Shown: piece after piece, positions 1 through 64,000 of the stretch
Position numbering within the stretch: the stretch's first letter is position 1
Layout: every line of letters begins with the position of its first letter
Source: an uncultured bacterium
GTDB taxonomy: Bacteria > Verrucomicrobiota > Kiritimatiellia > RFP12 > UBA1067
Assembly: GCA_902779075.1 (NCBI GenBank)
Contig: CACZAK010000002.1
Coordinates: 16,982-80,981 of the forward strand
DNA: 64,000 nt
Direction of reading: 5' to 3'
The notes under the pieces: generated by a model
What the model was told of the DNA's origin: nothing
Databases searched by the model: none
Seen by the model: the letters and a program-made list of their open reading frames with translations, nothing else
Program-made: the position numbers and the translations under genes

Positions 1-3000
1 CTGCATCGGCCCACAAGGTAATCGGCTGCTGGGGCGTGACGGTATTATTCTGGTTGTAGTTGTTCCATACACCGGAACTGGGCGTAGCGGCCGTTCCGTC
101 TATCTTTATTGCCGTTGAACGATCAGAATACTGGTAGGACAGCGTGATGACATGATCAGCCGTCTTGTTGACCGCATTGAACTCAATCACGCCAACGCGT
201 GTATTCTGAATCTGTCCCGACGAGTTGACGGACAACTGGAGGTTGTTCGGCCAGCCTGCAGCGGACCGGAACACGCGGGCCCATGAAGAATACGTCTGCC
301 CGTCCATGTTCATCTTGAACTCGGCCTTCGGATTCGCCGAAGGCTTGAAGGATGTCGTGATGTAGGCACCGAGGGCGGTTGGCTGGATCCACGCGACTTC
401 TTCGTCGTAAGGCTTTGTTGCGCTGTCGCCGAGGAAGAGGCGGTAGTACGTGCCGACCGTTTGAACTTCGTCAGGAAGCGTAAACGTGGCCGTCGTCGTA
501 CCTGCCGCGACCGTGCCGAGGATGATGCTCTTGCCGGAAGGCCAGCTTGTGAGAGTCGCGCCGTGGTCGGAGGTGTCCCACGCGACAACGAGATCAAGCG
601 CACCGTCCATGTCCGCGAAGCCCAAGGTTATCTCGCCCGTCTCGAGATTGAAACCCGTCACGGACATCGCCGGGGGAACGCGCACGACAAGTATGCTCTT
701 TGCATCCGCGGAAAGCATCGCCCTGTAGTACGGGAACGCCGTGACATCGGGAAGGTCAGAGTCGGTGAACACGCCCTCGCCCGTCGTCGTCACGAGAATG
801 TTCGTCGTGCCGACGGCCGGCTGAGTCTCAGGAATGGCAGCGGAAAGCCCGCCGCCGAGCGACGTGTCGGGGACGACGAGCGTCGTACCGATCTCGACCG
901 TCGTGCCGCCCGTGTAGGAGAGTGACCCCAATTCGGTAAACTTGCCGCCGCCCTTGAACGTCATGCCGCCGTCGGTCTCGCCCGCCGCGACACCGCTCAC
1001 AATGCTCAGGTTGTTCGTCGGATACTTGCCCGCTGCGAAGACCATCGTGCCGCCACCCGCGCCGACTTTCACGGTAAGGTTTTTCTGGAAGATCGGCTTT
1101 TCGTTGGCTCCCGCGTATGTGAGCGTTCCGCCGTTGAACACGACCTCGCCGCTACCGTTATCATGGGTGGTGAATCCACGCGCACTCATCACAAGTTCGC
1201 CGCCGTCCAGGTTCACCGTGCCGGTCGCGCCAGAGGCGTTGCCGAGTGCCAGATACCTGCTTGATCCAGTCATCGTGAACGTCCCGTTGGTCACGGTAAG
1301 CGAACCGGTTGAGTTCTCGCCGCCGCCGACAATAACGTCGTAAGCCGTTGTGAACGTTCCGCCGTCTATTGTCATGGAGCCGGTCGAATTCGCCGCAGCC
1401 GCCACCGTCCGATTGGCGCTCGAAGTCATCGCGCCCGTCGTGACGACCGTTCCGCCCGTGTGGGCCTGGTTCTTCGTCATGGCGTACGTCCCCGCTCCGG
1501 TCTTGCGCAGTTCAAGATTGCCGCCAAGCGTGAGATATGTTTCCGTGAACGTGCCGGAAGCAACATCAACCGTCAGCACGGCCTTCGTCGCGTCAACGCT
1601 GTTCGTAACGGTGAACGCCTCCGTGGCGGACTTCCACTGATCAGGAAGCGTCCAGTCGCAGCCCTTCAGGTCGATGACCGTCCCCGCGTCAAACGTGTAC
1701 TCCGCAGGAAGCGAGGCAGAAGCGGAAGGATCGAACGTGAACGTCGAGGCCATCTGCCATCCGCCGACCCACGCTGGGGTGGTGCCAATCGCTGCAAGTT
1801 CGGCGGTCGATCCGAAAATCACCGTGATGGAACCCGCTTCAAGAGCGCTTTGATCGACAGAGGGAATCACCGCATCCGTTATGTCGCGAAATTCCCAGTT
1901 CCAGGAGTCCGTACCCGAATCATAGATCAACCGGGCGGTCGTGGGTTGGCCAGCCTTGGCCGTCAACTTCACTGACGCGCCATCAATCGTCAGCTCAACA
2001 TTGTCGGTGTCCGCATCCGCCGCGAGGCTGCAACGAGAAAAGATGGTGCTTGCGTCCGCCCCCTCACCGGTAAGCGTGAGAACCGTCGAGCAGTTTGCAA
2101 GCGTCGCGTTCGTGACGACGATATTGCCTGTAAGATTGTTCGCAGCTGGCATCTGGATCGTCGTGCCCGCGTCGATCACCGTCCCGCCCGTGTAGGTGTT
2201 CGCACCAGTGAGCGTAATCGTGCCGCCGCCCTTGAACGTCATGCCACCCGTACCGCCAATCGCCGCGCCAATGGTGACATTGTGAGTGTCAGAGTCGATC
2301 GTACCGCCGCCCGCACCGACAGTGAACGTCAGGAGGGAATGACTAGGGATGAAGTTCGCGTGGTCGTTATGTGCCTTGATTGTGCCGTCGCTGATGGTTA
2401 TCGTATTCGCGATTGTTCCGCCAAACGCCATGTTACCGACGGTAAGAACGCCTCCGTCCGTAATGTTTATGGCGGAGTTTTTCGAGCTGGCATGGTAGTT
2501 TACGCCAAGATAGCCGGCAACCGTCACGTCGCCGCCCTGGACATTCAATGTTCCGGTCGAACCGCTTGACTGTCCAAGCGTCATGTTCTTTCCGTTGCCG
2601 GTGGCTTCGCTGTTGTCGAAGACCGCGCCGGTCTTTACTGTCAATATTCCCGTACTGCCGCCATCCCCGAGACGCGTATAATTATTCAGTATCTTCAACG
2701 TTCCGCCGTTCATCGTCAATACCCCGGTCTTGCCGGAAGCACAACCGAGTATGATATAACCGAACTTATATGTTCCTGACTGGATTGTCATATATCCGTT
2801 CGCCGTTTCTGCGATATTCAAAGTGCTGCTGCTCGTCAACCCGTAACCGCTCTGCGTGGCAGTGAATACGATTGGATTTGCAGCGGACGATCCCGCGTCA
2901 AGATGCAGGGGTTGCTGCGTCGCACCTACTTTCTGAGCGCCGGAAAACGTAACGACATGATTCCAACTAGAATTGTAGCTTTGCGTTTTTTTGTTATTTG

Positions 3001-3286
3001 GTGCCGCCATTCCAGAGCGAAAATACACATCATAGCTGAATGTGTCAGGACTGCCAGTCGGGGTGTTCCAGGTACCAGAAGCACTTCCGTTGTTGTACTT
3101 CCAGGAATTCTTGTCGCCCCATTGGCTCGTTCCGCTTTGCCCATAAAAAAGGAACGACTGCGTAGTTGCCGCCGTTGCGATTTGTGCCGCACCGAGCGCG
3201 GCGAGGGCGAGCGCCGCGGACTTGATGTTAAGGATGAGCCTGGACATGATCCCGGCTACCCCGTTTTGACTGGTTCGTGTCTTCAT
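1..3286 (-). CDS. Secreted autotransporter-associated beta-strand repeat protein (3' end outside window)
   Basis: The frame is open from the ATG at 3286 to the window edge, about 1095 codons with no stop, so the C-terminus is missing. The N-terminus has a basic stretch followed by a hydrophobic segment ending in ALGAAQIATA, which looks like a Sec signal peptide. The rest is Gly/Thr/Asn-rich with many short repeats of the form GGTITLTGANTYTGGT and GSLTVTNGTFTM. These match the autotransporter-associated (PATR) beta-strand repeat and imply a long beta-helix at the cell surface. The last visible 130 residues are less repetitive and may be a lectin/LamG-like domain. AGGA about 8 nt upstream supports the start. 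A transporter barrel or sorting signal, if present, would be off the window. Ligand and role are unknown. Confidence 0.8.
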   Translation of the reverse strand, partial: MKTRTSQNGVAGIMSRLILNIKSAALALAALGAAQIATAATTQSFLFYGQSGTSQWGDKNSWKYNNGSASGTWNTPTGSPDTFSYDVYFRSGMAAPNNKKTQSYNSSWNHVVTFSGAQKVGATQQPLHLDAGSSAANPIVFTATQSGYGLTSSSTLNIAETANGYMTIQSGTYKFGYIILGCASGKTGVLTMNGGTLKILNNYTRLGDGGSTGILTVKTGAVFDNSEATGNGKNMTLGQSSGSTGTLNVQGGDVTVAGYLGVNYHASSKNSAINITDGGVLTVGNMAFGGTIANTITISDGTIKAHNDHANFIPSHSLLTFTVGAGGGTIDSDTHNVTIGAAIGGTGGMTFKGGGTITLTGANTYTGGTVIDAGTTIQMPAANNLTGNIVVTNATLANCSTVLTLTGEGADASTIFSRCSLAADADTDNVELTIDGASVKLTAKAGQPTTARLIYDSGTDSWNWEFRDITDAVIPSVDQSALEAGSITVIFGSTAELAAIGTTPAWVGGWQMASTFTFDPSASASLPAEYTFDAGTVIDLKGCDWTLPDQWKSATEAFTVTNSVDATKAVLTVDVASGTFTETYLTLGGNLELRKTGAGTYAMTKNQAHTGGTVVTTGAMTSSANRTVAAAANSTGSMTIDGGTFTTAYDVIVGGGENSTGSLTVTNGTFTMTGSSRYLALGNASGATGTVNLDGGELVMSARGFTTHDNGSGEVVFNGGTLTYAGANEKPIFQKNLTVKVGAGGGTMVFAAGKYPTNNLSIVSGVAAGETDGGMTFKGGGKFTELGSLSYTGGTTVEIGTTLVVPDTSLGGGLSAAIPETQPAVGTTNILVTTTGEGVFTDSDLPDVTAFPYYRAMLSADAKSILVVRVPPAMSVTGFNLETGEITLGFADMDGALDLVVAWDTSDHGATLTSWPSGKSIILGTVAAGTTTATFTLPDEVQTVGTYYRLFLGDSATKPYDEEVAWIQPTALGAYITTSFKPSANPKAEFKMNMDGQTYSSWARVFRSAAGWPNNLQLSVNSSGQIQNTRVGVIEFNAVNKTADHVITLSYQYSDRSTAIKIDGTAATPSSGVWNNYNQNNTVTPQQPITLWADA

Positions 3287-3586
3287 GGTTTTGTTCCTGT
3301 TGCGTTTCAGATTCTTCGTGTGCGAAGCGCACGCGGGTGGCAGTCGGTGCGCCAGATCGAGCATTCGTCGACCCCCTTTTATTTACACGGGCTTTTGGCA
3401 ATATATTCATCACCTCTTGTCAACCCTGCAGTAACACTACGCCGCATTTCAGGCAAGTATATCAAAGAAACCGCCGCCTGCGCAACCCCTAGCCACAAAA
3501 ATTTTACATTTTCGCACTTTCGGGCTAGATAATTCCCTCTGTGGGCTGCCTACATGACAGTCACCGAAGGACAGGGATCGCTGTAG
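3287..3586. other. Intergenic region, leader and promoter of the beta-strand-repeat gene
   Basis: This 300-bp stretch separates the stop of the ATPase gene from the beta-strand-repeat gene. It holds one good minus-strand promoter (3456-3485) followed by a 5' leader of about 165 nt. I see no credible ORF, RNA gene or terminator hairpin in the remainder. Confidence 0.6.
3456..3485 (-). promoter_or_regulatory. Sigma70-type promoter for the beta-strand-repeat gene
   Basis: TTGCGC (3485-3480), an 18-nt spacer and TATACT (3461-3456), read on the minus strand. The same -35 hexamer recurs at two other minus-strand promoters in the window (21421-21426 and 63882-63887). The start codon is about 165 nt downstream. 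Confidence 0.65.
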
Positions 3587-5032
3587 TCACACTCCAAGCA
3601 AACGGCGGAACGGAATAATCGCATCAAAATAGCCATCCGCCTCGACAATTGGTGCGAGATTTCCCTCGTACACGAGTGCGGTACGCACCGACACCCCGGG
3701 GCGTTTCGGCAGAAGGCGAACTTTCTCCTCCATTTCCCGTATCACTTCCCTTCCGATTTCACGCTTGCGCTTGACCTCTATGAGATAGACCGCCCTGCGC
3801 GTCTGGAGAAGCAGATCCACCTGCAGTCCGCTTCTCGTTCCGTCCCTCGATCCAGCGCGCCGGTATGGGGCGATGGAGGTGATCGTCGCCTTACCGATTC
3901 CGAGCAATGGACGAAGCGCCGCGCAGTTGTTCACCACGAGATTCTCGAACGCAAGACCCTTCACGCCATCCCATCCCTCCAGCTGATCCAAAGATCCAAG
4001 CTCATACTGTCCTTTGTCGATGACGTTCTTTTCAGGCTCGATGTACTTGAGGTAGAATCTGCAGTAGTTGTCCTTGAGGCGATAGCGTTTCTCGCGAAGG
4101 TCCTCACCCGTCTCTGGATTCTTGCCTTCATCGCAGGCGACAAGTCCAGCCTCCTCCAATTGCGACAGCGCCTTGTTGACATTGCCGTTACGGTCGATGT
4201 CAAGCTTTGCCGCTATCTCGGACGCGCTCATCGAATCCGCGACAAGCAGACGGATTATCCGTGCGCACATCGTCGGCTGTCTCGTGATTGCATCCTGAAA
4301 CATCTCGTCGAAATCCGTCCGCAGGATCGACTTTGGACGAAACGCCATCGCGCGTATGTTCTCGTTGGCGCTGTTTGCCGTCGTAAGTTCCTCCAGATAC
4401 CTTGGGATGCCTCCAACCACGGAAAGGATGTCGATCACTTCGCTCAGATCAATGCGCTCGATCGACTTGCCCCAGAACTTCACGCATTCGGCGAGGGGCA
4501 GTTCAGGAACCACGATGTCCAGTGAACGACGTCCGAAGAACGCGCCGTCGTCGATTATGTTTTCCCTTATCCAGCTAGACACGCTGCCACAGACAACCAG
4601 AATCAGCTTTGGATGTTTCTTTAGATACCGATCCCATGCGGTCTTGAGCGTTCCCGCGAACGACGGGTCGTAATGGGCCATCCACGATATCTCGTCAAGC
4701 AACACGACGGTGCGCTTGCCGTCTCCGATCACGGAATCAAGGTCAAGAAATGCCTTCCACCAATTTGCCGGAACATCAACGTCCTTCCCGATAGTTTCAG
4801 ACAACTGCGCCGCGAAGTGCGCCAGTTCCGCAGAATTCGAAAGGCTTTTCGTCGGACGCAAGCCTTCAATCATGATGAACCTGGCACCAGACACCTCGGC
4901 AAATCGTTCAATCAACGTTGATTTGCCAATGCGCCGACGACCTCTGCATGTGACGAATGAAGAGGTTCGCTTGTTCCACAACCTCTCCAGATCGGCGATT
5001 TGCTCTTCACGTCCATAAAATGCATATTTCAT
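3587..5032 (-). CDS. AAA+ ATPase with C-terminal DUF234-type nuclease-like domain
   Basis: 481-residue protein of the 'archaeal ATPase'/DUF234 family, which is common as a lone gene in bacteria and archaea. A P-loop GRRRIGKST lies at residues 31-39 and a Walker B RTVVLLDEISWM near 110-120. A winged-helix segment follows at about 250-300. The C-terminal part contains VDLLLQ, then IEVKRKR about 13 residues later. This D-x(n)-E-x-K pattern resembles a PD-(D/E)XK nuclease core, so the protein may be a DNA-acting ATPase-nuclease, but no substrate is known for the family. AAGGA lies 9-10 nt upstream of the ATG. It stands alone, separated from its neighbours by an inverted repeat and its own promoter. 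Confidence 0.85.
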   Translation of the reverse strand: MKYAFYGREEQIADLERLWNKRTSSFVTCRGRRRIGKSTLIERFAEVSGARFIMIEGLRPTKSLSNSAELAHFAAQLSETIGKDVDVPANWWKAFLDLDSVIGDGKRTVVLLDEISWMAHYDPSFAGTLKTAWDRYLKKHPKLILVVCGSVSSWIRENIIDDGAFFGRRSLDIVVPELPLAECVKFWGKSIERIDLSEVIDILSVVGGIPRYLEELTTANSANENIRAMAFRPKSILRTDFDEMFQDAITRQPTMCARIIRLLVADSMSASEIAAKLDIDRNGNVNKALSQLEEAGLVACDEGKNPETGEDLREKRYRLKDNYCRFYLKYIEPEKNVIDKGQYELGSLDQLEGWDGVKGLAFENLVVNNCAALRPLLGIGKATITSIAPYRRAGSRDGTRSGLQVDLLLQTRRAVYLIEVKRKREIGREVIREMEEKVRLLPKRPGVSVRTALVYEGNLAPIVEADGYFDAIIPFRRLLGV

Positions 5033-5054
5033 GCTATTTTTCCTTTGCGCACGT

Positions 5055-5084
5055 ATTGTACCACAAATAGACGGTTATAGTCCA
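5055..5084 (-). promoter_or_regulatory. Promoter of the ATPase gene
   Basis: TGGACT (5084-5079), an 18-nt spacer ending in GTGG, and TACAAT (5060-5055) on the minus strand, 22 nt before the ATG. The GG directly before the -10 is shared with several other promoters here. Confidence 0.55.
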
Positions 5085-5088
5085 CAGC

Positions 5089-5131
5089 AAAATATCTCCT
5101 AAACCCCAAAACAGGAATTAGGAGATATTTT
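5089..5131. terminator. 14-bp perfect inverted repeat, probable terminator
   Basis: AAAATATCTCCTAA (5089-5102) and TTAGGAGATATTTT (5118-5131) are exact reverse complements around a 15-nt loop. It lies 26 bp beyond the stop of the FAD oxidoreductase gene and just upstream of the ATPase promoter. The A/T-rich outer arms would give a U-run on both strands. The stem is AT-rich for a terminator, so a regulator-binding palindrome is the alternative. Confidence 0.5.
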
Positions 5132-5156
5132 CAACAAAGGCTCTTTCGTCATCCAA

Positions 5157-6500
5157 CTACAAATCGGGCACCGGTACTATATGGCCGATCTTGGAAAGGC
5201 CGGCCTTTATGTCCGCGAGCGGGACTTCGCGCGGGTCGCAGCGCCTTGCCGCTGCGAGCGCCGCGACGACGCCGGCGGCCTGCCCCATCGCCATGCACGA
5301 CGCCTGGACGCGCAGGGCGGAGTTCGCCCCTTGGTCGCTTGAGACCGCTCGTCCCGCCACCAGCATGTCGCCCACGCCCTTCGGAAACATCGCGCCAAGC
5401 GGCACCGCGCCGACCTTGCCGTCCTTGTGGAACACGAGACGCGCATGAGACCTCTTCGCGCTGTGCGCATCGACCATCCAGTAGGACCAGCACAGCGCGT
5501 CTTCCTCGACGATACCATCAAGATAGGCGCGTTCGGAGACCGTCTTCTCGCCGATGACGCGATATGTCTCGCGCACGCCGACTTCCCGCGCGGACGACAC
5601 GAGCGACACGTTCTCAAGTCCGGGCTGGCGGCGGATGAACGCGAGGACGCGATCCCTCGCCTCGATTCCGCGCCTGTTGGTGTCCGCGCGCGCCTCGGGC
5701 GTCGAATTGTCCGCGAGCGGGACGTAGCACCCCGAACCTCCGCCCTTGCGGATGAAGTACGCCATCCCCACATGGACGTCCGTCGGGAGAAGCTCTCCAG
5801 CCGCGACCGCCTTCTTGAACGCGCGGTCAACCGCGGCTGAGTCGAACTTCGCGCCCTTCGAGGAAATCCAGAAGAAGAACGATCCCGGCTGCCGCAGGTC
5901 GTCAGGCGATTTCACGCGCCTCGCCCCTGCGAGCGCGGCGACCGTGGCGTTTCCCGTCGCATCGACGACCTGCCGCCCGACGGCGAATCCCGTATCCCAA
6001 CCATCCGCCGTCCTCGTGACCGAAGAAACCTCCGCGTTCGCGAGAACCGTCACCCCGGCCTTGCGCAACGTCTCCTCCGCGAGGCGCGAGTAGATTTCCG
6101 GATCCACGCGCACGCAGCTTTCCATCCACTTGTCTGGACGCTGCGCGGCGATGTCGGGGAGCGTCCCGTGCGCGGCGGCGACGGCGTTCGTCACGAGATC
6201 CCACGCCGGGCCCGCGATGATCGGGCGCTTCCACGCGCTGAAGAGCCCAATGTCGCACACCCTGGCCTGGACAGTCGTCCCGCCGACCACGGAATCGCGC
6301 TCGACAAGTACGGTCTTCGCGCCGGTCTTTGCCGCGGCGAGCGCCGCTCCGATTCCGGCCGGCCCGCCGCCGACGACCACGACGTCGTACAATCGGCCGA
6401 TCTGGCCCTCCGCCCACGAGGCGGTTGCCGCAAATGCCGTCAACACAAGGCAGAACACACGCATCCTACCATCGAAAACCACGCCCATCTTCTTTTCCAT
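5157..6500 (-). CDS. Exported FAD-dependent oxidoreductase
   Basis: 447-residue member of the 'FAD-dependent oxidoreductase' family (FAD_oxidored type). The N-terminus has a hydrophobic stretch VFCLVLTAFAATASWA that looks like a signal peptide. A Rossmann dinucleotide motif VVVVGGGPAGIGAALAAA follows at about residues 40-57, with VLVERDSVVGG and, near the C-terminus, a GDMLVAGRAVS motif typical of the second flavin contact. I chose ATG at 6500 over the GTG two codons earlier because the AAGGAG Shine-Dalgarno overlaps that GTG and is correctly spaced from the ATG. The substrate is unknown. Relatives are often found beside polysaccharide-degradation genes, but no such neighbour is seen here. 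Confidence 0.8.
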   Translation of the reverse strand: MEKKMGVVFDGRMRVFCLVLTAFAATASWAEGQIGRLYDVVVVGGGPAGIGAALAAAKTGAKTVLVERDSVVGGTTVQARVCDIGLFSAWKRPIIAGPAWDLVTNAVAAAHGTLPDIAAQRPDKWMESCVRVDPEIYSRLAEETLRKAGVTVLANAEVSSVTRTADGWDTGFAVGRQVVDATGNATVAALAGARRVKSPDDLRQPGSFFFWISSKGAKFDSAAVDRAFKKAVAAGELLPTDVHVGMAYFIRKGGGSGCYVPLADNSTPEARADTNRRGIEARDRVLAFIRRQPGLENVSLVSSAREVGVRETYRVIGEKTVSERAYLDGIVEEDALCWSYWMVDAHSAKRSHARLVFHKDGKVGAVPLGAMFPKGVGDMLVAGRAVSSDQGANSALRVQASCMAMGQAAGVVAALAAARRCDPREVPLADIKAGLSKIGHIVPVPDL

Positions 6501-6529
6501 CGACACTCCTTACGGGTTGTTTGACCAAT

Positions 6530-6558
6530 AGTGTACCATATTTCGTATTTTGCGTGAC
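6530..6558 (-). promoter_or_regulatory. Probable promoter of the FAD oxidoreductase gene
   Basis: TATGG followed by TACACT (6535-6530) on the minus strand, about 30 nt before the start codon. The -35 position (GTCACG, 17-nt spacer) is a poor match, so the call rests on the -10 and on its resemblance to the divergent promoter at 6611-6616. Confidence 0.4.
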
Positions 6559-6587
6559 CAGCCACTCTACCATGGTCATGTTTGGCC

Positions 6588-6616
6588 GTGTAGAAGCGTG
6601 GGAAGTATGGTATACT
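6588..6616 (+). promoter_or_regulatory. Probable promoter of the acyl-CoA ligase-mscS operon
   Basis: TATGG followed by TATACT (6611-6616). The -35 region (GTGTAG with a 17-nt spacer) is weak. The -10 lies only 6 nt before an ATG at 6623 that opens a 10-codon reading frame ending on the ligase start. Confidence 0.45.
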
Positions 6617-6622
6617 ATCCAC

Positions 6623-6655
6623 ATGCCGCCTTTAGGCCAACGAAAGTATATATGA
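6623..6655 (+). CDS. Possible 10-residue leader peptide coupled to the ligase gene
   Basis: The frame ATG at 6623 to TGA at 6653-6655 would encode MPPLGQRKYI. Its stop overlaps the ligase start codon in an ATGA arrangement, and the ligase lacks a clear ribosome-binding site of its own. The ATG is 6 nt after the predicted -10, so the mRNA would begin at or next to this codon. Too short to be tested by composition; translation is an inference from the geometry. Confidence 0.35.
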   Translation: MPPLGQRKYI

Positions 6656-8460
6656 CACGCGCAACAACATTACTGGAGCAATTCCGACAGAACCGGGACG
6701 GGCGCCCGGACGAACCGGCGTTTCTCATCGCCGCCGGCGACCGTTCTGTCCCCATCACCTGGCGCGAGTTCGCCGAGGACATCGAGGAGATCGCCTGGAT
6801 TGTGAATCATTATGCCCCCGGCGCGGTAGTGGGGCTTCTCGGCGAGAACTCCTACGAGTGGATCACGGCGCACGCGGCAGGGCTGTTCGCCGGCGTGACG
6901 GTGGTGCCGCTTGAGGTCAACCTCTCCGCGCAGGAAATCGTGGACCGCCTCGCCTTCACCGGCGCCACGTACCTCGTCCACAGCGCGCTCTACGTGGAGA
7001 AGGCGCGCGAAGTGGAGCGTCTGCTGCCCGGCCTCGTGGTGGGCGGATTCGGCTCCCACAAGGCGGACGAACTGATGGCCCTCGCGCGCGCGGCGCTCGA
7101 CATGGGCGACGAAAGCGTGTTCGACCTCCCGCCGCGCAACGAGGACGAGACGGCGATGATCGTGTTCACGAGCGGCACCACGTCCAAGCCGCGCGGAGCG
7201 GAGCTGACGCTGCGTGGTATCCGCACGTTCTCAGAGTTCGCCCAGACTGCCTTCGGCTTCCAGCCGGGCTCGCGCTCGCTCATGTTGCTGCCGCTCTACC
7301 ACATCTTCGGACTCTGCACCACCTACGCAATGCTCGCGCACGGCGTGTCGCTCGGCGTGTGCCCCGACTTCCGCCGCATCTACGACGCGGTGGCACGCTT
7401 CCGCGCGAACTATCTCTTCCTAGTGCCCGCGCTCGCGGACATCCTTGCCAACAAGATAGCCCAGCACGGTCCATCGGCGGAAACCGTGCTCGGCACGCCG
7501 ATCGACTGGATCCTCGTGGGCGGCGCACCGCTCGCGCGCCGCACTTACGAGCGGCTGATGTCGCTCGGCATACGCCCGCTCGGCGGCTACGGCCTCACGG
7601 AGACCACTTCTCTCTACTCCCTTGCGCCCGTGGACGATCCCCGCCCCGGCAGCGCGGGCAAGTGTTGTAACGGCTTCGGCGGCATGGAGGCGAAAGTATC
7701 CCCGGAGGGCGAGCTCCTCATCCGCGGCCCAGCCGTGTTGAAGGGCTATTACAAGGAGCCGACGCGTACGGCAGACGTGCTAGATGCGGACGGATGGTTC
7801 CGCACGGGAGACATCGGCCGCATCGACGAAGACGGCTACGTGTGGATCACGGGCCGCGCCTCTCGCACGATAGTGCTCTCATCCGGCAAGAAGGTGGCTC
7901 CGGAGGAACTCGAGGAAAAAATCCTCTCAATACCCGGCATTCACGAAGCCGTAGTGTACGGAGACGGCGCAACGCGAGAGATCGTGGCGGAAGTCTACGC
8001 CGTAGTATCCGAGGAGACTGTAAAGAGGCAGATCGACTCCTTGAACCGACAACTTCCTGTCCACAAGCGCATCAAACACGCCATCACGCGCAAAGAGCCT
8101 TTCCCTCGCACGGCGTCCGGCAAGATCCAAGTGCAGCGCACAATGCCGAAACAGCAGGATGGGGCCCTTCTGCCGCCGCTGCCCACGCTGCCCGCACCAA
8201 AGCCCGCGCAATTGCCGTCGTTCAACGCATCACTGCGCACATGGCTTTTCTGGTCTGTGCTGTTCGTATCTGCGACGGTACTGCTGTTCAACCTCGCGAG
8301 CCTTGTCTTCCCGTCTCTGAAGAGCAATCTTCCGACGCCGATCAACGGACTCGTCGACGGCTCGGAGATACTGCTCTCCGTATTCGCGCTTCTCGTGGTA
8401 TGTCTGGCCTTCAAGGGCCGCAACCTCATGATGGTCTACAAAAGGAGAAAAAAGAAATGA
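6652..8460 (+). CDS. Membrane-anchored AMP-dependent acyl-CoA synthetase-like ligase
   Basis: 602-residue adenylate-forming enzyme expected to activate a carboxylic acid with ATP and pass it to CoA or a carrier. The sequence shows the AMP-binding signature FTSGTTSKPRGAELT (about 170-185), GYGLTETTS (about 310), DGWFRTGDIG (about 380), the GKKVAPEE hinge and the catalytic lysine motif PRTASGKIQ near 490. Unlike ordinary family members it ends with two hydrophobic segments (about 528-556 and 570-588) and the basic tail YKRRKKK, which would tether it to the inner membrane. I chose the ATG at 6652 because upstream in-frame ATGs lie inside the predicted promoter. Its stop overlaps the start of the MscS gene. 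Confidence 0.85.
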   Translation: MTRATTLLEQFRQNRDGRPDEPAFLIAAGDRSVPITWREFAEDIEEIAWIVNHYAPGAVVGLLGENSYEWITAHAAGLFAGVTVVPLEVNLSAQEIVDRLAFTGATYLVHSALYVEKAREVERLLPGLVVGGFGSHKADELMALARAALDMGDESVFDLPPRNEDETAMIVFTSGTTSKPRGAELTLRGIRTFSEFAQTAFGFQPGSRSLMLLPLYHIFGLCTTYAMLAHGVSLGVCPDFRRIYDAVARFRANYLFLVPALADILANKIAQHGPSAETVLGTPIDWILVGGAPLARRTYERLMSLGIRPLGGYGLTETTSLYSLAPVDDPRPGSAGKCCNGFGGMEAKVSPEGELLIRGPAVLKGYYKEPTRTADVLDADGWFRTGDIGRIDEDGYVWITGRASRTIVLSSGKKVAPEELEEKILSIPGIHEAVVYGDGATREIVAEVYAVVSEETVKRQIDSLNRQLPVHKRIKHAITRKEPFPRTASGKIQVQRTMPKQQDGALLPPLPTLPAPKPAQLPSFNASLRTWLFWSVLFVSATVLLFNLASLVFPSLKSNLPTPINGLVDGSEILLSVFALLVVCLAFKGRNLMMVYKRRKKK

Positions 8461-9389
8461 CAAACGAAGTAGTTGAAGCAGCGGCAAACACGACCAACGC
8501 GCTCACGTGCGCCGCACAGACGGCAGGTGCAAAGCTTGTCGATACCGTGAGCCGGCAGGCGGCGGAGGGCCAGGCGGCCTTTAAGCAGGCGACGACATGG
8601 CTGACCGAGAACGGTCTTGACCTGGCCGTCAACCTGCTTTCAGCCGTGCTGATACTGTTCGTCGGCGGGCTCGTCGTGAAAGGCATCGTCGCGGCGGTGC
8701 GGAAATCCCTCTCAAAGGCAAAGCGCGTGGACGAGCTTCTGCGCACGTTCATCTGCAGCGTCGTCTCGAAGACGTGCTGGGCTATCCTGTTCGTCGTAGC
8801 GCTGGGACGTCTCGGGGTGGACGTGGGGCCGCTCGTGGCGAGCCTCGGCGTGACCGGCGTCGTGCTGGGCTTCGCGTTCAAGGAATCGCTCGGCAGCCTC
8901 GCAAGCGGACTCATGATCGCGCTCAACCACCCGTTCAAGGTGGGCGACTACATCATCGCCGGCGGCGTGGAGGGTTCCGTAATTGAACTCAACATGATGG
9001 CAACGGTACTTGCAACGGCGGACAACAAGAAAATCACGGTGCCGAACGCATCCGTCTGGGGCAGCGCGATCACGAACTTCAGCGCCCTAGGCAAGCGCCG
9101 CGTGGACACCGTCGTGGCCGTCGCATACGGCACCGACCTCACGAAAGCCGTGTCTGCGGCACGTGCGGCTCTCGCGAAGGTTCCCGGCGTGCTGCCTGAC
9201 CCCGAACCGACCGTGGCCGTCGGATCGCTCGGCGAATCCTCCGTGACGATCAACGTGCGCCCATGGGCGGCGTGCGCGGACTACTGGACCGTGTTCTCCG
9301 GCGCCCAGCAGGCGGTCAAGGAGGCGTTCGAGCGCGAGGGCATCTCGATTCCGTTCCCGCAGCTCAGCGTACACATGGCCAATTCGTAA
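8457..9389 (+). CDS. mscS: MscS-family small-conductance mechanosensitive channel
   Basis: 310 residues, close to the size of E. coli MscS. A hydrophilic N-terminal stretch is followed by transmembrane segments at about 60-85 and 95-120. Then comes the Gly/Ala-rich pore helix region VASLGVTGVVLGFAFKESL, and next LMIALNHPFKVGDYI, the characteristic start of the beta domain. KITVPNASVWGSAITNFS matches the conserved cytoplasmic beta motif. The start codon overlaps the ligase stop (ATGA), with AAAGGAG 9 nt upstream, so the two genes are translationally coupled. The channel would open on hypo-osmotic shock; why it is paired with an acyl ligase is unclear. The gene ends 3 nt from the convergent glycosyltransferase gene. 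Confidence 0.9.
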   Translation: MTNEVVEAAANTTNALTCAAQTAGAKLVDTVSRQAAEGQAAFKQATTWLTENGLDLAVNLLSAVLILFVGGLVVKGIVAAVRKSLSKAKRVDELLRTFICSVVSKTCWAILFVVALGRLGVDVGPLVASLGVTGVVLGFAFKESLGSLASGLMIALNHPFKVGDYIIAGGVEGSVIELNMMATVLATADNKKITVPNASVWGSAITNFSALGKRRVDTVVAVAYGTDLTKAVSAARAALAKVPGVLPDPEPTVAVGSLGESSVTINVRPWAACADYWTVFSGAQQAVKEAFEREGISIPFPQLSVHMANS

Positions 9390-9392
9390 GGC

Positions 9393-10427
9393 TCACTGTC
9401 CGTCAAGAACAGCCTTCATACTCCGACTGAAAACTGCCGGAGCGAAGCGTGCGGCCTGAGCACGGCAGCGTTCGGGAGCCCATGTGCGGCTCTCGAACTC
9501 TTCTATGGCGGCACAGAGCGAATCAACCGTCTGCTCCGAGAAGAAAAGTCCCGTCTCGCCGGATAATACCGTCTCGCGCGCCCCGCCCACGCCGTATGCG
9601 ATGACAGGCGTTCCGGCGGCCTGGGCCTCGACGGGCACGATTCCGAAATCCTCCATGCCGGGGAAAAGCAGCGCCCGTGCTCCCGCGTATGCCGCGCGCA
9701 TGTCCTCGCGCGTGAATTCCCCGCCGCCAGCCACGACGAGGCGTCTGCCAAGCCGCGCGCAGGCCGCGCGGGCGAGGTCTAGCCGCTTGTACTTCACGGG
9801 CGCGCCGGCGAACAGGTAGTAGTCGCCGGGGTTCTGATCGCAGTCGCCGAAGAACTCCACGTCCACGGGAGGATAGACGACCGTAGAATCACGGCCGTAG
9901 ATGCGCTTTATCCGATCCGCGACGAACGCGCTGTTGGCGACAAACGTATCTACCGATTCTGCGCTCTTTAAATCCTCGCGTCTGAGGTACGGCGTGAAGA
10001 GACGCATTGCAAGCTTCCCCAACGGACCTGCGTCGCGGTAGTACTCGTCGTGCAGATCCCAAAGATAGCGCATGGGCGTGTGGCAGTAGCAGATATGTCG
10101 CGCGCCCTTCGGCTTACGTATACCCTTGATCGGCCCAGACTCGCTGGAAACGATGAGATCGTATCCGTCGAGCGCGATCCTGCGCGTCGCAAGTGGCATG
10201 AACGGCAGATACGCCTGCGGTTTCCGTCGGCCAAGCGGCAAACGCGCGATGAACGTCTCCCGAACGCGATGCCCTTCCCACACGCCATCCTCGCCAGACG
10301 TGCGCATTTTTCGACCGAACGCATGCGTATAGATGTCGGCGTCCGGCAACAGACGCCCAAGTGCGGACAAGACCTGCTCGCCCCCGCGACGGTTGGTCAA
10401 CCAGTAATGCAGCAACGCCGTCTTCAT
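9393..10427 (-). CDS. GT4-type glycosyltransferase
   Basis: 344-residue GT-B glycosyltransferase. The N-terminus (ALLHYWLTNRRGGEQVLSAL) carries the Gly-rich acceptor-side loop. The C-terminal half holds the family retaining motif EDFGIVPVE within LFPGMEDFGIVPVEAQAAG, an E-x7-E pair that binds the nucleotide sugar. It resembles WbaZ-like mannosyltransferases, but the donor cannot be read from sequence. ATG at 10427 shares one base with the stop of the upstream gene (TGATG) and has GGAGG about 8 nt before it, so I preferred it over the TTG one codon earlier. It is the last gene of the polysaccharide cluster; no terminator hairpin is visible before the convergent mscS gene. Confidence 0.85.
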   Translation of the reverse strand: MKTALLHYWLTNRRGGEQVLSALGRLLPDADIYTHAFGRKMRTSGEDGVWEGHRVRETFIARLPLGRRKPQAYLPFMPLATRRIALDGYDLIVSSESGPIKGIRKPKGARHICYCHTPMRYLWDLHDEYYRDAGPLGKLAMRLFTPYLRREDLKSAESVDTFVANSAFVADRIKRIYGRDSTVVYPPVDVEFFGDCDQNPGDYYLFAGAPVKYKRLDLARAACARLGRRLVVAGGGEFTREDMRAAYAGARALLFPGMEDFGIVPVEAQAAGTPVIAYGVGGARETVLSGETGLFFSEQTVDSLCAAIEEFESRTWAPERCRAQAARFAPAVFSRSMKAVLDGQ

Positions 10428-11344
10428 CAAACGCCCTCCTCCATCAACGCGGCAAGCCCTTCCACGTCCTCGACCTTGAAAAGCTGGGCGGCGACGTAGT
10501 CCTTCAGGACGTCACGGTTGCCGGGGCAGTCGCTGGCAATGACGGCGCGGCCGCGCGCAACCGCCTCGAGAAGGAGATACGGCATTCCCTCCCAACGGCT
10601 CGGCGCAACAAGTTTTTCACCGCACAACATGTAGACGCCGGCGTCTGGGATTTCCCCGGCGAACTCAACGAGGTCAGAGATTCCAGACGCCTCCGCAAAA
10701 CGCTTCATCGAGTCCAGCATCTGACCACCGCCGATGAGAAGCGTCCGCCGCCTGCTCGCCCGCAGGCGGTCCTGAACGCGGGAAATGGCCTGAAGCAGGA
10801 TGTCCTGTCCCTTCTGAAAGTCAAAACGCGCAATGCAGACGAACGCGAACTCGCCGATAGTATAGCGAAGTACTCCTTCTGGTTGCCGCAACTCCACTGC
10901 GCGAACCGAATTCGGCTCAATGACGACTGGAAGCGCGGAACCGTAGAGCCGCTGTATATCCGCCGCGTCCGTTTCCGTGAGCGCGATCAATTCGTCGCAT
11001 CTGCGGTAGAGCCAGCGTTCCAGGGAAAGACGAAGCGCACGCCGAATGCGGTTGTCGAAAGTCTTTGGCAGGAAATCGTATTTGCGGAGATGGATTCCGT
11101 GGACGGTGAAGATCACCTTGCCATTGGGCCTTGAGAACGGATTGCGGAAAAGCTGGACGAGTGCCTTCAGGTGATTAGCGTGAATCACGTCCGCGCTCCA
11201 TGCGTTCATATTCGCGGCAGTGCATTCGCCGCGGCACGAGAAGAACACGCGAGACTCGTCTTGCGGATGCGCGGCCATCTGGCGGCGGATGTACTCCATG
11301 CCGCCGCCTACGGAATCCCGGTCAATCAAATAGGCACGCCGCAC
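10427..11344 (-). CDS. GT4/GT1-type glycosyltransferase
   Basis: 305-residue GT-B enzyme, short for the family because the N-terminal domain is compact. It has VIHANHLKAL and FTVHGIHLR in the N-terminal domain. The C-terminal donor-binding motif is APSRWEGMPYLLLEAVARG, with the E-x7-E pair. The start is GTG at 11344, preceded by GGGAG, and it overlaps the preceding GT2 gene by 23 nt. The cytoplasmic glycosyltransferase role in assembling the repeat unit is inferred from context. Confidence 0.8.
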   Translation of the reverse strand: MRRAYLIDRDSVGGGMEYIRRQMAAHPQDESRVFFSCRGECTAANMNAWSADVIHANHLKALVQLFRNPFSRPNGKVIFTVHGIHLRKYDFLPKTFDNRIRRALRLSLERWLYRRCDELIALTETDAADIQRLYGSALPVVIEPNSVRAVELRQPEGVLRYTIGEFAFVCIARFDFQKGQDILLQAISRVQDRLRASRRRTLLIGGGQMLDSMKRFAEASGISDLVEFAGEIPDAGVYMLCGEKLVAPSRWEGMPYLLLEAVARGRAVIASDCPGNRDVLKDYVAAQLFKVEDVEGLAALMEEGV

Positions 11345-12119
11345 AGGCCAGAGCTCCCTTCTTGAGAAGTCCGTGACGCGGATCGGACAGCAGGCCGCCA
11401 GTCATCCGCGCCCTCAGCACCCTCCAAAGCTTTCTGTCGAAAAGACGATGCCTGATCCACAGCAGCAGTACGTCACGAGTGACGCGGTCGTGGAAATCCG
11501 CGTACTTTGGTTCCGGCATCGCAGAGCGGAGGATTTCCCCTACGCGCGCGAGGTCTTCAACGCGCTTCCGCCCGTCCTGGACGTGCGTAACGGAAGCACC
11601 GTTCTCGCAATAGTGGTAGAACGCCTTGTCCATGACGGCGACGCGGCGCGCCTTGCGCAGAGCCTGAGCCGTCACCATCAGGTCTTCGCCTAACGAAACG
11701 GACAAATCAACAGAAATATCCTCCAAAAGCTCACGCCTAAACAACTTGTTCACAAGCGCATTGTAGGTATCGCTAGGCCCATTTGAGTCGAACGGCTTGC
11801 GGATAGACTTGCCGCCTGCACCGTCACGGACAAGTCCGCAGCAAACGCAGTCCGCCGATTCCCGTCGTGCGGCTTCCATCATTTCCGCGATTGCGCCCGG
11901 TTCAATCCAATCGTCCGCATCGCAAAAGGTAATCCACTCGCCCGTTGCCTTTTCAAGTCCTGCACGGCGGGCGGCGGGAAGAGTTTGCGGACCATCGGCA
12001 GGCGGCGCGACAACAACAGGTTCAACCGAGCCATACGTCTGGGCCGCTATCGACTTGAGCGCCCGCCCAAGCAACGGCGTTTCACCCCAGGCTGGAATGA
12101 TGACGGAACAGCGCGGCAT
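11322..12119 (-). CDS. GT2 family glycosyltransferase
   Basis: 265-residue GT-A transferase. CSVIIPAWGETPLLGRALKS begins the nucleotide-binding fold and FCDADDWIEPG contains the metal-binding D-x-D motif at about residues 67-77. There is a single domain and no membrane segment. It lies 21 nt after the Gfo/Idh gene and overlaps the next gene, consistent with one operon. The donor and acceptor are unknown. Confidence 0.85.
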   Translation of the reverse strand: MPRCSVIIPAWGETPLLGRALKSIAAQTYGSVEPVVVAPPADGPQTLPAARRAGLEKATGEWITFCDADDWIEPGAIAEMMEAARRESADCVCCGLVRDGAGGKSIRKPFDSNGPSDTYNALVNKLFRRELLEDISVDLSVSLGEDLMVTAQALRKARRVAVMDKAFYHYCENGASVTHVQDGRKRVEDLARVGEILRSAMPEPKYADFHDRVTRDVLLLWIRHRLFDRKLWRVLRARMTGGLLSDPRHGLLKKGALACAACLFD

Positions 12120-12140
12120 CAGTATTGCTTTAATTGGCGT

Positions 12141-13151
12141 TCACGACATGCCGCTCTGCTTTTTAAACTCCTCAACCAGCCGTTCCTGCCGCAACAAATT
12201 TTCATAATTGCCATTACGCACTTCATCATCCACTACGCAAGCCCCAAAATGCCGGATCGATCCAAGGAATGCGTCATCAACAGGCAGCTTACCCTCCGTA
12301 AACTCCTGGTTCTTCTTTATTGTATAGCTTGGTTCATACCCACTCGGGGCGGTCAAAATGCGCCCCGTGGTCAAGGTGCCTTTGCTACCCCAGATCTCCA
12401 AATCGCATTTGTAGTCATTATCCATGCCAAAAGCCACCTGTGCCACAGCGCCCTTTCCGTCTTCCAACGTCGCGGAGCCGTACATGTCAACTTCAAATCC
12501 ACCCACATAACCAGCGGACGCAGCCCTTAACCGGACATCACCGCAAAGGAGCTCTGAAGCCAACTTCATGGTATAGCCTCCTGCATCCAGCAACGCACCT
12601 CCACCGAGAGCTTTATTGTAACGGAAGTCGCGGGCATCACGGCGAGGGAACCCAAAACTGACGCGATAAAGACGTACGTCCCCGATTTCACCGCTCTTCA
12701 CGATCTTGTCGATGGCAGCCATTTGCTTATGAAACACGAACATATAATTCTCATGCAAAGCCAATTTTTTTTCAGCGGCCAAGGACACCAATGCCTGAGT
12801 ATCCGCAAAGCAGGTGGTCGATGGTTTCTCCACCAGCACATGCTTACCATTTTCCAACGCCATCTTTGCCCATTTGAAATGCAATGCCGGCGGCAGCGGA
12901 ACATAGAGGGCGTCAATCTCGTCTGAACGAATTAGGGCACCATATCCCTCAAAAATCTTCCCGCCGTGGTTTTCGACAAAGGCCTGGGCCTTTTCCCTTT
13001 CTTTGACAAGAATCTCATTTGAAGCACCGACAAACTCTTCCCGAGTGGCGACAGCCACGCCAACATATTGAAAGTCCGCAGCCTTTTTCAGAGACGGCAA
13101 GAACCGGCGAAAGGCTATTTCCGACGGGCAGATGATTCCTATCCTAATCAT
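12141..13151 (-). CDS. Gfo/Idh/MocA-type NAD(P) oxidoreductase, probable NDP-sugar 3-ketoreductase
   Basis: 336-residue oxidoreductase with an N-terminal Rossmann domain and the family signature KHVLVEKPSTTCFADT (about 91-107) carrying the EKP catalytic lysine. The C-terminal Gfo/Idh domain includes GGGALLDAGGYTMKLA. Members in dideoxysugar pathways (TylC1, KijD10 type) reduce the 3-keto group left by the 2,3-dehydratase. The 2,3-dehydratase and a sugar aminotransferase are the two genes upstream, so that role is the best inference. AGGAGG about 9 nt upstream supports the ATG. Confidence 0.8.
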   Translation of the reverse strand: MIRIGIICPSEIAFRRFLPSLKKAADFQYVGVAVATREEFVGASNEILVKEREKAQAFVENHGGKIFEGYGALIRSDEIDALYVPLPPALHFKWAKMALENGKHVLVEKPSTTCFADTQALVSLAAEKKLALHENYMFVFHKQMAAIDKIVKSGEIGDVRLYRVSFGFPRRDARDFRYNKALGGGALLDAGGYTMKLASELLCGDVRLRAASAGYVGGFEVDMYGSATLEDGKGAVAQVAFGMDNDYKCDLEIWGSKGTLTTGRILTAPSGYEPSYTIKKNQEFTEGKLPVDDAFLGSIRHFGACVVDDEVRNGNYENLLRQERLVEEFKKQSGMS

Positions 13152-13162
13152 TTTTGGCCTCC

Positions 13163-14308
13163 TTAGAAACCGTACATCTCCACCAGCACCTTCTTCATGT
13201 TTTCAACGGTATAGTCACACCCCTCATCGGCAAGGCTGGTGTAGAACGGCAAACGGACGATGCGACTCGCCAGATCCTCGGTGACGGGCAGGCTCTCCGG
13301 CTTGTATCCAAGCCTCAATCCGTAGGGCGAAGAGTGCAGCGGCAAATAACCGATATACACGTATATCTCCTTCTCCTTGAGCCGGCCCATGAAGTTCATC
13401 TTGTCCTTCTCCGACGGGAAGACGACCCAATATGCATGGTGATTCAGCTGTACGTACTCCTTGGGCTGGAAGACGCCGACGATTCCCTTCTCAACATACG
13501 GGGCGAACAACTTGCCATACGCTTCGGTCAACTTTGCACGTTTAGCCTTGATTTCCTCTTCGTGTTCCAGTTGCGCGCAGAGCATTGCCGCCAGAACATC
13601 CGAGAGCAGGTAGCTGGAGCCCTTATCAACCCAACTGTACTTGTTTTTCTGCCCATTTATGACCAAGCTGCGATCAGTTCCCTTCTCCTGGAGGAAGGTG
13701 GCCCGCTGGCGCCATTCAGGAACGTTATTCAGCAGCAATCCCCCCTCGCCGGCGCTGTAGTTCTTTGTCTCATGGAAAGAGAAGGCGGCAATGTGCGCTT
13801 TCTTGCCCGACGGAACACCTTTATAGAAGCTGCCGTACGACTGTGCGCAGTCCTGAAAGACAATCAAGTCATGCCTGTCCGCAATCTCCCTAATTTCGTC
13901 AATGTCGCACGGCACACCGGCATAGTCGATAGGCATAATCATCTTGGTCTTCGGTGTGATCAAAGCCTCTATCTTGGTGTAGTCAATGTTCATGGTCTTG
14001 GGATCGACCTCACAGAACACCGGGAAACCGCCAAAGAGCACAACGGCATTTACCGTAGAACTGAAAGTGTAGGACGGCAAAATCACTTCCTCGCCAGGTT
14101 TCAGATCGGCCAACACCACGCCCATCTCCAGTGCGGCCGTACCGGAAGGACAGAGGAAGGCGCTGTCGTAGCCATACTTCTCCTTCATCATTGCAAGTAT
14201 CTTCTTGCAATAGGCGTGGTTGCCGCACACCTGCCCGCTCCGCAGAGCATCCAGCATGTACTTCTCTTCATCACCAGTCAGGTAGGTCTTGTTAAATGGA
14301 ATCTTCAT
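13163..14308 (-). CDS. rffA: RffA/WecE-like dTDP-4-keto-6-deoxyhexose aminotransferase
   Basis: 381-residue PLP enzyme of the DegT/DnrJ/EryC1 family, nearly the length of E. coli RffA (376). The PLP lysine is in SFHETKNYSAGEGG at about residue 181, and this stretch is characteristic of the RffA/WecE branch. Other family features are CPSGTAALEMG (about 53-63), ILPSYTFSSTVNAV and FQDCAQSYGS. The expected reaction is transfer of an amino group from glutamate to C4 of a dTDP-4-keto-6-deoxy sugar. With a 2,3-dehydratase immediately upstream the real substrate may be a 2-deoxy derivative. The gap to the next gene is 11 nt. Gene symbol by family resemblance, not proven orthology. Confidence 0.85.
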   Translation of the reverse strand: MKIPFNKTYLTGDEEKYMLDALRSGQVCGNHAYCKKILAMMKEKYGYDSAFLCPSGTAALEMGVVLADLKPGEEVILPSYTFSSTVNAVVLFGGFPVFCEVDPKTMNIDYTKIEALITPKTKMIMPIDYAGVPCDIDEIREIADRHDLIVFQDCAQSYGSFYKGVPSGKKAHIAAFSFHETKNYSAGEGGLLLNNVPEWRQRATFLQEKGTDRSLVINGQKNKYSWVDKGSSYLLSDVLAAMLCAQLEHEEEIKAKRAKLTEAYGKLFAPYVEKGIVGVFQPKEYVQLNHHAYWVVFPSEKDKMNFMGRLKEKEIYVYIGYLPLHSSPYGLRLGYKPESLPVTEDLASRIVRLPFYTSLADEGCDYTVENMKKVLVEMYGF

Positions 14309-14329
14309 GACGATAGAACTTTCTCTTTT

Positions 14330-15697
14330 TCACTTGTAATTCAATGCCGAAATCAGGCTCCTTGCCTGAATGTTCAGGTAATTGTTAAATCTCAGGAAAT
14401 TGTAGATCTGACGCAGAGTCATCCAGGTGTATCGAGGAGGGAGTTCCAACGGGAAGCCCTCATCGGCCTCCACCATCATGTTGCGGTTCTGTTCATGGTA
14501 GAAACGACCGCCCTCCTCGCTCTGCAAGGTATCGAAAAGCACCTGGTCCTTCCGTGCGTTTACCACATAATCATAGAACTCTGGCCTTTGATCGCCCACT
14601 TTGCCAGTTAGACATTGTACCGTAGGGGCCAGCTCAATCACGTCAAAATTGCCGCATTCCAACTTGGCTTGGACAAGGAAGTGATAGATGCCGTTAATCC
14701 GCTTGACGATAAAGGCGCACAGGCCCTGTTGCATAGGCTGCACCAGTGGCTGGCTCCACGTGGCGACCTCTCTATTTGATATGGTCACGTTCACGCCTAT
14801 TATCTTAAAATACAGTCCGTCGTCACGCACAATTTCCCTGTCGGTCTTCTTCCACCCCGGCATATCCAACACAGAGCAAGGCGATACGAAGAGGTCGTAC
14901 TTAGCCTTCAAGGATGTAAGCCAACTCAGATGGTCTCGCGAACTGATGTAGCTATGGTTGGTAGTGGATGAAAGGATCAACCCCTTTCCAAATTCCGACA
15001 TGCCGGTCAACCCGTCAAATGGCGTCACGTAGTCACTGATGCTCAGCCCGGACAATACAGTCCGAGTATCCATATTGACCATATTGTCTTCACGCATCAG
15101 CTCCTTTATCTGGCCCAATGTCATCCAGCGGAAATCCTCCAGCACGGGGACGTCTTCATCTACCTTGATGATGATGTTACGATTGCGCTTACGCAGGAAA
15201 CGCGCCCCTTGCTCGCTCTGCAATTGATCGAGGATGATGTTCTCAGGCTTGGCATTCACGAAATATTCAAGATAGTTGGGCTTCTTCCCCGAATGTACTT
15301 GCGAGTAGTTGCTCTTGGTGGCTTGGAGCGTTGGGCTTATCTGCACGCAGTTCGTGTTGCCCGGCTCTATCTTGGCCTGCATCAAGCAGTACAGCACGCC
15401 ATTGATCACCTTGGTCAGGATGCCAAGATACCCAACTTCTGGCTGGTCGATGATCGGTTGCCGCCAGTGACTGTTCGTCCCATAGTCCGTCCTCACGTCG
15501 ATGCCCACGATCGAGAAGAACTTTCCGGAATCATGGCGAATGCTGCCATCCCCGTCACTGTGCCACATTTTCATCTCGGCAAAGGGGATTTGCTCCACGT
15601 TCACCGTCACGTCCCTGTTGCGACGTTTAATCCACTCCCTTAACTCATTCGTAGAGTTAAAAGGGTTGTCCTTAGTAAGAAGCGACTTAATGATCAT
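14330..15697 (-). CDS. NDP-hexose 2,3-dehydratase
   Basis: 455-residue protein made of two homologous halves, as in the NDP-hexose 2,3-dehydratase family (TylX3/KijB type). The first half carries KFFSIVGIDVRTDYG and LYCLMQAKIEPGN. The second repeats the pattern with YFKIIGVNVTISNREV and YHFLVQAKLECGN. The enzyme removes the 2-OH of a dTDP-4-keto-6-deoxyhexose, the committed step to 2,6-dideoxysugars. It is best known from antibiotic clusters of actinomycetes. Its position just before an aminotransferase and a Gfo/Idh reductase defines a 4-amino-2,4,6-trideoxyhexose route. AAGGGA about 8 nt upstream supports the start. Confidence 0.85.
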   Translation of the reverse strand: MIIKSLLTKDNPFNSTNELREWIKRRNRDVTVNVEQIPFAEMKMWHSDGDGSIRHDSGKFFSIVGIDVRTDYGTNSHWRQPIIDQPEVGYLGILTKVINGVLYCLMQAKIEPGNTNCVQISPTLQATKSNYSQVHSGKKPNYLEYFVNAKPENIILDQLQSEQGARFLRKRNRNIIIKVDEDVPVLEDFRWMTLGQIKELMREDNMVNMDTRTVLSGLSISDYVTPFDGLTGMSEFGKGLILSSTTNHSYISSRDHLSWLTSLKAKYDLFVSPCSVLDMPGWKKTDREIVRDDGLYFKIIGVNVTISNREVATWSQPLVQPMQQGLCAFIVKRINGIYHFLVQAKLECGNFDVIELAPTVQCLTGKVGDQRPEFYDYVVNARKDQVLFDTLQSEEGGRFYHEQNRNMMVEADEGFPLELPPRYTWMTLRQIYNFLRFNNYLNIQARSLISALNYK

Positions 15698-15712
15698 ACC
15701 AGAGTTCCCTTT

Positions 15713-15781
15713 TTAGCGCATTATGTCCTTGGACTTTCGCCAACTTTCTGCATCCTCAACTTTGGCCATCCTCATTATCAT
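15713..15781 (-). other. 22-codon ORF, possible remnant of an acetyltransferase gene
   Basis: An open frame starts on the stop of the preceding membrane gene (ATGA overlap) and ends 15 nt before the 2,3-dehydratase. It would encode MIMRMAKVEDAESWRKSKD followed by IMR. The segment IMRMAKVEDAES looks like the first strand and turn of a GNAT acetyltransferase (pattern I-R-x-A-x-x-x-D-A-x), but the domain then stops. It could be a truncated gene, a tiny coupling peptide, or chance. Confidence 0.25.
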
Positions 15782-17352
15782 TTCTCCGCCTCCCTTCTTG
15801 AATGATTTTTCTCATAAATACTGATAGTCTCATCTTCATATATGTTTCGGTACTCGTTAAATTCCAATTTTGTCGTCTTATCGGTGATGATATATCTCGG
15901 ATTGCTTACAGGCTGGCCATTGAAAATGTTGTTCTGGCCAAGTCCCGCAGGAACCATACAATAAAAATTATATATTCTCCCATACAGGGCATAAGTGTTT
16001 TCCCAGTTGTCTGCGGTTTGAGATACTTGCATCTTATCAGAGAACACGGTCGAGTATCTTTCAAACATCTCATACCCTCCTCCATACCAGCTTTGAGGCC
16101 GCAACCTGAGCCAGGTACCCTCCCTAAGCATAGTAATAAAAGGCAAAAACTGCATGAACGCAATGCAAAACAAAATGCATGTAATCTTTGGCCACTCAAG
16201 CAAACAAACGATATACATACTGAACACAAGCGCCACATTCAACCCCCTGATATAGTTCCATGACGATTTTGTGGTATATAACGAAAGGAAGCCACCGATA
16301 AATATTAACAAGGCATACGCTATAAGAAGATCAAGAGGATGTATATCCTTGCGCTGCTTCAATTTCGCAGCGAGATTGAACAGCACGACTCCTAGCAAGA
16401 AGTAATAGGAAAGCAAAAAGCTTGAAATCCATCCAGCATCCCGCTTGGAATTATTAAGAATAAACGAAATATTTGCGCTTCTATAATTGTCAACCACTGT
16501 ATGCAAAAGCGTTTTGAAGAAGTCAAATATGTTTGATTGATTAAATAACCCCTGAAAGGTACCCGGATATGGAGCGGCGGTGTTCTGCAATACCAACATA
16601 CAACAAAAAGTTGCAAGGATAGGCATCAAAATGCAAAGTAAAATGGACATCAAGATGTGATACTTCTTCGGATTCCAATATTTGAGCAAGACATATCCGT
16701 AAACAGGAAATAAAAACGAAAACATAATATAACAGTTCGCAAAGAAAATCAAAGCAATTGGAGCTATCAAACCTAATACTAGGAGATACGATTTTCGTTT
16801 TCTGTTCTCTTCGTTCAGAAGAAAATAAAAAATACCTGAAAGCACGATAGCCATCGAGAATTTCGTGCATTCACTCATACTTGTGAACATATACTGTATG
16901 TTTACAAATAAAACACAGTTAAGAAGCGCAAGCCGTAAAGCAACTTTCCCTTTCGGTCGTGACAAGACAAAGAAAACGATATTGGCGAGTGTCATGTAAA
17001 ACACATTCATGAACAGGGGCGACCAATGATGCCAGCCAAATACTTTCCCGAAAAAAGCCATTGCGTAAATGATAGCACCTCCCCAGAAACCAAATGTTCC
17101 AATTGGCGCATGTGCTTCATTACATCCTACGAACCCCAATGGCCTACCATACTTCACAACAGCGTCAATTTGAGAATACCACCACACTTCATCGCTCCAT
17201 AGAGGCACCCAATGAAATGGATTCAAATGAAGAACAAAAATAACCGATAAAAAAATCAACAAAGGAACACAGCAAAACAGAAACCCTGACCAATTCTTCA
17301 CCCTAGTACATTTCGACAGGGAGAAAAAGATTGTCGCCATAACATTCTTCAT
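15778..17352 (-). CDS. Polytopic GT-C-type membrane glycosyltransferase, candidate
   Basis: 524-residue integral membrane protein with about 10-12 hydrophobic segments spread along its length and a soluble C-terminal tail of about 120 residues. The first periplasmic loop contains VPLWSDEVWWYSQ. An acidic pair just after the first membrane helix is the usual catalytic feature of PMT/ArnT-like (GT-C) enzymes that use polyprenyl-phosphate sugars. The DNA is visibly richer in A/T than its neighbours, with many AAA/ATA codons, which suggests separate acquisition. Its start overlaps the stop of the ArnC-like gene (ATGA), tying it to that enzyme. A flippase or polymerase (Wzy-like) is the alternative. 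Confidence 0.6.
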   Translation of the reverse strand: MKNVMATIFFSLSKCTRVKNWSGFLFCCVPLLIFLSVIFVLHLNPFHWVPLWSDEVWWYSQIDAVVKYGRPLGFVGCNEAHAPIGTFGFWGGAIIYAMAFFGKVFGWHHWSPLFMNVFYMTLANIVFFVLSRPKGKVALRLALLNCVLFVNIQYMFTSMSECTKFSMAIVLSGIFYFLLNEENRKRKSYLLVLGLIAPIALIFFANCYIMFSFLFPVYGYVLLKYWNPKKYHILMSILLCILMPILATFCCMLVLQNTAAPYPGTFQGLFNQSNIFDFFKTLLHTVVDNYRSANISFILNNSKRDAGWISSFLLSYYFLLGVVLFNLAAKLKQRKDIHPLDLLIAYALLIFIGGFLSLYTTKSSWNYIRGLNVALVFSMYIVCLLEWPKITCILFCIAFMQFLPFITMLREGTWLRLRPQSWYGGGYEMFERYSTVFSDKMQVSQTADNWENTYALYGRIYNFYCMVPAGLGQNNIFNGQPVSNPRYIITDKTTKLEFNEYRNIYEDETISIYEKNHSRREAEK

Positions 17353-18278
17353 CGCCCAGTTTTCCTAGAGATGACATACTGAGGCGAGTTGTTCATGCAG
17401 ATGTAGATTCGTCCCACATATTCACCGATAAGCCCAAGAATCAACATGATGATGCCTCCTATAAACAAGATGGCACTCATCAGCGAACTGTATCCGATCA
17501 ACACCTGCGGATGCAAAAACAACTTGTTTACGACAGTCCACGACCCATACAGAAATCCAATCATCGCACATACGAATCCCGCCCATGAAGCAAGCCTAAG
17601 CGGCTTGACGGAAAATGCGGTAAACCCATTCAACCAAAGGCCGAGCAATTTGGAAAACGAGTATCCGCTTGTACCGCTCATACGTTCGCGATGGCAGACT
17701 TCCACATTGACTATGTTGCGCGTAACCCTAAACAACAATCCGCCCAGATACGGAAACGGGCCTTTGTATGTAAGTAGGGCGTCAAGCACAAAGCGGCGCA
17801 TCACGAAGAAACTAGTCAACTGAACATTACGGGGCTTTCCAAGCAACCATTGCGCCATCAGGGAATTCATTTCCGAACCAAAGTTTCTGAACACGCTATG
17901 CTTCTTGGACGCATACGATCCGACAACGACATCGGCGCCATCGAAAAGCCTGTCCAGCAGCTTGTATATGGCATCAACCGGCGACTGGCCATCGTCATCA
18001 AGCGAGAACACCACATCGCCTGTCGCAAACGAATAGCCAGCCATAAGCGCAGCTTGTTGGCCAAAGTTTCGCGCCAACTCAATCCCCTTGAGGTGCGCTG
18101 GATCATCAGCGCACATTTTCTCAATCACCTGGTACACATTGTCGGGCGATTGATCGTTGACCATTATTATCTCGTAATCCACTCCGTCGCGAGTCGCGAC
18201 GACGGACCGAATTTCGTCAACCACCGCTGCAATGGTTTTCTCCGATCTGTAGCATGGGATAACAAACGAAATCTTCAT
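17349..18278 (-). CDS. ArnC/GtrB-like polyprenyl-phosphate glycosyltransferase (GT2)
   Basis: 309 residues: a GT-A domain followed by two C-terminal membrane helices (about 228-250 and 264-290), the layout of ArnC, GtrB and dolichol-phosphate mannose synthases. Motifs are SFVIPCYRSEKTI at the N-terminus, ELARNFGQQAALMAGY, and FSLDDDGQSP with the D-x-D. The expected reaction is transfer of a sugar from its nucleotide to undecaprenyl phosphate on the cytoplasmic face. The sugar is not readable, but the nearby 4-aminosugar genes and SMR flippase make an aminodeoxysugar likely. GGGAG precedes the ATG; the gap to the WecD-like gene is 23 nt. Confidence 0.85.
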   Translation of the reverse strand: MKISFVIPCYRSEKTIAAVVDEIRSVVATRDGVDYEIIMVNDQSPDNVYQVIEKMCADDPAHLKGIELARNFGQQAALMAGYSFATGDVVFSLDDDGQSPVDAIYKLLDRLFDGADVVVGSYASKKHSVFRNFGSEMNSLMAQWLLGKPRNVQLTSFFVMRRFVLDALLTYKGPFPYLGGLLFRVTRNIVNVEVCHRERMSGTSGYSFSKLLGLWLNGFTAFSVKPLRLASWAGFVCAMIGFLYGSWTVVNKLFLHPQVLIGYSSLMSAILFIGGIIMLILGLIGEYVGRIYICMNNSPQYVISRKTGR

Positions 18279-18301
18279 ACTGATCTCCCAAGACGATTCT
18301 C

Positions 18302-19063
18302 TTAGAATTGTCGTCTCAAAACATAAGTTGACCTGCGAATGCCCTCGGCGATGCCAAGCACCGCGTCAACGGCAATTACAGCTGGGTTGTTTGATGAAAT
18401 CGCCGACACGAGCACACGAGCGCCGCGAAGAACATCGTTTCGAAACGAGGCGTCGTAAATCGAGAATCCGATTCCAGGCTTGTCGCAATCGCAGAAAACC
18501 CCGCCAAGAATCCCATGCAAAACGCCGTTCCCCTCGTCAAGCCTGTCAAGGGTAAAGCCATAGTCGACAGCTGGATCGTCCGGATCGCCAAACACCAACA
18601 AGTGCGCATCATCTCTTTCGCACATGTCCAACAGCCAATTGCGGTAGCGGCGGCATCCTGTTTCAGGTCCCCAGAAAGGATCCAGCGATATCCTGTCTGT
18701 CTCAAAAAGGTCGGGGGTTATTTTGTCCGCGATCACCTTCCATTCCGCCAAGACATGGGGAATCTCTTTTATCGAGACAGGAACGATAAGATTCTGAATT
18801 TGGGGAGGCGTCTTGTACTTTGAAAGGGCGTACCTAACCTCCAATTGGTTTTCCAGGAAGCGGAAACCGAAATCTTCCAACGCATGAAGACACGCAAGAT
18901 TCCCAGCCGGCAACTTTACGGTAACATAGGCTCCGTTGTACTGCGGATCCATTAATCCGGACAAAACCTTGTCGACATCTTGGCAATCCCTCTTGTCCAG
19001 CGAAATCTCAAATGCCCGTCGTCCGAGGTTGCGAACCTCCCATGTAGCCTCAACGATCTTCAT
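18302..19063 (-). CDS. WecD/RffC-like N-acyltransferase for a dTDP-4-aminosugar
   Basis: 253 residues. The pattern of segments follows E. coli RffC/WecD (dTDP-fucosamine acetyltransferase): an N-terminal half ending in LHALEDFGFRFLENQLEVRY, then FWGPETGCRRYRNWLLDMCE, then a GNAT-like core with VDYGFTLDRLDEGNGVLHG and RGARVLVSAI. The acyl acceptor would be the 4-amino group made by the RffA-like enzyme. The donor may be an acyl carrier protein rather than acetyl-CoA, given the carrier, KAS III and SDR genes directly upstream. I preferred ATG 19063 (GGAG 5 nt before) over GTG 19078. Assigned from remembered family patterns, not alignment. Confidence 0.65.
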   Translation of the reverse strand: MKIVEATWEVRNLGRRAFEISLDKRDCQDVDKVLSGLMDPQYNGAYVTVKLPAGNLACLHALEDFGFRFLENQLEVRYALSKYKTPPQIQNLIVPVSIKEIPHVLAEWKVIADKITPDLFETDRISLDPFWGPETGCRRYRNWLLDMCERDDAHLLVFGDPDDPAVDYGFTLDRLDEGNGVLHGILGGVFCDCDKPGIGFSIYDASFRNDVLRGARVLVSAISSNNPAVIAVDAVLGIAEGIRRSTYVLRRQF

Positions 19064-19099
19064 GACACTCCAGCCCACCTCTCCGTTTGCTCATCCACC

Positions 19100-19858
19100 C
19101 TACTTGAATGTCAAGTCACAGGAAGCTCCGCCGTCAACCACGACCTGACTTCCGGTAATCCAGCGCGCATCATCGGAAAGCAAAAACGCGACAACTCCTG
19201 AAACATCTTCCGGTTTTCCCGTTCCCAGAGGATGCCTATGGTTCATCGCCGCAACGGCTATTGGATCGTTAAACACATCGTCTGCCATTTCAGTGTGGAC
19301 GGCAGCAGGGCACACCGTGTTTATCCTCACATTTGGCGCTAGTTCCACCGCCGACGCGCGGGCAAACGAATTCAACATTCCCTTGCTCATTCCGTACAAG
19401 GATTTCCCGCGAGTGGCCTGCGTCGCGGCAATACTGGAAATAAATACGACGCTCTTCATAAATTCCCCAGAAACCCTGCGTTTCATGAGGGAACCCAACA
19501 ACAGAATCGCCGATGTCGCGTTCGTATCGATAATGCGCCTATAGGACGAGAGGTCGATTGTCTTGATTGCCGTAAGGAAAACCATTCCCGCACAGTGTAC
19601 AAAATTATCTATCTTGTACGCTCCAGCGGAAACAAAAGACTCAAAATCGCGCTGAAGCGTATCCACTTTGGACAGATCGTAAGTCCAGATCACATGGCCA
19701 TCTCCCGAACAATGTCGCTTTGTCTCCTCCAGCTTCCGCCGGTCGCGGCCATGGAGAATCAACTTGTTCGTTTGCGAAAGCCTAGCAGAAATGGCCCTAC
19801 CAATACCGGAAGAGGCACCTGTCACAAGCGTATAGCGCGATTCGTCGCCCGACATCAT
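19100..19858 (-). CDS. FabG-like short-chain dehydrogenase/reductase
   Basis: 252-residue classical SDR with the NAD(P) motif TGASSGIG (about 13-20), the NAG-equivalent HCAGMV, the catalytic serine in FISSIAA and the YGMSK tyrosine/lysine pair, all in normal spacing. The C-terminus has the family ending ITGSQVVVDGGASCDL. It overlaps the stop of the acyl carrier protein gene upstream by 4 nt (ATGA). With KAS III two genes away it most likely reduces a beta-ketoacyl group on the carrier to the beta-hydroxyacyl form. Use of a free sugar or keto acid is the alternative. Confidence 0.8.
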   Translation of the reverse strand: MMSGDESRYTLVTGASSGIGRAISARLSQTNKLILHGRDRRKLEETKRHCSGDGHVIWTYDLSKVDTLQRDFESFVSAGAYKIDNFVHCAGMVFLTAIKTIDLSSYRRIIDTNATSAILLLGSLMKRRVSGEFMKSVVFISSIAATQATRGKSLYGMSKGMLNSFARASAVELAPNVRINTVCPAAVHTEMADDVFNDPIAVAAMNHRHPLGTGKPEDVSGVVAFLLSDDARWITGSQVVVDGGASCDLTFK

Positions 19859-20082
19859 TTGGTCCTTTTAGTTTCAAAGAAAGCCCAAAGGTCTTCCGCT
19901 GTTTCGATGCCCTTCAAATCGGGAACGGCCAACGTAAAGCCAAACTTGGAATCGGCGAGCGCCACAATTGAAAGCACCGACAGGGAATCCCAAGACGGGC
20001 AATCCCTCAGCTTGGCATCAGGTGCCAATTCCACCTCGTCTAGAATATTTGCAATCTCAGCCATGAATTGCGTCTTATCCAT
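19855..20082 (-). CDS. Acyl carrier protein
   Basis: 75-residue acidic protein with the phosphopantetheine site CPSWDSLSVLSI; the serine of D-S-L lies at about residue 34. The start is ATG 20082, 1 nt after the KAS III stop and preceded by GGAG; upstream in-frame codons belong to the KAS III coding sequence. The stop overlaps the SDR gene. The tight KAS III-ACP-SDR order suggests this carrier holds the growing short acyl chain. Confidence 0.8.
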   Translation of the reverse strand: MDKTQFMAEIANILDEVELAPDAKLRDCPSWDSLSVLSIVALADSKFGFTLAVPDLKGIETAEDLWAFFETKRTK

Positions 20083-20083
20083 T

Positions 20084-21163
20084 TCATTCTCCTTTGTTCG
20101 GGTAGTTGATTGTTTCACAGAAATCGAAATTGCCGCAGTCCATCACGATGCCCCCGTAGGTGAGGCCGACCCCAAAGCCGGAGAAACAAACTTTCTGCGT
20201 CTCACGGCAAAGCGTGTCGGCATCGTTGAGCGCCATCGCGGATGGAATCGTCGCGCCGCTGGAGTTGCCATAATGCTCGACCACGTTGTTCGGCATCTTT
20301 TCATACGGCACGTCCAGCTTCTCCGCCAGTTTCTGAAGCATGAACTTGTTCGGCTGATGAAAATAGTACTTGTCAATCCCGGCAAAGTCCGTCCCGGCAT
20401 CTTTCACAAGGTCGGCAAGCATCGGCGGCACATCCGCCATCACGAAGTTGAAGACCGCCGTGCCATCCATCACAAGGTTGTCCGGCGCACGCTCGTTCCC
20501 CTCTTCATCGGCCGCCATAATCGCCGTCTCAGGTGTTGACGGCTGACGGAATCCGCCAGCCGGAATCTTGAGAGCCATTGCTCGAGTGCCGTCGAAACGG
20601 ACGTCCGCAAAGACCTTGCCAGCGCCGGAACGGTTCTCGACAATCGCGATTGTCGCCGCATCGCCGATGAGCGGATAGCTGTTGCGATCTTTTTGCGACA
20701 CCTTGCGGCTCAACACATCGGCGTTCACGACGGCCACTTTTCCAATTCCCGGCTGTTCCAGCAGCTGAAACGCCTGAAGAAGCCCGATCACAAAGCCACA
20801 GCACCCCTGCGCAACGTCAATGCAGAAGCAGTCTCGACGAAGACCGAGCTTGCCGTGAAGGATGCAAGACGTCGGCGGCATGAAGTGGTCTGGCGAGAGC
20901 GTCACGTAGACGAGTGCGTCTATATCCTCCACTTTCAGCCTTCCGGATTCACAAAGCCGCCTAAAACCAAATTCCGCAAGATCAGAGGCGCAGACGCCTT
21001 CATCCACCACGCGGTGCGCCTTGTACCCCATGACCATCGCAAGCTTGCGCGAACGGTTCTCCGGCGCGTTGAAAAGCTTCATGTCATCGACGAACAGTCG
21101 TTCCCGATCAGGAACGACGACCGCCATGCCAGTGATGGCCTTGTCTTGAAAGGTGAACTTCAT
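20084..21163 (-). CDS. 3-oxoacyl-ACP synthase III-like (KAS III) condensing enzyme
   Basis: 359-residue thiolase-fold enzyme of the FabH type. The Cys-His-Asn triad is visible: DVAQGCCGFVIGL (Cys at about 120), FHQPNKFMLQKL (His at about 270) and HYGNSSGATIP (Asn at about 300). FabH enzymes condense an acyl-CoA starter with malonyl-ACP. A dedicated copy in a sugar cluster, flanked on both sides by carrier protein genes, implies synthesis of a special short beta-ketoacyl group. The start overlaps the upstream carrier protein stop (ATGA). It may instead act as an acyltransferase, as some KAS III homologues do. Confidence 0.8.
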   Translation of the reverse strand: MKFTFQDKAITGMAVVVPDRERLFVDDMKLFNAPENRSRKLAMVMGYKAHRVVDEGVCASDLAEFGFRRLCESGRLKVEDIDALVYVTLSPDHFMPPTSCILHGKLGLRRDCFCIDVAQGCCGFVIGLLQAFQLLEQPGIGKVAVVNADVLSRKVSQKDRNSYPLIGDAATIAIVENRSGAGKVFADVRFDGTRAMALKIPAGGFRQPSTPETAIMAADEEGNERAPDNLVMDGTAVFNFVMADVPPMLADLVKDAGTDFAGIDKYYFHQPNKFMLQKLAEKLDVPYEKMPNNVVEHYGNSSGATIPSAMALNDADTLCRETQKVCFSGFGVGLTYGGIVMDCGNFDFCETINYPNKGE

Positions 21164-21390
21164 CTTTTCCTGGACCTTTGAACCAGAGCCTCGATTGCAT
21201 CGACGTTTGCAAAATTCTCAGGCAGAATATCCGTGCCGTCGATCTTTATGCCAAACCGTTCGTCCAGCGTCGAGACAAGCGTCATGAGGTCAAACGAGTC
21301 CAACATACCCTCGTCGAAGAAATTCTCCACGCCGTCGAACTCGAATTCGGGGCGAATCTCCTTTAGTATCTCTATTATTTGGGTTTTCAT
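21160..21390 (-). CDS. DltC-like acyl/aminoacyl carrier protein
   Basis: 76 residues. FFDEGMLDSFDLMTLVSTL includes the attachment serine (D-S-F) and resembles the (E)GLLDSF pattern of DltC, the D-alanyl carrier protein. ATG 21390 is the start: the in-frame ATG 14 codons earlier would include promoter elements. A TTGCGC-17-TATACT promoter ends 7 nt before the ATG, so the message may be leaderless. A DltA-like ligase lies two genes upstream, the natural partner for loading this carrier. Confidence 0.75.
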   Translation of the reverse strand: MKTQIIEILKEIRPEFEFDGVENFFDEGMLDSFDLMTLVSTLDERFGIKIDGTDILPENFANVDAIEALVQRSRKR

Positions 21391-21397
21391 GGCAAGC

Positions 21398-21426
21398 AGT
21401 ATATCATTATTCGTATCAATGCGCAA
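21398..21426 (-). promoter_or_regulatory. Internal promoter before the carrier protein-KAS III genes, likely leaderless
   Basis: TTGCGC (21426-21421), a 17-nt spacer and TATACT (21403-21398) on the minus strand. Only 7 nt separate the -10 from the carrier protein ATG at 21390, and there is no room for a Shine-Dalgarno. It overlaps the end of the preceding acyltransferase-like gene. Confidence 0.6.
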
Positions 21427-22231
21427 GCACAATATCTTTCAGCGGCTCAAACTCAAATCCGTAGTGCCGATAGCGCACAATGGCGTTCTCGTTGTCTGTC
21501 TTGACCCAGAAATATTGCCGTTTCGTATCCGCGCCAGCCGCGAACATGGAACGCATCAGCCTGCCACCTAGCCCATTGCCGCGGTCTCTAGGCGACACAA
21601 ACCAATATCGCAGGTAGAGCGCCGCCGGGGAAAGGTCAAATATGACAAATCCCCTGATGTCGTGCTCTGAATTTCCTCTTGCGACAAATATTTCCCCAGC
21701 GTTGATCCAGTCTTGAATCTCCTCCAGTTCTGGAAGCTGTTCCTCTTCCGCGTTGAAATGGCCGAGCAACAGAGTGCGAATGGCCCCAGCGTCAGCCTGT
21801 TGCGCGACGGCTATTCCGCTTTCATGCACGAACGCCTCGTCCGGCGTTCGCCTCGACATCCGCTGAAGTGTCGTCAATGCTGTAAAACCCGCCGACCTGA
21901 ATGCGGCTTCCAGCGGTTCCCGCATGGCATCGCGCCCAAGGACGTCCACGACCCACCGAAACGGGACGCTCGCCGAAATCAGCTGTTGCACGTCTTCGGC
22001 GATGTCTTCAGACGATTCTGTGAGGAAATAAAGGTTAAGGAAATCTTGCTGATGGCGTATGAGGAAAGTTGTCTTTCCAAATTCTGCGCATGAGAAAGCT
22101 CGCTTCTCGCACCACCTCGCCATGCGCTTTTCGTCCGAAAAGAAATTGGATGTCATGCGCCCCCTGTCGCGCGCCACCGCCACGCAACGCACCACATCGT
22201 CCCAGCTGTCAAAAAACTTCATATCAGCCAT
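21416..22231 (-). CDS. GNAT-family acyltransferase-like protein
   Basis: 271 residues. The C-terminal 140 residues carry a GNAT fold: a beta strand LYLRYWFVSP followed by RDRGNGLGGRLM (motif A, R-x-x-G-x-G), and later ENAIVRYRHYGFEFEP (motif B). The N-terminal half is less conserved and may be a second, degenerate GNAT domain. It overlaps the DltA-like ligase gene by 8 nt, so it probably transfers the activated acyl or aminoacyl group from the carrier protein to an amine acceptor. Its exact donor and acceptor are unknown. Confidence 0.65.
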   Translation of the reverse strand: MADMKFFDSWDDVVRCVAVARDRGRMTSNFFSDEKRMARWCEKRAFSCAEFGKTTFLIRHQQDFLNLYFLTESSEDIAEDVQQLISASVPFRWVVDVLGRDAMREPLEAAFRSAGFTALTTLQRMSRRTPDEAFVHESGIAVAQQADAGAIRTLLLGHFNAEEEQLPELEEIQDWINAGEIFVARGNSEHDIRGFVIFDLSPAALYLRYWFVSPRDRGNGLGGRLMRSMFAAGADTKRQYFWVKTDNENAIVRYRHYGFEFEPLKDIVLAH

Positions 22232-23753
22232 TCACTTGTCGGTTCAGTAGCGCGCGGTCAATCTTTCCTGTTCCGCCGCGAGGCAGCTCCTCGAGACGCC
22301 GGAACTCCGATGGTATCATGTACTTCGGAAGAACCTGCCCTATCGCCTTGCGGAACTCGGCGGGCGAAATCTCGAGTTTACCCTCGTAGAAGAACACGAT
22401 GACCTTCTCCGCCTTGTTATACACAACACATCCATTTGGCACTAGCTTGAGCGTGTTTATGATTACATGCTCGATCTCGCCCAACTCAATCCGATAGCCG
22501 GAATGCTTTATGAGCGTATCCTTACGCCCCTTGAACATGATTTCGCCTCGTTCATTGCGCGATACGATGTCGCCCGTACGATAGATGATTTCTGGATATG
22601 CGGTATTAAGCGGATTTTGAGTGAACGCCGCCGCCGTCTTTTCTGGATTGTTGTAGTATCCCATCGCAAGTGATGTACCGCGCACGCAAAGTTCGCCTTC
22701 TTCGTCGCCAACAACCGGCTTGTTGTCGGCGTTGAGAATCAAGATGTCCGTATTGCGGCACGGGAAACCGATCGGCAGGGGCTCGTCGTCACGAAAATCG
22801 CGCGTGACCTCGAACCAGGTACAATCGAGGGTGATTTCTATAGGGCCGTAGAGGTTGACGAAACGCGCCCACGGTAGATTGCGCTTCCAGACGTTGAACT
22901 GCTTTGTCGGGAACACCTCGCCCGCGAACCAGACCATCTTCAGGTCCGGAAGCGGCATTTTCTCCATGAGACCCATGTTCGCCATGTTGACCATGATCGT
23001 TGGCACCCAGAACACCCACGAGACCTTTTCCTTTTGCAACAGCTCAAGAATCTTCACGGGGAACATAGCCCAGCTGTCCGGAATCAGTACCATCGTTGCC
23101 CGTTTTGCAACCAAGAGACACAATTCGAAACTGTAGATGTCGAATATGATCGGCGAAAGAGACCCGACAACAAGACCGTCCTCCAGTTGCCATGTCTCAA
23201 ATGCACACGCCATAAAGTCAAAGAAACTCCGGTGGTTCAATACAACGCATTTCGGCGTACCTGTTGAGCCGGAGGTGTTGATGAGACAGAGTGGATCGGT
23301 ATCAATGCCATGTTCAATGATTGCATTTAAACGCGCTTCCGCGCCATCCTTTTGCTCAAGCCCATCAAGATCTTCCGTCAGTACTATCGGCGTATCGCCA
23401 GCAATCGGTTCGATGGTACCGCGATACTTAGCGTTTGTGATAATGGCAAGCGGCTGGGCCTGCTTCAATACGTTCGCCAAACGCTCTGGTGGAGTTTTGA
23501 CATCCATGTTCATATAGGCATTGCCCGAATGGATGATTGCCAAATCGGCGACTATCGCATGTACGCACTTCGGCAAAAATACAGCCACAGGCCGCCGCGT
23601 CACCTTAAATGTCGTCGCGATCCAGTCGGCGACTTTTATCTCGGCGACACGCAGATCGCCAAAAGAGAACCTAGTTTCACCGTCAACGACGGCAATGGTT
23701 TCCTGACAGCCGCTCGTCCTCTCCAGGAAGAACTGAATTAAATTTGTTTGCAT
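22224..23753 (-). CDS. DltA-like amino-acid/acyl adenylation enzyme
   Basis: 509 residues, the length of stand-alone D-alanine-carrier protein ligases. Core motifs are INTSGSTGTPKCVVLNH (ATP loop), FDIYSFELCL (A4 region with an aspartate at the position used by amino-acid-activating domains), NLYGPIEIT, YRTGDIV, GYRIELGEIEH and the C-terminal lysine motif GGTGKIDR. The enzyme should form an acyl- or aminoacyl-adenylate and load it on a carrier protein, probably the DltC-like one two genes downstream. The aspartate favours an amino acid substrate. AGGAG lies 8 nt before the ATG. Confidence 0.8.
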   Translation of the reverse strand: MQTNLIQFFLERTSGCQETIAVVDGETRFSFGDLRVAEIKVADWIATTFKVTRRPVAVFLPKCVHAIVADLAIIHSGNAYMNMDVKTPPERLANVLKQAQPLAIITNAKYRGTIEPIAGDTPIVLTEDLDGLEQKDGAEARLNAIIEHGIDTDPLCLINTSGSTGTPKCVVLNHRSFFDFMACAFETWQLEDGLVVGSLSPIIFDIYSFELCLLVAKRATMVLIPDSWAMFPVKILELLQKEKVSWVFWVPTIMVNMANMGLMEKMPLPDLKMVWFAGEVFPTKQFNVWKRNLPWARFVNLYGPIEITLDCTWFEVTRDFRDDEPLPIGFPCRNTDILILNADNKPVVGDEEGELCVRGTSLAMGYYNNPEKTAAAFTQNPLNTAYPEIIYRTGDIVSRNERGEIMFKGRKDTLIKHSGYRIELGEIEHVIINTLKLVPNGCVVYNKAEKVIVFFYEGKLEISPAEFRKAIGQVLPKYMIPSEFRRLEELPRGGTGKIDRALLNRQVNG

Positions 23754-23787
23754 TTCGTTTTCTCCTAACCGTCTTTTTACAGTGTAT

Positions 23788-24177
23788 TCAACTTCCTTGG
23801 CTGGCCACCGTTATACCCGCCACGATTAAAGCTACCCCCCAAATACGCCACGCATTTAACGACTCTCCTAACAAGAAATACGACAGCAGCACGACAAGAA
23901 CAAAACCAAGACTCGTGAATGGATAGGCATAGCTGATTTCCAGTTTGCTCATCGTCGCCATCCAGCATAGGCCTGAAACAAATGTTGCGAAAAGTCCACT
24001 AAATATAAACGGGTCAAAGAGCACCGTGAAGAGAGTGATAACCTTCGGCCAGATGCCTTCGGGTATCTTCAGACCGGCGAACTTTCCACTGATCCGCCAC
24101 TTCATGATCATCTGCGAGTAGACCGACGTAACAATCGTCGCCGCAAGATAGAGATGTGCAATGATTTTTGCATTCAT
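23788..24177 (-). CDS. SMR/EamA-type small membrane transporter, ArnE/ArnF-like flippase subunit
   Basis: 129 residues with four hydrophobic segments, the size and topology of small multidrug resistance proteins and of ArnF. Features are SQMIMKWRISG after the first helix and the C-terminal half LEISYAYPFTSLGF followed by FLLGESLNAWRIWG, typical of the ArnE/ArnF branch. ATG 24177 is chosen because the membrane helix begins there; the in-frame extension upstream is not protein-like. It lies between a GT-C transferase and the ArnC-like gene set, so a role in flipping an undecaprenyl-phosphate sugar is inferred. It may form a homodimer, as no second subunit is seen. Confidence 0.7.
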   Translation of the reverse strand: MNAKIIAHLYLAATIVTSVYSQMIMKWRISGKFAGLKIPEGIWPKVITLFTVLFDPFIFSGLFATFVSGLCWMATMSKLEISYAYPFTSLGFVLVVLLSYFLLGESLNAWRIWGVALIVAGITVASQGS

Positions 24178-24196
24178 ATCAGAAAGACTCGTTGAT

Positions 24197-25804
24197 TCAC
24201 GAAACTGGCTGTTTTTCGTCCGTTTCCTGCACGTTTTCGTCGGCAATTCCTACGTCCGTGCATTTCCTTCCTCGCACTTTCCGAACAAGTCGGCAGATGC
24301 GAACATAAACGGGATTATCCTTCTCAAACCAGACACCGGCGAAGGGAATGATCATAAAGAAAAATGGATAGATGCTCGTCCGATATCGCCCGTGCGACTC
24401 AATGATCATGCTCATTCCGGCGTATGAAAGGACGACTGCCAGTGACAGCACGCCAATTACCCAGGAATCCATCCGTCTACGCCTGTACATCGCCAGAACG
24501 AAACCCGACGCTCCCAAAAAGAACAAAAACGACGTTAAGAGATGCTCCGCACGCAGTAACGGCGCCAACCATGTCGGGCAGTAGTTCTCGTTCCTGGCAT
24601 TATAGCAGTTGTTCTGACATGACGCATGATACCACCACAGAATGCTCCCAGGAGAATCATTCGTCCCCCAAACCCTCTTAAACTTGTAAACAAAAAATTC
24701 AGGATATTTCTTCATGTTGTCCAAGAGCATGTTCTTGACCATTGCAATTTTCTCATTCTTCGGGGCTGATCTGAAGGCCCTGTCGCGCGTACGCGAATAA
24801 GACCCCCCGGTTTGAACGCACAATCCCAACCACATTTCATACAAGACCCCACCCGCGAAACTCTCCAGCGCCCCCCTCTTCGGCTCCTCGCTGGCTTTTG
24901 AAATCTCTTTAGCCGCGACAAATACGTCCGACCTTACGCCCAGGGCGACTTTATACGCCAAACAGATGGCGCACATGGACGTGAGCAGAAGCAAGGCCAT
25001 GCGGATTTTGCGTTTCTCCAGAATCATAATGGCAATAAAAACCATGAACGCAAAAAAGTATAAAAAAGCTATGGTTTTGAAAATGGTGCCGAGACCAAGC
25101 AACAAACCAGTCCCCAACCACAACACAAGGTTGTTGGTGGAAAACCTCTCCCAATCGGACTTTACGGCGAAGAAATAAATCGCATAAAGAAAGAACATGG
25201 CAGAGAGGAAATCACCGACCAAGACCGTTGAGTACAGCGTCAACGCCGGCGACAGCGCCGTTGCAATCGTCGCAAAACGGGCCATCCGGCGTCCGGAGAT
25301 GCGCTCACCCAATCTGAATACGGGATACAGCACCGCCGCCCTGCAGATGGCATTGAGAATCTGTCCGACAATAAGCTTTGGCGAAAACACGATTCCCATT
25401 ATCGAGAGCAAGAGGTCGTAGTTGACCCAATAGTAGAACTTCAACGGGCGATAAAACGCTATATGCCCCGCTTCAAGGCTCATTTGCGCCCGCAACGAAT
25501 CGTACGGCATCTTTCGCTGCCCCATTTCGGGTGCCAGCAACATAATTACCACATAAAATAAAAAGAACACGGCCATGAGAATCCATGGCTCGTATTTCAT
25601 GAACCGACCTTCTCCCAATCGTCCCAGCCCTTCAAGCACAACCCATATCAGAAGGACAACGACACCATACCACAATGCGTCGGGAAGCTTGAACCCGATT
25701 ACGGCAATGCTTGCGGAAAGGACGAGTGCCGCAAATAGCAATCCGACCAGTGCAACCGCCAAAATGAGAAAATACGGCGCTTTTTTTGAGATGCCGCCTA
25801 TCAT
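24197..25804 (-). CDS. GT39/ArnT-like polytopic membrane glycosyltransferase, candidate
   Basis: 535 residues with 10 or more hydrophobic helices and a basic cytoplasmic tail. The long loop after the third helix holds MPYDSLRAQMSLEAGH and FYWVNYDLLLS, and the middle helices carry ALSPALTLYSTVLVGDFLSA. This layout resembles the PMT/GT39 family, which transfers sugars from polyprenyl phosphate on the outer face of the membrane. It overlaps the 165-residue gene upstream by 4 nt and precedes the SMR gene by 19 nt. Donor and acceptor are not identifiable; an O-antigen ligase or polymerase role cannot be excluded. Confidence 0.65.
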   Translation of the reverse strand: MIGGISKKAPYFLILAVALVGLLFAALVLSASIAVIGFKLPDALWYGVVVLLIWVVLEGLGRLGEGRFMKYEPWILMAVFFLFYVVIMLLAPEMGQRKMPYDSLRAQMSLEAGHIAFYRPLKFYYWVNYDLLLSIMGIVFSPKLIVGQILNAICRAAVLYPVFRLGERISGRRMARFATIATALSPALTLYSTVLVGDFLSAMFFLYAIYFFAVKSDWERFSTNNLVLWLGTGLLLGLGTIFKTIAFLYFFAFMVFIAIMILEKRKIRMALLLLTSMCAICLAYKVALGVRSDVFVAAKEISKASEEPKRGALESFAGGVLYEMWLGLCVQTGGSYSRTRDRAFRSAPKNEKIAMVKNMLLDNMKKYPEFFVYKFKRVWGTNDSPGSILWWYHASCQNNCYNARNENYCPTWLAPLLRAEHLLTSFLFFLGASGFVLAMYRRRRMDSWVIGVLSLAVVLSYAGMSMIIESHGRYRTSIYPFFFMIIPFAGVWFEKDNPVYVRICRLVRKVRGRKCTDVGIADENVQETDEKQPVS

Positions 25805-26298
25805 TTGTCCACACCTCCTGTTGCTTTGATCAGCATCCTCAGGGCCATTGCCTCGACTCTGTCCTGCTGTTCAAGGGCCTGACGCTCTTTTACGGGCAGG
25901 CGGGCGGGTGACACGGATGTCTTTGGAGGCGGTTTTGGATGATTGGTCAACTGCTTATCCTCGGCATCCCACCACAACACAAGACCATACGGCATAATGG
26001 AGCGAAACCAACCGATGAGACCTTGATCCCGCGTAGCATCACCTCTCTGGATCCCGTATGACAGCCGAACGAAGCTTTTCATCTTTCCGTATGGCAGGAA
26101 ATACTTCACCAAACGCACATCGGATTCCGCGCGAACGCTCAATGCCGCAGTGAACGCATACGGCAGAACTGCCAGCACGGCACCGGCGACGCCCCCCCAC
26201 GGCGACGGCTTGACCTTAATGCCATATCGCCAGGCAAGCCATATCCGTGTGACAAACGCCGGAGGCAACAACTTAAGCATCCTGCGAAACGTCTTCAT
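25801..26298 (-). CDS. Hypothetical protein with repeated PYG motif
   Basis: 165 residues, no family recognised. The N-terminus is basic and a moderately hydrophobic segment (about 36-55) may associate with the membrane. Two related segments, YFLPYGKMKSFVRLSYG (about 67-83) and WFRSIMPYGLVLWWD (about 97-111), share a PYG core. The C-terminus is charged and probably helical. Four-base overlaps (ATGA) with both neighbours place it firmly in the operon between the triple-GT2/TagF protein and the GT-C transferase. Confidence 0.6.
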   Translation of the reverse strand: MKTFRRMLKLLPPAFVTRIWLAWRYGIKVKPSPWGGVAGAVLAVLPYAFTAALSVRAESDVRLVKYFLPYGKMKSFVRLSYGIQRGDATRDQGLIGWFRSIMPYGLVLWWDAEDKQLTNHPKPPPKTSVSPARLPVKERQALEQQDRVEAMALRMLIKATGGVDK

Positions 26299-29200
26299 GC
26301 GTCCTCCTTCTTCCCGTCAGTGGCGCATATCTGGTCGTAGAGATGCTGGCATATGTCAGTGCGATAGGCAAAGAAGCCGTCGGAAATAGCGCACTTCTCC
26401 GGTTCAAGCGCAAAGCCGGCATCAGCATACCCTTCAATCAAGGCCATCACCTCTTGGACTGATTTCACGCGGTTGAACATGTTCACCCCCTGATGCTCGG
26501 CGAAGACAACCTCCGAGTACCCGTTCCCCTCCAGAAGTCCATCATAGCGATCAGGCGTCCAGAAGATGCAGGGCTTGTTCAGGAACAGAAAATCGAAGCA
26601 AACACTCGAATAGTCGGTGACGCAGAGCGAGGCATGGCGAATCCAATATGAAATTTCAGAGGTTTTCGCCAGTTCGATTGGCAAGTCAAAATCAAGGTTC
26701 TTCACGTGATTCACCAGATGATGATGCGCCGCCATTACCACGCGGAGATTTCGCCGCTTCAGACGACTCAGGTTCTCCTCGTTAATCAACGCACGGACTC
26801 CGGTAAAATACGCCGACTTGACCATCTTGTCCATGCCGCTGTTGAACATGGCGCGCCAAGTCGGCATGTAGAAGATCACCTTTTCACGCTCCGAGCCGCT
26901 TTCATCCCTCAGCAAGTCCCATCGAGGCAGACCAGCGACCAAATACCTGGGCTTGCGCCCTGTGTCCCAATGCTCAGGTACGCACTGCTCCAGAAACGCC
27001 TTCTCTTTCTCAGAGGCCACGTTGACGTAATTCGCAATAGCAAAGGTCCTGGCATTGTTTGAAGCCATTTTCCAGAAAGTCGGCCCGTGCTGCAAGAATA
27101 CAAGACTGCACCCATCCAGCAGGTGAAAATACCGCCAAGTCAATGCGTTGAGAGCCATGTTTTCCATGACCACCGCCCTCACCCTTGGCAGAAGCCCCTT
27201 GCATTTCCTGATAAATTCGTAGTTGTCGACCCCGTTTCCTGAAAGAAGGATGACGTCTTTCAAGCCGTTGTCTTCACGCATTCTGCCAATCATGACGTGC
27301 TTGCGCCAAACAACATAACGGCAAGGAACCCCATGATCCTGCAACCACCGGAAGAACGTCCAGGAGTCAATCGGCTCGTTGGTTGTCGAGTTCAACTGCC
27401 CCGTGACAATGATCAGGTCTTTTTCGGTATTCTTGCGCACCTCGATCGCCTGTCGCAGAATCCTCTGTATGCGGCATGGTGCCTGCTCGACGAAGAACTC
27501 CATGTCCGGGCGTACATTTGGAGATTCGCCCTGCACCAATGACATAAATCTCCCAACCGCATCTTTCGGACAAATCTTTTTCAGGCACTCGATCCCCCCT
27601 AGGGCCTCAACCCCCTCCTCTTGAAGCCAGAGGCGCGCCTTGGGCGATTTCTCCCCGTAAAAAAGGATGTCCCTGATCATCCGTCCAAGAAAGAGAGTCC
27701 GCAACTTGCGGTCGTTGACTTTCTGCAGAACCGACACTAGGCCCTTAAGCGCAAAAACCGGTGCTTCGTTCTCACTTGCCTGCAGGCGCGAGACCGCCGA
27801 AGAGGGGTTTCCACGTCTGTATAAGTAGAAAGACACGTTCAGCACACGCATTCTCTGCAACTTGGATAGAACGGAAAGGACCCACGCGAAATCTTCTCCA
27901 AGTTTTAGATCCGGGAATTTCTCTTCTGTACTGCGCAAGAACTCTAGGTTCCACAAAAAAACGCAACTTGACCCGTAAACGGACAAGGTATTGAGCTCCA
28001 CCGGAGAAAAAACCCTGTCTCTCGGGAAATCGCCGATATGCCTCGCGAGCCTCCAAAAATGGCCGACGGGTTTCATTGAATCGTATGCAAAGCACTGGAA
28101 ATCGAACAATACCGCATCTAAATTATCGCATGCCGCCATCAAGACCGTACGAGCGGCCATCCGTGAATGTAGCCGGTCATCCCCATCAAGAAAGGCGACA
28201 TACTTTCCCCTGGCTTTTTCAATCGCAAAATTCCTTGCCCGCGACACGCCTCCGTTTTCAAGATGCCAGACCTTGATGCGCGAATCGATGCGCGAATAAA
28301 AATCAAGCACTTTGCCGCTATCGTCAATCGAGCCGTCGTCGATGCAGATGACCTCAAAGTCCGGGAAGGTCTGTCGGCGCAGGGACTCAAGCGCGCCCGC
28401 AATGTACTTCTCCGCATTGTACACGGGAACGATAAAAGAAACCAACGGCCGTTCAACCATGCGGGCCATCGGTGGCGGAGTGCTGGGGAACCATGCAGCC
28501 GGCAGCTCCATCTGAACCCCACTGGACCCTGCCACGCGATTCATCAGCTCATAAACCCGTGACTGGACCAACTGCCGGTCAGCGCCGCTTATCAAATCCG
28601 CATAATAGAATGCATGCGTCTTCCACAGAATCTGTGCGGCTCCGTCACTCATGGCGCCTTCAACCGGCGTCCCGGCAAACAGTTGTACGCAGTCTACCAT
28701 GTGCCGATACAGTACACCAAGAAGATCTTGCCGTCTCTCCCGTTCAAGAAGCTCTGCAACGAACGCATGGACCTTTAAGGCTTCGGGCAACTCTCCGGCA
28801 TCGGCCGACTTCTGCTGTAGCCGCCCGGCCATGCCGTCATCTTCTTTGCACAGGAGGTGATAATGTTTCCGCGGCAGATAATAGCAATTGCGAGTCCGGC
28901 AGAAGACGGCAAAGAAGAACGCCTCATCCACGTCATTGATGCCTTCAGGAAACTCAATGCCGTTTTTCCTTAGAAAATCCGCCCGATACAACTTGTCCCC
29001 CGCGCAGACATCCGTGTCGTTGATGACGTCGAAGCCAGGTCGGACAACCCCCTTAACCGAATCCTCGAAATAGGACTGCCTCGATTCTAGAACGGCATCC
29101 GGAACCTTGCAGGCACATTCAACCGTGACCCCGCATTTGGCCATGTCGCAGGAGGTTGAGACCTCAAGCACTTCCGCCAGGTCGCCAAACATGTCAACGT

Positions 29201-31010
29201 CAACGTAATCATCGGGCCCCACAAAGCCAATGTACTTGCCTTTTGCGGCACGCATGCCGACGTTGCGCGCAGCCCCCAGACCGCCATTCTGCGTGTGGAT
29301 CACCTGCACACGACCATCTTTTTCCGCCCATGCATCGGCACGCGAACCAGTGGAATCGGTGGAACCGTCGTCAACGATGATGATCTCAAGATTGCGATGC
29401 GTCTGGCCAACAAGGCTCGCCACGCAACGGTCAAGACACTGCTCCGCGTTGTACGCCGGAACCACGACAGAGACAAGCGGCGAGGCTGTGGGAATCTGGT
29501 GCTCGGCAAATATACGTTTGCGGACAATCCGCTTCCCCGCACGTGCGAGCGCGGTCGCAACAAACGCCTGTTCGTCGGCTTCTAGGATCTCAAGCAAATC
29601 TCCATTGGCACGCAACCATGCGGAACGGAACACGAAGTCAGCCGCCTTTGCCGAGGTGTCGTTAACCATGCCGCCGACAATGTCCGCGTTCTCGTGTTTC
29701 GCGGTGTTGACAAGCACCTCCAACGCATAGTCATTTATGTACCGGTCGTTCTCCCTTACAACGGCCACATAATCCTTGCCAACCTCGTCAAGCAGCGTTT
29801 CCGATATTCTGGTGGCGTAGATCACCTCCCAGTCGGCAACTGACAAATTGGCAATATGTCCCTCAAACCTCTCCCGATCATGGCCTTCACCTTCTGAAAT
29901 CACTATCAGCGACACCCCCGGCAGGCGTCGGCTCTCCGTCAGACACTGGTTTTCCTTTTTCGTAACCTCCAATTCGCCACGCATCAACTCCCGTTCCCGG
30001 TAGAACTTGGACATCCACTTACGCACGTCCGATGTCTGCCTAAGGGCAAACGACGAATAGGCATCAGAAGAGCTGATCATCCTGAAGGCGTTCGCCATGA
30101 TTTTGTTGCTGATTTCCTTGGGCTTGACCGTCGCAAAAAATCCATCGTCCTTGAAAAGCGCCTTGAGCGCGTCAAACAGCTCCGCATAAGCCCTTTCGTG
30201 CTCAGATAGAACGTCCAACGTTCGCGTGAAGCAATACATCGAGGCCAGCGCGATGCCCTTGCGGAACTTCTCGACCAGCCTGCGGCGAGTCAGTTCCATC
30301 ACAAGAAACCGCCAGGCCTCGACAATGGAAACCGGCGATCTGTGGTTGTCCGTCTGCAGATTCCCCGCCCCCCTCACTCTGTAGTTGTACAAAAACTCGT
30401 CAACGACTGAAATAGTGGTGGCAACCGCCAGGACCAAGCATCCAAAGCTCACGTCGTTGGATATTTCAATCCGCTGGAACTCCAGATTGTTCCGGCGCAC
30501 GAGGTCTGTCCTAATTAGTCTGTTCCAGGGCGCATAACCAAAGTTCGAGAATATCTTATCCCCGAGGGCCCGTCCGTCAAAAGGAACGTGCAAGCCGGAA
30601 GGCAACGACGGCGGGTGTTCACGGAGAACCTTCCCGTCCGAGTCGTCACACGCCCGATACCCCCAGAACACCACATCGGCGTCGTCGGCCATCGCCCTAG
30701 CGTACGCCTTCTTAAAAAGCGTCGGTTCGCACCAGTCGTCAGAATCGACAAATCCAAGATATTCACCTGTGGCTATGGCCATACCTGCATTTCGCGCCGA
30801 TCCTGCATCCGTGTGCTCGCATGCAAGCACCTTTATGCGCGGATCCTTAGCCGCGTATTCGGACAGAATCGCCGCGCTGGCGTCGGTCGAACCGTCGTCC
30901 ACACATATTATCTCAATGTCGCGCAGCGTCTGGTTGAGGACCGACTCAAGGCACTGCCGAAGATATTTTTCTACATTATATACAGGTATTATAATTGAAA
31001 CTCTTGGCAT
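26295..31010 (-). CDS. 1571-residue protein: three GT2 domains (plus a degenerate one) and a TagB/TagF-like domain
   Basis: Domains in order: GT2 at 1-250 (VSIIIPVYNVEKYLRQ, DSDDW); a coiled linker; a degenerate GT2-like segment from about 362 without the usual D-x-D; GT2 from about 508 (VSVVVPAYNAEQC, VGPDDYVD); GT2 from about 853 (VSFIVPVYNAEKYI, FLDGDDRLHS); and from about 1197 a CDP-glycerol glycerophosphotransferase-like domain (FLQHGPTFWK, CVTDYSSVCFDFLF). Such fusions make repeating polymers containing both sugars and polyol or sugar phosphates, with one active site per linkage. ATG 31010 has AGGAGG about 9 nt upstream; the 40-codon extension above it is a different small ORF's territory. 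Second GT2 has GPDD in place of DSDD. Confidence 0.85.
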   Translation of the reverse strand: MPRVSIIIPVYNVEKYLRQCLESVLNQTLRDIEIICVDDGSTDASAAILSEYAAKDPRIKVLACEHTDAGSARNAGMAIATGEYLGFVDSDDWCEPTLFKKAYARAMADDADVVFWGYRACDDSDGKVLREHPPSLPSGLHVPFDGRALGDKIFSNFGYAPWNRLIRTDLVRRNNLEFQRIEISNDVSFGCLVLAVATTISVVDEFLYNYRVRGAGNLQTDNHRSPVSIVEAWRFLVMELTRRRLVEKFRKGIALASMYCFTRTLDVLSEHERAYAELFDALKALFKDDGFFATVKPKEISNKIMANAFRMISSSDAYSSFALRQTSDVRKWMSKFYRERELMRGELEVTKKENQCLTESRRLPGVSLIVISEGEGHDRERFEGHIANLSVADWEVIYATRISETLLDEVGKDYVAVVRENDRYINDYALEVLVNTAKHENADIVGGMVNDTSAKAADFVFRSAWLRANGDLLEILEADEQAFVATALARAGKRIVRKRIFAEHQIPTASPLVSVVVPAYNAEQCLDRCVASLVGQTHRNLEIIIVDDGSTDSTGSRADAWAEKDGRVQVIHTQNGGLGAARNVGMRAAKGKYIGFVGPDDYVDVDMFGDLAEVLEVSTSCDMAKCGVTVECACKVPDAVLESRQSYFEDSVKGVVRPGFDVINDTDVCAGDKLYRADFLRKNGIEFPEGINDVDEAFFFAVFCRTRNCYYLPRKHYHLLCKEDDGMAGRLQQKSADAGELPEALKVHAFVAELLERERRQDLLGVLYRHMVDCVQLFAGTPVEGAMSDGAAQILWKTHAFYYADLISGADRQLVQSRVYELMNRVAGSSGVQMELPAAWFPSTPPPMARMVERPLVSFIVPVYNAEKYIAGALESLRRQTFPDFEVICIDDGSIDDSGKVLDFYSRIDSRIKVWHLENGGVSRARNFAIEKARGKYVAFLDGDDRLHSRMAARTVLMAACDNLDAVLFDFQCFAYDSMKPVGHFWRLARHIGDFPRDRVFSPVELNTLSVYGSSCVFLWNLEFLRSTEEKFPDLKLGEDFAWVLSVLSKLQRMRVLNVSFYLYRRGNPSSAVSRLQASENEAPVFALKGLVSVLQKVNDRKLRTLFLGRMIRDILFYGEKSPKARLWLQEEGVEALGGIECLKKICPKDAVGRFMSLVQGESPNVRPDMEFFVEQAPCRIQRILRQAIEVRKNTEKDLIIVTGQLNSTTNEPIDSWTFFRWLQDHGVPCRYVVWRKHVMIGRMREDNGLKDVILLSGNGVDNYEFIRKCKGLLPRVRAVVMENMALNALTWRYFHLLDGCSLVFLQHGPTFWKMASNNARTFAIANYVNVASEKEKAFLEQCVPEHWDTGRKPRYLVAGLPRWDLLRDESGSEREKVIFYMPTWRAMFNSGMDKMVKSAYFTGVRALINEENLSRLKRRNLRVVMAAHHHLVNHVKNLDFDLPIELAKTSEISYWIRHASLCVTDYSSVCFDFLFLNKPCIFWTPDRYDGLLEGNGYSEVVFAEHQGVNMFNRVKSVQEVMALIEGYADAGFALEPEKCAISDGFFAYRTDICQHLYDQICATDGKKEDA

Positions 31011-31021
31011 AAATGTCCCTC

Positions 31022-31150
31022 CTACGCTACACCGCAACACCCAGTATCGTCGCCGACCTTCTGCGTCGCCGCCTCGGACAAGAGCGCGAGCACGAAAGCG
31101 ATGCCAATGGCAAACGCCTTCACTGCACAAAGTTTAATTACTTTTTTCAC
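31022..31150 (-). CDS. Small hydrophobic protein with signal-peptide-like N-terminus
   Basis: 42 residues from GTG 31150 to TAG 31022. The N-terminus KKVIKLCAVKAFAIGIAFV is basic then hydrophobic, continuing LALLSEAATQ, like a signal peptide. The short tail ends GCCGVA with two adjacent cysteines. GAGG precedes the GTG at good spacing, and a strong promoter (31219-31247) lies about 70 nt upstream. It ends 11 nt before the 1571-residue protein, whose Shine-Dalgarno overlaps its last codons, so it may serve as a coupling leader or a tiny membrane protein. Confidence 0.45.
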   Translation of the reverse strand: MKKVIKLCAVKAFAIGIAFVLALLSEAATQKVGDDTGCCGVA

Positions 31151-31218
31151 GATTGTCGCCTCATTCCAGTTGCCTTTTATGGGCGGGCACACTCTACCTA
31201 ACCCATGTAGCGGCGTAT

Positions 31219-31247
31219 ATCATAGCAAAAATCATTCGGCTTGTAAA
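31219..31247 (-). promoter_or_regulatory. Internal promoter for the small ORF and the 1571-residue transferase
   Basis: TTTACA (31247-31242), a 17-nt spacer and TATGAT (31224-31219), in the 133-bp gap after the repeat-containing transferase gene. A second overlapping -10 (GATATAC) is present. Confidence 0.55.
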
Positions 31248-31283
31248 TACACTATGGAAAACGCAACGGAAAACACGGCGTTC

Positions 31284-34200
31284 TCATTCTCCTGTTTTAT
31301 CATGTTCTTTGTGGCTTATATCATTTCTAATAGCCGTCTTTTGGTTGAACCTATCACGGATGGCACGGAACGGCTTGGTGAGCGCACGCCCCAACTTATA
31401 GGAAGCGGACTCCTGGAGGGCCGACATCTCCTTTTTGGCGACCATAAGCGCGTCGCAAAGTTCCGCTATCCAGCCAGCATCCGCAGCCAGAGACGCATCC
31501 TTCTCGGCAACCACCATTCGAAGCTCGTTGCGCTCACCCAGGAACTTGCAGCGATCAGCCCAGAGCTTGGACTCCTTAACCTTCTGTGCCTCAATCCGTT
31601 CGAGTAGCGCATCGCGCTCGTCCTTGAATTTACCGCGTTCAGCCCACAGTTTTGCCTCTTTCGCCTTCTGCGCCTCATTCCGTTCGCGCAGCGCATCGCG
31701 CTGGGCCATGATTTTTCCGCGCTCAGCCCACAGCGCGGCCTCCTTCGCCCTCTGCTCCTCGACCCTACCGCTCAGCGCGTCACGTTCCTCCATGAACTTA
31801 CAGCGTTCCGCCCACAGTGAGGCCTCCTTCGCCTTCTGCTCCTCGGCCCGCCCGCGAAGTGCGTCGCGTTCCTCCAAGAACTTGCAGCGTTCCGCCCACA
31901 GAGCGGTCTCCTTTGCCTTCTGTTCCTCGACCCGCCCGCGAAGTGCGTCGCGTTCCTCCAAGAACTTGCAGCGTTCCGCCCACAGAGCGGTCTCCTTCGC
32001 CTTCTGTTCCTCGACCCGCCCGCGAAGTGCGTCGCGTTCCTTCAAGAACTTGCAGCGTTCCGCCCACAGAGCGGTCTCCTTTGCCTTCTGCTCCTCGACC
32101 CGCCCGCGCAGTGCGTCACGCTCTTCCAAGAACTTGCTGCGCTCCGCCCACAGCGCAGCCTCTTTCGCCTTCTGCTCCTCGATCCGTCCGCGCAGTGCGT
32201 CGCGTTCCTCCAAGAACTTGCAGCGTTCCGCCCACAGCACGGTCTCCTTCGCCTTCTGTTCCTCGATCCGTCCGCGCAGTGCGTCGCGTTCCTCCAAGAA
32301 CTTGCAGCGCTCCGCCCACAGCGCGGTCTCTTTCGCCTTCTGCTCCTCGACCCGCCCGCGCAGTGCGTCGCGCTCTTCCAAGAACTTGCAGCGCTCAGCC
32401 CACAGCGCGGTCTCTTTCGCCTTCTGTTCCTCTACCCGCTCGCGCAATACGTCGCGCTCCTCCAAGAACTTGCAGCGTTCCGCCCACAGAGCGGTCTCCT
32501 TCGCCTTCTGTTCCTCTACCCGCTCGCGTAATGCGTCGCGCTCCTCCAAGAACTTGCTACGTTCCGCCCACAGCGCGGTCTCCTTTGCCTTCTGTTCCTC
32601 GACCCGCCCGCGCAGCGCGTCGCGTTCCTCCAAGAACTTGCAGCGCTCCGCCCACAGCGCGGTCTCCTTCGCCTTCTGTTCCTCGACCCGCCCGCGCAAC
32701 GCGTCGCGCTCCTCCAAGAACTTGCTGCGTTCCGCCCACAGCGCAGCCTCTTTAGCCTTCTGTTCCTCGACCCGCACGCGCAGTGCGTCGCGCTCCTCCT
32801 TGAACCGACATCGCTGCGCCCAAATCTTAGCGTCTGCCATCATGGCAGACCGCATTGCAGATTGGCCTCTAGTCCACAAACAGGGGTGCTCCTTGCGGTA
32901 ATCTTCAAGCTGCGTCCAAGCTGCCGCCATTTCTGGGGACGCCATGTCATCTGTCGCGAGGGCGGACTCTATGAAATCCCGCCCCCTGCTGCGATACTGC
33001 GCAATCCCTTCGTCCACCTTGGCCCAGTCGACGTTCATCCCAACGCTGTAAGCCTGAAAGGCACTCTCGCCATCTTTGAAAAGATGCCCCGAAAGGCCGA
33101 GTCCCTCCAACATCGTGCGGTGCCGTGCAGAGCGGTTTTCATCCGCTTGGATGCAGATGAAAGGCGTGTGGAACAAAACCGAGAAACATGCGCCATGGAA
33201 TGAATCGGTCACAACAAGCTTCGCTGCACGGATGGCCGAGAGCCATTCCTCAGGGCTCATGGAACTGGAAAGCATCCTTGCAGGCTTTTTCGGGGTCGTA
33301 AGGCCGCTCATCTCAAGAAACTTCAGAATCCCCACAGTCTCCGACATGTTTACGCTATAGACGACGACCTTTCCAACGGTTTTGCGCTTCGCCTTGTCGG
33401 CAAGCTCGTCCCAGACCGACCGATCGACCCAAAATACTGGATCCGGGACGCACTCGCCTTTGCCCACAAGATTCCTGACTGTTTGTGCATCTTGCATTTC
33501 CCGCACGCTGATGGCACTGAAGACCCTGAGCCGCGCCGTCAGATCTTCCTCGTCCCGTTCGGCAGCCGGTACCATCCCAAAACTCGCCGCAGCCGCAATC
33601 AGCCTCCTGCCAGGCCCGACAAAAGAGAGGTAGAAGGCATCTTCCTTGCCTTCGGTCAATTTCTTAGACCATACCTGATCGCTGCCGACGATAAACGTCT
33701 TAAATCTCTTCGTATAATTCCACAACGATCTGCCGTCCGTAATTTTCCGCGTCCGCGGCAGATGACGGTATCTGAACGACTCGAAACCAACATTTTCGCG
33801 CATGGCGGCGAGGTCGGAATCCAGCGGGGAGTAATCGATGTTCTGTGGCTGCCACCCGATATCCGTGAGATGCCGTGAAAGTGCAAAAGACGTGAGTAAC
33901 GCCCCGAAATTCGTCTGTTCCCAATGGAAATTCAGCACGGCGACGCTTTTTGGGTGCTCTGCGTACTTCGCTACCGCCGCGTCAAACGGCATCCCAGCAA
34001 GGATATCTTTCTGGAATTCCCTGCTGAACGGATGCGGCCGCGATGGCATGTGGAAATTCGGTTGTTTAACATAAGATACAGGGTACGGCAGGGCTTGATA
34101 AAAGCGATTGCGGACGCGCTCAAACAATTCCAAACCTCTTAACGTGTTCACAACCACGCATGAAAGGCCCTTGCAATCATTAAGTGAACTATTTGCCAAG

Positions 34201-35642
34201 TCCCAAAAGTCGCCTATCGTAATGTCACCTACGCGTTTTTCGCAAGAGAACGGACAGCGGGTGCATTCTTCGGGAAGAAGCAGATCGATTCCGAACGCCA
34301 CACCGTAAGGGTCTTTGTAAAGATCTACTGCATACTCGGAGCCGTCGTCATAGTTCACGGCGAACGTACTCGTCAATCCACCCCATCCGTTGCGCTTGTC
34401 CCTAAAGTTGATGCCGGTTATTCTCCTGTTTCCCGACGAAAGTTCCTCCACACGCTTCCGCCACAACCTGGCATCCGGCGCGCCGTGGCAGATGATATCC
34501 AGAAAAATGACGTTCTGCCGATTACCGTAACGCTTACGCATCGCGGCGACCTGGCACGGCAGTCCGGTGAAAAGCACGGTTCTCCCCAATGCGACCGCCT
34601 CGTCAAGACGGGCAAGAAAGTTCTTGTCTATGACGCCGCGAACATATTTGGAGCCACGCATGGCCGCTATGCCCTCAACGGTTTCGACCAATTCGTGTTT
34701 AACCGACCAGTCGTTCGCATAGACCGCGCCGGCCACGCAACCGCCGTGCGCGATGACATCCTCCGCCAAGACGGTGAACACGCCGCCGGATGTCGATTTC
34801 GCCCGGATATCGTCAGATGCCATGACGGCGTAGCAAGAGCTTTCGCTTTCCAGCTGCGGCAGGCTACCAGCGTTATTTGCTTTAAGCCATCGTGTCAAAA
34901 CCGTCCTTGTCTCGGATGGCATGTCAAGCATCAGAAGCGGTTTGAGACATTCTACCACGCGGTCGACGCTTCTTTGTATGCGCGCGCCTCCCTGGCCTTG
35001 AACGGCCAAAGGCTCCCTCTGGCGGTAGTAAACAAGCGGCTCGTGGATATACACGCCTTTGGGGTTCTTGATGAGGAATCGATACACAAAAAGGACATCC
35101 TCGCCATAAGTCACCCCCCGCTCGAATCTGTTATCCCTTACAAGCTCCGCCTTCGCCAATATGTGCTGCATCCCATAGTCGTTGCCGTACAATCTGTAGG
35201 GATCGGTCGGGCTGGCCATGCATTCCACCGTGCAGGCAACAGGCTTGACGCAATCGGCAAGCGCAGCCTCCTCTTGGACGCGCTCGACCGGCGTATAGGC
35301 GAAATCGGCTTTGTTGCCCTCACAGGCGCGGAGCATGATCTCCGCCGCCTGGGGATGAAGGAGGTTGTCCGAATCAAAGAACCAAACGTATTCGCCGGTC
35401 ACATGTTCCAACCCCTGATTTCGCGCGCACGAAACCCCGCCGTTTTTCTCAGCCGTCACTACTTTGACGCGGGAGTCTTTCTTTGCATACTCGTCGAGCA
35501 TCTGCGATGACGAGTCTGTCAAACAGTCGTTGGAGCAGATGATTTCGATGTTTCTGTACGTCTGCGCGAGGATGCTGTCGAGCGTCGCGGACAGAAACTG
35601 CGCGGTGTTACATACGGGAACGACAAATGATATCTTTGGCAT
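31284..35642 (-). CDS. 1452-residue protein: GT2 + FrhB-like + pyruvyl transferase + coiled-coil repeats
   Basis: Domain order: GT2 at 1-270 (ISFVVPVCNTAQFL, FFDSDNLL); an FrhB-like domain from about 290 to 560 with GLPCQVAAM, ICHGAPD and an iron-sulphur-like ECTRCPFSC; a polysaccharide pyruvyl transferase domain from about 590 to 890 (VAVLNFHWEQTNFGALL, FIVGSDQVW, VVTDSFHGACFS); then about 435 residues of charged coiled coil made of 28-residue repeats. FrhB-like and pyruvyl transferase proteins are often neighbours in polysaccharide clusters; here they are fused to a GT2. The tail ends SASYKLGRALTKPFRAI, a pattern common at the ends of coiled-coil glycosyltransferases. ATG 35642 has AGGAG upstream. 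Confidence 0.85.
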   Translation of the reverse strand: MPKISFVVPVCNTAQFLSATLDSILAQTYRNIEIICSNDCLTDSSSQMLDEYAKKDSRVKVVTAEKNGGVSCARNQGLEHVTGEYVWFFDSDNLLHPQAAEIMLRACEGNKADFAYTPVERVQEEAALADCVKPVACTVECMASPTDPYRLYGNDYGMQHILAKAELVRDNRFERGVTYGEDVLFVYRFLIKNPKGVYIHEPLVYYRQREPLAVQGQGGARIQRSVDRVVECLKPLLMLDMPSETRTVLTRWLKANNAGSLPQLESESSCYAVMASDDIRAKSTSGGVFTVLAEDVIAHGGCVAGAVYANDWSVKHELVETVEGIAAMRGSKYVRGVIDKNFLARLDEAVALGRTVLFTGLPCQVAAMRKRYGNRQNVIFLDIICHGAPDARLWRKRVEELSSGNRRITGINFRDKRNGWGGLTSTFAVNYDDGSEYAVDLYKDPYGVAFGIDLLLPEECTRCPFSCEKRVGDITIGDFWDLANSSLNDCKGLSCVVVNTLRGLELFERVRNRFYQALPYPVSYVKQPNFHMPSRPHPFSREFQKDILAGMPFDAAVAKYAEHPKSVAVLNFHWEQTNFGALLTSFALSRHLTDIGWQPQNIDYSPLDSDLAAMRENVGFESFRYRHLPRTRKITDGRSLWNYTKRFKTFIVGSDQVWSKKLTEGKEDAFYLSFVGPGRRLIAAAASFGMVPAAERDEEDLTARLRVFSAISVREMQDAQTVRNLVGKGECVPDPVFWVDRSVWDELADKAKRKTVGKVVVYSVNMSETVGILKFLEMSGLTTPKKPARMLSSSMSPEEWLSAIRAAKLVVTDSFHGACFSVLFHTPFICIQADENRSARHRTMLEGLGLSGHLFKDGESAFQAYSVGMNVDWAKVDEGIAQYRSRGRDFIESALATDDMASPEMAAAWTQLEDYRKEHPCLWTRGQSAMRSAMMADAKIWAQRCRFKEERDALRVRVEEQKAKEAALWAERSKFLEERDALRGRVEEQKAKETALWAERCKFLEERDALRGRVEEQKAKETALWAERSKFLEERDALRERVEEQKAKETALWAERCKFLEERDVLRERVEEQKAKETALWAERCKFLEERDALRGRVEEQKAKETALWAERCKFLEERDALRGRIEEQKAKETVLWAERCKFLEERDALRGRIEEQKAKEAALWAERSKFLEERDALRGRVEEQKAKETALWAERCKFLKERDALRGRVEEQKAKETALWAERCKFLEERDALRGRVEEQKAKETALWAERCKFLEERDALRGRAEEQKAKEASLWAERCKFMEERDALSGRVEEQRAKEAALWAERGKIMAQRDALRERNEAQKAKEAKLWAERGKFKDERDALLERIEAQKVKESKLWADRCKFLGERNELRMVVAEKDASLAADAGWIAELCDALMVAKKEMSALQESASYKLGRALTKPFRAIRDRFNQKTAIRNDISHKEHDKTGE
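31516..32828 (-). repeat. 84-bp tandem repeat, about 15.5 copies, coding for 28-residue heptad units
   Basis: Consensus unit begins ERDALRGRVEEQKAKE and continues TALWAERCKFLE, 28 residues or exactly four heptads. I count 15 copies of the LW-A-(E/D)-R core plus a leading KIWAQR copy. Central units are nearly identical at DNA level; the outermost units are the most diverged, the usual pattern of slippage-driven expansion. All copies are in frame. Confidence 0.9.
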
Positions 35643-35683
35643 AGCGTCTCTCCTGTCCTTTTTATGGGTTTTATGCGGGCAAA

Positions 35684-36988
35684 TCATTGTCTGCCGCCTC
35701 TGTGAAACACCTTTCCAATGGCGTGTTTTATGGTGTACTTCAACCCGTTCTCGCGCAGGCACTTCACGCCACCCCACGCCCTCCGCGCCGGCCATGTGAC
35801 GGCCATTCCGACGTGGTACGCCTCGGAACGTTCAAGCGCCAATGACTTCTCTTCCAACGACATGACCTTTTGCTTGAGCAGCGACACCTCCCGCTGAGAT
35901 TGAACCAGTGATGCGTCCTGAGCAGTCTTCAACGCCGCCAGCGCCTTATAATCCCTGTCGTACCTCCGTAGTTCCACAACCTTCGCCCGTAAGTTCTTTT
36001 CCGCAGCCACCATTCTTGCGTACATCCACACTTCCGCAGATCCATGTGCGAGAATACCGTCTACATTCCTCTTCGCCAAAGCATAGTCACGGAAGGAGTC
36101 GGCAACATCATCAATGCACAAATTCTTTCGTTCCTCATACGCGAATGCGAACACCTTCCGGATACCGTCGAAGGATTGAACCGCCGTCAGGTTATAAGCC
36201 AACCTCAGCATGGCACGCGCCTTTGCCGCCAAAGCGAATTTTTCCCAAAGTCCCCGTTCGCTAAGCATTTTTGCAAAGATGCGTTCGGCTTCCGCAAAAA
36301 TCAAGGGTGTCGCATCCTTCGTGCTTTCAAGGGAATCGACACGCGCCACTCTATGCAAAATCACAATGTCATCATAAACCGCAATCTTCCCCGCACATGC
36401 CATCGCCGTCTGAACAAATGGGAAATCTTCGGATCTTGGCAATGGCGGGAATCGCAGCTTTTCGCCGTTAACGAACTCGCGGCGATAGAGCTTTCCCCAA
36501 GGCACCGGGCCGGCGACAAAAAACAACGAGACCCCGACTTCTTCGGGTGAGAACACATCCCGCGCCGGGAGAAGGCCCTTCCTCAGGCACCAGTCAAGTT
36601 CATTTCCAAGCTCTCCTTTAAGACCAATCCTGCGCGCGCGCGCCAGCAGCACATCACATCCGGTCTCGGCAGCCCTTTGCATCATTGACGACAGCGCGTT
36701 TGGCGATGCCAACTTATCGTCCGAATCAACGAATGCCACATATTCACCACTGGCATGGTCGAGCCCTGCGTTCCGTGCAACGCCGGGCCCCGCATTCCGT
36801 TGATGGATGACGGACACCCTGCCATCCGATGCGGCAATCCGATCAATTATGGCTAAAGTTTCATCCGTAGACCCGTCATCAACGACAATAAGCTCAAAAT
36901 CCCTAAAATCCTGCACCAACACCGAATCAACGGCGTCCTTTATCCACTGGGCGGCATTAAAGGCCGGAATTATGACCGACAATTTCAT
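35684..36988 (-). CDS. GT2 glycosyltransferase with C-terminal coiled coil
   Basis: 434 residues. The GT2 domain spans 1-260 with LSVIIPAFNAAQWI, IVVDDGSTD and AFVDSDDKLAS. After a helical middle region there is a coiled coil (about 325-395), then the tail WGGVKCLRENGLKYTIKHA, which is nearly repeated at the end of the 2041-residue protein encoded upstream. ATG 36988 lies 10 nt after that gene's stop; no clear Shine-Dalgarno is present, so translational coupling is likely. The donor is unknown. Confidence 0.85.
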   Translation of the reverse strand: MKLSVIIPAFNAAQWIKDAVDSVLVQDFRDFELIVVDDGSTDETLAIIDRIAASDGRVSVIHQRNAGPGVARNAGLDHASGEYVAFVDSDDKLASPNALSSMMQRAAETGCDVLLARARRIGLKGELGNELDWCLRKGLLPARDVFSPEEVGVSLFFVAGPVPWGKLYRREFVNGEKLRFPPLPRSEDFPFVQTAMACAGKIAVYDDIVILHRVARVDSLESTKDATPLIFAEAERIFAKMLSERGLWEKFALAAKARAMLRLAYNLTAVQSFDGIRKVFAFAYEERKNLCIDDVADSFRDYALAKRNVDGILAHGSAEVWMYARMVAAEKNLRAKVVELRRYDRDYKALAALKTAQDASLVQSQREVSLLKQKVMSLEEKSLALERSEAYHVGMAVTWPARRAWGGVKCLRENGLKYTIKHAIGKVFHRGGRQ

Positions 36989-36998
36989 GGGCCGCTGA

Positions 36999-39900
36999 TT
37001 AAAGCGGGCTTCTGACGCCTGCAAACCGGAGGACCTTACCCCAGGCATGCTTGACTGTGTAGCCAACGCCGTTCTCTTTGATACACTTTATCCCGCCCCA
37101 CATCTTATGGAACGGCCAAGTGAGCGTACTATAGACAGGACGCGCTGGTGAACGCGGCACACCATCGACATTAGGCAGCGTCGCGCGCAGTTTGCGAATC
37201 GTCATGTTCGAAAGCCTGGAAAGCGCCTGCATGGTCTCAGGCCTCGGAGTGTAAGTAAGCGCGGCGGTAATCGCCTCAATATCATCAGGGTTGTCGATCT
37301 GATGAATCTCCTCGTGTACCGACTTGAGAAGCTTCTGACAGCGAAGCGACACCTTCCCATGAACAAATGGCAGGGTAGCGAACTTCTTCTGATAGATGAG
37401 GGAAAATGCCGTTCCATGGAAAGACGATGTAATCACCACCTCGGCGTCACGAATGTAAGCAAGAAAACGATCAGGCGAAACAGAGATTTGCACACCATCG
37501 GGATCGACCATCTGACTGCGACCGTACTGATAGACCAGAATGAACACTGGCTTGAGCCCCAGCCGTTTAGCCACTGTCCGCGCAGCGTTCCACGTCTTCT
37601 CGTTGTACATGAGCGAATAGACAAGAAGATACGGTTTCCTTTCCAAACGCTTGGGATAGGCAATACGGTTGAAGTCTGCCTTCGACAGCAACAACGTCGG
37701 ATCTAGATCAACGGTCGGATGACGACCATGTTTATCCACTAGCTGAGGCAATAGATTCTCTCTAAACGAAAGGTTCTCAAATAGCTTCGCCGCAGCCGTC
37801 AAATAGGAGATGCTCTCCTTCTTTGGCATTGCATCGCCAACGCTAATCGCGTAGGAATACCGTTTCAGCGCCGGGTTCTTGAAAATCGTCGTACGGAAAT
37901 ATTCCGTCTCTTTTCTCGTTATTGCGGGGTTCCAGACTTGATCGCTGCCGACTATTACAGCCGGATATCGACGTTCGATTTCTTTAGGCTTCATTACCTT
38001 TATGGCGAGGCAATGCTTTGCAAACATGCGAAAGCGATGCCGTTTCACATCCTCATGTCCAAGGGCACAAATCTCCGTCTTAATGCGGAAGAGCATCCGC
38101 GAGAACCAGCCCGCCTCCGGGCTAGGCTTTTGCTTGTACCAGACATCCCCGAAACGCGGGAAATAACCAACGCGCGTGCAATCCGGAAACTCTGGTTCGA
38201 AGCCTATGCGCCGAAGAATTGTCTGAAGAGACCATCCTTGCAGATACGCACCGCAATTGTAGGCACAGTGGAAGGTCAAGATGGCGATTTTCCGAGACGC
38301 CACAATTGCCCTCTCCACCTTAATAGGCTGCACCGCCTTCGCGGCGGGGGCCTTTGCGGGGGCGGCCTTAGGGGCTGGGGGCGCGGGCTTGGTGGGCGGA
38401 GGCGCCGACGCAGATTTTTTGGGGGGCGGAGGCGCCGACGCGGGTTTGGCGGGCGGAGGCGCCGCCACGGGCTTTGGGGGCGGTGGTGCTCCCTCCATCA
38501 ACGTGACAGTTTCAAGCGCCCCGTTTTCGCACTCCTCATCGGTAAAAACCTCGAGTATGAGCGGCTTCGACCGCTTCACAGGCGACCAGAACGACTCCGC
38601 CACCTTCATGTATTCATGCTTGTCAGCTGCGGAAAGATAGTCAAAACCCAAGTCTTGCGCATAGTGGCGCACGAGTTCACGGGACTTGTTCCCGTAGTGT
38701 CCGCCAGCTGCCACAAACTCGTCGGCCGCCTTTCCGAATTGATAGGCAGGATGGTTAAAATTACGGAATTCCATTCCCTTGCCGTTGTTGATAAGCAGAA
38801 TACGCAGATTGGCCCCTACATGACGATTCCCCAGCGAGTTAAGATCGTAGAAGAAAGCGAGGTCTCCAAGCACCGCAAAATGAATCCGGTCGGGATGGGC
38901 GAATGAAGCGCCAAGCAAAGTCGAAAGGCAACCGTCTATTCCGAAGCCGCCCGCATTGCAGGATGCGAGAACCGTCTTCGGCAACTGGAACAGGCTCCAT
39001 GCCCTGAATGAATTAAGTATGCCTAGGTGGAGGAATGCCCCTTCCGGAACCTTGGGAGACGACACACTTGCTACCCAGATGTTCGAGAACGGGACATCCG
39101 GGAACCGAGAGCGAAGGCTTGCGAGCTTTCGTTCACAAGCCGTACGATATCCAGAAGCGCGGGAACTCTCCGAATCATTATTGTAAAACCGGAAAAAAGA
39201 CAGTTCGTCCATCTCGAACACATCAACAAGCCTGCGGAACTGGTCGCGGATCTCGCCATCGGCACTCACTCGCCAGACTTTCGACATTCCTACGATTTTC
39301 AACGAAGGATAGTCTGCCGAGACTTCGCCGATGTGGATGAGAACGTCAGGCAGGTATTCCTTGTATGTTGCGCTCTGCTGGTAGCAGGCAAGCGTGAAGT
39401 TCATCTCGCCTTTCCCGCGATAGTTCGAGCCGTGGTCGCAAAACACCGGCGCGTCGAACTTCTCGGAGAACTTCTCCACCTCCAGGGTCAGCGCCTCAGA
39501 CCAAGGCACATGGGCGCCGATGAACACGGCAACACGACCGTCTGGAATCGGCGGCATCCCTTCACCGGGGAAGTGACGGTGAATTACGCGAACCGGTGGA
39601 AGCCGTGCCACGGAATAGTCACGGCTGTGCATCGTTTCGAGATTGATGTGTACAGGGCCGCCACCATGCCGTACCAACTCAAGTATCGCATGATTGGCGG
39701 CAACCGTATTTGCCCATTCGTCGTTCTTGTCGCGCACGAAAGGCATCGACACCTGAAGGCGGACTGTGTCCGTTGGTGCCTGCGTACGTACAATAAACTG
39801 CGGAGTGAGATGTCCGCCCCTTGGCTCGTATAATGTCCCCGTAACGGCCAGGATCGGCAATTTGCGGTAATACGCCTCAGTGAGGCCTGGCAGGTAGTTG

Positions 39901-42900
39901 CGGCTCGCAGTGGCTCCAGTGCAGCTGATGACCACCGGAGCCCCCGACTCCGCAGCCCAGCCACAGGCCATGTACGCCGCGGAACGTTCGTCTGGAGCTG
40001 ACTTGACGGTGAAAAATGAATCGTGCTGTATGCTGGCAACAAACGTCAGGTTCGTAGTACCTGGAGATGCAATCACCTGCCTTATGCCGTGCGCTTTCAA
40101 GGCCGCAATGAGAATCTGCACGTTACGTTCAACGGTATAGCCTCCAGAAACCGTAGGCAGTGCGCCACAGGCCTTGTCATGCAGAGATTCAAGTAATTCA
40201 TTGACCTTGAGGAACTTGGGAGCGGCCAAAAACGCCCTCAGGCAGCTCTCCAATGCCTCGACGGGATCACGGAACGTGGATACGTCGATGAACCTCCCGA
40301 TCTTCGTATTGTCAAACCTGCGGTCAAAGAGACGGTCATACAAGACTTGGTATTTGCCCGGCGTATTTAGCTGACAGGAATTTCTCGTCATTACCACAGG
40401 GCAGGCCCGCCCCGTAACCTCGCGGATGACCCTGACGTAAATTTCAAGCACGTCCCTCCAGACCAGACTTTTGGAGGACGTGATGTGGAAACACTCGCCA
40501 AGCGCTTCTTTTCGTCCAATAAGCGACGCCATCCCTCGCGCGACATCGCGGCCATACGTCAAAGTCGTAGTCCTGGCGGCTACATCGTCCGAAAAGACGA
40601 TGGGCTTGCCTTCAAGGACTCTCTTTAGCCAGTGTTCCTTCTCGAGCGTACCCAGCTGAAGGCGCTGCTCGCTAAACGTCACATAAGGGCGTATAATTGT
40701 CCAATTCGTACTTCCGCTGGCCCTCAGCGCATTCTCTGCACGCGCCTTCGCCAACGCATATTCGCTCGTCTTGAGATAGGCGTCGTCAGTCACCGTGTCC
40801 AGAAGCCGCGGCGAGTTTTCCGTTATCAACTGACCATGGGCGTCGGCATATACGCGGGAGGAACTGAGAAAAACGTACTGGTCCGTCATCTCCAGGAACT
40901 TGGTCAGTCGTTGCTGGAACGCGATTGGCCCATAAACCATGAAATCAACGATTGCATCCCATCTAGACTGCGTCAATTTACGGAAAAAGCCTATGTCCTG
41001 TGCGTCACCCTTCAGATAGCAGATGCCCGGCACATCGTCATGCTCGCTGCGGCTCGTCACGTAGACTTGGCAACCCTGCTCCGCGAGGATTTCCGCAAGG
41101 TGCGCACCAAGTGCGCCCGTGCCGCCAAGCAGCAAAACCTTTCGGTAATCATGCGGGGGAAGGGCGACCGGGTAGCCGAGGAGATGCATGTCCTTCTGCC
41201 AGTGCGGGAAAGTCGCCTGGAAGAACTCATACCACCCGTTGACGATTTTGCTCTTGAGATCGGGGTTGTCGTATTTTGGGAACGCCCATATCCGCCATGC
41301 ATAACTCATGGAGCAGTTGGCCCAAATAGAATCGGCAAGTTCATCGAACAGCCCGGCTTCACGCGCCTTGCGGCAGATGTCCCAATACGCTTTGGGGCAG
41401 TCAAGAAGCCGCTCATCGTAAGAGCGCGTTGCCGCACCCACGCTGGACTTCGAATAACGATATCCCACCTCGGGCACTGTTGCAAAATTCCTGGCGACAA
41501 GATCAACGTCGAAAAGGAACAGGTGGTCTTCGTGATATCCGTATGGAGCAAAGCGGATGTTGTTTCGCTCCAGCATTTCACGGCGGAAAAGCTTGTCCCA
41601 GATGTACTTCGTCTGAAAACGAACAATTTGCGGACATGACCGGAGGTCGGTCGCCGTGCATTTCTCGTGCGGCAGGGAAGTGCGAGACACCTGCCCGTCG
41701 ACGACCTCGCAGTGTGCGGCCTGAACGACATCACACATCCCGGCTTCCGCCTTTGCAACGAGATTCCAAAGATGGGTCGCAACGTACTCGTCATCGGCAT
41801 CCAGAAAGGCGACGTATTTTCCGCAAGCGGCCTCAAGCCCCGCATTCCGGGCAGCGCTGACGCCAAGCTTCCCCTGCCGAATCACTCGCAAGCGCACATC
41901 GCCAATGGCCAGTGAATTAAGTGCCGAAACAGTCCCGTCCGTCGACCCGTCGTCAACGCAGATCACTTCGATCTGGCGAAGCGTCTGTCCAAGAACCGAC
42001 CGCACGCAATTCTCGATTGTATCCTGTCCGTTCCTGACGGCAATGATTACAGAAACGAGGGGAGCGCTGTCTCCAATGTCAAAAGCCTGGGCTTTCGCAG
42101 ACCGCAGTTCAGCACCGACCTTATTGGCCGACTCGGCATCGACACGTAGCGCGTGCAACATGAACCGGACAGGATCGGAGTTTTCGCGGATGATATTAAG
42201 CGAATCATACAGATGCTCCGGAACCTTCAACTCTGATTTTTCCAGGTGGTTTAGCCCGAATCTAGACACCCACTTCTCGCGAACGTCGCGATAGACGCGC
42301 CGAAGGGCTTTATCATCCGAAAGAGACTTCAGAGCATATACGATAGAAGCAAGGACGGACTGGCGGAAACTTGACCTAAACAAATCCCATAAGCCGCGCT
42401 TCTCAAGCTGGTGACGAAGCTCCACATATCCCTCGCAAAACGCAAGCGGTGACTTGTCGTTCTGATTTTGCGAGCTTTTGCTCCGAATTCTGTAGTTGTA
42501 GTACGGGAAATTCGCCACGGAGATTTTGTCCGCACAGGCGATGCTCGTTTCGACAACACACAAATCCTCCGCATGAGGGAGATCAAGGAACTTCACCCCC
42601 AACTGCGAAAGATAGGCACTGTTGATAAACTTGTCCCCAAGCCCCTGTCCAAACCAGATGAATGCGTTATCGGCTATGCTCTTTGCAGAAAAGGGCTGCT
42701 CCCGTCCAGCAATGTCGTGCGGATACGTTTTCTCCGAAACAAACTTTCCGATCTGGTCGTCGTATGTCTTGAACCCGCAGATGGTCACGTCCGCCCCAGT
42801 CCGCTCCGCAGTCTCATACAATCCCCTCATCATGTCTAAGTCGCACCAGTCATCTGGTTCAACAAACACCACATACTTGCCGCTCACGGCGGCAAGTCCC

Positions 42901-43124
42901 GCGTTTTTCGCAGAGGCTGCGCCCCCGTTCTCCTTTTTGATCACACGGATGCGCGAATCGCGTGCGGCAAATTCGTCAAGGACGGCCCCCGATCCATCCG
43001 ACGATCCGTCGTCAATGCATATAATCTCAATCTCCTTCAGCGTCTGGCCGACAAGCGACTCAAGACACGTCCGAAGCACGCTCTCGCGATTATAGACAGG
43101 AACTACGATGGACACCTTGCACAT
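36999..43124 (-). CDS. 2041-residue fusion: GT2-GT2-SDR-TPP enzyme-pyruvyl transferase
   Basis: Domain order: GT2 at 1-270 (VSIVVPVYNRESVLRTC, FVEPDDWCD); GT2 at about 353-600 (VSVIIAVRNGQDTIENC, AFLDADDEYV); an extended SDR/epimerase-like domain from about 658 (VLLLGGTGALGAHL, YALAK pair); a complete thiamine-diphosphate enzyme from about 991 to 1540 (ASPGTTNLTF, catalytic Glu in DERSAAYM, cofactor site GDLAFFYDLNSLG to LLINNGKG); a Pro/Ala-rich linker at about 1546-1608; and a polysaccharide pyruvyl transferase at about 1611-1960 (GSDQVWNPA, VVITSSFHGTAFS). AGGAGGAG precedes the ATG. Catalytic motifs look intact throughout. Domains resemble MenD and acetolactate synthase, but the reaction is unknown. 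Confidence 0.85.
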   Translation of the reverse strand: MCKVSIVVPVYNRESVLRTCLESLVGQTLKEIEIICIDDGSSDGSGAVLDEFAARDSRIRVIKKENGGAASAKNAGLAAVSGKYVVFVEPDDWCDLDMMRGLYETAERTGADVTICGFKTYDDQIGKFVSEKTYPHDIAGREQPFSAKSIADNAFIWFGQGLGDKFINSAYLSQLGVKFLDLPHAEDLCVVETSIACADKISVANFPYYNYRIRSKSSQNQNDKSPLAFCEGYVELRHQLEKRGLWDLFRSSFRQSVLASIVYALKSLSDDKALRRVYRDVREKWVSRFGLNHLEKSELKVPEHLYDSLNIIRENSDPVRFMLHALRVDAESANKVGAELRSAKAQAFDIGDSAPLVSVIIAVRNGQDTIENCVRSVLGQTLRQIEVICVDDGSTDGTVSALNSLAIGDVRLRVIRQGKLGVSAARNAGLEAACGKYVAFLDADDEYVATHLWNLVAKAEAGMCDVVQAAHCEVVDGQVSRTSLPHEKCTATDLRSCPQIVRFQTKYIWDKLFRREMLERNNIRFAPYGYHEDHLFLFDVDLVARNFATVPEVGYRYSKSSVGAATRSYDERLLDCPKAYWDICRKAREAGLFDELADSIWANCSMSYAWRIWAFPKYDNPDLKSKIVNGWYEFFQATFPHWQKDMHLLGYPVALPPHDYRKVLLLGGTGALGAHLAEILAEQGCQVYVTSRSEHDDVPGICYLKGDAQDIGFFRKLTQSRWDAIVDFMVYGPIAFQQRLTKFLEMTDQYVFLSSSRVYADAHGQLITENSPRLLDTVTDDAYLKTSEYALAKARAENALRASGSTNWTIIRPYVTFSEQRLQLGTLEKEHWLKRVLEGKPIVFSDDVAARTTTLTYGRDVARGMASLIGRKEALGECFHITSSKSLVWRDVLEIYVRVIREVTGRACPVVMTRNSCQLNTPGKYQVLYDRLFDRRFDNTKIGRFIDVSTFRDPVEALESCLRAFLAAPKFLKVNELLESLHDKACGALPTVSGGYTVERNVQILIAALKAHGIRQVIASPGTTNLTFVASIQHDSFFTVKSAPDERSAAYMACGWAAESGAPVVISCTGATASRNYLPGLTEAYYRKLPILAVTGTLYEPRGGHLTPQFIVRTQAPTDTVRLQVSMPFVRDKNDEWANTVAANHAILELVRHGGGPVHINLETMHSRDYSVARLPPVRVIHRHFPGEGMPPIPDGRVAVFIGAHVPWSEALTLEVEKFSEKFDAPVFCDHGSNYRGKGEMNFTLACYQQSATYKEYLPDVLIHIGEVSADYPSLKIVGMSKVWRVSADGEIRDQFRRLVDVFEMDELSFFRFYNNDSESSRASGYRTACERKLASLRSRFPDVPFSNIWVASVSSPKVPEGAFLHLGILNSFRAWSLFQLPKTVLASCNAGGFGIDGCLSTLLGASFAHPDRIHFAVLGDLAFFYDLNSLGNRHVGANLRILLINNGKGMEFRNFNHPAYQFGKAADEFVAAGGHYGNKSRELVRHYAQDLGFDYLSAADKHEYMKVAESFWSPVKRSKPLILEVFTDEECENGALETVTLMEGAPPPPKPVAAPPPAKPASAPPPPKKSASAPPPTKPAPPAPKAAPAKAPAAKAVQPIKVERAIVASRKIAILTFHCAYNCGAYLQGWSLQTILRRIGFEPEFPDCTRVGYFPRFGDVWYKQKPSPEAGWFSRMLFRIKTEICALGHEDVKRHRFRMFAKHCLAIKVMKPKEIERRYPAVIVGSDQVWNPAITRKETEYFRTTIFKNPALKRYSYAISVGDAMPKKESISYLTAAAKLFENLSFRENLLPQLVDKHGRHPTVDLDPTLLLSKADFNRIAYPKRLERKPYLLVYSLMYNEKTWNAARTVAKRLGLKPVFILVYQYGRSQMVDPDGVQISVSPDRFLAYIRDAEVVITSSFHGTAFSLIYQKKFATLPFVHGKVSLRCQKLLKSVHEEIHQIDNPDDIEAITAALTYTPRPETMQALSRLSNMTIRKLRATLPNVDGVPRSPARPVYSTLTWPFHKMWGGIKCIKENGVGYTVKHAWGKVLRFAGVRSPL

Positions 43125-43191
43125 AAATCTCCTCCTTATTCTTTGCGAAGCCTCATTTCTAAGGCTGCCGATGGATTGTAGATGCAACTAT

Positions 43192-44646
43192 TCATTTCCT
43201 GAACAAGACGCTGGAGCGTCCTTCTCCGACAAAAGATATGCTGGCTGGACATGCGAGAAAAGCCCCCCCCTGGTACTGGGAGTAGCGCGTGCTGCCTTTC
43301 ACAACTGTCAACATCGCCGCATTATGGCAGTAATCATAAAAATTGGGTTTGTCCGGATTGGGCCGTAAGTTCACAGACCAAGAATACTTACCCGTGTTAA
43401 GCGGGATGTAAATAGAGAATTCCACCGTCCGGTTGGCACCCGCTTTGAGAGCAGGCAGAGAACAACTAAAAGTGTGCAGATTCAGGCTGATCAACTGCTT
43501 GCCAGATTGGTCGCAGCAATCAAATCCAACAACGGTTCCAGCAGGAACTCCTTTTACCACTGAAAACGAAACGACGAAGCGAACAAGCTGCCCGCACTTG
43601 GCCACGCGAATCGGCCTCCCGAACTGATCGTAGAAATCTGCTGCCGTATACTTAATCTCTCCGGTCCCCTTCCTCTCTGTCACTCGCTTCGCAAAATTGA
43701 CATCACGGCGGAATGGCATGATCGGCGTTCTGGGCACGCTGGCTTTCTGCCCCGGCCCCTTGCCCGTCCCAACAGCGACATTCGGACGGCCCTGCGTGGT
43801 CGCCACCTGCGACTTGGCAACAGGGGGAGTTATGTTCTCCGCCACATGCATATCGATACGAGCCTTCGGTGCGTGAGGGATATAGACTGCAGGCGAAGCA
43901 CCGCGCAGAAACTTGTCATAACAGTCGCAAGCACCTCCCACATCGTCCGTGCAAACGACTTGACGCCCCTTGTCCAACCACAGAACCTTATTGCAAAGCG
44001 AACGCACTTGCGATGTGGAATGCGAAACAAGGATCGTGGTCGCGCCTCCTTTGATGATCTCGCGCATCTTTGCCTCGCTCTTCTTGCGGAATGCCCCGTC
44101 GCCCACGGCAAGCACCTCGTCCAGAATCAGTATCTCGGGCTTGACAAGCGAGGCGATTGCAAAAGCCAGGCGCGACTTCATGCCAGACGAAAGCTGCTTG
44201 AACGGACGATCCTCAAACTCCTTCAGCTCCGCGAATTCGATTATGTCGGGATACGTCTTGTCCATGAACGCGCGCGTGTAGCCGAGCATGGCCCCGCGCA
44301 GATACGCATTTTCCTTCACATTGAGATCACCGTCAAATCCACTCGCAAGCTCCAAAAGCGCCACCACGTTTCCCCTGCGCGAAATCGTGCCCGACGTAGG
44401 CTCCATTATGCCCGAAACCGCTTTGAGCAACGTTGACTTTCCAGCCCCGTTGAGGCCGATTATCCCCAACATGTCCCCCTTGTTAAGCGAGAAGGTCACG
44501 TCCTTGTCTGCCCAGAAGTTAATGACCTCGTACCGGCCGGTAAGACGGCGCATCACCCACTCCTTCAGGCCAATGTTCTTGAAGTCCCCAACCTGGTAGA
44601 GGATGGAGACTTTCTGGCAGGAGAGCATGACCTTCGCGTTAGACAT
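43192..44646 (-). CDS. wzt: Wzt-type polysaccharide ABC exporter ATPase with C-terminal carbohydrate-binding domain
   Basis: 484 residues. The ATPase half shows Walker A GLNGAGKSTLLKAV (about 62-75), signature LSSGMKSRLAFAIA, Walker B ILILDEVLAVGD and the switch HSTSQV. After a linker of about 60 residues, residues from about 345 form a Wzt_C-like beta-sandwich (ADFYDQFGRPIRVAKCGQ, FSIYIPLNTGKYSWSVNL), the part that in E. coli O8/O9a Wzt recognises the finished polymer end. It implies an ABC-transporter-dependent, not Wzy-dependent, main chain. The start overlaps the permease gene by 8 nt, and upstream in-frame codons belong to the permease. Confidence 0.9.
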   Translation of the reverse strand: MSNAKVMLSCQKVSILYQVGDFKNIGLKEWVMRRLTGRYEVINFWADKDVTFSLNKGDMLGIIGLNGAGKSTLLKAVSGIMEPTSGTISRRGNVVALLELASGFDGDLNVKENAYLRGAMLGYTRAFMDKTYPDIIEFAELKEFEDRPFKQLSSGMKSRLAFAIASLVKPEILILDEVLAVGDGAFRKKSEAKMREIIKGGATTILVSHSTSQVRSLCNKVLWLDKGRQVVCTDDVGGACDCYDKFLRGASPAVYIPHAPKARIDMHVAENITPPVAKSQVATTQGRPNVAVGTGKGPGQKASVPRTPIMPFRRDVNFAKRVTERKGTGEIKYTAADFYDQFGRPIRVAKCGQLVRFVVSFSVVKGVPAGTVVGFDCCDQSGKQLISLNLHTFSCSLPALKAGANRTVEFSIYIPLNTGKYSWSVNLRPNPDKPNFYDYCHNAAMLTVVKGSTRYSQYQGGAFLACPASISFVGEGRSSVLFRK

Positions 44647-45406
44647 AGTAAAGGAACTTCGTGTTGTAGTGTTTGTACATAAACGCGCCGGCAAGAAAAG
44701 CGGCGACGGCGAACCCCAAAAGCGTCAAGTGCGTTTCAAGCGAGGGGACGGTCCCCTTCAGGACAATCTCGCGGATATATGCTATGTGCCGATAGACGGG
44801 GTTCAAGGAAAAGACCAAATGGACATTCGGCGGGAAATTGCCCACGGTATAGAAGATGGCCGAACCGTACATGAGAAGCTGAAGCGCGACCGACCATAGA
44901 TAGTCGATGTCACGGAAAAAGATGAAAAGCGCGGAAAGAACCATGCCAATGCCCAAATTGAACAGCAACATGGTCATGATGGGATAGGCAAGGCAAATGA
45001 ACCGCCACGTGAACTGCACGTGGTCTATCGCGCAGAACACGAAGAAAACCAGAAGCGTCAGCGCGAAGTTCAACAGGACCTGGACGTTTATCGAAAAAAG
45101 GAACATATATTTAGGCACATTCACCTTCGTGAAAATGCTCGCATTGCCGAACAGGCACCTCATTCCGCCGTTAGTCGATTCAGAAAACCAGTTGAACGTG
45201 AGAAGCCCGCAAAACAGGTAAGTGGTGTAGTGATTCATCGTGCGCCCGAAAAACTGCTCAAACACGATCTTCATCACGAGAAGCATTAAAAGGGGTGAAA
45301 GCATGCTCCACCCCATCCCAAGGATAGTACGTTTGTACTTTTTCTTGAAATCGCGTTTTACTAGTTCCTCGAACAGGAATCGCTGCCTCTTCAATTTCTT
45401 GAACAT
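44639..45406 (-). CDS. wzm: Wzm-type polysaccharide ABC exporter permease
   Basis: 255 residues with six hydrophobic helices, the ABC-2 permease layout of Wzm/TagG. The N-terminus FLFEELVKRDFKKKYKRT followed by LGMGWSMLSPLLML is typical, as is IFFRDIDYLWSVALQ in the fourth loop. ATG 45406 is chosen because the in-frame ATG ten codons earlier lies between the -35 and -10 of the predicted promoter. The -10 ends 7 nt before 45406, leaving no room for a ribosome-binding site. First gene of the polysaccharide operon. Confidence 0.9.
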   Translation of the reverse strand: MFKKLKRQRFLFEELVKRDFKKKYKRTILGMGWSMLSPLLMLLVMKIVFEQFFGRTMNHYTTYLFCGLLTFNWFSESTNGGMRCLFGNASIFTKVNVPKYMFLFSINVQVLLNFALTLLVFFVFCAIDHVQFTWRFICLAYPIMTMLLFNLGIGMVLSALFIFFRDIDYLWSVALQLLMYGSAIFYTVGNFPPNVHLVFSLNPVYRHIAYIREIVLKGTVPSLETHLTLLGFAVAAFLAGAFMYKHYNTKFLYYV

Positions 45407-45413
45407 CGCTGTA

Positions 45414-45443
45414 ATTATACCATAATTTTTTGGCATAAGTCAA
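45414..45443 (-). promoter_or_regulatory. Strong promoter of the polysaccharide operon, apparently leaderless
   Basis: TTGACT (45443-45438), an 18-nt spacer ending in TATGG, and consensus TATAAT (45419-45414) on the minus strand. The wzm ATG follows after 7 nt, so transcription should start at or within a base or two of the start codon. Confidence 0.75.
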
Positions 45444-45476
45444 CTAACTCTACAGGCCTTCGCGCAGGCGAAAAGC

Positions 45477-45506
45477 CATGTGCGCGGCGAAACCGCCGCG
45501 CACATG
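45477..45506 (-). terminator. Rho-independent terminator of the 45.5-51.8 kb operon
   Basis: CATGTGCGCGGCG (45477-45489) pairs perfectly with CGCCGCGCACATG (45494-45506) around a 4-nt loop; on the minus strand the hairpin is followed by GGCTTTT. It lies 37 nt after the stop of the LRR protein gene. Confidence 0.85.
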
Positions 45507-45542
45507 CACTGAGTGCCGGAAGAACCGGCCGTTCGGGGAAAA

Positions 45543-48500
45543 CTACAGCAGGCGCGCCGTCCCGTCTGAGCTGATGACGGCGACGTCACCATCCTCCGTC
45601 GAGAGGAGCAGCATCTCGCCGACCCTATCGACGTCGCACCACGTCGTCGTGAGCGCCTCGCCGTCCTCTATGACGACACGCAGAAGTCCGGTCGTCGCAT
45701 CGGACAGGTCCCAGAGGCACAGCCAATACTGCCCAGTTCCATCCTCGAGTGCGCCGTACAGATAGGTTAGACTATCCTCGTCGGCGGCTGGCGCACCCGC
45801 CAAGGCCACGCATCCGGCCGCGACAGCCGAGTGCCCCGCCCCATCTGCAACCACCTGCTGTGTCGCTGTTTGCGTTGGTTCAGATTGGACCTGATTAGAT
45901 TCCCCGGAGACATTCCCTCCGTCCTCGGTCTTTGCAGCCGCGACTTGGTACACCCCTACGTATGTCCATAGCGCATATACCTGCAAGACTTTGCCTTTTG
46001 CGACAGGCGACGCAACCACGGCACCGTCACCCTTCCAGATACTACCTTTAGGATTTGTAGACCAGCCGACAAAGGCATATCCCGTAGCCGAACGATCCCA
46101 GCCAAGTCCTTTATCGAGGGTCGGCAACTTCGTATTCTCACCCCATTTGAATCCAACCGACCGCCATTTCCCCGAACCATCGTTCTTGTTGAACTGGATG
46201 GCATAATAATCCGGCGCTATGGCCCAGGAAGCATACACGGTCAGGATCTTGCCTTTTGCTGCGGCAGTAGCGATCTTCGCACCATCTACTTTCCATACCT
46301 TGTTATTGCGTGCATCTGCCGTCGTAAGGGACCATCCCTTGAAAACATATCCACGCCGAGCCCATCCAAGGGCTTTAATAGTCGGGATGGCAGTACTAAC
46401 CCCATACTTAAAACCTATCGTACGCCATGTGCCGGCACCGTCATTTCGGACGAAATAGATTGCGTAAGAGTCGCTGGCGACCGCCCACACGGCATATATA
46501 TGAAGCGTCTTTCCAATGGCGATGGCGTTTGTGACCTTCGCCCAGTCCAGTTTCCAAATCGTGCCGCTGTCGGCTTTGGCACGGCTCGTCGCCCACCCCT
46601 TGAAATCATATCCTCTCCTAGCCCAGCCTAGCCTATTAAGAGAAGTCAGCCGGATAGTCTCATCGGCGTTCACCTCAATCGTCTCTGTTGTGTCCGCACT
46701 ACCGTCGTAACGGTGAAACACGATTTTGTATGTCAATTTGTAGTATTCGATGTCATCCACATCGAAGTCTAGGAAGGCAGCGCCGAGATCGATCACGTCC
46801 TCGTCAATGGTTTCCGCAACAAGTACTTCTTCAAGCGACGTACATCCCCTGAACGCACCGTAGCCTATGTATTTCACCGTATGCGGGATACGGATATTCT
46901 CCAAACCCTCGCACCAGTTGAATGCATACTGATCGATGGTGATCAGCCCGACAGGAAGCTCTACATTCGTTAGGTAATAACACTCTTGAAACGCATTGCG
47001 CCCAATGTTTGTCACGCTTCCCCCAAACGCCAATCCACTAATGTTGAATGAGCGGTAGAATGCTCCCGGCGCAATGTTTCTGACGCTCTTGGGCGTGACT
47101 ACGTTCAACATCATGGGCGGGCAGTAAAGCAAAGAGCCACCCTCCTTGTCACATACAAAATCGTCAATGGTCTTGAATGCTGGATTTTGTGCTGAAATTT
47201 CCACCGAACCCAGTTTTTCACAGTCGCAAAACGAACGGGGTTCCCTTATTCGACCAACTGCATTATTAAACCAATCGTCGCACCACTTAGTGTCGACCGA
47301 GTTGTCAAACCATGTAATGTCCGTCGCGCCCTTACCTATCTGAATTCTCTGTAGTTCGGAGCACTCGGCAAACGCCTCAACGTCAATCGTCTTAACGCTG
47401 TCCGGGACAACTACGCTACGCAACCCCGAGTCACCATAAAAAGCGCCTTTGCTGATGCGCGTCACACCGCTTGGAATAGAGACCTTGCCATTGTTAGGAT
47501 CTGGATCGTCCGCCTCATATCCATAGAGAACATTGTTAACGATGATGAACCCTTTATCATTCTTGAGATCCCAGCATCCACCAAAAGCTTCCTTACCCAT
47601 ATACGTTATGCCAGACGGCAAAGACACGGAGTCCAGGCTCGTGCATTCATAAAATGCCCCGTCTCCAAGGAAGTTGAGCGTAGACTTGACATCCACGGCA
47701 AACAAATCACTGCATCGAGTGAACGCTCCCTTGCCAATCCCTTTATAGGGCACATTGATAGTCACCTTCGACAAACCCGTATTGTTAAATACGAAGCCCG
47801 CGATGCCTCGGCCTTTGTTCAATACCAAGTTACCATACGGATTCCAGTTTTCATAACCGACAATCCAGCCGTCCACCATGAGGAAATCTGGGATGGTCTT
47901 ACGGTCAAACAATGTAGAATTGCAATTTTCAAACACCCAGGCACCGACCTCGACTACACTGTCGGGTATCGATACAGAGGTAAGCCCCGAACAGTCCTGA
48001 AACGCTCCATCGCCAATCTTCGTCACACCTGAAGGAATCGTCACACTTGAAAGTCCACTGCAGTATTCAAAAGCATAGTCACCAATGGTTTTCAATCCGG
48101 ATACTAATCCAATTGACTGAAGATTTTCGCAATAACCAAACGTCTCGCGCCCAATGGTTTTCACCGATGAAGGCAGAACGACACGCGAAAGTTGGTCACA
48201 TCCAAAAAAAGCGCCGTCACCGATTTCTTCGACGCCAGACGGCACAGTCACAACAGTGGCGTTGAGTGCGTTTGGGCATGCAATGACAACCTTGCCTTTT
48301 TTATCGCACAGCAAGTTGTCTTTGACCGCATAGAACTGGTTCTGCGAATCAACCTTGAATTTCTCTATGCTAGTCCATCCAAACGGTGCCAAACCAATTT
48401 TCTCCAATGTGGCTGGTAACGTTATTTCGGTGAGTCCGAAACAGTTAAAAAACACCTGATCTCCAAGGCTAGAAACGCCGTATGGCAGAACAACCTCTTC

Positions 48501-48923
48501 AAGACTGTAACAGTTACAAAATGCCAAGTTGCCAATCTCGCGTACACCATACGGAATAGACACACCGGTGATTTCTCCACAGTTAAAGAATAGGCGAGCA
48601 CCCAAGGCAACTACAGTATAGCCGTCTACTTTGGACGGAATGGTTATGTAGTCGTATGCATCCTTCTGTGCAATTGCGGTAAGTGTGGCATTCCTGCCAA
48701 TGAGCTCATATTGCCATGTTATACCTGCACGGTCGGTAAATGTATTGCCCTCAGTTGGATGTACAAGCAAAACCGCCGCCGCAAAGATTCCAATTGCGAG
48801 CGACTTGAAACTCGCCCAGATGGATTGTCTGCGTGCGCATTTGCCTTGCACAGGCCGCGCTCCTTTGAAAGTTCCGCCAGAATTGCTCGCGCATGATTCT
48901 GGCACGTGAACTGTTTTTTTCAT
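45543..48923 (-). CDS. Secreted BspA-type LRR protein with InlB-like repeats and shared C-terminal domain
   Basis: 1126 residues. A long polar N-region of about 40 residues precedes a hydrophobic segment SLAIGIFAAAVLLVHPTEG, probably an extended signal peptide. Residues about 60-720 are LRR_5 (BspA/TpLRR) repeats such as LSSVTIPSGVTKIGDGAF. Three long InlB-like repeats follow (about 725-990), for example AIYFVRNDGAGTWRTIGFKY. The last 80 residues (LYGALEDGTGQYWLCLWDL to LSTEDGDVAVI) match the end of the protein at 59077-63666. Expected to be surface-exposed or secreted; BspA-like proteins often bind host matrix or other bacteria. AAAGGA precedes the ATG, and it follows the C10 peptidase gene by 52 nt. 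Confidence 0.85.
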   Translation of the reverse strand: MKKTVHVPESCASNSGGTFKGARPVQGKCARRQSIWASFKSLAIGIFAAAVLLVHPTEGNTFTDRAGITWQYELIGRNATLTAIAQKDAYDYITIPSKVDGYTVVALGARLFFNCGEITGVSIPYGVREIGNLAFCNCYSLEEVVLPYGVSSLGDQVFFNCFGLTEITLPATLEKIGLAPFGWTSIEKFKVDSQNQFYAVKDNLLCDKKGKVVIACPNALNATVVTVPSGVEEIGDGAFFGCDQLSRVVLPSSVKTIGRETFGYCENLQSIGLVSGLKTIGDYAFEYCSGLSSVTIPSGVTKIGDGAFQDCSGLTSVSIPDSVVEVGAWVFENCNSTLFDRKTIPDFLMVDGWIVGYENWNPYGNLVLNKGRGIAGFVFNNTGLSKVTINVPYKGIGKGAFTRCSDLFAVDVKSTLNFLGDGAFYECTSLDSVSLPSGITYMGKEAFGGCWDLKNDKGFIIVNNVLYGYEADDPDPNNGKVSIPSGVTRISKGAFYGDSGLRSVVVPDSVKTIDVEAFAECSELQRIQIGKGATDITWFDNSVDTKWCDDWFNNAVGRIREPRSFCDCEKLGSVEISAQNPAFKTIDDFVCDKEGGSLLYCPPMMLNVVTPKSVRNIAPGAFYRSFNISGLAFGGSVTNIGRNAFQECYYLTNVELPVGLITIDQYAFNWCEGLENIRIPHTVKYIGYGAFRGCTSLEEVLVAETIDEDVIDLGAAFLDFDVDDIEYYKLTYKIVFHRYDGSADTTETIEVNADETIRLTSLNRLGWARRGYDFKGWATSRAKADSGTIWKLDWAKVTNAIAIGKTLHIYAVWAVASDSYAIYFVRNDGAGTWRTIGFKYGVSTAIPTIKALGWARRGYVFKGWSLTTADARNNKVWKVDGAKIATAAAKGKILTVYASWAIAPDYYAIQFNKNDGSGKWRSVGFKWGENTKLPTLDKGLGWDRSATGYAFVGWSTNPKGSIWKGDGAVVASPVAKGKVLQVYALWTYVGVYQVAAAKTEDGGNVSGESNQVQSEPTQTATQQVVADGAGHSAVAAGCVALAGAPAADEDSLTYLYGALEDGTGQYWLCLWDLSDATTGLLRVVIEDGEALTTTWCDVDRVGEMLLLSTEDGDVAVISSDGTARLL
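45955..46745 (-). repeat. Three long InlB-like repeats
   Basis: Three consecutive units of about 80-90 residues in the order HRYDG, VRNDGAGTWRT, NKNDGSGKWRS, each ending in a YA-W strand. The same order is found in the proteins at 52023 and 54565. Confidence 0.8.
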
Positions 48924-48975
48924 CGTGTCATTCCTTTCTTTGGTTTTGATTTGTTTTTGTGCTTGTCACACTTGC

Positions 48976-51771
48976 TCATTTCCCCCAAACTGCATACACC
49001 GTCAGCGTCTGGCCTATTCCTACGGGGCGCTCGACATAAGCCCAGTCCGGCTTCCATATCTTGGTCCCCGTCGCCCATCCAACAAACCGATATCCAGGTC
49101 TATGCCAGCCGAGCCCGTTAGCCACGGACGGCAACCTAGTCTTTTCTCCATACAAGAATCGCACGGATTGGCTCTGCCCGGACCCGTCATTCTTGTTGAA
49201 CACGATCGTATATGCGTAAGGCGATGCTACATCCCACACGGCATACGCATTCAATGTCTTGCCAGGGTCAACCGGCTTGGCAACATAAGCCCAGTCCTGC
49301 TTCCATATCTTTCGCGCAGTCACGTTTGCAACGCTGGTAGCCCATCCCAAGAACTCATAATTCGGCCTAACCCAATCCAACCCGTTCCTGAGCGCGGGCA
49401 TCCGGGTCTTCTCCCCATAGACAAAAAGCGTCTCCTGACTCAAACCCGTTCCATCGTTACGATGGAATCGTATTGAATACAGACCGTCGGGATCATAGAA
49501 AACGACATTCAATGCATCATCGCAGTCATCAAAGACGTAATCTGGGGTGCCCTCGCAAATCATATTTCTTAGTACATTGGGCAGATAGGCCGCATTGAGC
49601 CGCCGACATCCCTTGAAGGCACGCGGCGACACTTGCTCGATCCCAGAGGGGATCCACAGTTTTGTCAACGCCACGCACCCCTCAAATGCGGCAACGTCTA
49701 TATTCAGGATTGAAGCTGGAATCTCTACGTTCGTCATCCCACGGCAGAAGAAAAAAGCACGTTCCCCTATGTTCGTAATGCTGTCTGCCAACTTGACCTT
49801 CCGCAACGCATCACAGCATTCAAACGCCCTATTCCCGATTGACCGCACCGGAAAGCCGCCCAACGAACTTGGAACAATCAAATCGCCTTTGGCGCCCGTC
49901 ACGCCTGTAACAGTGGCGGAATCTCCATCAACCACAAAGTCCCATTCAACCTGGCTCTCACTCCAACATGCATAGAGCGTGACATCATTTTCGACAGTAT
50001 CTTCGGATTGGACAATGCTCCCCCCTTCGCGCGCAGTCATCCATCCGTTAAAAACGTTGTCCGCCGAATTGGGAACAGGCAACGCCCCGATAGCGGTCCC
50101 CTTTGCGACATAACGGATCGACTCCGACACATAGCCGCCGTTAGCATCGAATCTGACGATGCAATACACGGTTTTCTTTGGATTCAGGGTCAAATCCACA
50201 CCCCATACATTACCAATCGCCCCAGCGGCTTTGCCGCTTGTCGAATATGTCAGGTAAGCATCGTCAGTTATGCTCCACTGTGTATCTACGCACTGCCCGA
50301 CCGTTATCTCCCGCAGATTCGAGACCAGGTTTCCATTCTCGGCCGACACCTTAAACGTCCCTTCTTCTCCAGTACGGAATACATATATGCCTTTGTCATT
50401 TGAAAGCGTTTCCTGCGAATCCCCCGCCTCAGACACGATTGTGACAACTGCCCCGGCAACGGGGTTCCCGCTCTTGTCCAACACTCTTCCAGAAACAACA
50501 GAGCCCGTCTCGCTCGGATGAATGTTGTAGACAACGTCATCCAATTCCGAAAACCCGTACGACTGCGTCAACGGCTCTCCAATGAGATTGTACCAGGCAT
50601 CCTGGCTACTGCCGTCCCACCCGCAGTTCACATGGCAGTAGACAAGTGAATCACCACAGAAACCATATCCGTCAACAACCACTTCATGCCCCCCGGCACG
50701 ATTCGAAGTGACTCCGATAACCACTGGCATCCCCGCGTCCAGACTGCCAAGGATCGCACTTCGGATCCCGTCATTTGTCGAGATGTTACGCTTAAGCGGC
50801 TTCGCAAGAATATAGGAAGAGGCGGAGGCATACCCAAAACTCTCGCGCAAGCCTTTCGCGGCTACGGCTCCCCAGGTGCCAGATCCATCGCTCGACCACT
50901 GCATCTGCGAGGCCACCCCGACATCATACAGCAGATGCCCCAGGGCCTTGCGTTCGTCTTCGCTTGTACACTCGTCTTCGGTCAATGGCATTTGTTCCCA
51001 TTGGTAGACCCCGCCCAACATCGTCATCTCGGTCTCTTCACCGTCAATCCAGCACCTATATACATCGCGCGAAACAGGCTGCGATGGCTCTCTCCAATGG
51101 CGCATGACCTGAGCAACCGCCGTTGCTACACACCCGCACACGTAGTTGTTCGGTGTATAATAGTTGAATGTAGGCAGTCTATTCCACGCATCCTGCCCCC
51201 ACCGCGCTTCCACTATCGGCGCTACCCGTACTTCTGAGATTTCGGCCCTGGCCATTTTCGGAGCTGCTTGCCCGTCACGCTCGGCTTTAGGCGCTCTCAA
51301 TGCATCCCATTCGTCGCGGAATCCTCTGTCTTCAACAAATCTAGCACCCGAATTCGCGGCTACTGTGCTGGCGGACGCATGTTTTCTGCTGTTCGCGCCA
51401 AGGCTAGACATGCGCCGCCTCATATCCTCAATCAGGAATTCGACGAATGGAGTCCCTCTATCACCCAGTCCAACACCTCTCTTGGACGAAAAAGCAATCA
51501 CAGGGGGAAGCATCGAGTCCGCAGACATGACGACGAATCCTCCTTCTGCCGTTTCAAATGCATGGCAAACAGGCTTTCCCACATCATCGAACAATGTCTT
51601 GGTGCTGCGAAATTCGCCTTGCCCTTCAAAGGATGCCGTAAGACGCTTTCCGCCACGCGCAATCCACGATTGTGCTGCGATACGGGCATCTGCCTGCGAA
51701 ACCTCAACAGCCAATGCGACTGAGCATGACGCAGCCGCAATTGCCATTAACAATGTTCTAATAATTCGCAT
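48976..51771 (-). CDS. Secreted C10 (streptopain-type) cysteine peptidase with CarboxypepD_reg, LRR and InlB-like domains
   Basis: 931 residues. Signal peptide IIRTLLMAIAAASCSVALA, then a pro-region with the inhibitor-like segment AFETAEGGFVVMSADSMLPP. The C10 catalytic core has the nucleophile in NYVCGCVATAVAQVMRHW (Cys at about 211) and the histidine in NRAGGHEVVVDGYGF (about 362), the same spacing as in SpeB. Then come a carboxypeptidase-regulatory-like beta domain (SGRVLDKSGNPVAGAVVTI), one short InlB repeat, LRR_5 repeats and two long InlB-like repeats at the very end. ATG 51771 is where the signal peptide begins; a weak GAGAAG lies upstream. First gene of a two-gene operon. Confidence 0.85.
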   Translation of the reverse strand: MRIIRTLLMAIAAASCSVALAVEVSQADARIAAQSWIARGGKRLTASFEGQGEFRSTKTLFDDVGKPVCHAFETAEGGFVVMSADSMLPPVIAFSSKRGVGLGDRGTPFVEFLIEDMRRRMSSLGANSRKHASASTVAANSGARFVEDRGFRDEWDALRAPKAERDGQAAPKMARAEISEVRVAPIVEARWGQDAWNRLPTFNYYTPNNYVCGCVATAVAQVMRHWREPSQPVSRDVYRCWIDGEETEMTMLGGVYQWEQMPLTEDECTSEDERKALGHLLYDVGVASQMQWSSDGSGTWGAVAAKGLRESFGYASASSYILAKPLKRNISTNDGIRSAILGSLDAGMPVVIGVTSNRAGGHEVVVDGYGFCGDSLVYCHVNCGWDGSSQDAWYNLIGEPLTQSYGFSELDDVVYNIHPSETGSVVSGRVLDKSGNPVAGAVVTIVSEAGDSQETLSNDKGIYVFRTGEEGTFKVSAENGNLVSNLREITVGQCVDTQWSITDDAYLTYSTSGKAAGAIGNVWGVDLTLNPKKTVYCIVRFDANGGYVSESIRYVAKGTAIGALPVPNSADNVFNGWMTAREGGSIVQSEDTVENDVTLYACWSESQVEWDFVVDGDSATVTGVTGAKGDLIVPSSLGGFPVRSIGNRAFECCDALRKVKLADSITNIGERAFFFCRGMTNVEIPASILNIDVAAFEGCVALTKLWIPSGIEQVSPRAFKGCRRLNAAYLPNVLRNMICEGTPDYVFDDCDDALNVVFYDPDGLYSIRFHRNDGTGLSQETLFVYGEKTRMPALRNGLDWVRPNYEFLGWATSVANVTARKIWKQDWAYVAKPVDPGKTLNAYAVWDVASPYAYTIVFNKNDGSGQSQSVRFLYGEKTRLPSVANGLGWHRPGYRFVGWATGTKIWKPDWAYVERPVGIGQTLTVYAVWGK
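48979..49480 (-). repeat. Two long InlB-like repeats
   Basis: Units beginning SIRFHRNDGTGLSQE and TIVFNKNDGSGQSQS. They correspond to the first and third types of the triad in the neighbouring proteins, so the middle unit appears lost or never gained. Confidence 0.75.
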
Positions 51772-51915
51772 GGGGCGCTTCTCTGTGCGGTTAGGAATAG
51801 GGTGTGGAATAGGATTAAACGAACACCTTACACGGCGTTCTACCGTGTTTCTGCGCATTTCTGCCCATACTAGACTTATGCTATTCACATGCATGACCTT
51901 TTAAGGTGCGGGGTG

Positions 51916-51944
51916 ATTTTATCAAATCGCCCATGCCGAATCAA
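51916..51944 (-). promoter_or_regulatory. Promoter of the C10 peptidase-LRR operon
   Basis: TTGATT (51944-51939), a 17-nt spacer and TAAAAT (51921-51916) on the minus strand, lying directly after the terminator of the upstream operon. The leader to the ATG is about 140 nt and contains a small hairpin ACACGG/CCGTGT. Confidence 0.6.
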
Positions 51945-51976
51945 GTGAGAAAATCTTTTTTTGCGCAGACGAAAAA

Positions 51977-52000
51977 GGGCGCGGCAGAATTGCCGCGCCC
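51977..52000 (-). terminator. Rho-independent terminator of the 52.0-63.7 kb operon
   Basis: On the minus strand GGGCGCGGCA, loop ATTC, TGCCGCGCCC, then TTTTT. Perfect 10-bp GC-rich stem 23 nt after the metallopeptidase stop. Confidence 0.9.
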
Positions 52001-52022
52001 CTTCCTGCGTTTCAGGTCCGGA

Positions 52023-54545
52023 TCAATCCCAGATGGCGTAGATGCTGAGCGTCTTGCCCTCGGCGGCGACGTTCTTGATCCACTCGCCGTCGGTCTTCCA
52101 CACCTTGCCGGCGTCGGCGTTGGCCTTGTTCGACGCCCAGCCCTTGAACGTATAGCCCGGACGCTCCCAGCCGAGGCCGGCGATCGTCGAGAGCTTCGTC
52201 GACGCATCGAGCTGGAAGCCGAGCGTCCGCCATTTGCCAGTGCCGTCGTTCTTGTTGAAGCGGATCTGATAATACCCCGGCTTCAGCGACCAGCGCGCAT
52301 AGACGGGCAATGTACTCTGGGGCTTCGTCGGCTCGGCGACATACGCCCAGTCTCCCTTCCATGGCGCCGCGCGCGTGTTGTCGTTCGCCGCCGCGGTCGT
52401 CAGTTCCCAGCCCATGAAATCGTATCCGCGCCGCGCCCACTTAAGGCCGTTCGCCAACGACGGCATGCGCGTCTTCTCGCCATGCTTGAACCCGACCGTC
52501 CGCCACGTCCCCGCGCCGTCGTTGCGGATGTACTGCAGCGCGTAGCATCCGGGCGAGACGTCCCAGATCGCGTACAGGTCGATGTTCTCGCCGGGGGCCG
52601 CAAGGTCTTTGACCACCGCCCAGTCCTTCTTCCACACAACCTTCGCGTTAGCGCTTCGCCCCCAGCCCTTGAATGTGTAGCCGCGCCGTGCCCAGCCCAG
52701 GCCGTTGGCAATAGACGGCAGACGCACCTCGTCGCCGAATTCAATGTCCTGCGTCGAAACTGCCTCATTGCTCCCGTCGTTGCGGTGAAAAGCGACCGTA
52801 TACCAGGAAGCCGGCGTCCCGCCGACAAACGCGAGCGAATCCACCCACACGCCATTGCCTCCGGTCGTAAAACTCTGTGACGAATGCGTGTATGCAAACC
52901 GGACTGTGTGGACCCCGTCCGGAATCTGAAGGCTCGCCTGCTGCCAGGACCCGCCGTAGTGGGCCTCGCCCGAATGTTCCAAAAGCGTCTCGCCGTCGCA
53001 GGTCACGGAGAATGTTCCTCCGTATGTGCGAAGCATGTACGAAAACTCCAGCTCGGCGGGACCGCGCACGGTAGTGCTGGCCCACGACGTTGTCCCGCCC
53101 GTCATCTCGCAGCTCCGGGCGGAGTCGCCGTCCCCGTTTGACGTCCCGTAATCGATGGACCAGGGGTATGTCCCGGATGTCGTCCACAAATACCCTTCGG
53201 TGCCGACGCCAAGGCCGATGTCAGGATTTTTGACCGGCGCCTTCCTGAATGAGGAGACGAGAGCGAACGTCTGGCGGAGGGTTTTTGTGTTGTCATGCGA
53301 CGCGTCGCCTACAGGAACTCCCGCGAAAGTGTGTCCGGGCGACGAGAAATAGGGCACGCCAATGTAGCTGTTGCCATATCCGTCGGCGTCGTAGGCCATG
53401 ATGGTGTGGTAGTCCTGTCCGTTCGCGGTGAAATAGTATCCCGAAGAGTATTCATAGAGCTGAGGACCGCAGTTGTCCCTGTCGGCCATTGCATCAGAAT
53501 GCCCCGCCCCCATGTTGTGCCCAACCTCATGAGTCATCGTGTCGCCGTTTTCGACAGCCCTCACCAGACAGGCGTTGAATGCGTCGTCGAAGGTGTCGAT
53601 GTTCCCCTGGTCAAGCGAATAACCCATGCCCGTCGTGCCGTAGGCGGAGTAGTTGTCGACCAGGACGCAGACGACGTCCGCCGAACACTCGTCCCTGACG
53701 TCGTCAAGGATGCTCCAGTTGTAGCCGTTGAGGGTGGTGTTGCGATTCACAATCGAGTTGAGCACGTAGTCCAGGCTGCCGGCGGCGTTTCCTTCAGCGG
53801 CGAATACACCTACAAGGCGATAGCGGTAGTAGGCGTCGAGGCCAGTGTTGGCGATCGTGTTGTTCATCCTCTGGACGGCGACCTCGGCGAAGTTCGTGAT
53901 GTTGCCGCCTGACTGCGCCACATAGTCTGCCGCCATCGTGTCGTATGCAACCAGAACGTCAACGTATGTCTGCGAGGAACTCCCTGAAACCGAAGCCCGA
54001 ATCTGCCGGTTTGCGGCGGGAGTTGCCGACGGCGACGCCACCGACCGCGTCCGGGGCGACTTCAGCGTGTCGCCGCACGGACACGAAACGGGCGTCATGC
54101 TCATTTCGCGCACGGTTACGCCGTCCGCGCCTGAAAATATCGTATAGGCGCGCCCCGATTGAATGTCCTGAACGCTGACCTGAAGGCCATCGCCCTTCTG
54201 GATGACCACTGCATCGCGCATTCCCTGAAGCCCCGATGCCTCGGCCAGAAAAGCGTGCCCGCCAAGCGGCGCCGGCGTCATCTCGACAAGCCTGAGCGTT
54301 AGTTCGACATCGTCGAAGAGTGTGACGGACAGCTTGTCGCCGACGGCGAGCTCACGTGCGAGCGACGGTGCGGCGGAGGAATCCAGCCGCGTCTCGCGTA
54401 TGAGGTTGCCGGCTGCGGCAGTGGCCTGCGCATACCGCGCAGCGGTCTTACGCGGCTGCCGATAGTCCAGCGAGACTTCCGCACCGACTGCGGCAAGCGC
54501 TGCGGACATGACCAGAATCGAAGAACGAAAAATATGTGTGTACAT
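52023..54545 (-). CDS. Secreted zinc metallopeptidase (reprolysin-like metzincin) with InlB-like repeats
   Basis: 840 residues. Signal peptide FRSSILVMSAALAAVGAEV. A pro-domain of about 180 residues is followed by a peptidase domain with the zinc site MTHEVGHNMGAGHSDAM (HExxHxxGxxH at about 336-346) and the Met-turn HTIMAYDADG at about 380, defining a metzincin of the M12B/PF13583 type. Residues about 430-570 form a beta-sandwich (WASTTVRGPAELEFSYML, GVWVDSLAFVGG) of the kind seen in Kiritimatiellota/Bacteroidota adhesins. Three long InlB-like repeats close the protein. ATG 54545 has AAAGGA upstream; the in-frame stretch above is antisense-like repeat sequence of the previous gene. Last gene of its operon. 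Confidence 0.85.
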   Translation of the reverse strand: MYTHIFRSSILVMSAALAAVGAEVSLDYRQPRKTAARYAQATAAAGNLIRETRLDSSAAPSLARELAVGDKLSVTLFDDVELTLRLVEMTPAPLGGHAFLAEASGLQGMRDAVVIQKGDGLQVSVQDIQSGRAYTIFSGADGVTVREMSMTPVSCPCGDTLKSPRTRSVASPSATPAANRQIRASVSGSSSQTYVDVLVAYDTMAADYVAQSGGNITNFAEVAVQRMNNTIANTGLDAYYRYRLVGVFAAEGNAAGSLDYVLNSIVNRNTTLNGYNWSILDDVRDECSADVVCVLVDNYSAYGTTGMGYSLDQGNIDTFDDAFNACLVRAVENGDTMTHEVGHNMGAGHSDAMADRDNCGPQLYEYSSGYYFTANGQDYHTIMAYDADGYGNSYIGVPYFSSPGHTFAGVPVGDASHDNTKTLRQTFALVSSFRKAPVKNPDIGLGVGTEGYLWTTSGTYPWSIDYGTSNGDGDSARSCEMTGGTTSWASTTVRGPAELEFSYMLRTYGGTFSVTCDGETLLEHSGEAHYGGSWQQASLQIPDGVHTVRFAYTHSSQSFTTGGNGVWVDSLAFVGGTPASWYTVAFHRNDGSNEAVSTQDIEFGDEVRLPSIANGLGWARRGYTFKGWGRSANAKVVWKKDWAVVKDLAAPGENIDLYAIWDVSPGCYALQYIRNDGAGTWRTVGFKHGEKTRMPSLANGLKWARRGYDFMGWELTTAAANDNTRAAPWKGDWAYVAEPTKPQSTLPVYARWSLKPGYYQIRFNKNDGTGKWRTLGFQLDASTKLSTIAGLGWERPGYTFKGWASNKANADAGKVWKTDGEWIKNVAAEGKTLSIYAIWD
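52026..52800 (-). repeat. Three long InlB-like repeats
   Basis: Triad in the order HRNDGSNE, IRNDGAGTWRT, NKNDGTGKWRT. The middle unit's DNA at 52441-52530 is about 84/90 identical by eye to 54974-55063 in the next gene upstream. Confidence 0.8.
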
Positions 54546-54564
54546 TTGTTGTTTCCTTTCAGTT

Positions 54565-57500
54565 TTATTGCCATATTGCGTAGATGCTGAGCGTCTTGCC
54601 TTCGGCGGCCGCGGTGGAGACGGCCGCGCCATCGGTCTTCCACACCTTTCCGGCGGAAGCGTTCGCCGCGCTCGTCGCCCAGCCCTTGAACTTCTTGCCC
54701 GATACCGTCCAGCCAAGAGCCTTGACCGTCGGGAGCTTCGTCGAGACGCCGTACTCGTACCCAAGCGCGCGCCACTTGCCCGTGCCGTCGTTCTTGTTGT
54801 AGCGGATCTGGTAGTAGCCCGGCTTCAGCGCCCACACCGCGTAGGCCGTGAGCACCTCGCCCACCTTCACGGGCGTCGAGACATACGCCCAGTCGCCCTT
54901 CCAGACCTTGCCTGCCGCCGCGTCCGCGGTCGTGAGCGCCCAGCCCTTGAACTCATACCCGCGCCGCGCCCACTTAAGGCCGTTCGCCAAAGACGGCATA
55001 CGCGTCTTCTCGCCATACTTGAACCCGATCGTCCGCCACGTGCCCGCGCCGTCGTTGCGGACGAACTCGATTGCGTAGCTGTCCGACTTCAGCGCCCAGA
55101 CGGCATAGACGTCGAGCGTCTTGCCGGCCGCTGCTGCCGTCGAGATGGATGCCCAGTCCTTCTTCCACACCTTCCCCGCGTCGGCGTTCGCCCGGCTCGT
55201 CGCCCAGCCGAGGAAATCGATCCCGCGCCGCGCCCAGCCCAGAGAGTTGAGCGACGGTATCCGCGTCGCGACGCCGTAGTCGAAGTCGTACGCCGCCGTC
55301 TTCTCGTCGCTCGCGTCGTTGCGGTGGAAACGAACTGTGTAGTAAGGGTCGTAGTACGTGATCACCAGGCCGCTTGGACACCCATAGAACACCGAACTGT
55401 TCAAATTACCCTCGAAGCGCCGTGGCATTCTTACACTGATCAGGTCGCCGCAATTGTAGAACGAATACGCCTCAATGCTTGTGACGCTCTCAGGGATTGT
55501 CACGCTATGCAAGCCATAGCACTCGTCGAACGCGACCCCCCCAATGCTCGTTACGCCATCCGGAATGACTACGTCGACGGCTCCATTTGGATCGGCATGC
55601 GTCAGCACACCCTTGTCCACCGAAAACTTCGGCGTTCCGAAAGACGGATCCTTCGTCCACTTTGCGTAAAGGGTGATGTTGTGCAGCAACGTCCACTTGC
55701 GCGCGCCTACGCCCGATGACTTATAGTATTGCGTTCCACTTCCGTCAAGACCCGTATAATAGCCGCCAAAAGTGTAGCCAGACCGTTTTGGAACGGATAT
55801 CTCCGGCATATCGCTGCCGTACGTGGCAGTAACGTCTATCGACGACAAGCCGTTCTGCCTGTCCAGCGTCACGGTAAATGCGCGGGGGGTCCAGACCGGA
55901 TAGAATGAAACAGAGGCATTGCCTGTATAAGATGCGGAAAGCTCGTATGCCTTTACCCCGCCATCGCTTTTCGCCCATCCGGTCTGCATGTAGCCATTAC
56001 GAGTGAAAATCGCTCCCTTCAACGTAAATGCGACGTTCTGGCCCCGCGTCACCGCCTGCTGCGGTTCGGAACCATTTGCCCCAGGATTGTACGTCACAGT
56101 AATTTTTCCGCTTGGAAGACCGCTCCAGGATGCATTGGAGTTCAGGAACGATTTAAGGGAGTCGGCACTCTGGTAGCCGGTGAGTCGCGCCACCGGCTTG
56201 GACATGTCCAGAGGATCCAGAATGCAGATTAGCGGAAGCGTGTATGAGCCAAGCCCCGACGAATACCCTGGCGCATCGTACTGTCTATCGCAGTTGCTGT
56301 ACCAAAGCACATAACCGGCGTCCAACGCAGACTTGACAGTTGCCGACGGGATGGAATAGAACATAACCGAGGTAGTGTTACCGCACAATTCCCGTCCTCT
56401 GACAAGCAGGATGCGCTTGTTCTTGCGCCATGCGGCGTCTTCAGCTTCGTCACGCGTCACGACAAAATCCACAACGCCCTGGCGAACCGAGAGAGAGGAG
56501 AGTTCGGAGTTCCCGGACTGAATGGTGATAAAGCCAAAGCGTTCAGACCCAGTACTATTGGCGGCAACAGAAAAAACCAAAGACGATCCATCATCACCCG
56601 AAACGGCATCCGGAGTAATCCAGTCGGAACACTCAACGACATTCCAGCGGCCGGAGGAAGAGACGTCTATTTTTGTCGTACATCCCGAAACCGGGGCAAA
56701 CATCGTCGAATAGGCAAGATTTGCATAATGTACGAATCCCTCTTCCCAGCGGAGCGTCAAATTCCCGCAGTAATCGTCAGAATACCAAGCGTACTTTGTA
56801 TCCATCGCGATTCTGTACGTGACGCCGGCTTTCGCCCTAAACGACAGCCGGCTTGAGTAGTCGCTCTCGGCCGCGTTCACGTTGTCATTGACGGCGATGC
56901 GTGTCAATCTGCCAACAGAATCCCCCGTATAGACGGCAAGAAGCGTATTCAGAGAGCCATTGTTAGACATCGTGCCAGACAGATAAAATGTCCAGTCTCC
57001 GTCAGCCGGCGCAACCCACGACGCCCATGCAGACGCCCCGCCATATCCATACTCGACATCATGCGTAGGCTCGCCGCTTTCTTTCGTGTAGCCGAGATTG
57101 CAGAACGACGTGCTGCCGCTTGTCCCCGACAGGGGACGCGCATTGGCGAAATCATCCCTGCTGACGGTATCTACGAACGTCCAGGTCTTCTCGAACGTTT
57201 CGCTGCACTCCATCCCGTCTGCAAACGCCACGGCCTGCAACGTCGTCGTGTCCTGAATCGTTATTGGACCGCTGTAGACAGCGCTGTCCGGGGTGGGAAT
57301 GCTTCCATCGACTGTATAATATATCTTGGCGCCAGCTGTCGGGCAGGAAAGCGTTACAGAAACGGGGGATGAGATTGTCGAGTCCGTCGCCCCCTTGGCC
57401 GACTCCACCGAAGGGACTGCCATTGCGATGTCCCCTACCGTGCGGGCGGACGTATGGCGAATGTTGACAATTCTGTTGCCGTTCACGGATGTTGTCATGT

Positions 57501-59052
57501 CTGCGACCGTGACCGACACCGGAGACGATGCCGTTCCATAGGCGTCCTGCGCCCAAACCCTGTACGTTCCAGCTGAAACCCAAGTATGATAAATGCCCCT
57601 TGTATTTGTCTGTTCAGAGCCAACTATGGTGCCGTCATAAAGCACCGTGGCATTGTAGATCGCGCGTCCTTTCGGCCCTACCACTCGACCGCTCAGTATC
57701 TGGCCCCGCCGGTCGGGGAACACATTGCAGACAATTTCATCAATGGTCGAATACCTGTCAATGTTAGGCGGGGCGTACCAGTAATGCGTTCGATAGCCCC
57801 ATCCAAGGTTTATGTGGAGATAAAAAGTAGACTCTGTCCTGTCAAAACCATAGCCATCCGCAACAACGGCATGGGCATGGCCAATGCCCATCAGAACCGG
57901 GCAACCGGCATCCAGATTGGGAATCACGACTTCCCGAAGACCTGAACCCGACAGATTTCCAGTATGGTAAACCGCATTCAAGTAGCCAAACGTGTTCTTC
58001 AGCTCTGACGTCAGCGTATAAAGGCTCATGGACGTCGCGCCGATTTTGTAGTCCGCATGACATGTCACGCCAATATCGGAAAGCAACCGACTCACAAACT
58101 CGCTGCCCAGCTCCCTTCCAGGTTCGCTGCCGTCCAGGAATCTCCAGCTGTAGTTCGCCAACCGTGTTCCGTTCAGCACCTGGGTTCCATAGAAATGCAA
58201 CATCTGCTCCTTGCCGTCCACAGTGCATTTCACATCCTTTTCCTTTATAGCCGACTTCGGCCATTCCCAATACTTCATCAGCTGTCCGGCAGCAACGGCA
58301 ACGCAACCGACGGGGCAGCGCCCAAGCGTATTCGTGACCAAAGCATCGCAGACCGATCCATCTGGAACGGCGGCGGCGGCAGTCCTGGGAGCATTTACAA
58401 CTTCGGTAATCTCGGGAGTATACAAGTTGAAGATGCTGCCATACGCCCCTTCCGTCTGGTTCCAGCTCGTCCTTAGAAGAGGCCTGCAGCGCTCATGCCA
58501 TACCGAGGCATAGCCAACCTGGTTCGCCGTGGTTTTAGGAATCTGCGAGGTCCTTTTCGCCGGAAGCAGCGCCGCCCATTTTTCTTTTGGCGTCGGCATC
58601 GCAACAGCAGCTCCATCGCCGACAGCTACATTGGCAGACTTCTTGGGTTGACTTGCGCCTGCGTCATCAAATTCAGCAAGCGCCCTGGCACGGGCCGAAA
58701 TATCCCACCGGAGCAGATCCCAGAGAGGATTGCCTTCTTCCGGGACGGGGCCGCTGCCTCCATCATCAGAGAAAAGGATTATCGGCTCTATGCCGTCGTC
58801 TGCAGACGTGACAACGAATCCATGCCCTGGAACACGTACCAGATGCATTCTCGCCCCCGTCTGCGGATCGTCCAGCGTCTCTCCCGACACCTCCGCCCCG
58901 ATGGCTTGCCTTGCTAATCCGCCCTGCGATATCCAATTGCCGACAGCGCACTTGGCCTCTTCAAGCGTGACCTCGTCGGAAAGCACTGGAGCGGCAAGCA
59001 GCAACGCTGCTGCGGCAGCTGCAAACACCTTGTTAGTATGGTGATTTTTCAC
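54565..59052 (-). CDS. Giant secreted C10 cysteine peptidase with HEX_C, BACON-like, thioredoxin-like, LRR and InlB-like domains
   Basis: 1495 residues. Signal peptide KVFAAAAAALLLAAPVLS, an inhibitor-like pro-region, and a C10 core with Cys in RCPVGCVAVAAGQLMKYW (about 248) and His in GIGHAHAVVADGYGF (about 393). Then in order: a CarboxypepD_reg-like strand domain, a chitobiase/HEX_C-like domain (AKIYYTVDGSIPTPDSAVY), a PPC-like beta domain (WASWVAPADGDWTFYLSG), a BACON-like domain (GRWNVVECSDWITP to SVRQG), a thioredoxin-like segment (RILLVRGRELCGNTT), two short and three long InlB-like repeats with two LRR_5 repeats between them. It follows the LRR gene by 24 nt and precedes the metallopeptidase by 19 nt. 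Confidence 0.85.
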   Translation of the reverse strand: MKNHHTNKVFAAAAAALLLAAPVLSDEVTLEEAKCAVGNWISQGGLARQAIGAEVSGETLDDPQTGARMHLVRVPGHGFVVTSADDGIEPIILFSDDGGSGPVPEEGNPLWDLLRWDISARARALAEFDDAGASQPKKSANVAVGDGAAVAMPTPKEKWAALLPAKRTSQIPKTTANQVGYASVWHERCRPLLRTSWNQTEGAYGSIFNLYTPEITEVVNAPRTAAAAVPDGSVCDALVTNTLGRCPVGCVAVAAGQLMKYWEWPKSAIKEKDVKCTVDGKEQMLHFYGTQVLNGTRLANYSWRFLDGSEPGRELGSEFVSRLLSDIGVTCHADYKIGATSMSLYTLTSELKNTFGYLNAVYHTGNLSGSGLREVVIPNLDAGCPVLMGIGHAHAVVADGYGFDRTESTFYLHINLGWGYRTHYWYAPPNIDRYSTIDEIVCNVFPDRRGQILSGRVVGPKGRAIYNATVLYDGTIVGSEQTNTRGIYHTWVSAGTYRVWAQDAYGTASSPVSVTVADMTTSVNGNRIVNIRHTSARTVGDIAMAVPSVESAKGATDSTISSPVSVTLSCPTAGAKIYYTVDGSIPTPDSAVYSGPITIQDTTTLQAVAFADGMECSETFEKTWTFVDTVSRDDFANARPLSGTSGSTSFCNLGYTKESGEPTHDVEYGYGGASAWASWVAPADGDWTFYLSGTMSNNGSLNTLLAVYTGDSVGRLTRIAVNDNVNAAESDYSSRLSFRAKAGVTYRIAMDTKYAWYSDDYCGNLTLRWEEGFVHYANLAYSTMFAPVSGCTTKIDVSSSGRWNVVECSDWITPDAVSGDDGSSLVFSVAANSTGSERFGFITIQSGNSELSSLSVRQGVVDFVVTRDEAEDAAWRKNKRILLVRGRELCGNTTSVMFYSIPSATVKSALDAGYVLWYSNCDRQYDAPGYSSGLGSYTLPLICILDPLDMSKPVARLTGYQSADSLKSFLNSNASWSGLPSGKITVTYNPGANGSEPQQAVTRGQNVAFTLKGAIFTRNGYMQTGWAKSDGGVKAYELSASYTGNASVSFYPVWTPRAFTVTLDRQNGLSSIDVTATYGSDMPEISVPKRSGYTFGGYYTGLDGSGTQYYKSSGVGARKWTLLHNITLYAKWTKDPSFGTPKFSVDKGVLTHADPNGAVDVVIPDGVTSIGGVAFDECYGLHSVTIPESVTSIEAYSFYNCGDLISVRMPRRFEGNLNSSVFYGCPSGLVITYYDPYYTVRFHRNDASDEKTAAYDFDYGVATRIPSLNSLGWARRGIDFLGWATSRANADAGKVWKKDWASISTAAAAGKTLDVYAVWALKSDSYAIEFVRNDGAGTWRTIGFKYGEKTRMPSLANGLKWARRGYEFKGWALTTADAAAGKVWKGDWAYVSTPVKVGEVLTAYAVWALKPGYYQIRYNKNDGTGKWRALGYEYGVSTKLPTVKALGWTVSGKKFKGWATSAANASAGKVWKTDGAAVSTAAAEGKTLSIYAIWQ
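54568..55345 (-). repeat. Three long InlB-like repeats
   Basis: Triad in the order HRNDASDE, VRNDGAGTWRT, NKNDGTGKWRA, ending TLSIYAIWQ. Same order as in the metallopeptidase. Confidence 0.8.
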
Positions 59053-59076
59053 TGTATTTTCTCCTTATAATTGACA

Positions 59077-62000
59077 TTACGGCAATAGCAAGTAGACATC
59101 CCCGTCCTCTGTAGTGAGGACAATCGCGTCATCTGTGAACATTACGACCTCAGCCTCCGCGAAGAGCGACTCTCCGGTGTCGAAGTCTATGCGGACGTAG
59201 CCAGCCGCATTATAATCGCCAACAATCAGCTCGTATGCGCCAGAGCCGTCTGCAAGGCGGCCGGCGTAATATCCCGGCTCGATTGTCGTCTGAGAAACGG
59301 CTATGGTCGCCGCACGCGCAGCACCATCCGCGTGCGCAGCACTGGCCGTCTTGCGCGAGACGCATGCCGACATGCGGCGCACGGCCTGGTTGGCCGATGC
59401 AATCGGACGCCAGATCGCGTAGAGGGTCAGCGTCTGCCCTGCGGCAACGGGCGAGGTCACAATGCCCCAGTCGTCCCTGTACACCGTCCCGGCAGCCGCC
59501 TTCGCCGCGCTCGTCGCCCAGCCCGCGAAGACATAGCCCGCGCGCGACCAGCGGAGCCCGTTCGCCACGGTAGGCAGGCGCGTGGCCACCCCGTACTGGA
59601 ACGCCTTGGAGCGCCAGGCCGCCGTGCCGTCGTTCCTGAAGAACTTGATCGCGTAGTATCCGGACTGGAGCCTCCAACATGCATATACGGACAGGGTTCC
59701 GTCGGCGTCAACGGGTTTTGAAATAGAACCCCAGCCCGCCTTCCAGACCTTCCCCGCGTCGGCGTTGGCCGGCGAAGTGGACCAGCCGAGCCAGTCGAAG
59801 CCTGCACGCTGCCAGAAAAGCGGGCTCTTCGTCGCCGTGGGCACGTGGCTCTCCACACCCCAGACGTAGTTGCTCGAGAAGGTCTCGCCCGTACCGTCGT
59901 ACTTCCCGTATTTGATCGTATACGTCAGGGTCTTTTCCCATATAGCATAGACGTTCAGCGTGGTTCCGGCGGAAGCAGCCGTCTGGACCGTGCCGCGGTC
60001 GCCCTTCCAGACCTTCCCGGCTGCGGCGTTGGCCGCGCTCGTAGCCCACCCCATGAACGTGTAGCCGGCGCGGGTCCACCCCAGCCCGGCGCCACACGAG
60101 GGCAGGGCCGTCGCTTCGCCGTACTTGCACGCCACGCCGCGCCACTTGCCGGTTCCGTCGTTCTTGTTGAACTTGATCCCGTAGTACCCGTCCGCGAGCT
60201 CCCACACCGCTATCGCGTCCATCGTCGTCCCGACGGCCGTCGGCGTCGCCACGACCGCCCCGTCGGTCTTCCATATCTTCCCGGCCGAGGCGTTGGCAGA
60301 GCTAGTCGCCCACCCCTTGAACACCATGCCCTTCCGCGCGAAGCCCAGGGAGGCGACCTTCGGGAGCGGCGTGCTCAATCCGTGGCCGAATCCACGGGTC
60401 TCCATCGTCCCGGCGCCGTCGTTGCGGATAAAGCGAATACTGTACAGGCCGGCACCAGCTTGCCAATGGGCGTAAAGAACCGTATCGGCGAATATCGGCG
60501 TGCCCGCATTCACAGCGGTTCCGCCCTCCGCAGCCGTGAACCAGCCGAGGAACGTCCAGCCGGAAGGCACATCCACTTGCGGCAACTCGCCAACCGCCTT
60601 GCCCTCATAGATCGTCCGTGATGCCGGCGACGGACCCCACGCACCATTCAGGTTGAACGCAACCGTGTACTTGGGCACGCCCACCACCGTGAACGCGATG
60701 GAGGTCGTGTTATTGGAATAATCAGTCTCCTCCAGGCGATTGTCGCCGTTGAGCTGAAGCGTGAGCGTGTATTCGCCCGGACCAAGGCTCTGGAGAAGTT
60801 CTGGCACTGCGTTTGTCCGCCACCAGCAACTTGCAGTGGAATGTGCCACCACCTTTTCGCCAAAGTCTATGGTACCAGACTTCGCGCCGCTCAATGTGAA
60901 GCGGTTCGTCACGTCGAACGCCTCGCCGCGCCAGTATTCGTCAAAGGCGTAGGAAAGATAAACGGGATCGCCCTCGCGAATGGTAGTAACGGACGCAGGA
61001 ACCGTCTTGCCATGCACATAGCGATTCGTCGTCAACATCAGCGACCAGTAGTAATCAGTACGCGAAACCGTAGCCTTGCACGAATAAACGTAGAAGTCGT
61101 ACGGATTACCCGCCCCATCTGGCGGCGGCGCGTATGTGATGGCCTTGCCCTGCCACGTCTCCGGCAATCCGGTCTGGTAGAGCGCGGTCCAGCCGGTAGA
61201 ACCTTCCGCAACGTACGTTGTGACGCTAGCCCTCGTGCCTTTATAAATGTTACTGCCCATATTGGCGGGAGCGGCTTCACCCTTGAACTCCACGTAGTGT
61301 AGCGCAGTGTCGCCGTCGAATACGTTGTTCCCCATGGTCGCGACGCCCGTTCCGAGCGTCACAGTGCAAAGGCTAGTGCAGTTTCCGAAAGCGTAACCTC
61401 CAACTTTCGTGACACTGTCGGGAATTGTCACAGAGGCAAGAGACGAGCATCCATAGAAGGCACCACATGATATTTGCGCAAGCGTAGTCCCAAAGTCAAC
61501 GTTTCTGAGCGCAGTACAACCGTAAAACGCGCCGTAACCGGCGAAATAGGAACCACTGGGAGTCCTACCATCATCCGCGCCGCCGATAACTGCCAGCGTC
61601 TTTCCTATCTTGACGGATTCAAGTCCCGTGCAATACGCAAACGCGCCACTTTTCAAATCCTTCACCTTATCTGGGATCACGATGCTCTTGAGTGACGTGT
61701 CGCCCTCGAAGCACCAGCCGTTGATCGTTATGAGCGAATCTGGGAGCGTCAGCCCGATTAGGCTGCTGCAGTACTGGAACGCCCGGTTGCCGATGGTTAC
61801 TAGGCGATTACCGAGGTTTGCCGTGACTAGGGCCTTGTCGTTCAAGAAAGCCTTATCGCCAATGGACGTAACGCCGCCATTTTTTATGTCAACTTTTGAA
61901 AGAGCGGAACATTCCGCGAATGAATACGCTCCTACTGTCGAAACACAGGATGGTATTTCTATCTCAGGCAGCGCAGCGCATCCATAGAACGCCCCATTGC

Positions 62001-63666
62001 CGATCGTCGCGACGGAAGCGCCAATTTCCACGTTGGTGAGCGAAGTACATCCGTAGAATGCGCCGTACCCGGCGAAGTAAGAGCCACTAGGGGATCTGCC
62101 GTCGTCCGCACCGCTTATTTCTTCAATACCGTCGCCTATGGAAACGGAATTTAGACCGGTGCAGTATGCAAACGAACCAACACCTATTGTACCGACGCTG
62201 TCGGGAAGCGTGACCGCTGTTACGGAGCGACAATTCTTGAAAGCCCATTCGCCGATTGTCAAAACTGTGTCAGGCAACGTGAAGTTCTTCATCGCACTGC
62301 AGTTGTTGAACGCGCTTTCGCGTATCGTCTGCACCTTGGCACCAAACTTGACTGTTTCAAGTTTGGCGTCGTCATAAAACGCGCAGTAGTCGATTAACCG
62401 TACGTTGTCGCCTATGGACACGTTTTTGAGAAGCCCACAAGCGGAAAATGCATAGCGACCTATAGTACGTACGTTTCCGGGAATGGTTATCTCCGGCAAG
62501 GCCGAGCAGCCGTAGAATGCCCCGTGCCCGATTGACCTCAACGCAGCGTTGAGCGTAACGTTCGTCAGGGCAGTGCAACCATACAACATGCCGTAGCCTT
62601 CAAAATAGGATCCTGAAGGAAAACGGCCATCATCCGCGCCGGCGATGTGTGTAAGGCCGTTGCCGAACTTTACCTCCTTCAATCCGTCGCAGAATGCAAA
62701 AGCTCCGTTCGTGCAGATTGTGACGGAATCCGGGATTGTGAGCGTTTGGATGCTGTCGCAGTTGCGGAAGCAATATTCACCTATGTAGGTAACGCTTTCG
62801 GGTATGTCGAGAGCCTGAAGGTTGGTGCAGTTGCGGAACGCCCCTGCGTATATCGATTTTATCGCCGTACCGGTAAAGGTCAGCTCTTCAAGCTGCACAT
62901 CGTTGTAGAAAGCCTGAACGCCTATGCTGACTACGGACCTGCCCACTGTAACCGAATGGAGCTTGTCGCACTCGGCAAAAGCATAGTTGCCAATACTGGT
63001 CACGCTATCCGGTATCACAAGGTCATAAAGCTCATTACAGTCATAGAACGCGCCGTTGCCAATTTTGGTCAAGCTATCTCCAAGCTGAATTGTGCGCAAC
63101 TTGTCGCATCCATAAAACGCACCATATCCGGCAAAATAGGAGCCGCTTGGAGAACGTCCATCGTCCGCCCCCGGAATGCTCGTCACGCCGGGTAACTTCG
63201 CCGTAGTCATTTTGACGCAGTATGCAAATGCACCACGGCCAATGGCCGTAGTCGTCGCGGGAAGTTCTATCTTCTGCAAAAGCGAACAACTGGAAAACGC
63301 AGACACTCCCACGCTCATCACTCCTGCGCCGACCGTAACGCTCTGAAGCTGGCTGCATCCACTGAACGCATTGGCGGCTATCGTAGTTACGCTGTCTGGT
63401 ATAACAACTTCCGATATTTTTGTATTGCCCTTGAAAATCGTTCCAAACGCAACCACGGGCTTGCCGCCCAGCGTCGCAGGTATCTCCATATCGTATTCGG
63501 CGCCAGTAACGGCGCTGACCGTCGCCGATATGTTATTAGTGGAATATGTCCACACATGTCCGTCATCATCCTCCCACGTGTCCGCCCACGCGCCGAACGG
63601 CGCGAGCGTGCCGGCAACAGCCAGAAAGGCCGCCGCCAACTTCTTCAATTTTCTTTTGATGTTCAT
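59077..63666 (-). CDS. Giant secreted BspA-type LRR protein with CARDB-like, InlB-like and shared C-terminal domain
   Basis: 1529 residues. Signal peptide KKLAAAFLAVAGTLAPFGAWA. About 780 residues of LRR_5 repeats (LYDLVIPDSVTSIGNYAF type) are organised in super-repeats of 176-177 residues marked by GADDGRSPSGSYFAGYGAFY. A CARDB-like beta domain follows (YTLTLQLNGDNRLEETDYSN), then one short and four long InlB-like repeats (about 1010-1420). The last 70 residues (YYAGRLADGSGAYELIVGDY to LTTEDGDVYLL) match the C-terminus of the protein at 45543-48923. AAAGGAAAGG precedes the ATG. First gene of the three-gene operon; probable surface adhesin. Confidence 0.85.
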   Translation of the reverse strand: MNIKRKLKKLAAAFLAVAGTLAPFGAWADTWEDDDGHVWTYSTNNISATVSAVTGAEYDMEIPATLGGKPVVAFGTIFKGNTKISEVVIPDSVTTIAANAFSGCSQLQSVTVGAGVMSVGVSAFSSCSLLQKIELPATTTAIGRGAFAYCVKMTTAKLPGVTSIPGADDGRSPSGSYFAGYGAFYGCDKLRTIQLGDSLTKIGNGAFYDCNELYDLVIPDSVTSIGNYAFAECDKLHSVTVGRSVVSIGVQAFYNDVQLEELTFTGTAIKSIYAGAFRNCTNLQALDIPESVTYIGEYCFRNCDSIQTLTIPDSVTICTNGAFAFCDGLKEVKFGNGLTHIAGADDGRFPSGSYFEGYGMLYGCTALTNVTLNAALRSIGHGAFYGCSALPEITIPGNVRTIGRYAFSACGLLKNVSIGDNVRLIDYCAFYDDAKLETVKFGAKVQTIRESAFNNCSAMKNFTLPDTVLTIGEWAFKNCRSVTAVTLPDSVGTIGVGSFAYCTGLNSVSIGDGIEEISGADDGRSPSGSYFAGYGAFYGCTSLTNVEIGASVATIGNGAFYGCAALPEIEIPSCVSTVGAYSFAECSALSKVDIKNGGVTSIGDKAFLNDKALVTANLGNRLVTIGNRAFQYCSSLIGLTLPDSLITINGWCFEGDTSLKSIVIPDKVKDLKSGAFAYCTGLESVKIGKTLAVIGGADDGRTPSGSYFAGYGAFYGCTALRNVDFGTTLAQISCGAFYGCSSLASVTIPDSVTKVGGYAFGNCTSLCTVTLGTGVATMGNNVFDGDTALHYVEFKGEAAPANMGSNIYKGTRASVTTYVAEGSTGWTALYQTGLPETWQGKAITYAPPPDGAGNPYDFYVYSCKATVSRTDYYWSLMLTTNRYVHGKTVPASVTTIREGDPVYLSYAFDEYWRGEAFDVTNRFTLSGAKSGTIDFGEKVVAHSTASCWWRTNAVPELLQSLGPGEYTLTLQLNGDNRLEETDYSNNTTSIAFTVVGVPKYTVAFNLNGAWGPSPASRTIYEGKAVGELPQVDVPSGWTFLGWFTAAEGGTAVNAGTPIFADTVLYAHWQAGAGLYSIRFIRNDGAGTMETRGFGHGLSTPLPKVASLGFARKGMVFKGWATSSANASAGKIWKTDGAVVATPTAVGTTMDAIAVWELADGYYGIKFNKNDGTGKWRGVACKYGEATALPSCGAGLGWTRAGYTFMGWATSAANAAAGKVWKGDRGTVQTAASAGTTLNVYAIWEKTLTYTIKYGKYDGTGETFSSNYVWGVESHVPTATKSPLFWQRAGFDWLGWSTSPANADAGKVWKAGWGSISKPVDADGTLSVYACWRLQSGYYAIKFFRNDGTAAWRSKAFQYGVATRLPTVANGLRWSRAGYVFAGWATSAAKAAAGTVYRDDWGIVTSPVAAGQTLTLYAIWRPIASANQAVRRMSACVSRKTASAAHADGAARAATIAVSQTTIEPGYYAGRLADGSGAYELIVGDYNAAGYVRIDFDTGESLFAEAEVVMFTDDAIVLTTEDGDVYLLLP
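59400..60470 (-). repeat. Four long InlB-like repeats
   Basis: Units beginning SIRFIRNDGAGTMET, GIKFNKNDGTGKWRG, TIKYGKYDGTGETFS and AIKFFRNDGTAAWRS. More diverged than the triads in the other proteins. Confidence 0.75.
61570..63162 (-). repeat. LRR super-repeat, period 531/528/531 bp
   Basis: The marker GADDGR(S/F/T)PSGSYF occurs four times, with its second aspartate codon at 63160, 62629, 62101 and 61570. Each period holds about seven LRR_5 units plus a fixed insert. Confidence 0.85.
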
Positions 63667-63858
63667 TTACTTTTCCTTTCCTTTATGATGGGTGAGGGTA
63701 TTGGTGACAGGGCGTCTGACACTCCTTTGCAGAAAATAGTGAAAATGCCTTTTCAGTTTGGAAGTGAAGGCAAAAAAACGCAACGGCCAGATGAGCCTAC
63801 ATGCCCATCCGCCCTCCCGTCGCGCGGAATATGCCTTAAAAGCCGTATCATGTTTGGA

Positions 63859-63887
63859 ATTATACCAAACCCTGCGCCGGTGCGCAA
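63859..63887 (-). promoter_or_regulatory. Promoter of the 52.0-63.7 kb operon
   Basis: TTGCGC (63887-63882), a 17-nt spacer ending in TTTGG and consensus TATAAT (63864-63859) on the minus strand. The leader to the ATG is about 190 nt. Confidence 0.75.
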
Positions 63888-63908
63888 GCCCCATGCCCCC
63901 CCACGCTT

Positions 63909-63941
63909 ATCCCGACTTTTTCGGGATGAGTTATCCCGAAA
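63909..63941. promoter_or_regulatory. Three alternating half-sites forming two mutually exclusive palindromes
   Basis: ATCCCGA (63909-63915), TTTCGGGAT (63919-63927) and ATCCCGAAA (63933-63941). The middle arm can pair with either flank (7 bp with loop CTTTT, or 9 bp with loop GAGTT). The block lies 21 bp upstream of the -35, where an activator could bind. A terminator for a gene outside the window is possible but no U-run follows. Confidence 0.45.
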
Positions 63942-64000
63942 TCGCGTCGTACCCTTGAAAACATTGGCTCAAAAATATTTTCAGGGGGTTCAAAAACTGA

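What the first reader, a model, noticed from the sequence alone, without database searches (positions are those of the whole stretch)
9393..26298. Complete-looking route to a lipid-linked N-acylated 4-amino-2,4,6-trideoxyhexose
Seen: 2,3-dehydratase, Gfo/Idh reductase, RffA-type aminotransferase, WecD-like acyltransferase, KAS III, SDR, two carrier proteins, DltA-like ligase, ArnC-like transferase, SMR flippase and two GT-C candidates, all co-directional with 4-nt overlaps or short gaps. Known: the 2,3-dehydratase/3-ketoreductase pair makes 2,6-dideoxysugars (TylX3/TylC1, KijB/KijD10); RffA and WecD aminate and acylate dTDP-4-keto sugars; ArnC, ArnE/F and ArnT load, flip and transfer lipid-linked aminosugars. 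As I recall, the modified viosamine of Pseudomonas syringae flagellin and anthrose of Bacillus anthracis carry beta-hydroxyacyl amides. Inference: these parts form one pathway making an N-(3-hydroxyacyl)- or N-aminoacyl-trideoxyhexose that decorates a glycan on the periplasmic side. I know of no described system joining all four modules.
Basis: partly seen in the sequence, partly recalled or inferred. Interest (0 to 1): 0.8.

Follow-up and report, generated by a model that had tools for sequence, protein, structure and literature searches.

The report
Gene cassette for acylated trideoxy amino-sugar
A run of fourteen neighbouring genes looks able to make an unusual deoxy amino sugar, fit an acyl group to it, hang it on a membrane lipid and add it to a surface polysaccharide, and related bacteria carry the same blocks of genes in other combinations.

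Summary
In detail: every enzyme class named is at the stated places, on one strand, gaps -50 to +80 bases; a second GNAT (21416-22231) was not listed. Comparison makes one pathway the best reading. (1) The trio 2,3-dehydratase / aminotransferase / Gfo-Idh reductase recurs in this order in five Bacteroidales loci (dehydratase 62-88%, aminotransferase 87-92% identical); of 87 dehydratase loci, 81 have a Gfo/Idh gene close by and 60 an aminotransferase. (2) Seven acyl genes with SMR and ArnC are collinear in a relative (G003) without a 2,3-dehydratase. (3) The nearest genome (G001) shares both flanks (88-98% DNA) but carries another amino-sugar cassette with relatives of GT-C, SMR and ArnC. So sugar-core, N-acyl and lipid-carrier blocks seem to be shuffled at one polysaccharide locus. 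Most likely product: undecaprenyl-phosphate-linked N-acyl-4-amino-2,4,6-trideoxyhexose. Acyl identity, stereochemistry, flipping and acceptor are inferred; nothing biochemical is shown. Single blocks are known (viosamine island, F. psychrophilum O-antigen, three-component glycosylation, antibiotic 2,3-dehydratases). No paper joining them turned up in a limited search. New variant of a known kind.

The parts
14330..15697 (-). NDP-hexose 2,3-dehydratase (EvaA/TylX3 family)
   Evidence: PF03559 505 bits; only PDB match EvaA 4j7g, 379 bits; E111 and E162 align with EvaA E139 and E190 and are invariant in 10 sequences (residues from PMC8987622, passages read)
13163..14308 (-). WecE/RffA-type sugar 4-aminotransferase
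   Evidence: NF008687 422.6 bits over cut-off; best PDB matches 6blg, 4piw, dTDP-4-amino-4,6-dideoxygalactose transaminases; tree
12141..13151 (-). Gfo/Idh/MocA reductase, proposed sugar 3-ketoreductase
   Evidence: best PDB match 'Sugar 3-ketoreductase' 3rbv, 193 bits, next different protein 82.5 bits
18302..19078 (-). WecD-like GNAT, proposed N-acyltransferase of the 4-amino group
   Evidence: AlphaFold model pLDDT 91.5; top Foldseek match E. coli WecD 2fs5, E 5.7e-11, TM 0.65/0.73, 16% identity; by sequence profile WecD only at E 0.17, after other GNATs
19100..19858 (-). SDR, FabG-like; proposed 3-ketoacyl-carrier reductase
   Evidence: adh_short_C2 4.1e-43; 80% identical in the G003 block
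19855..20118 (-). carrier protein 2
   Evidence: PF00550 20.6 bits, cut-off 20.8; DSL motif; 65% identical in G003
20084..21163 (-). KAS III-type 3-ketoacyl synthase
   Evidence: PF08541 4.3e-20; CCGF, FHQPN, YGNSS motifs; best PDB 4efi 163 bits; NCBIfam FabH models under cut-off
21160..21432 (-). carrier protein 1
   Evidence: PF00550 31.4 bits; 72% identical in G003, 60% relative in L042
   Evidence: PF00583/PF13508; 179 homologues at E<=0.001
22224..23753 (-). stand-alone adenylation enzyme (NRPS A-domain/DltA-like), proposed amino-acid loader of carrier 1
   Evidence: AA-adenyl-dom 294 bits (cut-off 317), DltA 237 bits (cut-off 476); PDB matches NRPS A-domains and DltA; its FD Asp aligns with that of linear gramicidin synthase A (role in amino-acid binding recalled)
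23788..24246 (-). SMR/EamA small transporter, proposed lipid-sugar flippase
   Evidence: EamA 34.1 bits over cut-off 28.2; ArnF-like 38 bits under cut-off 99; 90% identical in G001, 85% in G003; the true start is probably inside the ORF, cf. G001's 130 aa form
17349..18278 (-). ArnC/GtrB-type polyprenyl-phosphate glycosyltransferase
   Evidence: best PDB matches ArnC 9hwj 149 bits and glycosyltransferase sll0501 136 bits (that sll0501 is GtrB is recalled)
24197..25804 (-). GT-C candidate 1
   Evidence: PMT_2 30.0 bits over cut-off 26.1; about 9 TM stretches
15778..17352 (-). GT-C candidate 2
   Evidence: no Pfam; about 9 TM; D54 invariant and E55 nearly so in 17 sequences; model pLDDT 73.5, top Foldseek rows are OST, Pmt4, ArnT, AftA, PglB but 0 at E<=1e-3
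25801..26298 (-). 165 aa protein of unknown role with one TM stretch
   Evidence: no Pfam
9393..12119 (-). GT2 and two GT4 glycosyltransferases downstream
43192..45436 (-). Wzt and Wzm of the polysaccharide exporter, context
   Evidence: ABC_tran+Wzt_C, ABC2_membrane

Best explanation
A modular cassette in an ABC-exported surface-polysaccharide locus. dTDP-4-keto-6-deoxyglucose (made by enzymes encoded elsewhere) is dehydrated to the 3,4-diketo-2,6-dideoxy sugar, reduced at C3 by the Gfo/Idh enzyme and aminated at C4 by the WecE-type enzyme, giving dTDP-4-amino-2,4,6-trideoxyhexose. A small acyl line of separate proteins (adenylation enzyme, carrier 1, GNAT, KAS III, carrier 2, SDR) builds an acyl group, and the WecD-like GNAT puts it on the 4-amino group. 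ArnC moves the sugar to undecaprenyl phosphate, the SMR protein flips it, and a GT-C enzyme adds it to the glycan outside the inner membrane. Shown: gene content, order, recurrence, fold and motif conservation. Inferred: every reaction, the order of steps, the acyl group and the acceptor.
For: Order dehydratase-aminotransferase-Gfo in L020, L021, L022, L024, L050 (aminotransferase 87-92%, Gfo 63-70%) and, more distantly, L053, L054, L059, L065, L075, L098 (aminotransferase 62-67%, Gfo 28-33%). 87 loci: Gfo within 4.5 kb on the same strand in 81, aminotransferase in 60. An N-acyltransferase gene lies downstream in 30 of 48 loci with an aminotransferase and 2 of 14 without, p=0.002; without the loci that seeded the profiles 27 of 45 and 2 of 14, p=0.005. 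G003 has SMR-ligase-GNAT-ACP1-KASIII-ACP2-SDR-WecD-ArnC-aminotransferase in the window's order, 43-88% identical. G001: both flanks shared, other sugar genes, with relatives of GT-C (31%), SMR (90%), ArnC (63%). L050: ArnC-SMR-SMR directly before the trio and a 9-TM protein after it. In G125, ArnC, a WecD-like gene and a WecE-type aminotransferase lie within about 4 kb on one strand. Dehydratase-linked WecE-type aminotransferases form one 100/100 group. RmlB over cut-off in G001.
Against: No other locus seen has all four modules joined without a break: L021 has trio, ArnC, GNAT, ACP, KASIII and SDR, but four other genes stand between trio and ArnC and no SMR was found there; L050 shows no KAS III or ACP. 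ACP and KAS III are not significantly tied to the aminotransferase (12/48 v 1/14, p=0.26; 9/48 v 1/14, p=0.43). The acyl/lipid block stands without the dehydratase in G003, and neither GT-C candidate has a tblastn relative on that G003 contig. In G400 the WecE-type gene is about 6.7 kb from ArnC-WecD, with opposite-strand ORFs between. L050 has an FdtA gene (Pfam) beside the trio, and L020 a look-alike (by eye; it was a seed of the profile), which hints at 3,4-ketoisomerisation there; no FdtA hit in the window's cassette. Only one SMR gene, where ArnE/ArnF are two (recalled). GTC2 fold match is weak. The tree group was picked by >=50% identity to the window's enzyme, so its unity is partly built in; L094's copy is on the opposite strand to its dehydratase, and L097's WecE-type enzyme, about 6 kb from a dehydratase, falls outside the group.
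Confidence: 0.65

Rival explanations
1. Two sugars, not one: dehydratase and reductase make a neutral 2,6-dideoxyhexose, while the aminotransferase and WecD-like enzyme make an ordinary N-acylated 4-amino-4,6-dideoxyhexose.
For: Dehydratase-Gfo-ArnC clusters with no aminotransferase within 4.5 kb exist (L016=L096, L018=L066, L095); the acyl/lipid block with an aminotransferase exists without dehydratase (G003).
Against: A separate neutral sugar needs a 4-ketoreductase; in the cassette only the FabG-like SDR could be one, and it stays with the acyl block in G003. In the window and 11 other loci the aminotransferase gene lies between dehydratase and reductase. The window's aminotransferase is 41-43% identical to those of the G001 and G003 cassettes, which are 88% identical to each other.
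Confidence: 0.14
2. The trideoxy sugar is made but used as dTDP-sugar by the cytoplasmic GT2/GT4 enzymes; ArnC, SMR and GT-C carry another sugar.
For: Three GTs follow directly (9393-12119); only 9 of 87 dehydratase loci have a strict full-length ArnC relative on the same strand.
Against: ArnC and GTC2 lie between the acyl block and the sugar trio; SMR-acyl block-ArnC is conserved as a unit in G003; ArnC-SMR-SMR abuts the trio in L050.
Confidence: 0.19
3. The adenylation enzyme, carrier 1 and second GNAT act on something else (for example aminoacylate another residue), and only KAS III, carrier 2, SDR and the WecD-like enzyme make the N-acyl group.
For: ACP, KAS III and ketoreductase sets are tied to hydroxyacyl groups in P. 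syringae (mutants, PMC3927599) and, by prediction, F. psychrophilum (PMC6519341); ligase and carrier 1 relatives without a KAS III hit in L042.
Against: All seven acyl genes are interleaved and collinear in G003.
Confidence: 0.35
4. Non-functional or chance collection of genes in a decaying locus.
For: The cassette differs in GC (0.39-0.56) from the three GT genes downstream (0.59-0.62).
Against: All frames open, motifs intact, parts recur in other genomes.
Confidence: 0.02

Closest known systems
Viosamine island of Pseudomonas syringae pv. tabaci (vioA, vioM, vioT, vioS, vioB, vioR, acp; PMC3927599, passages read)
   Same: 4-aminotransferase, KAS III, 3-oxoacyl-ACP reductase and ACP for a dTDP-N-(3-hydroxyacyl)-4-amino sugar
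   Different: the seven genes listed there include no 2,3-dehydratase, 3-ketoreductase, adenylation enzyme, ArnC, SMR or GT-C; acyltransferase VioB instead of a WecD-like GNAT; sugar transferred by VioT
Flavobacterium psychrophilum O-antigen R-group genes wfpC-wfpG (PMC6519341, passages read)
   Same: ACP, two KAS, ketoreductase and acyltransferase predicted to put 3,5-dihydroxyhexanoyl on a 4-amino group of an O-antigen sugar
   Different: UDP-Qui2NAc4N, PglD-type acyltransferase, Wzx/Wzy assembly
EvaA/TylX3 2,3-dehydratases (PMC8987622, passages read) with KijD10/TylC1-type 3-ketoreductases (recalled) of antibiotic deoxysugar pathways
   Same: same two-enzyme 2-deoxygenation; EvaA E139/E190 conserved
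   Different: those serve secreted natural products; here a surface-polysaccharide locus
Three-component extracytoplasmic glycosylation (PMC11127046, abstract and outline read) and ArnC/ArnEF/ArnT (recalled)
   Same: polyprenyl-phosphate sugar synthase, flippase, GT-C
   Different: pentofuranose and MATE flippase there; here an ArnC-type synthase, one SMR protein and an acylated trideoxy amino sugar
WecE/WecD of enterobacterial common antigen (recalled)
   Same: aminotransferase over the NF008687 cut-off, WecD fold
   Different: 2-hydroxy sugar, acetyl group, Wzx pathway (recalled); WecD model cut-off not met

Membership tests
NDP-hexose 2,3-dehydratase (EvaA) | PF03559 over cut-off, two stretches of the domain | tested here: met
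   505 bits, 2 stretches
NDP-hexose 2,3-dehydratase (EvaA) | catalytic Glu pair E139/E190 | tested here: met
   E111/E162 by alignment, invariant in A1
NDP-hexose 2,3-dehydratase (EvaA) | 2,3-dehydration activity | not testable with these tools
   needs an assay
Sugar 3-ketoreductase (KijD10 type) | closest to the solved sugar 3-ketoreductase among Gfo/Idh enzymes | tested here: met
   193 against 82.5 bits for the next protein
WecE/RffA 4-aminotransferase | NCBIfam NF008687 cut-off | tested here: met
   422.6, cut-off 375
WecE/RffA 4-aminotransferase | TIGR02379 (ECA WecE) cut-off | tested here: not met
   365.6, cut-off 434.85
WecD | NCBIfam NF008212/TIGR02382 cut-off | tested here: not met
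   23.3 of 219 and 20.8 of 195.1
WecD | WecD fold | tested here: met
   top match 2fs5
ArnC | NF007986 equivalog cut-off | tested here: not met
   171 of 529
ArnC | same superfamily as ArnC and sll0501 | tested here: met
ArnE/ArnF flippase | two SMR subunits | tested here: not met
   one SMR gene among the cassette's ORFs of 70 aa or more
ArnE/ArnF flippase | NF002816/NF011625 cut-offs | tested here: not met
   38.1 of 99 and 30.6 of 92
GT-C transferase (ArnT/PMT), GTC2 | GT-C fold with acidic first-loop motif | tested here: inconclusive
   DE conserved, fold match weak
Viosamine-island-type N-acylation | aminotransferase, KAS III, ketoreductase and ACP together | tested here: met
Viosamine-island-type N-acylation | VioB-type acyltransferase | tested here: not met
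   no hexapeptide-repeat hit among the cassette proteins; that VioB is of that type is recalled
Three-component glycosylation | lipid-P-sugar synthesis, flipping and GT-C transfer demonstrated | not testable with these tools
   candidate genes only

The most novel reading that the evidence does not exclude
The seven acyl genes are a miniature hybrid line made of separate proteins: the ligase loads an amino acid on carrier 1, KAS III condenses it with malonyl-carrier 2, the SDR reduces it, the second GNAT caps the amine, and the WecD-like enzyme places the resulting statine-like gamma-amino-beta-hydroxyacyl group on a lipid-linked 4-amino-2,4,6-trideoxyhexose: a peptide-polyketide decoration on a surface sugar.
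Probability: 0.2. Interest if true: 0.8.

Novelty: new variant of a known kind. Interest (0 to 1): 0.55.

Why it matters
The 2,3-dehydratases named in the review passages I saw come from antibiotic pathways (PMC8987622). Here close relatives sit beside 4-aminotransferases in Bacteroidota, Kiritimatiellae and records titled Spirochaetia or Deltaproteobacteria, 14 of 89 loci with a Wzt relative of 35% or more. That predicts a family of 4-amino-2,4,6-trideoxyhexoses in surface glycans, many of them in gut and rumen bacteria, with interchangeable N-caps (formyl, hydroxyacyl, aminoacyl; inferred from neighbouring genes) and in some a lipid-carrier route. Window, G001 and G003 give a natural set of cassettes to test which genes decide which part of the sugar.

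Tried and rejected
Own assembly not held, so relatives were used. PF03559 is rare around it: 5 of 59 relatives, 6 of 387 genomes of the phylum. GTC1, GTC2, WecD and the 165 aa protein gave no hits in the 89 dehydratase loci by iterated profile, the second GNAT one. The ArnC profile drifted to general GT2s after iteration, so ArnC was recounted with a strict full-length tblastn filter. The PglD and GNAT profiles were seeded from loci that have an aminotransferase; the count was repeated without those loci. SMR proteins are too short and divergent for a dependable count. Considered and rejected: GNAT/KAS genes as housekeeping fatty-acid genes and the SDR as a sugar 4-ketoreductase (both stay with the acyl block in G003). 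Paper searches: the tool cannot search a comma, so '2,3-dehydratase' and names with '2,4,6-' could only be approached; zero hits is therefore weak.
Full report
What is there. On the minus strand, from 26298 down to 12141, lie: a 165 aa protein, GT-C candidate 1, an SMR protein, an adenylation enzyme, a GNAT, carrier 1, KAS III, carrier 2, an SDR, a WecD-like GNAT, an ArnC-like GT2, GT-C candidate 2, a 2,3-dehydratase, a WecE-type aminotransferase and a Gfo/Idh reductase, then three glycosyltransferases to 9393. Gaps are -50 to +80 bases. Upstream on the same strand are very long fused glycosyltransferases and Wzt/Wzm, so this is taken to be an ABC-exported polysaccharide locus.

Quality of the single calls. 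The dehydratase's only PDB relative is EvaA (379 bits), and the two glutamates whose change abolished EvaA activity (PMC8987622, passages) are kept and invariant in ten aligned sequences. The reductase is closest to the solved 'Sugar 3-ketoreductase' 3rbv (that this is KijD10 is recalled). The aminotransferase passes NF008687 but not TIGR02379. The WecD-like protein is weak by sequence, but its model (pLDDT 91.5) matches E. coli WecD first among solved structures. The ArnC-like protein's best PDB relatives are ArnC and sll0501. GT-C candidate 2 remains a candidate.

Where it lies. The window's assembly is not held; the nearest genome is G001, sharing 36% of sampled words. G122, placed in G001's class, has a contig of the same length (71,941) as a record titled Kiritimatiellae bacterium (L096), so the window is most likely from that class. 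DNA of G001 matches window 3657-11336 at 88-97% and 30663-51360 at 91-98%; in between only the SMR gene matched as DNA (81%). There G001 carries a GT-C relative (31%), another 8-TM protein, SMR (90% as protein), ArnC (63%), an ATP-grasp-type protein, an SDR of the dehydratase/epimerase type, a DegT-like protein and a WecE-type aminotransferase (41%). So one locus holds different amino-sugar cassettes, each with lipid-carrier genes.

The acyl block. A profile of the WecD-like family found 1 of 114 genomes of the family: G003, same genus as G001. There SMR, ligase, GNAT, ACP1, KAS III, ACP2, SDR, WecD-like and ArnC stand in the window's order (85, 72-88, 43, 72, 84, 65, 80, 58, 76% identical), followed by a WecE-type aminotransferase (43%). 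G003 has no PF03559 match in the whole genome, 88% complete; the only Gfo/Idh trace on that contig is a 92-residue match at 26%, on the other strand. Neither GT-C candidate has a relative on that contig. In the phylum 12 of 387 sampled genomes had a match to the WecD-like profile, 9 of them weak (E 4e-7 or worse). Of the three stronger ones, G125 has ArnC, a WecD-like gene and a WecE-type aminotransferase within about 4 kb on one strand; G400 has ArnC and the WecD-like gene side by side, but its WecE-type gene about 6.7 kb off; G274 has a WecD-like gene with SDR and ligase relatives and the aminotransferase on the other strand. None of the three is among the PF03559-positive genomes.

The sugar block. 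A scan of genome contigs with ten dehydratases gave 507 relatives, of which the best 80 were kept. The window's own order, dehydratase-aminotransferase-Gfo, is found in five Bacteroidales loci with 87-92% identical aminotransferase and in six more at 62-67%; the other 49 of the 60 carry another aminotransferase type, 26-43% identical. In L020 the trio has a formyltransferase and a FolD relative upstream, in L021 a GNAT-ACP-KASIII-SDR-KASIII set further downstream, in L050 ArnC-SMR-SMR upstream and a 9-TM protein downstream. Among loci with at least 8 kb downstream, a PglD-like or GNAT gene follows in 30 of 48 with and 2 of 14 without an aminotransferase (p=0.002); without the loci that seeded those profiles, 27 of 45 and 2 of 14 (p=0.005). 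ACP (12/48, 1/14) and KAS III (9/48, 1/14) show no significant difference. In 47 loci with 8 kb on both sides, ACP hits lie downstream in 9 and upstream in 1, KAS III in 5 and 1. Relatedness of the genomes was not corrected for.

Does the aminotransferase belong to the 2-deoxy sugar? In a tree of 29 enzymes the 13 dehydratase-linked WecE-type ones fall on one side of a 100/100 branch, the 5 from dehydratase-free loci outside. The 13 were chosen by identity, so this is partly built in; L094's copy is on the opposite strand to its dehydratase, and L097's WecE-type enzyme, 6 kb from a dehydratase, falls outside. In 393 sampled genomes of the order of L050's genome only two hits reached E<=1e-100, and both are dehydratase-linked copies already known; the genomes listed show at most four candidates scored each. 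In 17 genomes searched whole, chosen for having a dehydratase locus, the 12 copies of 55% or more are the dehydratase-linked ones by position. So no member of this group was seen away from a dehydratase, in a small sample.

Reading. The data fit three exchangeable blocks: sugar core (trio, or aminotransferase alone), N-cap (acyl line, ATP-grasp, formyltransferase) and lipid carrier (SMR, ArnC, GT-C). By inference the window combines a trio close to those of Bacteroidales with cap and carrier blocks of its own genus. The closest described systems cover one or two blocks each (PMC3927599, PMC6519341, PMC8987622 seen as passages; PMC11127046 as abstract and outline). None of the papers listed in ten answered searches showed, in title or start of abstract, a system joining them; only those four were opened, the library is partial, long result lists were seen only in their top rows, and the tool cannot take commas.

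Noticed in passing
window 26295-43187: Very long fused glycosyltransferases (1611, 1503 and 2062 aa frames) with several GT2 domains plus Glyphos_transf, pyruvyl transferase, FrhB, epimerase and TPP-enzyme domains.
   Followed up: no
window 31526-32799: About 15 copies of an 84-base tandem repeat inside the 1503 aa fused glycosyltransferase frame; the region also matches G001 in many registers.
   Followed up: partly
window 11336-30663 against G001:C15: A roughly 19 kb segment differs from G001 between flanks 88-98% identical in DNA, as in O-antigen switching.
   Followed up: yes
L016/L096, L018/L066, L095: Dehydratase-Gfo-ArnC clusters without an aminotransferase close by, in a Kiritimatiellae record, an untitled bacterium of the same phylum (G172) and an Arenicella record: candidate lipid-linked neutral 2,6-dideoxyhexose systems.
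   Followed up: partly
L021, L022, L024 downstream of the trio: Four conserved genes that look like a 2-oxoacid:ferredoxin oxidoreductase (by eye, not by a call) between the sugar trio and an ArnC-like gene.
   Followed up: no
L042 15.7-21.2 kb: Ligase (42%), GNAT (21%) and carrier 1 (60%) relatives near another 2,3-dehydratase locus of a Bacteroidales record.
   Followed up: no
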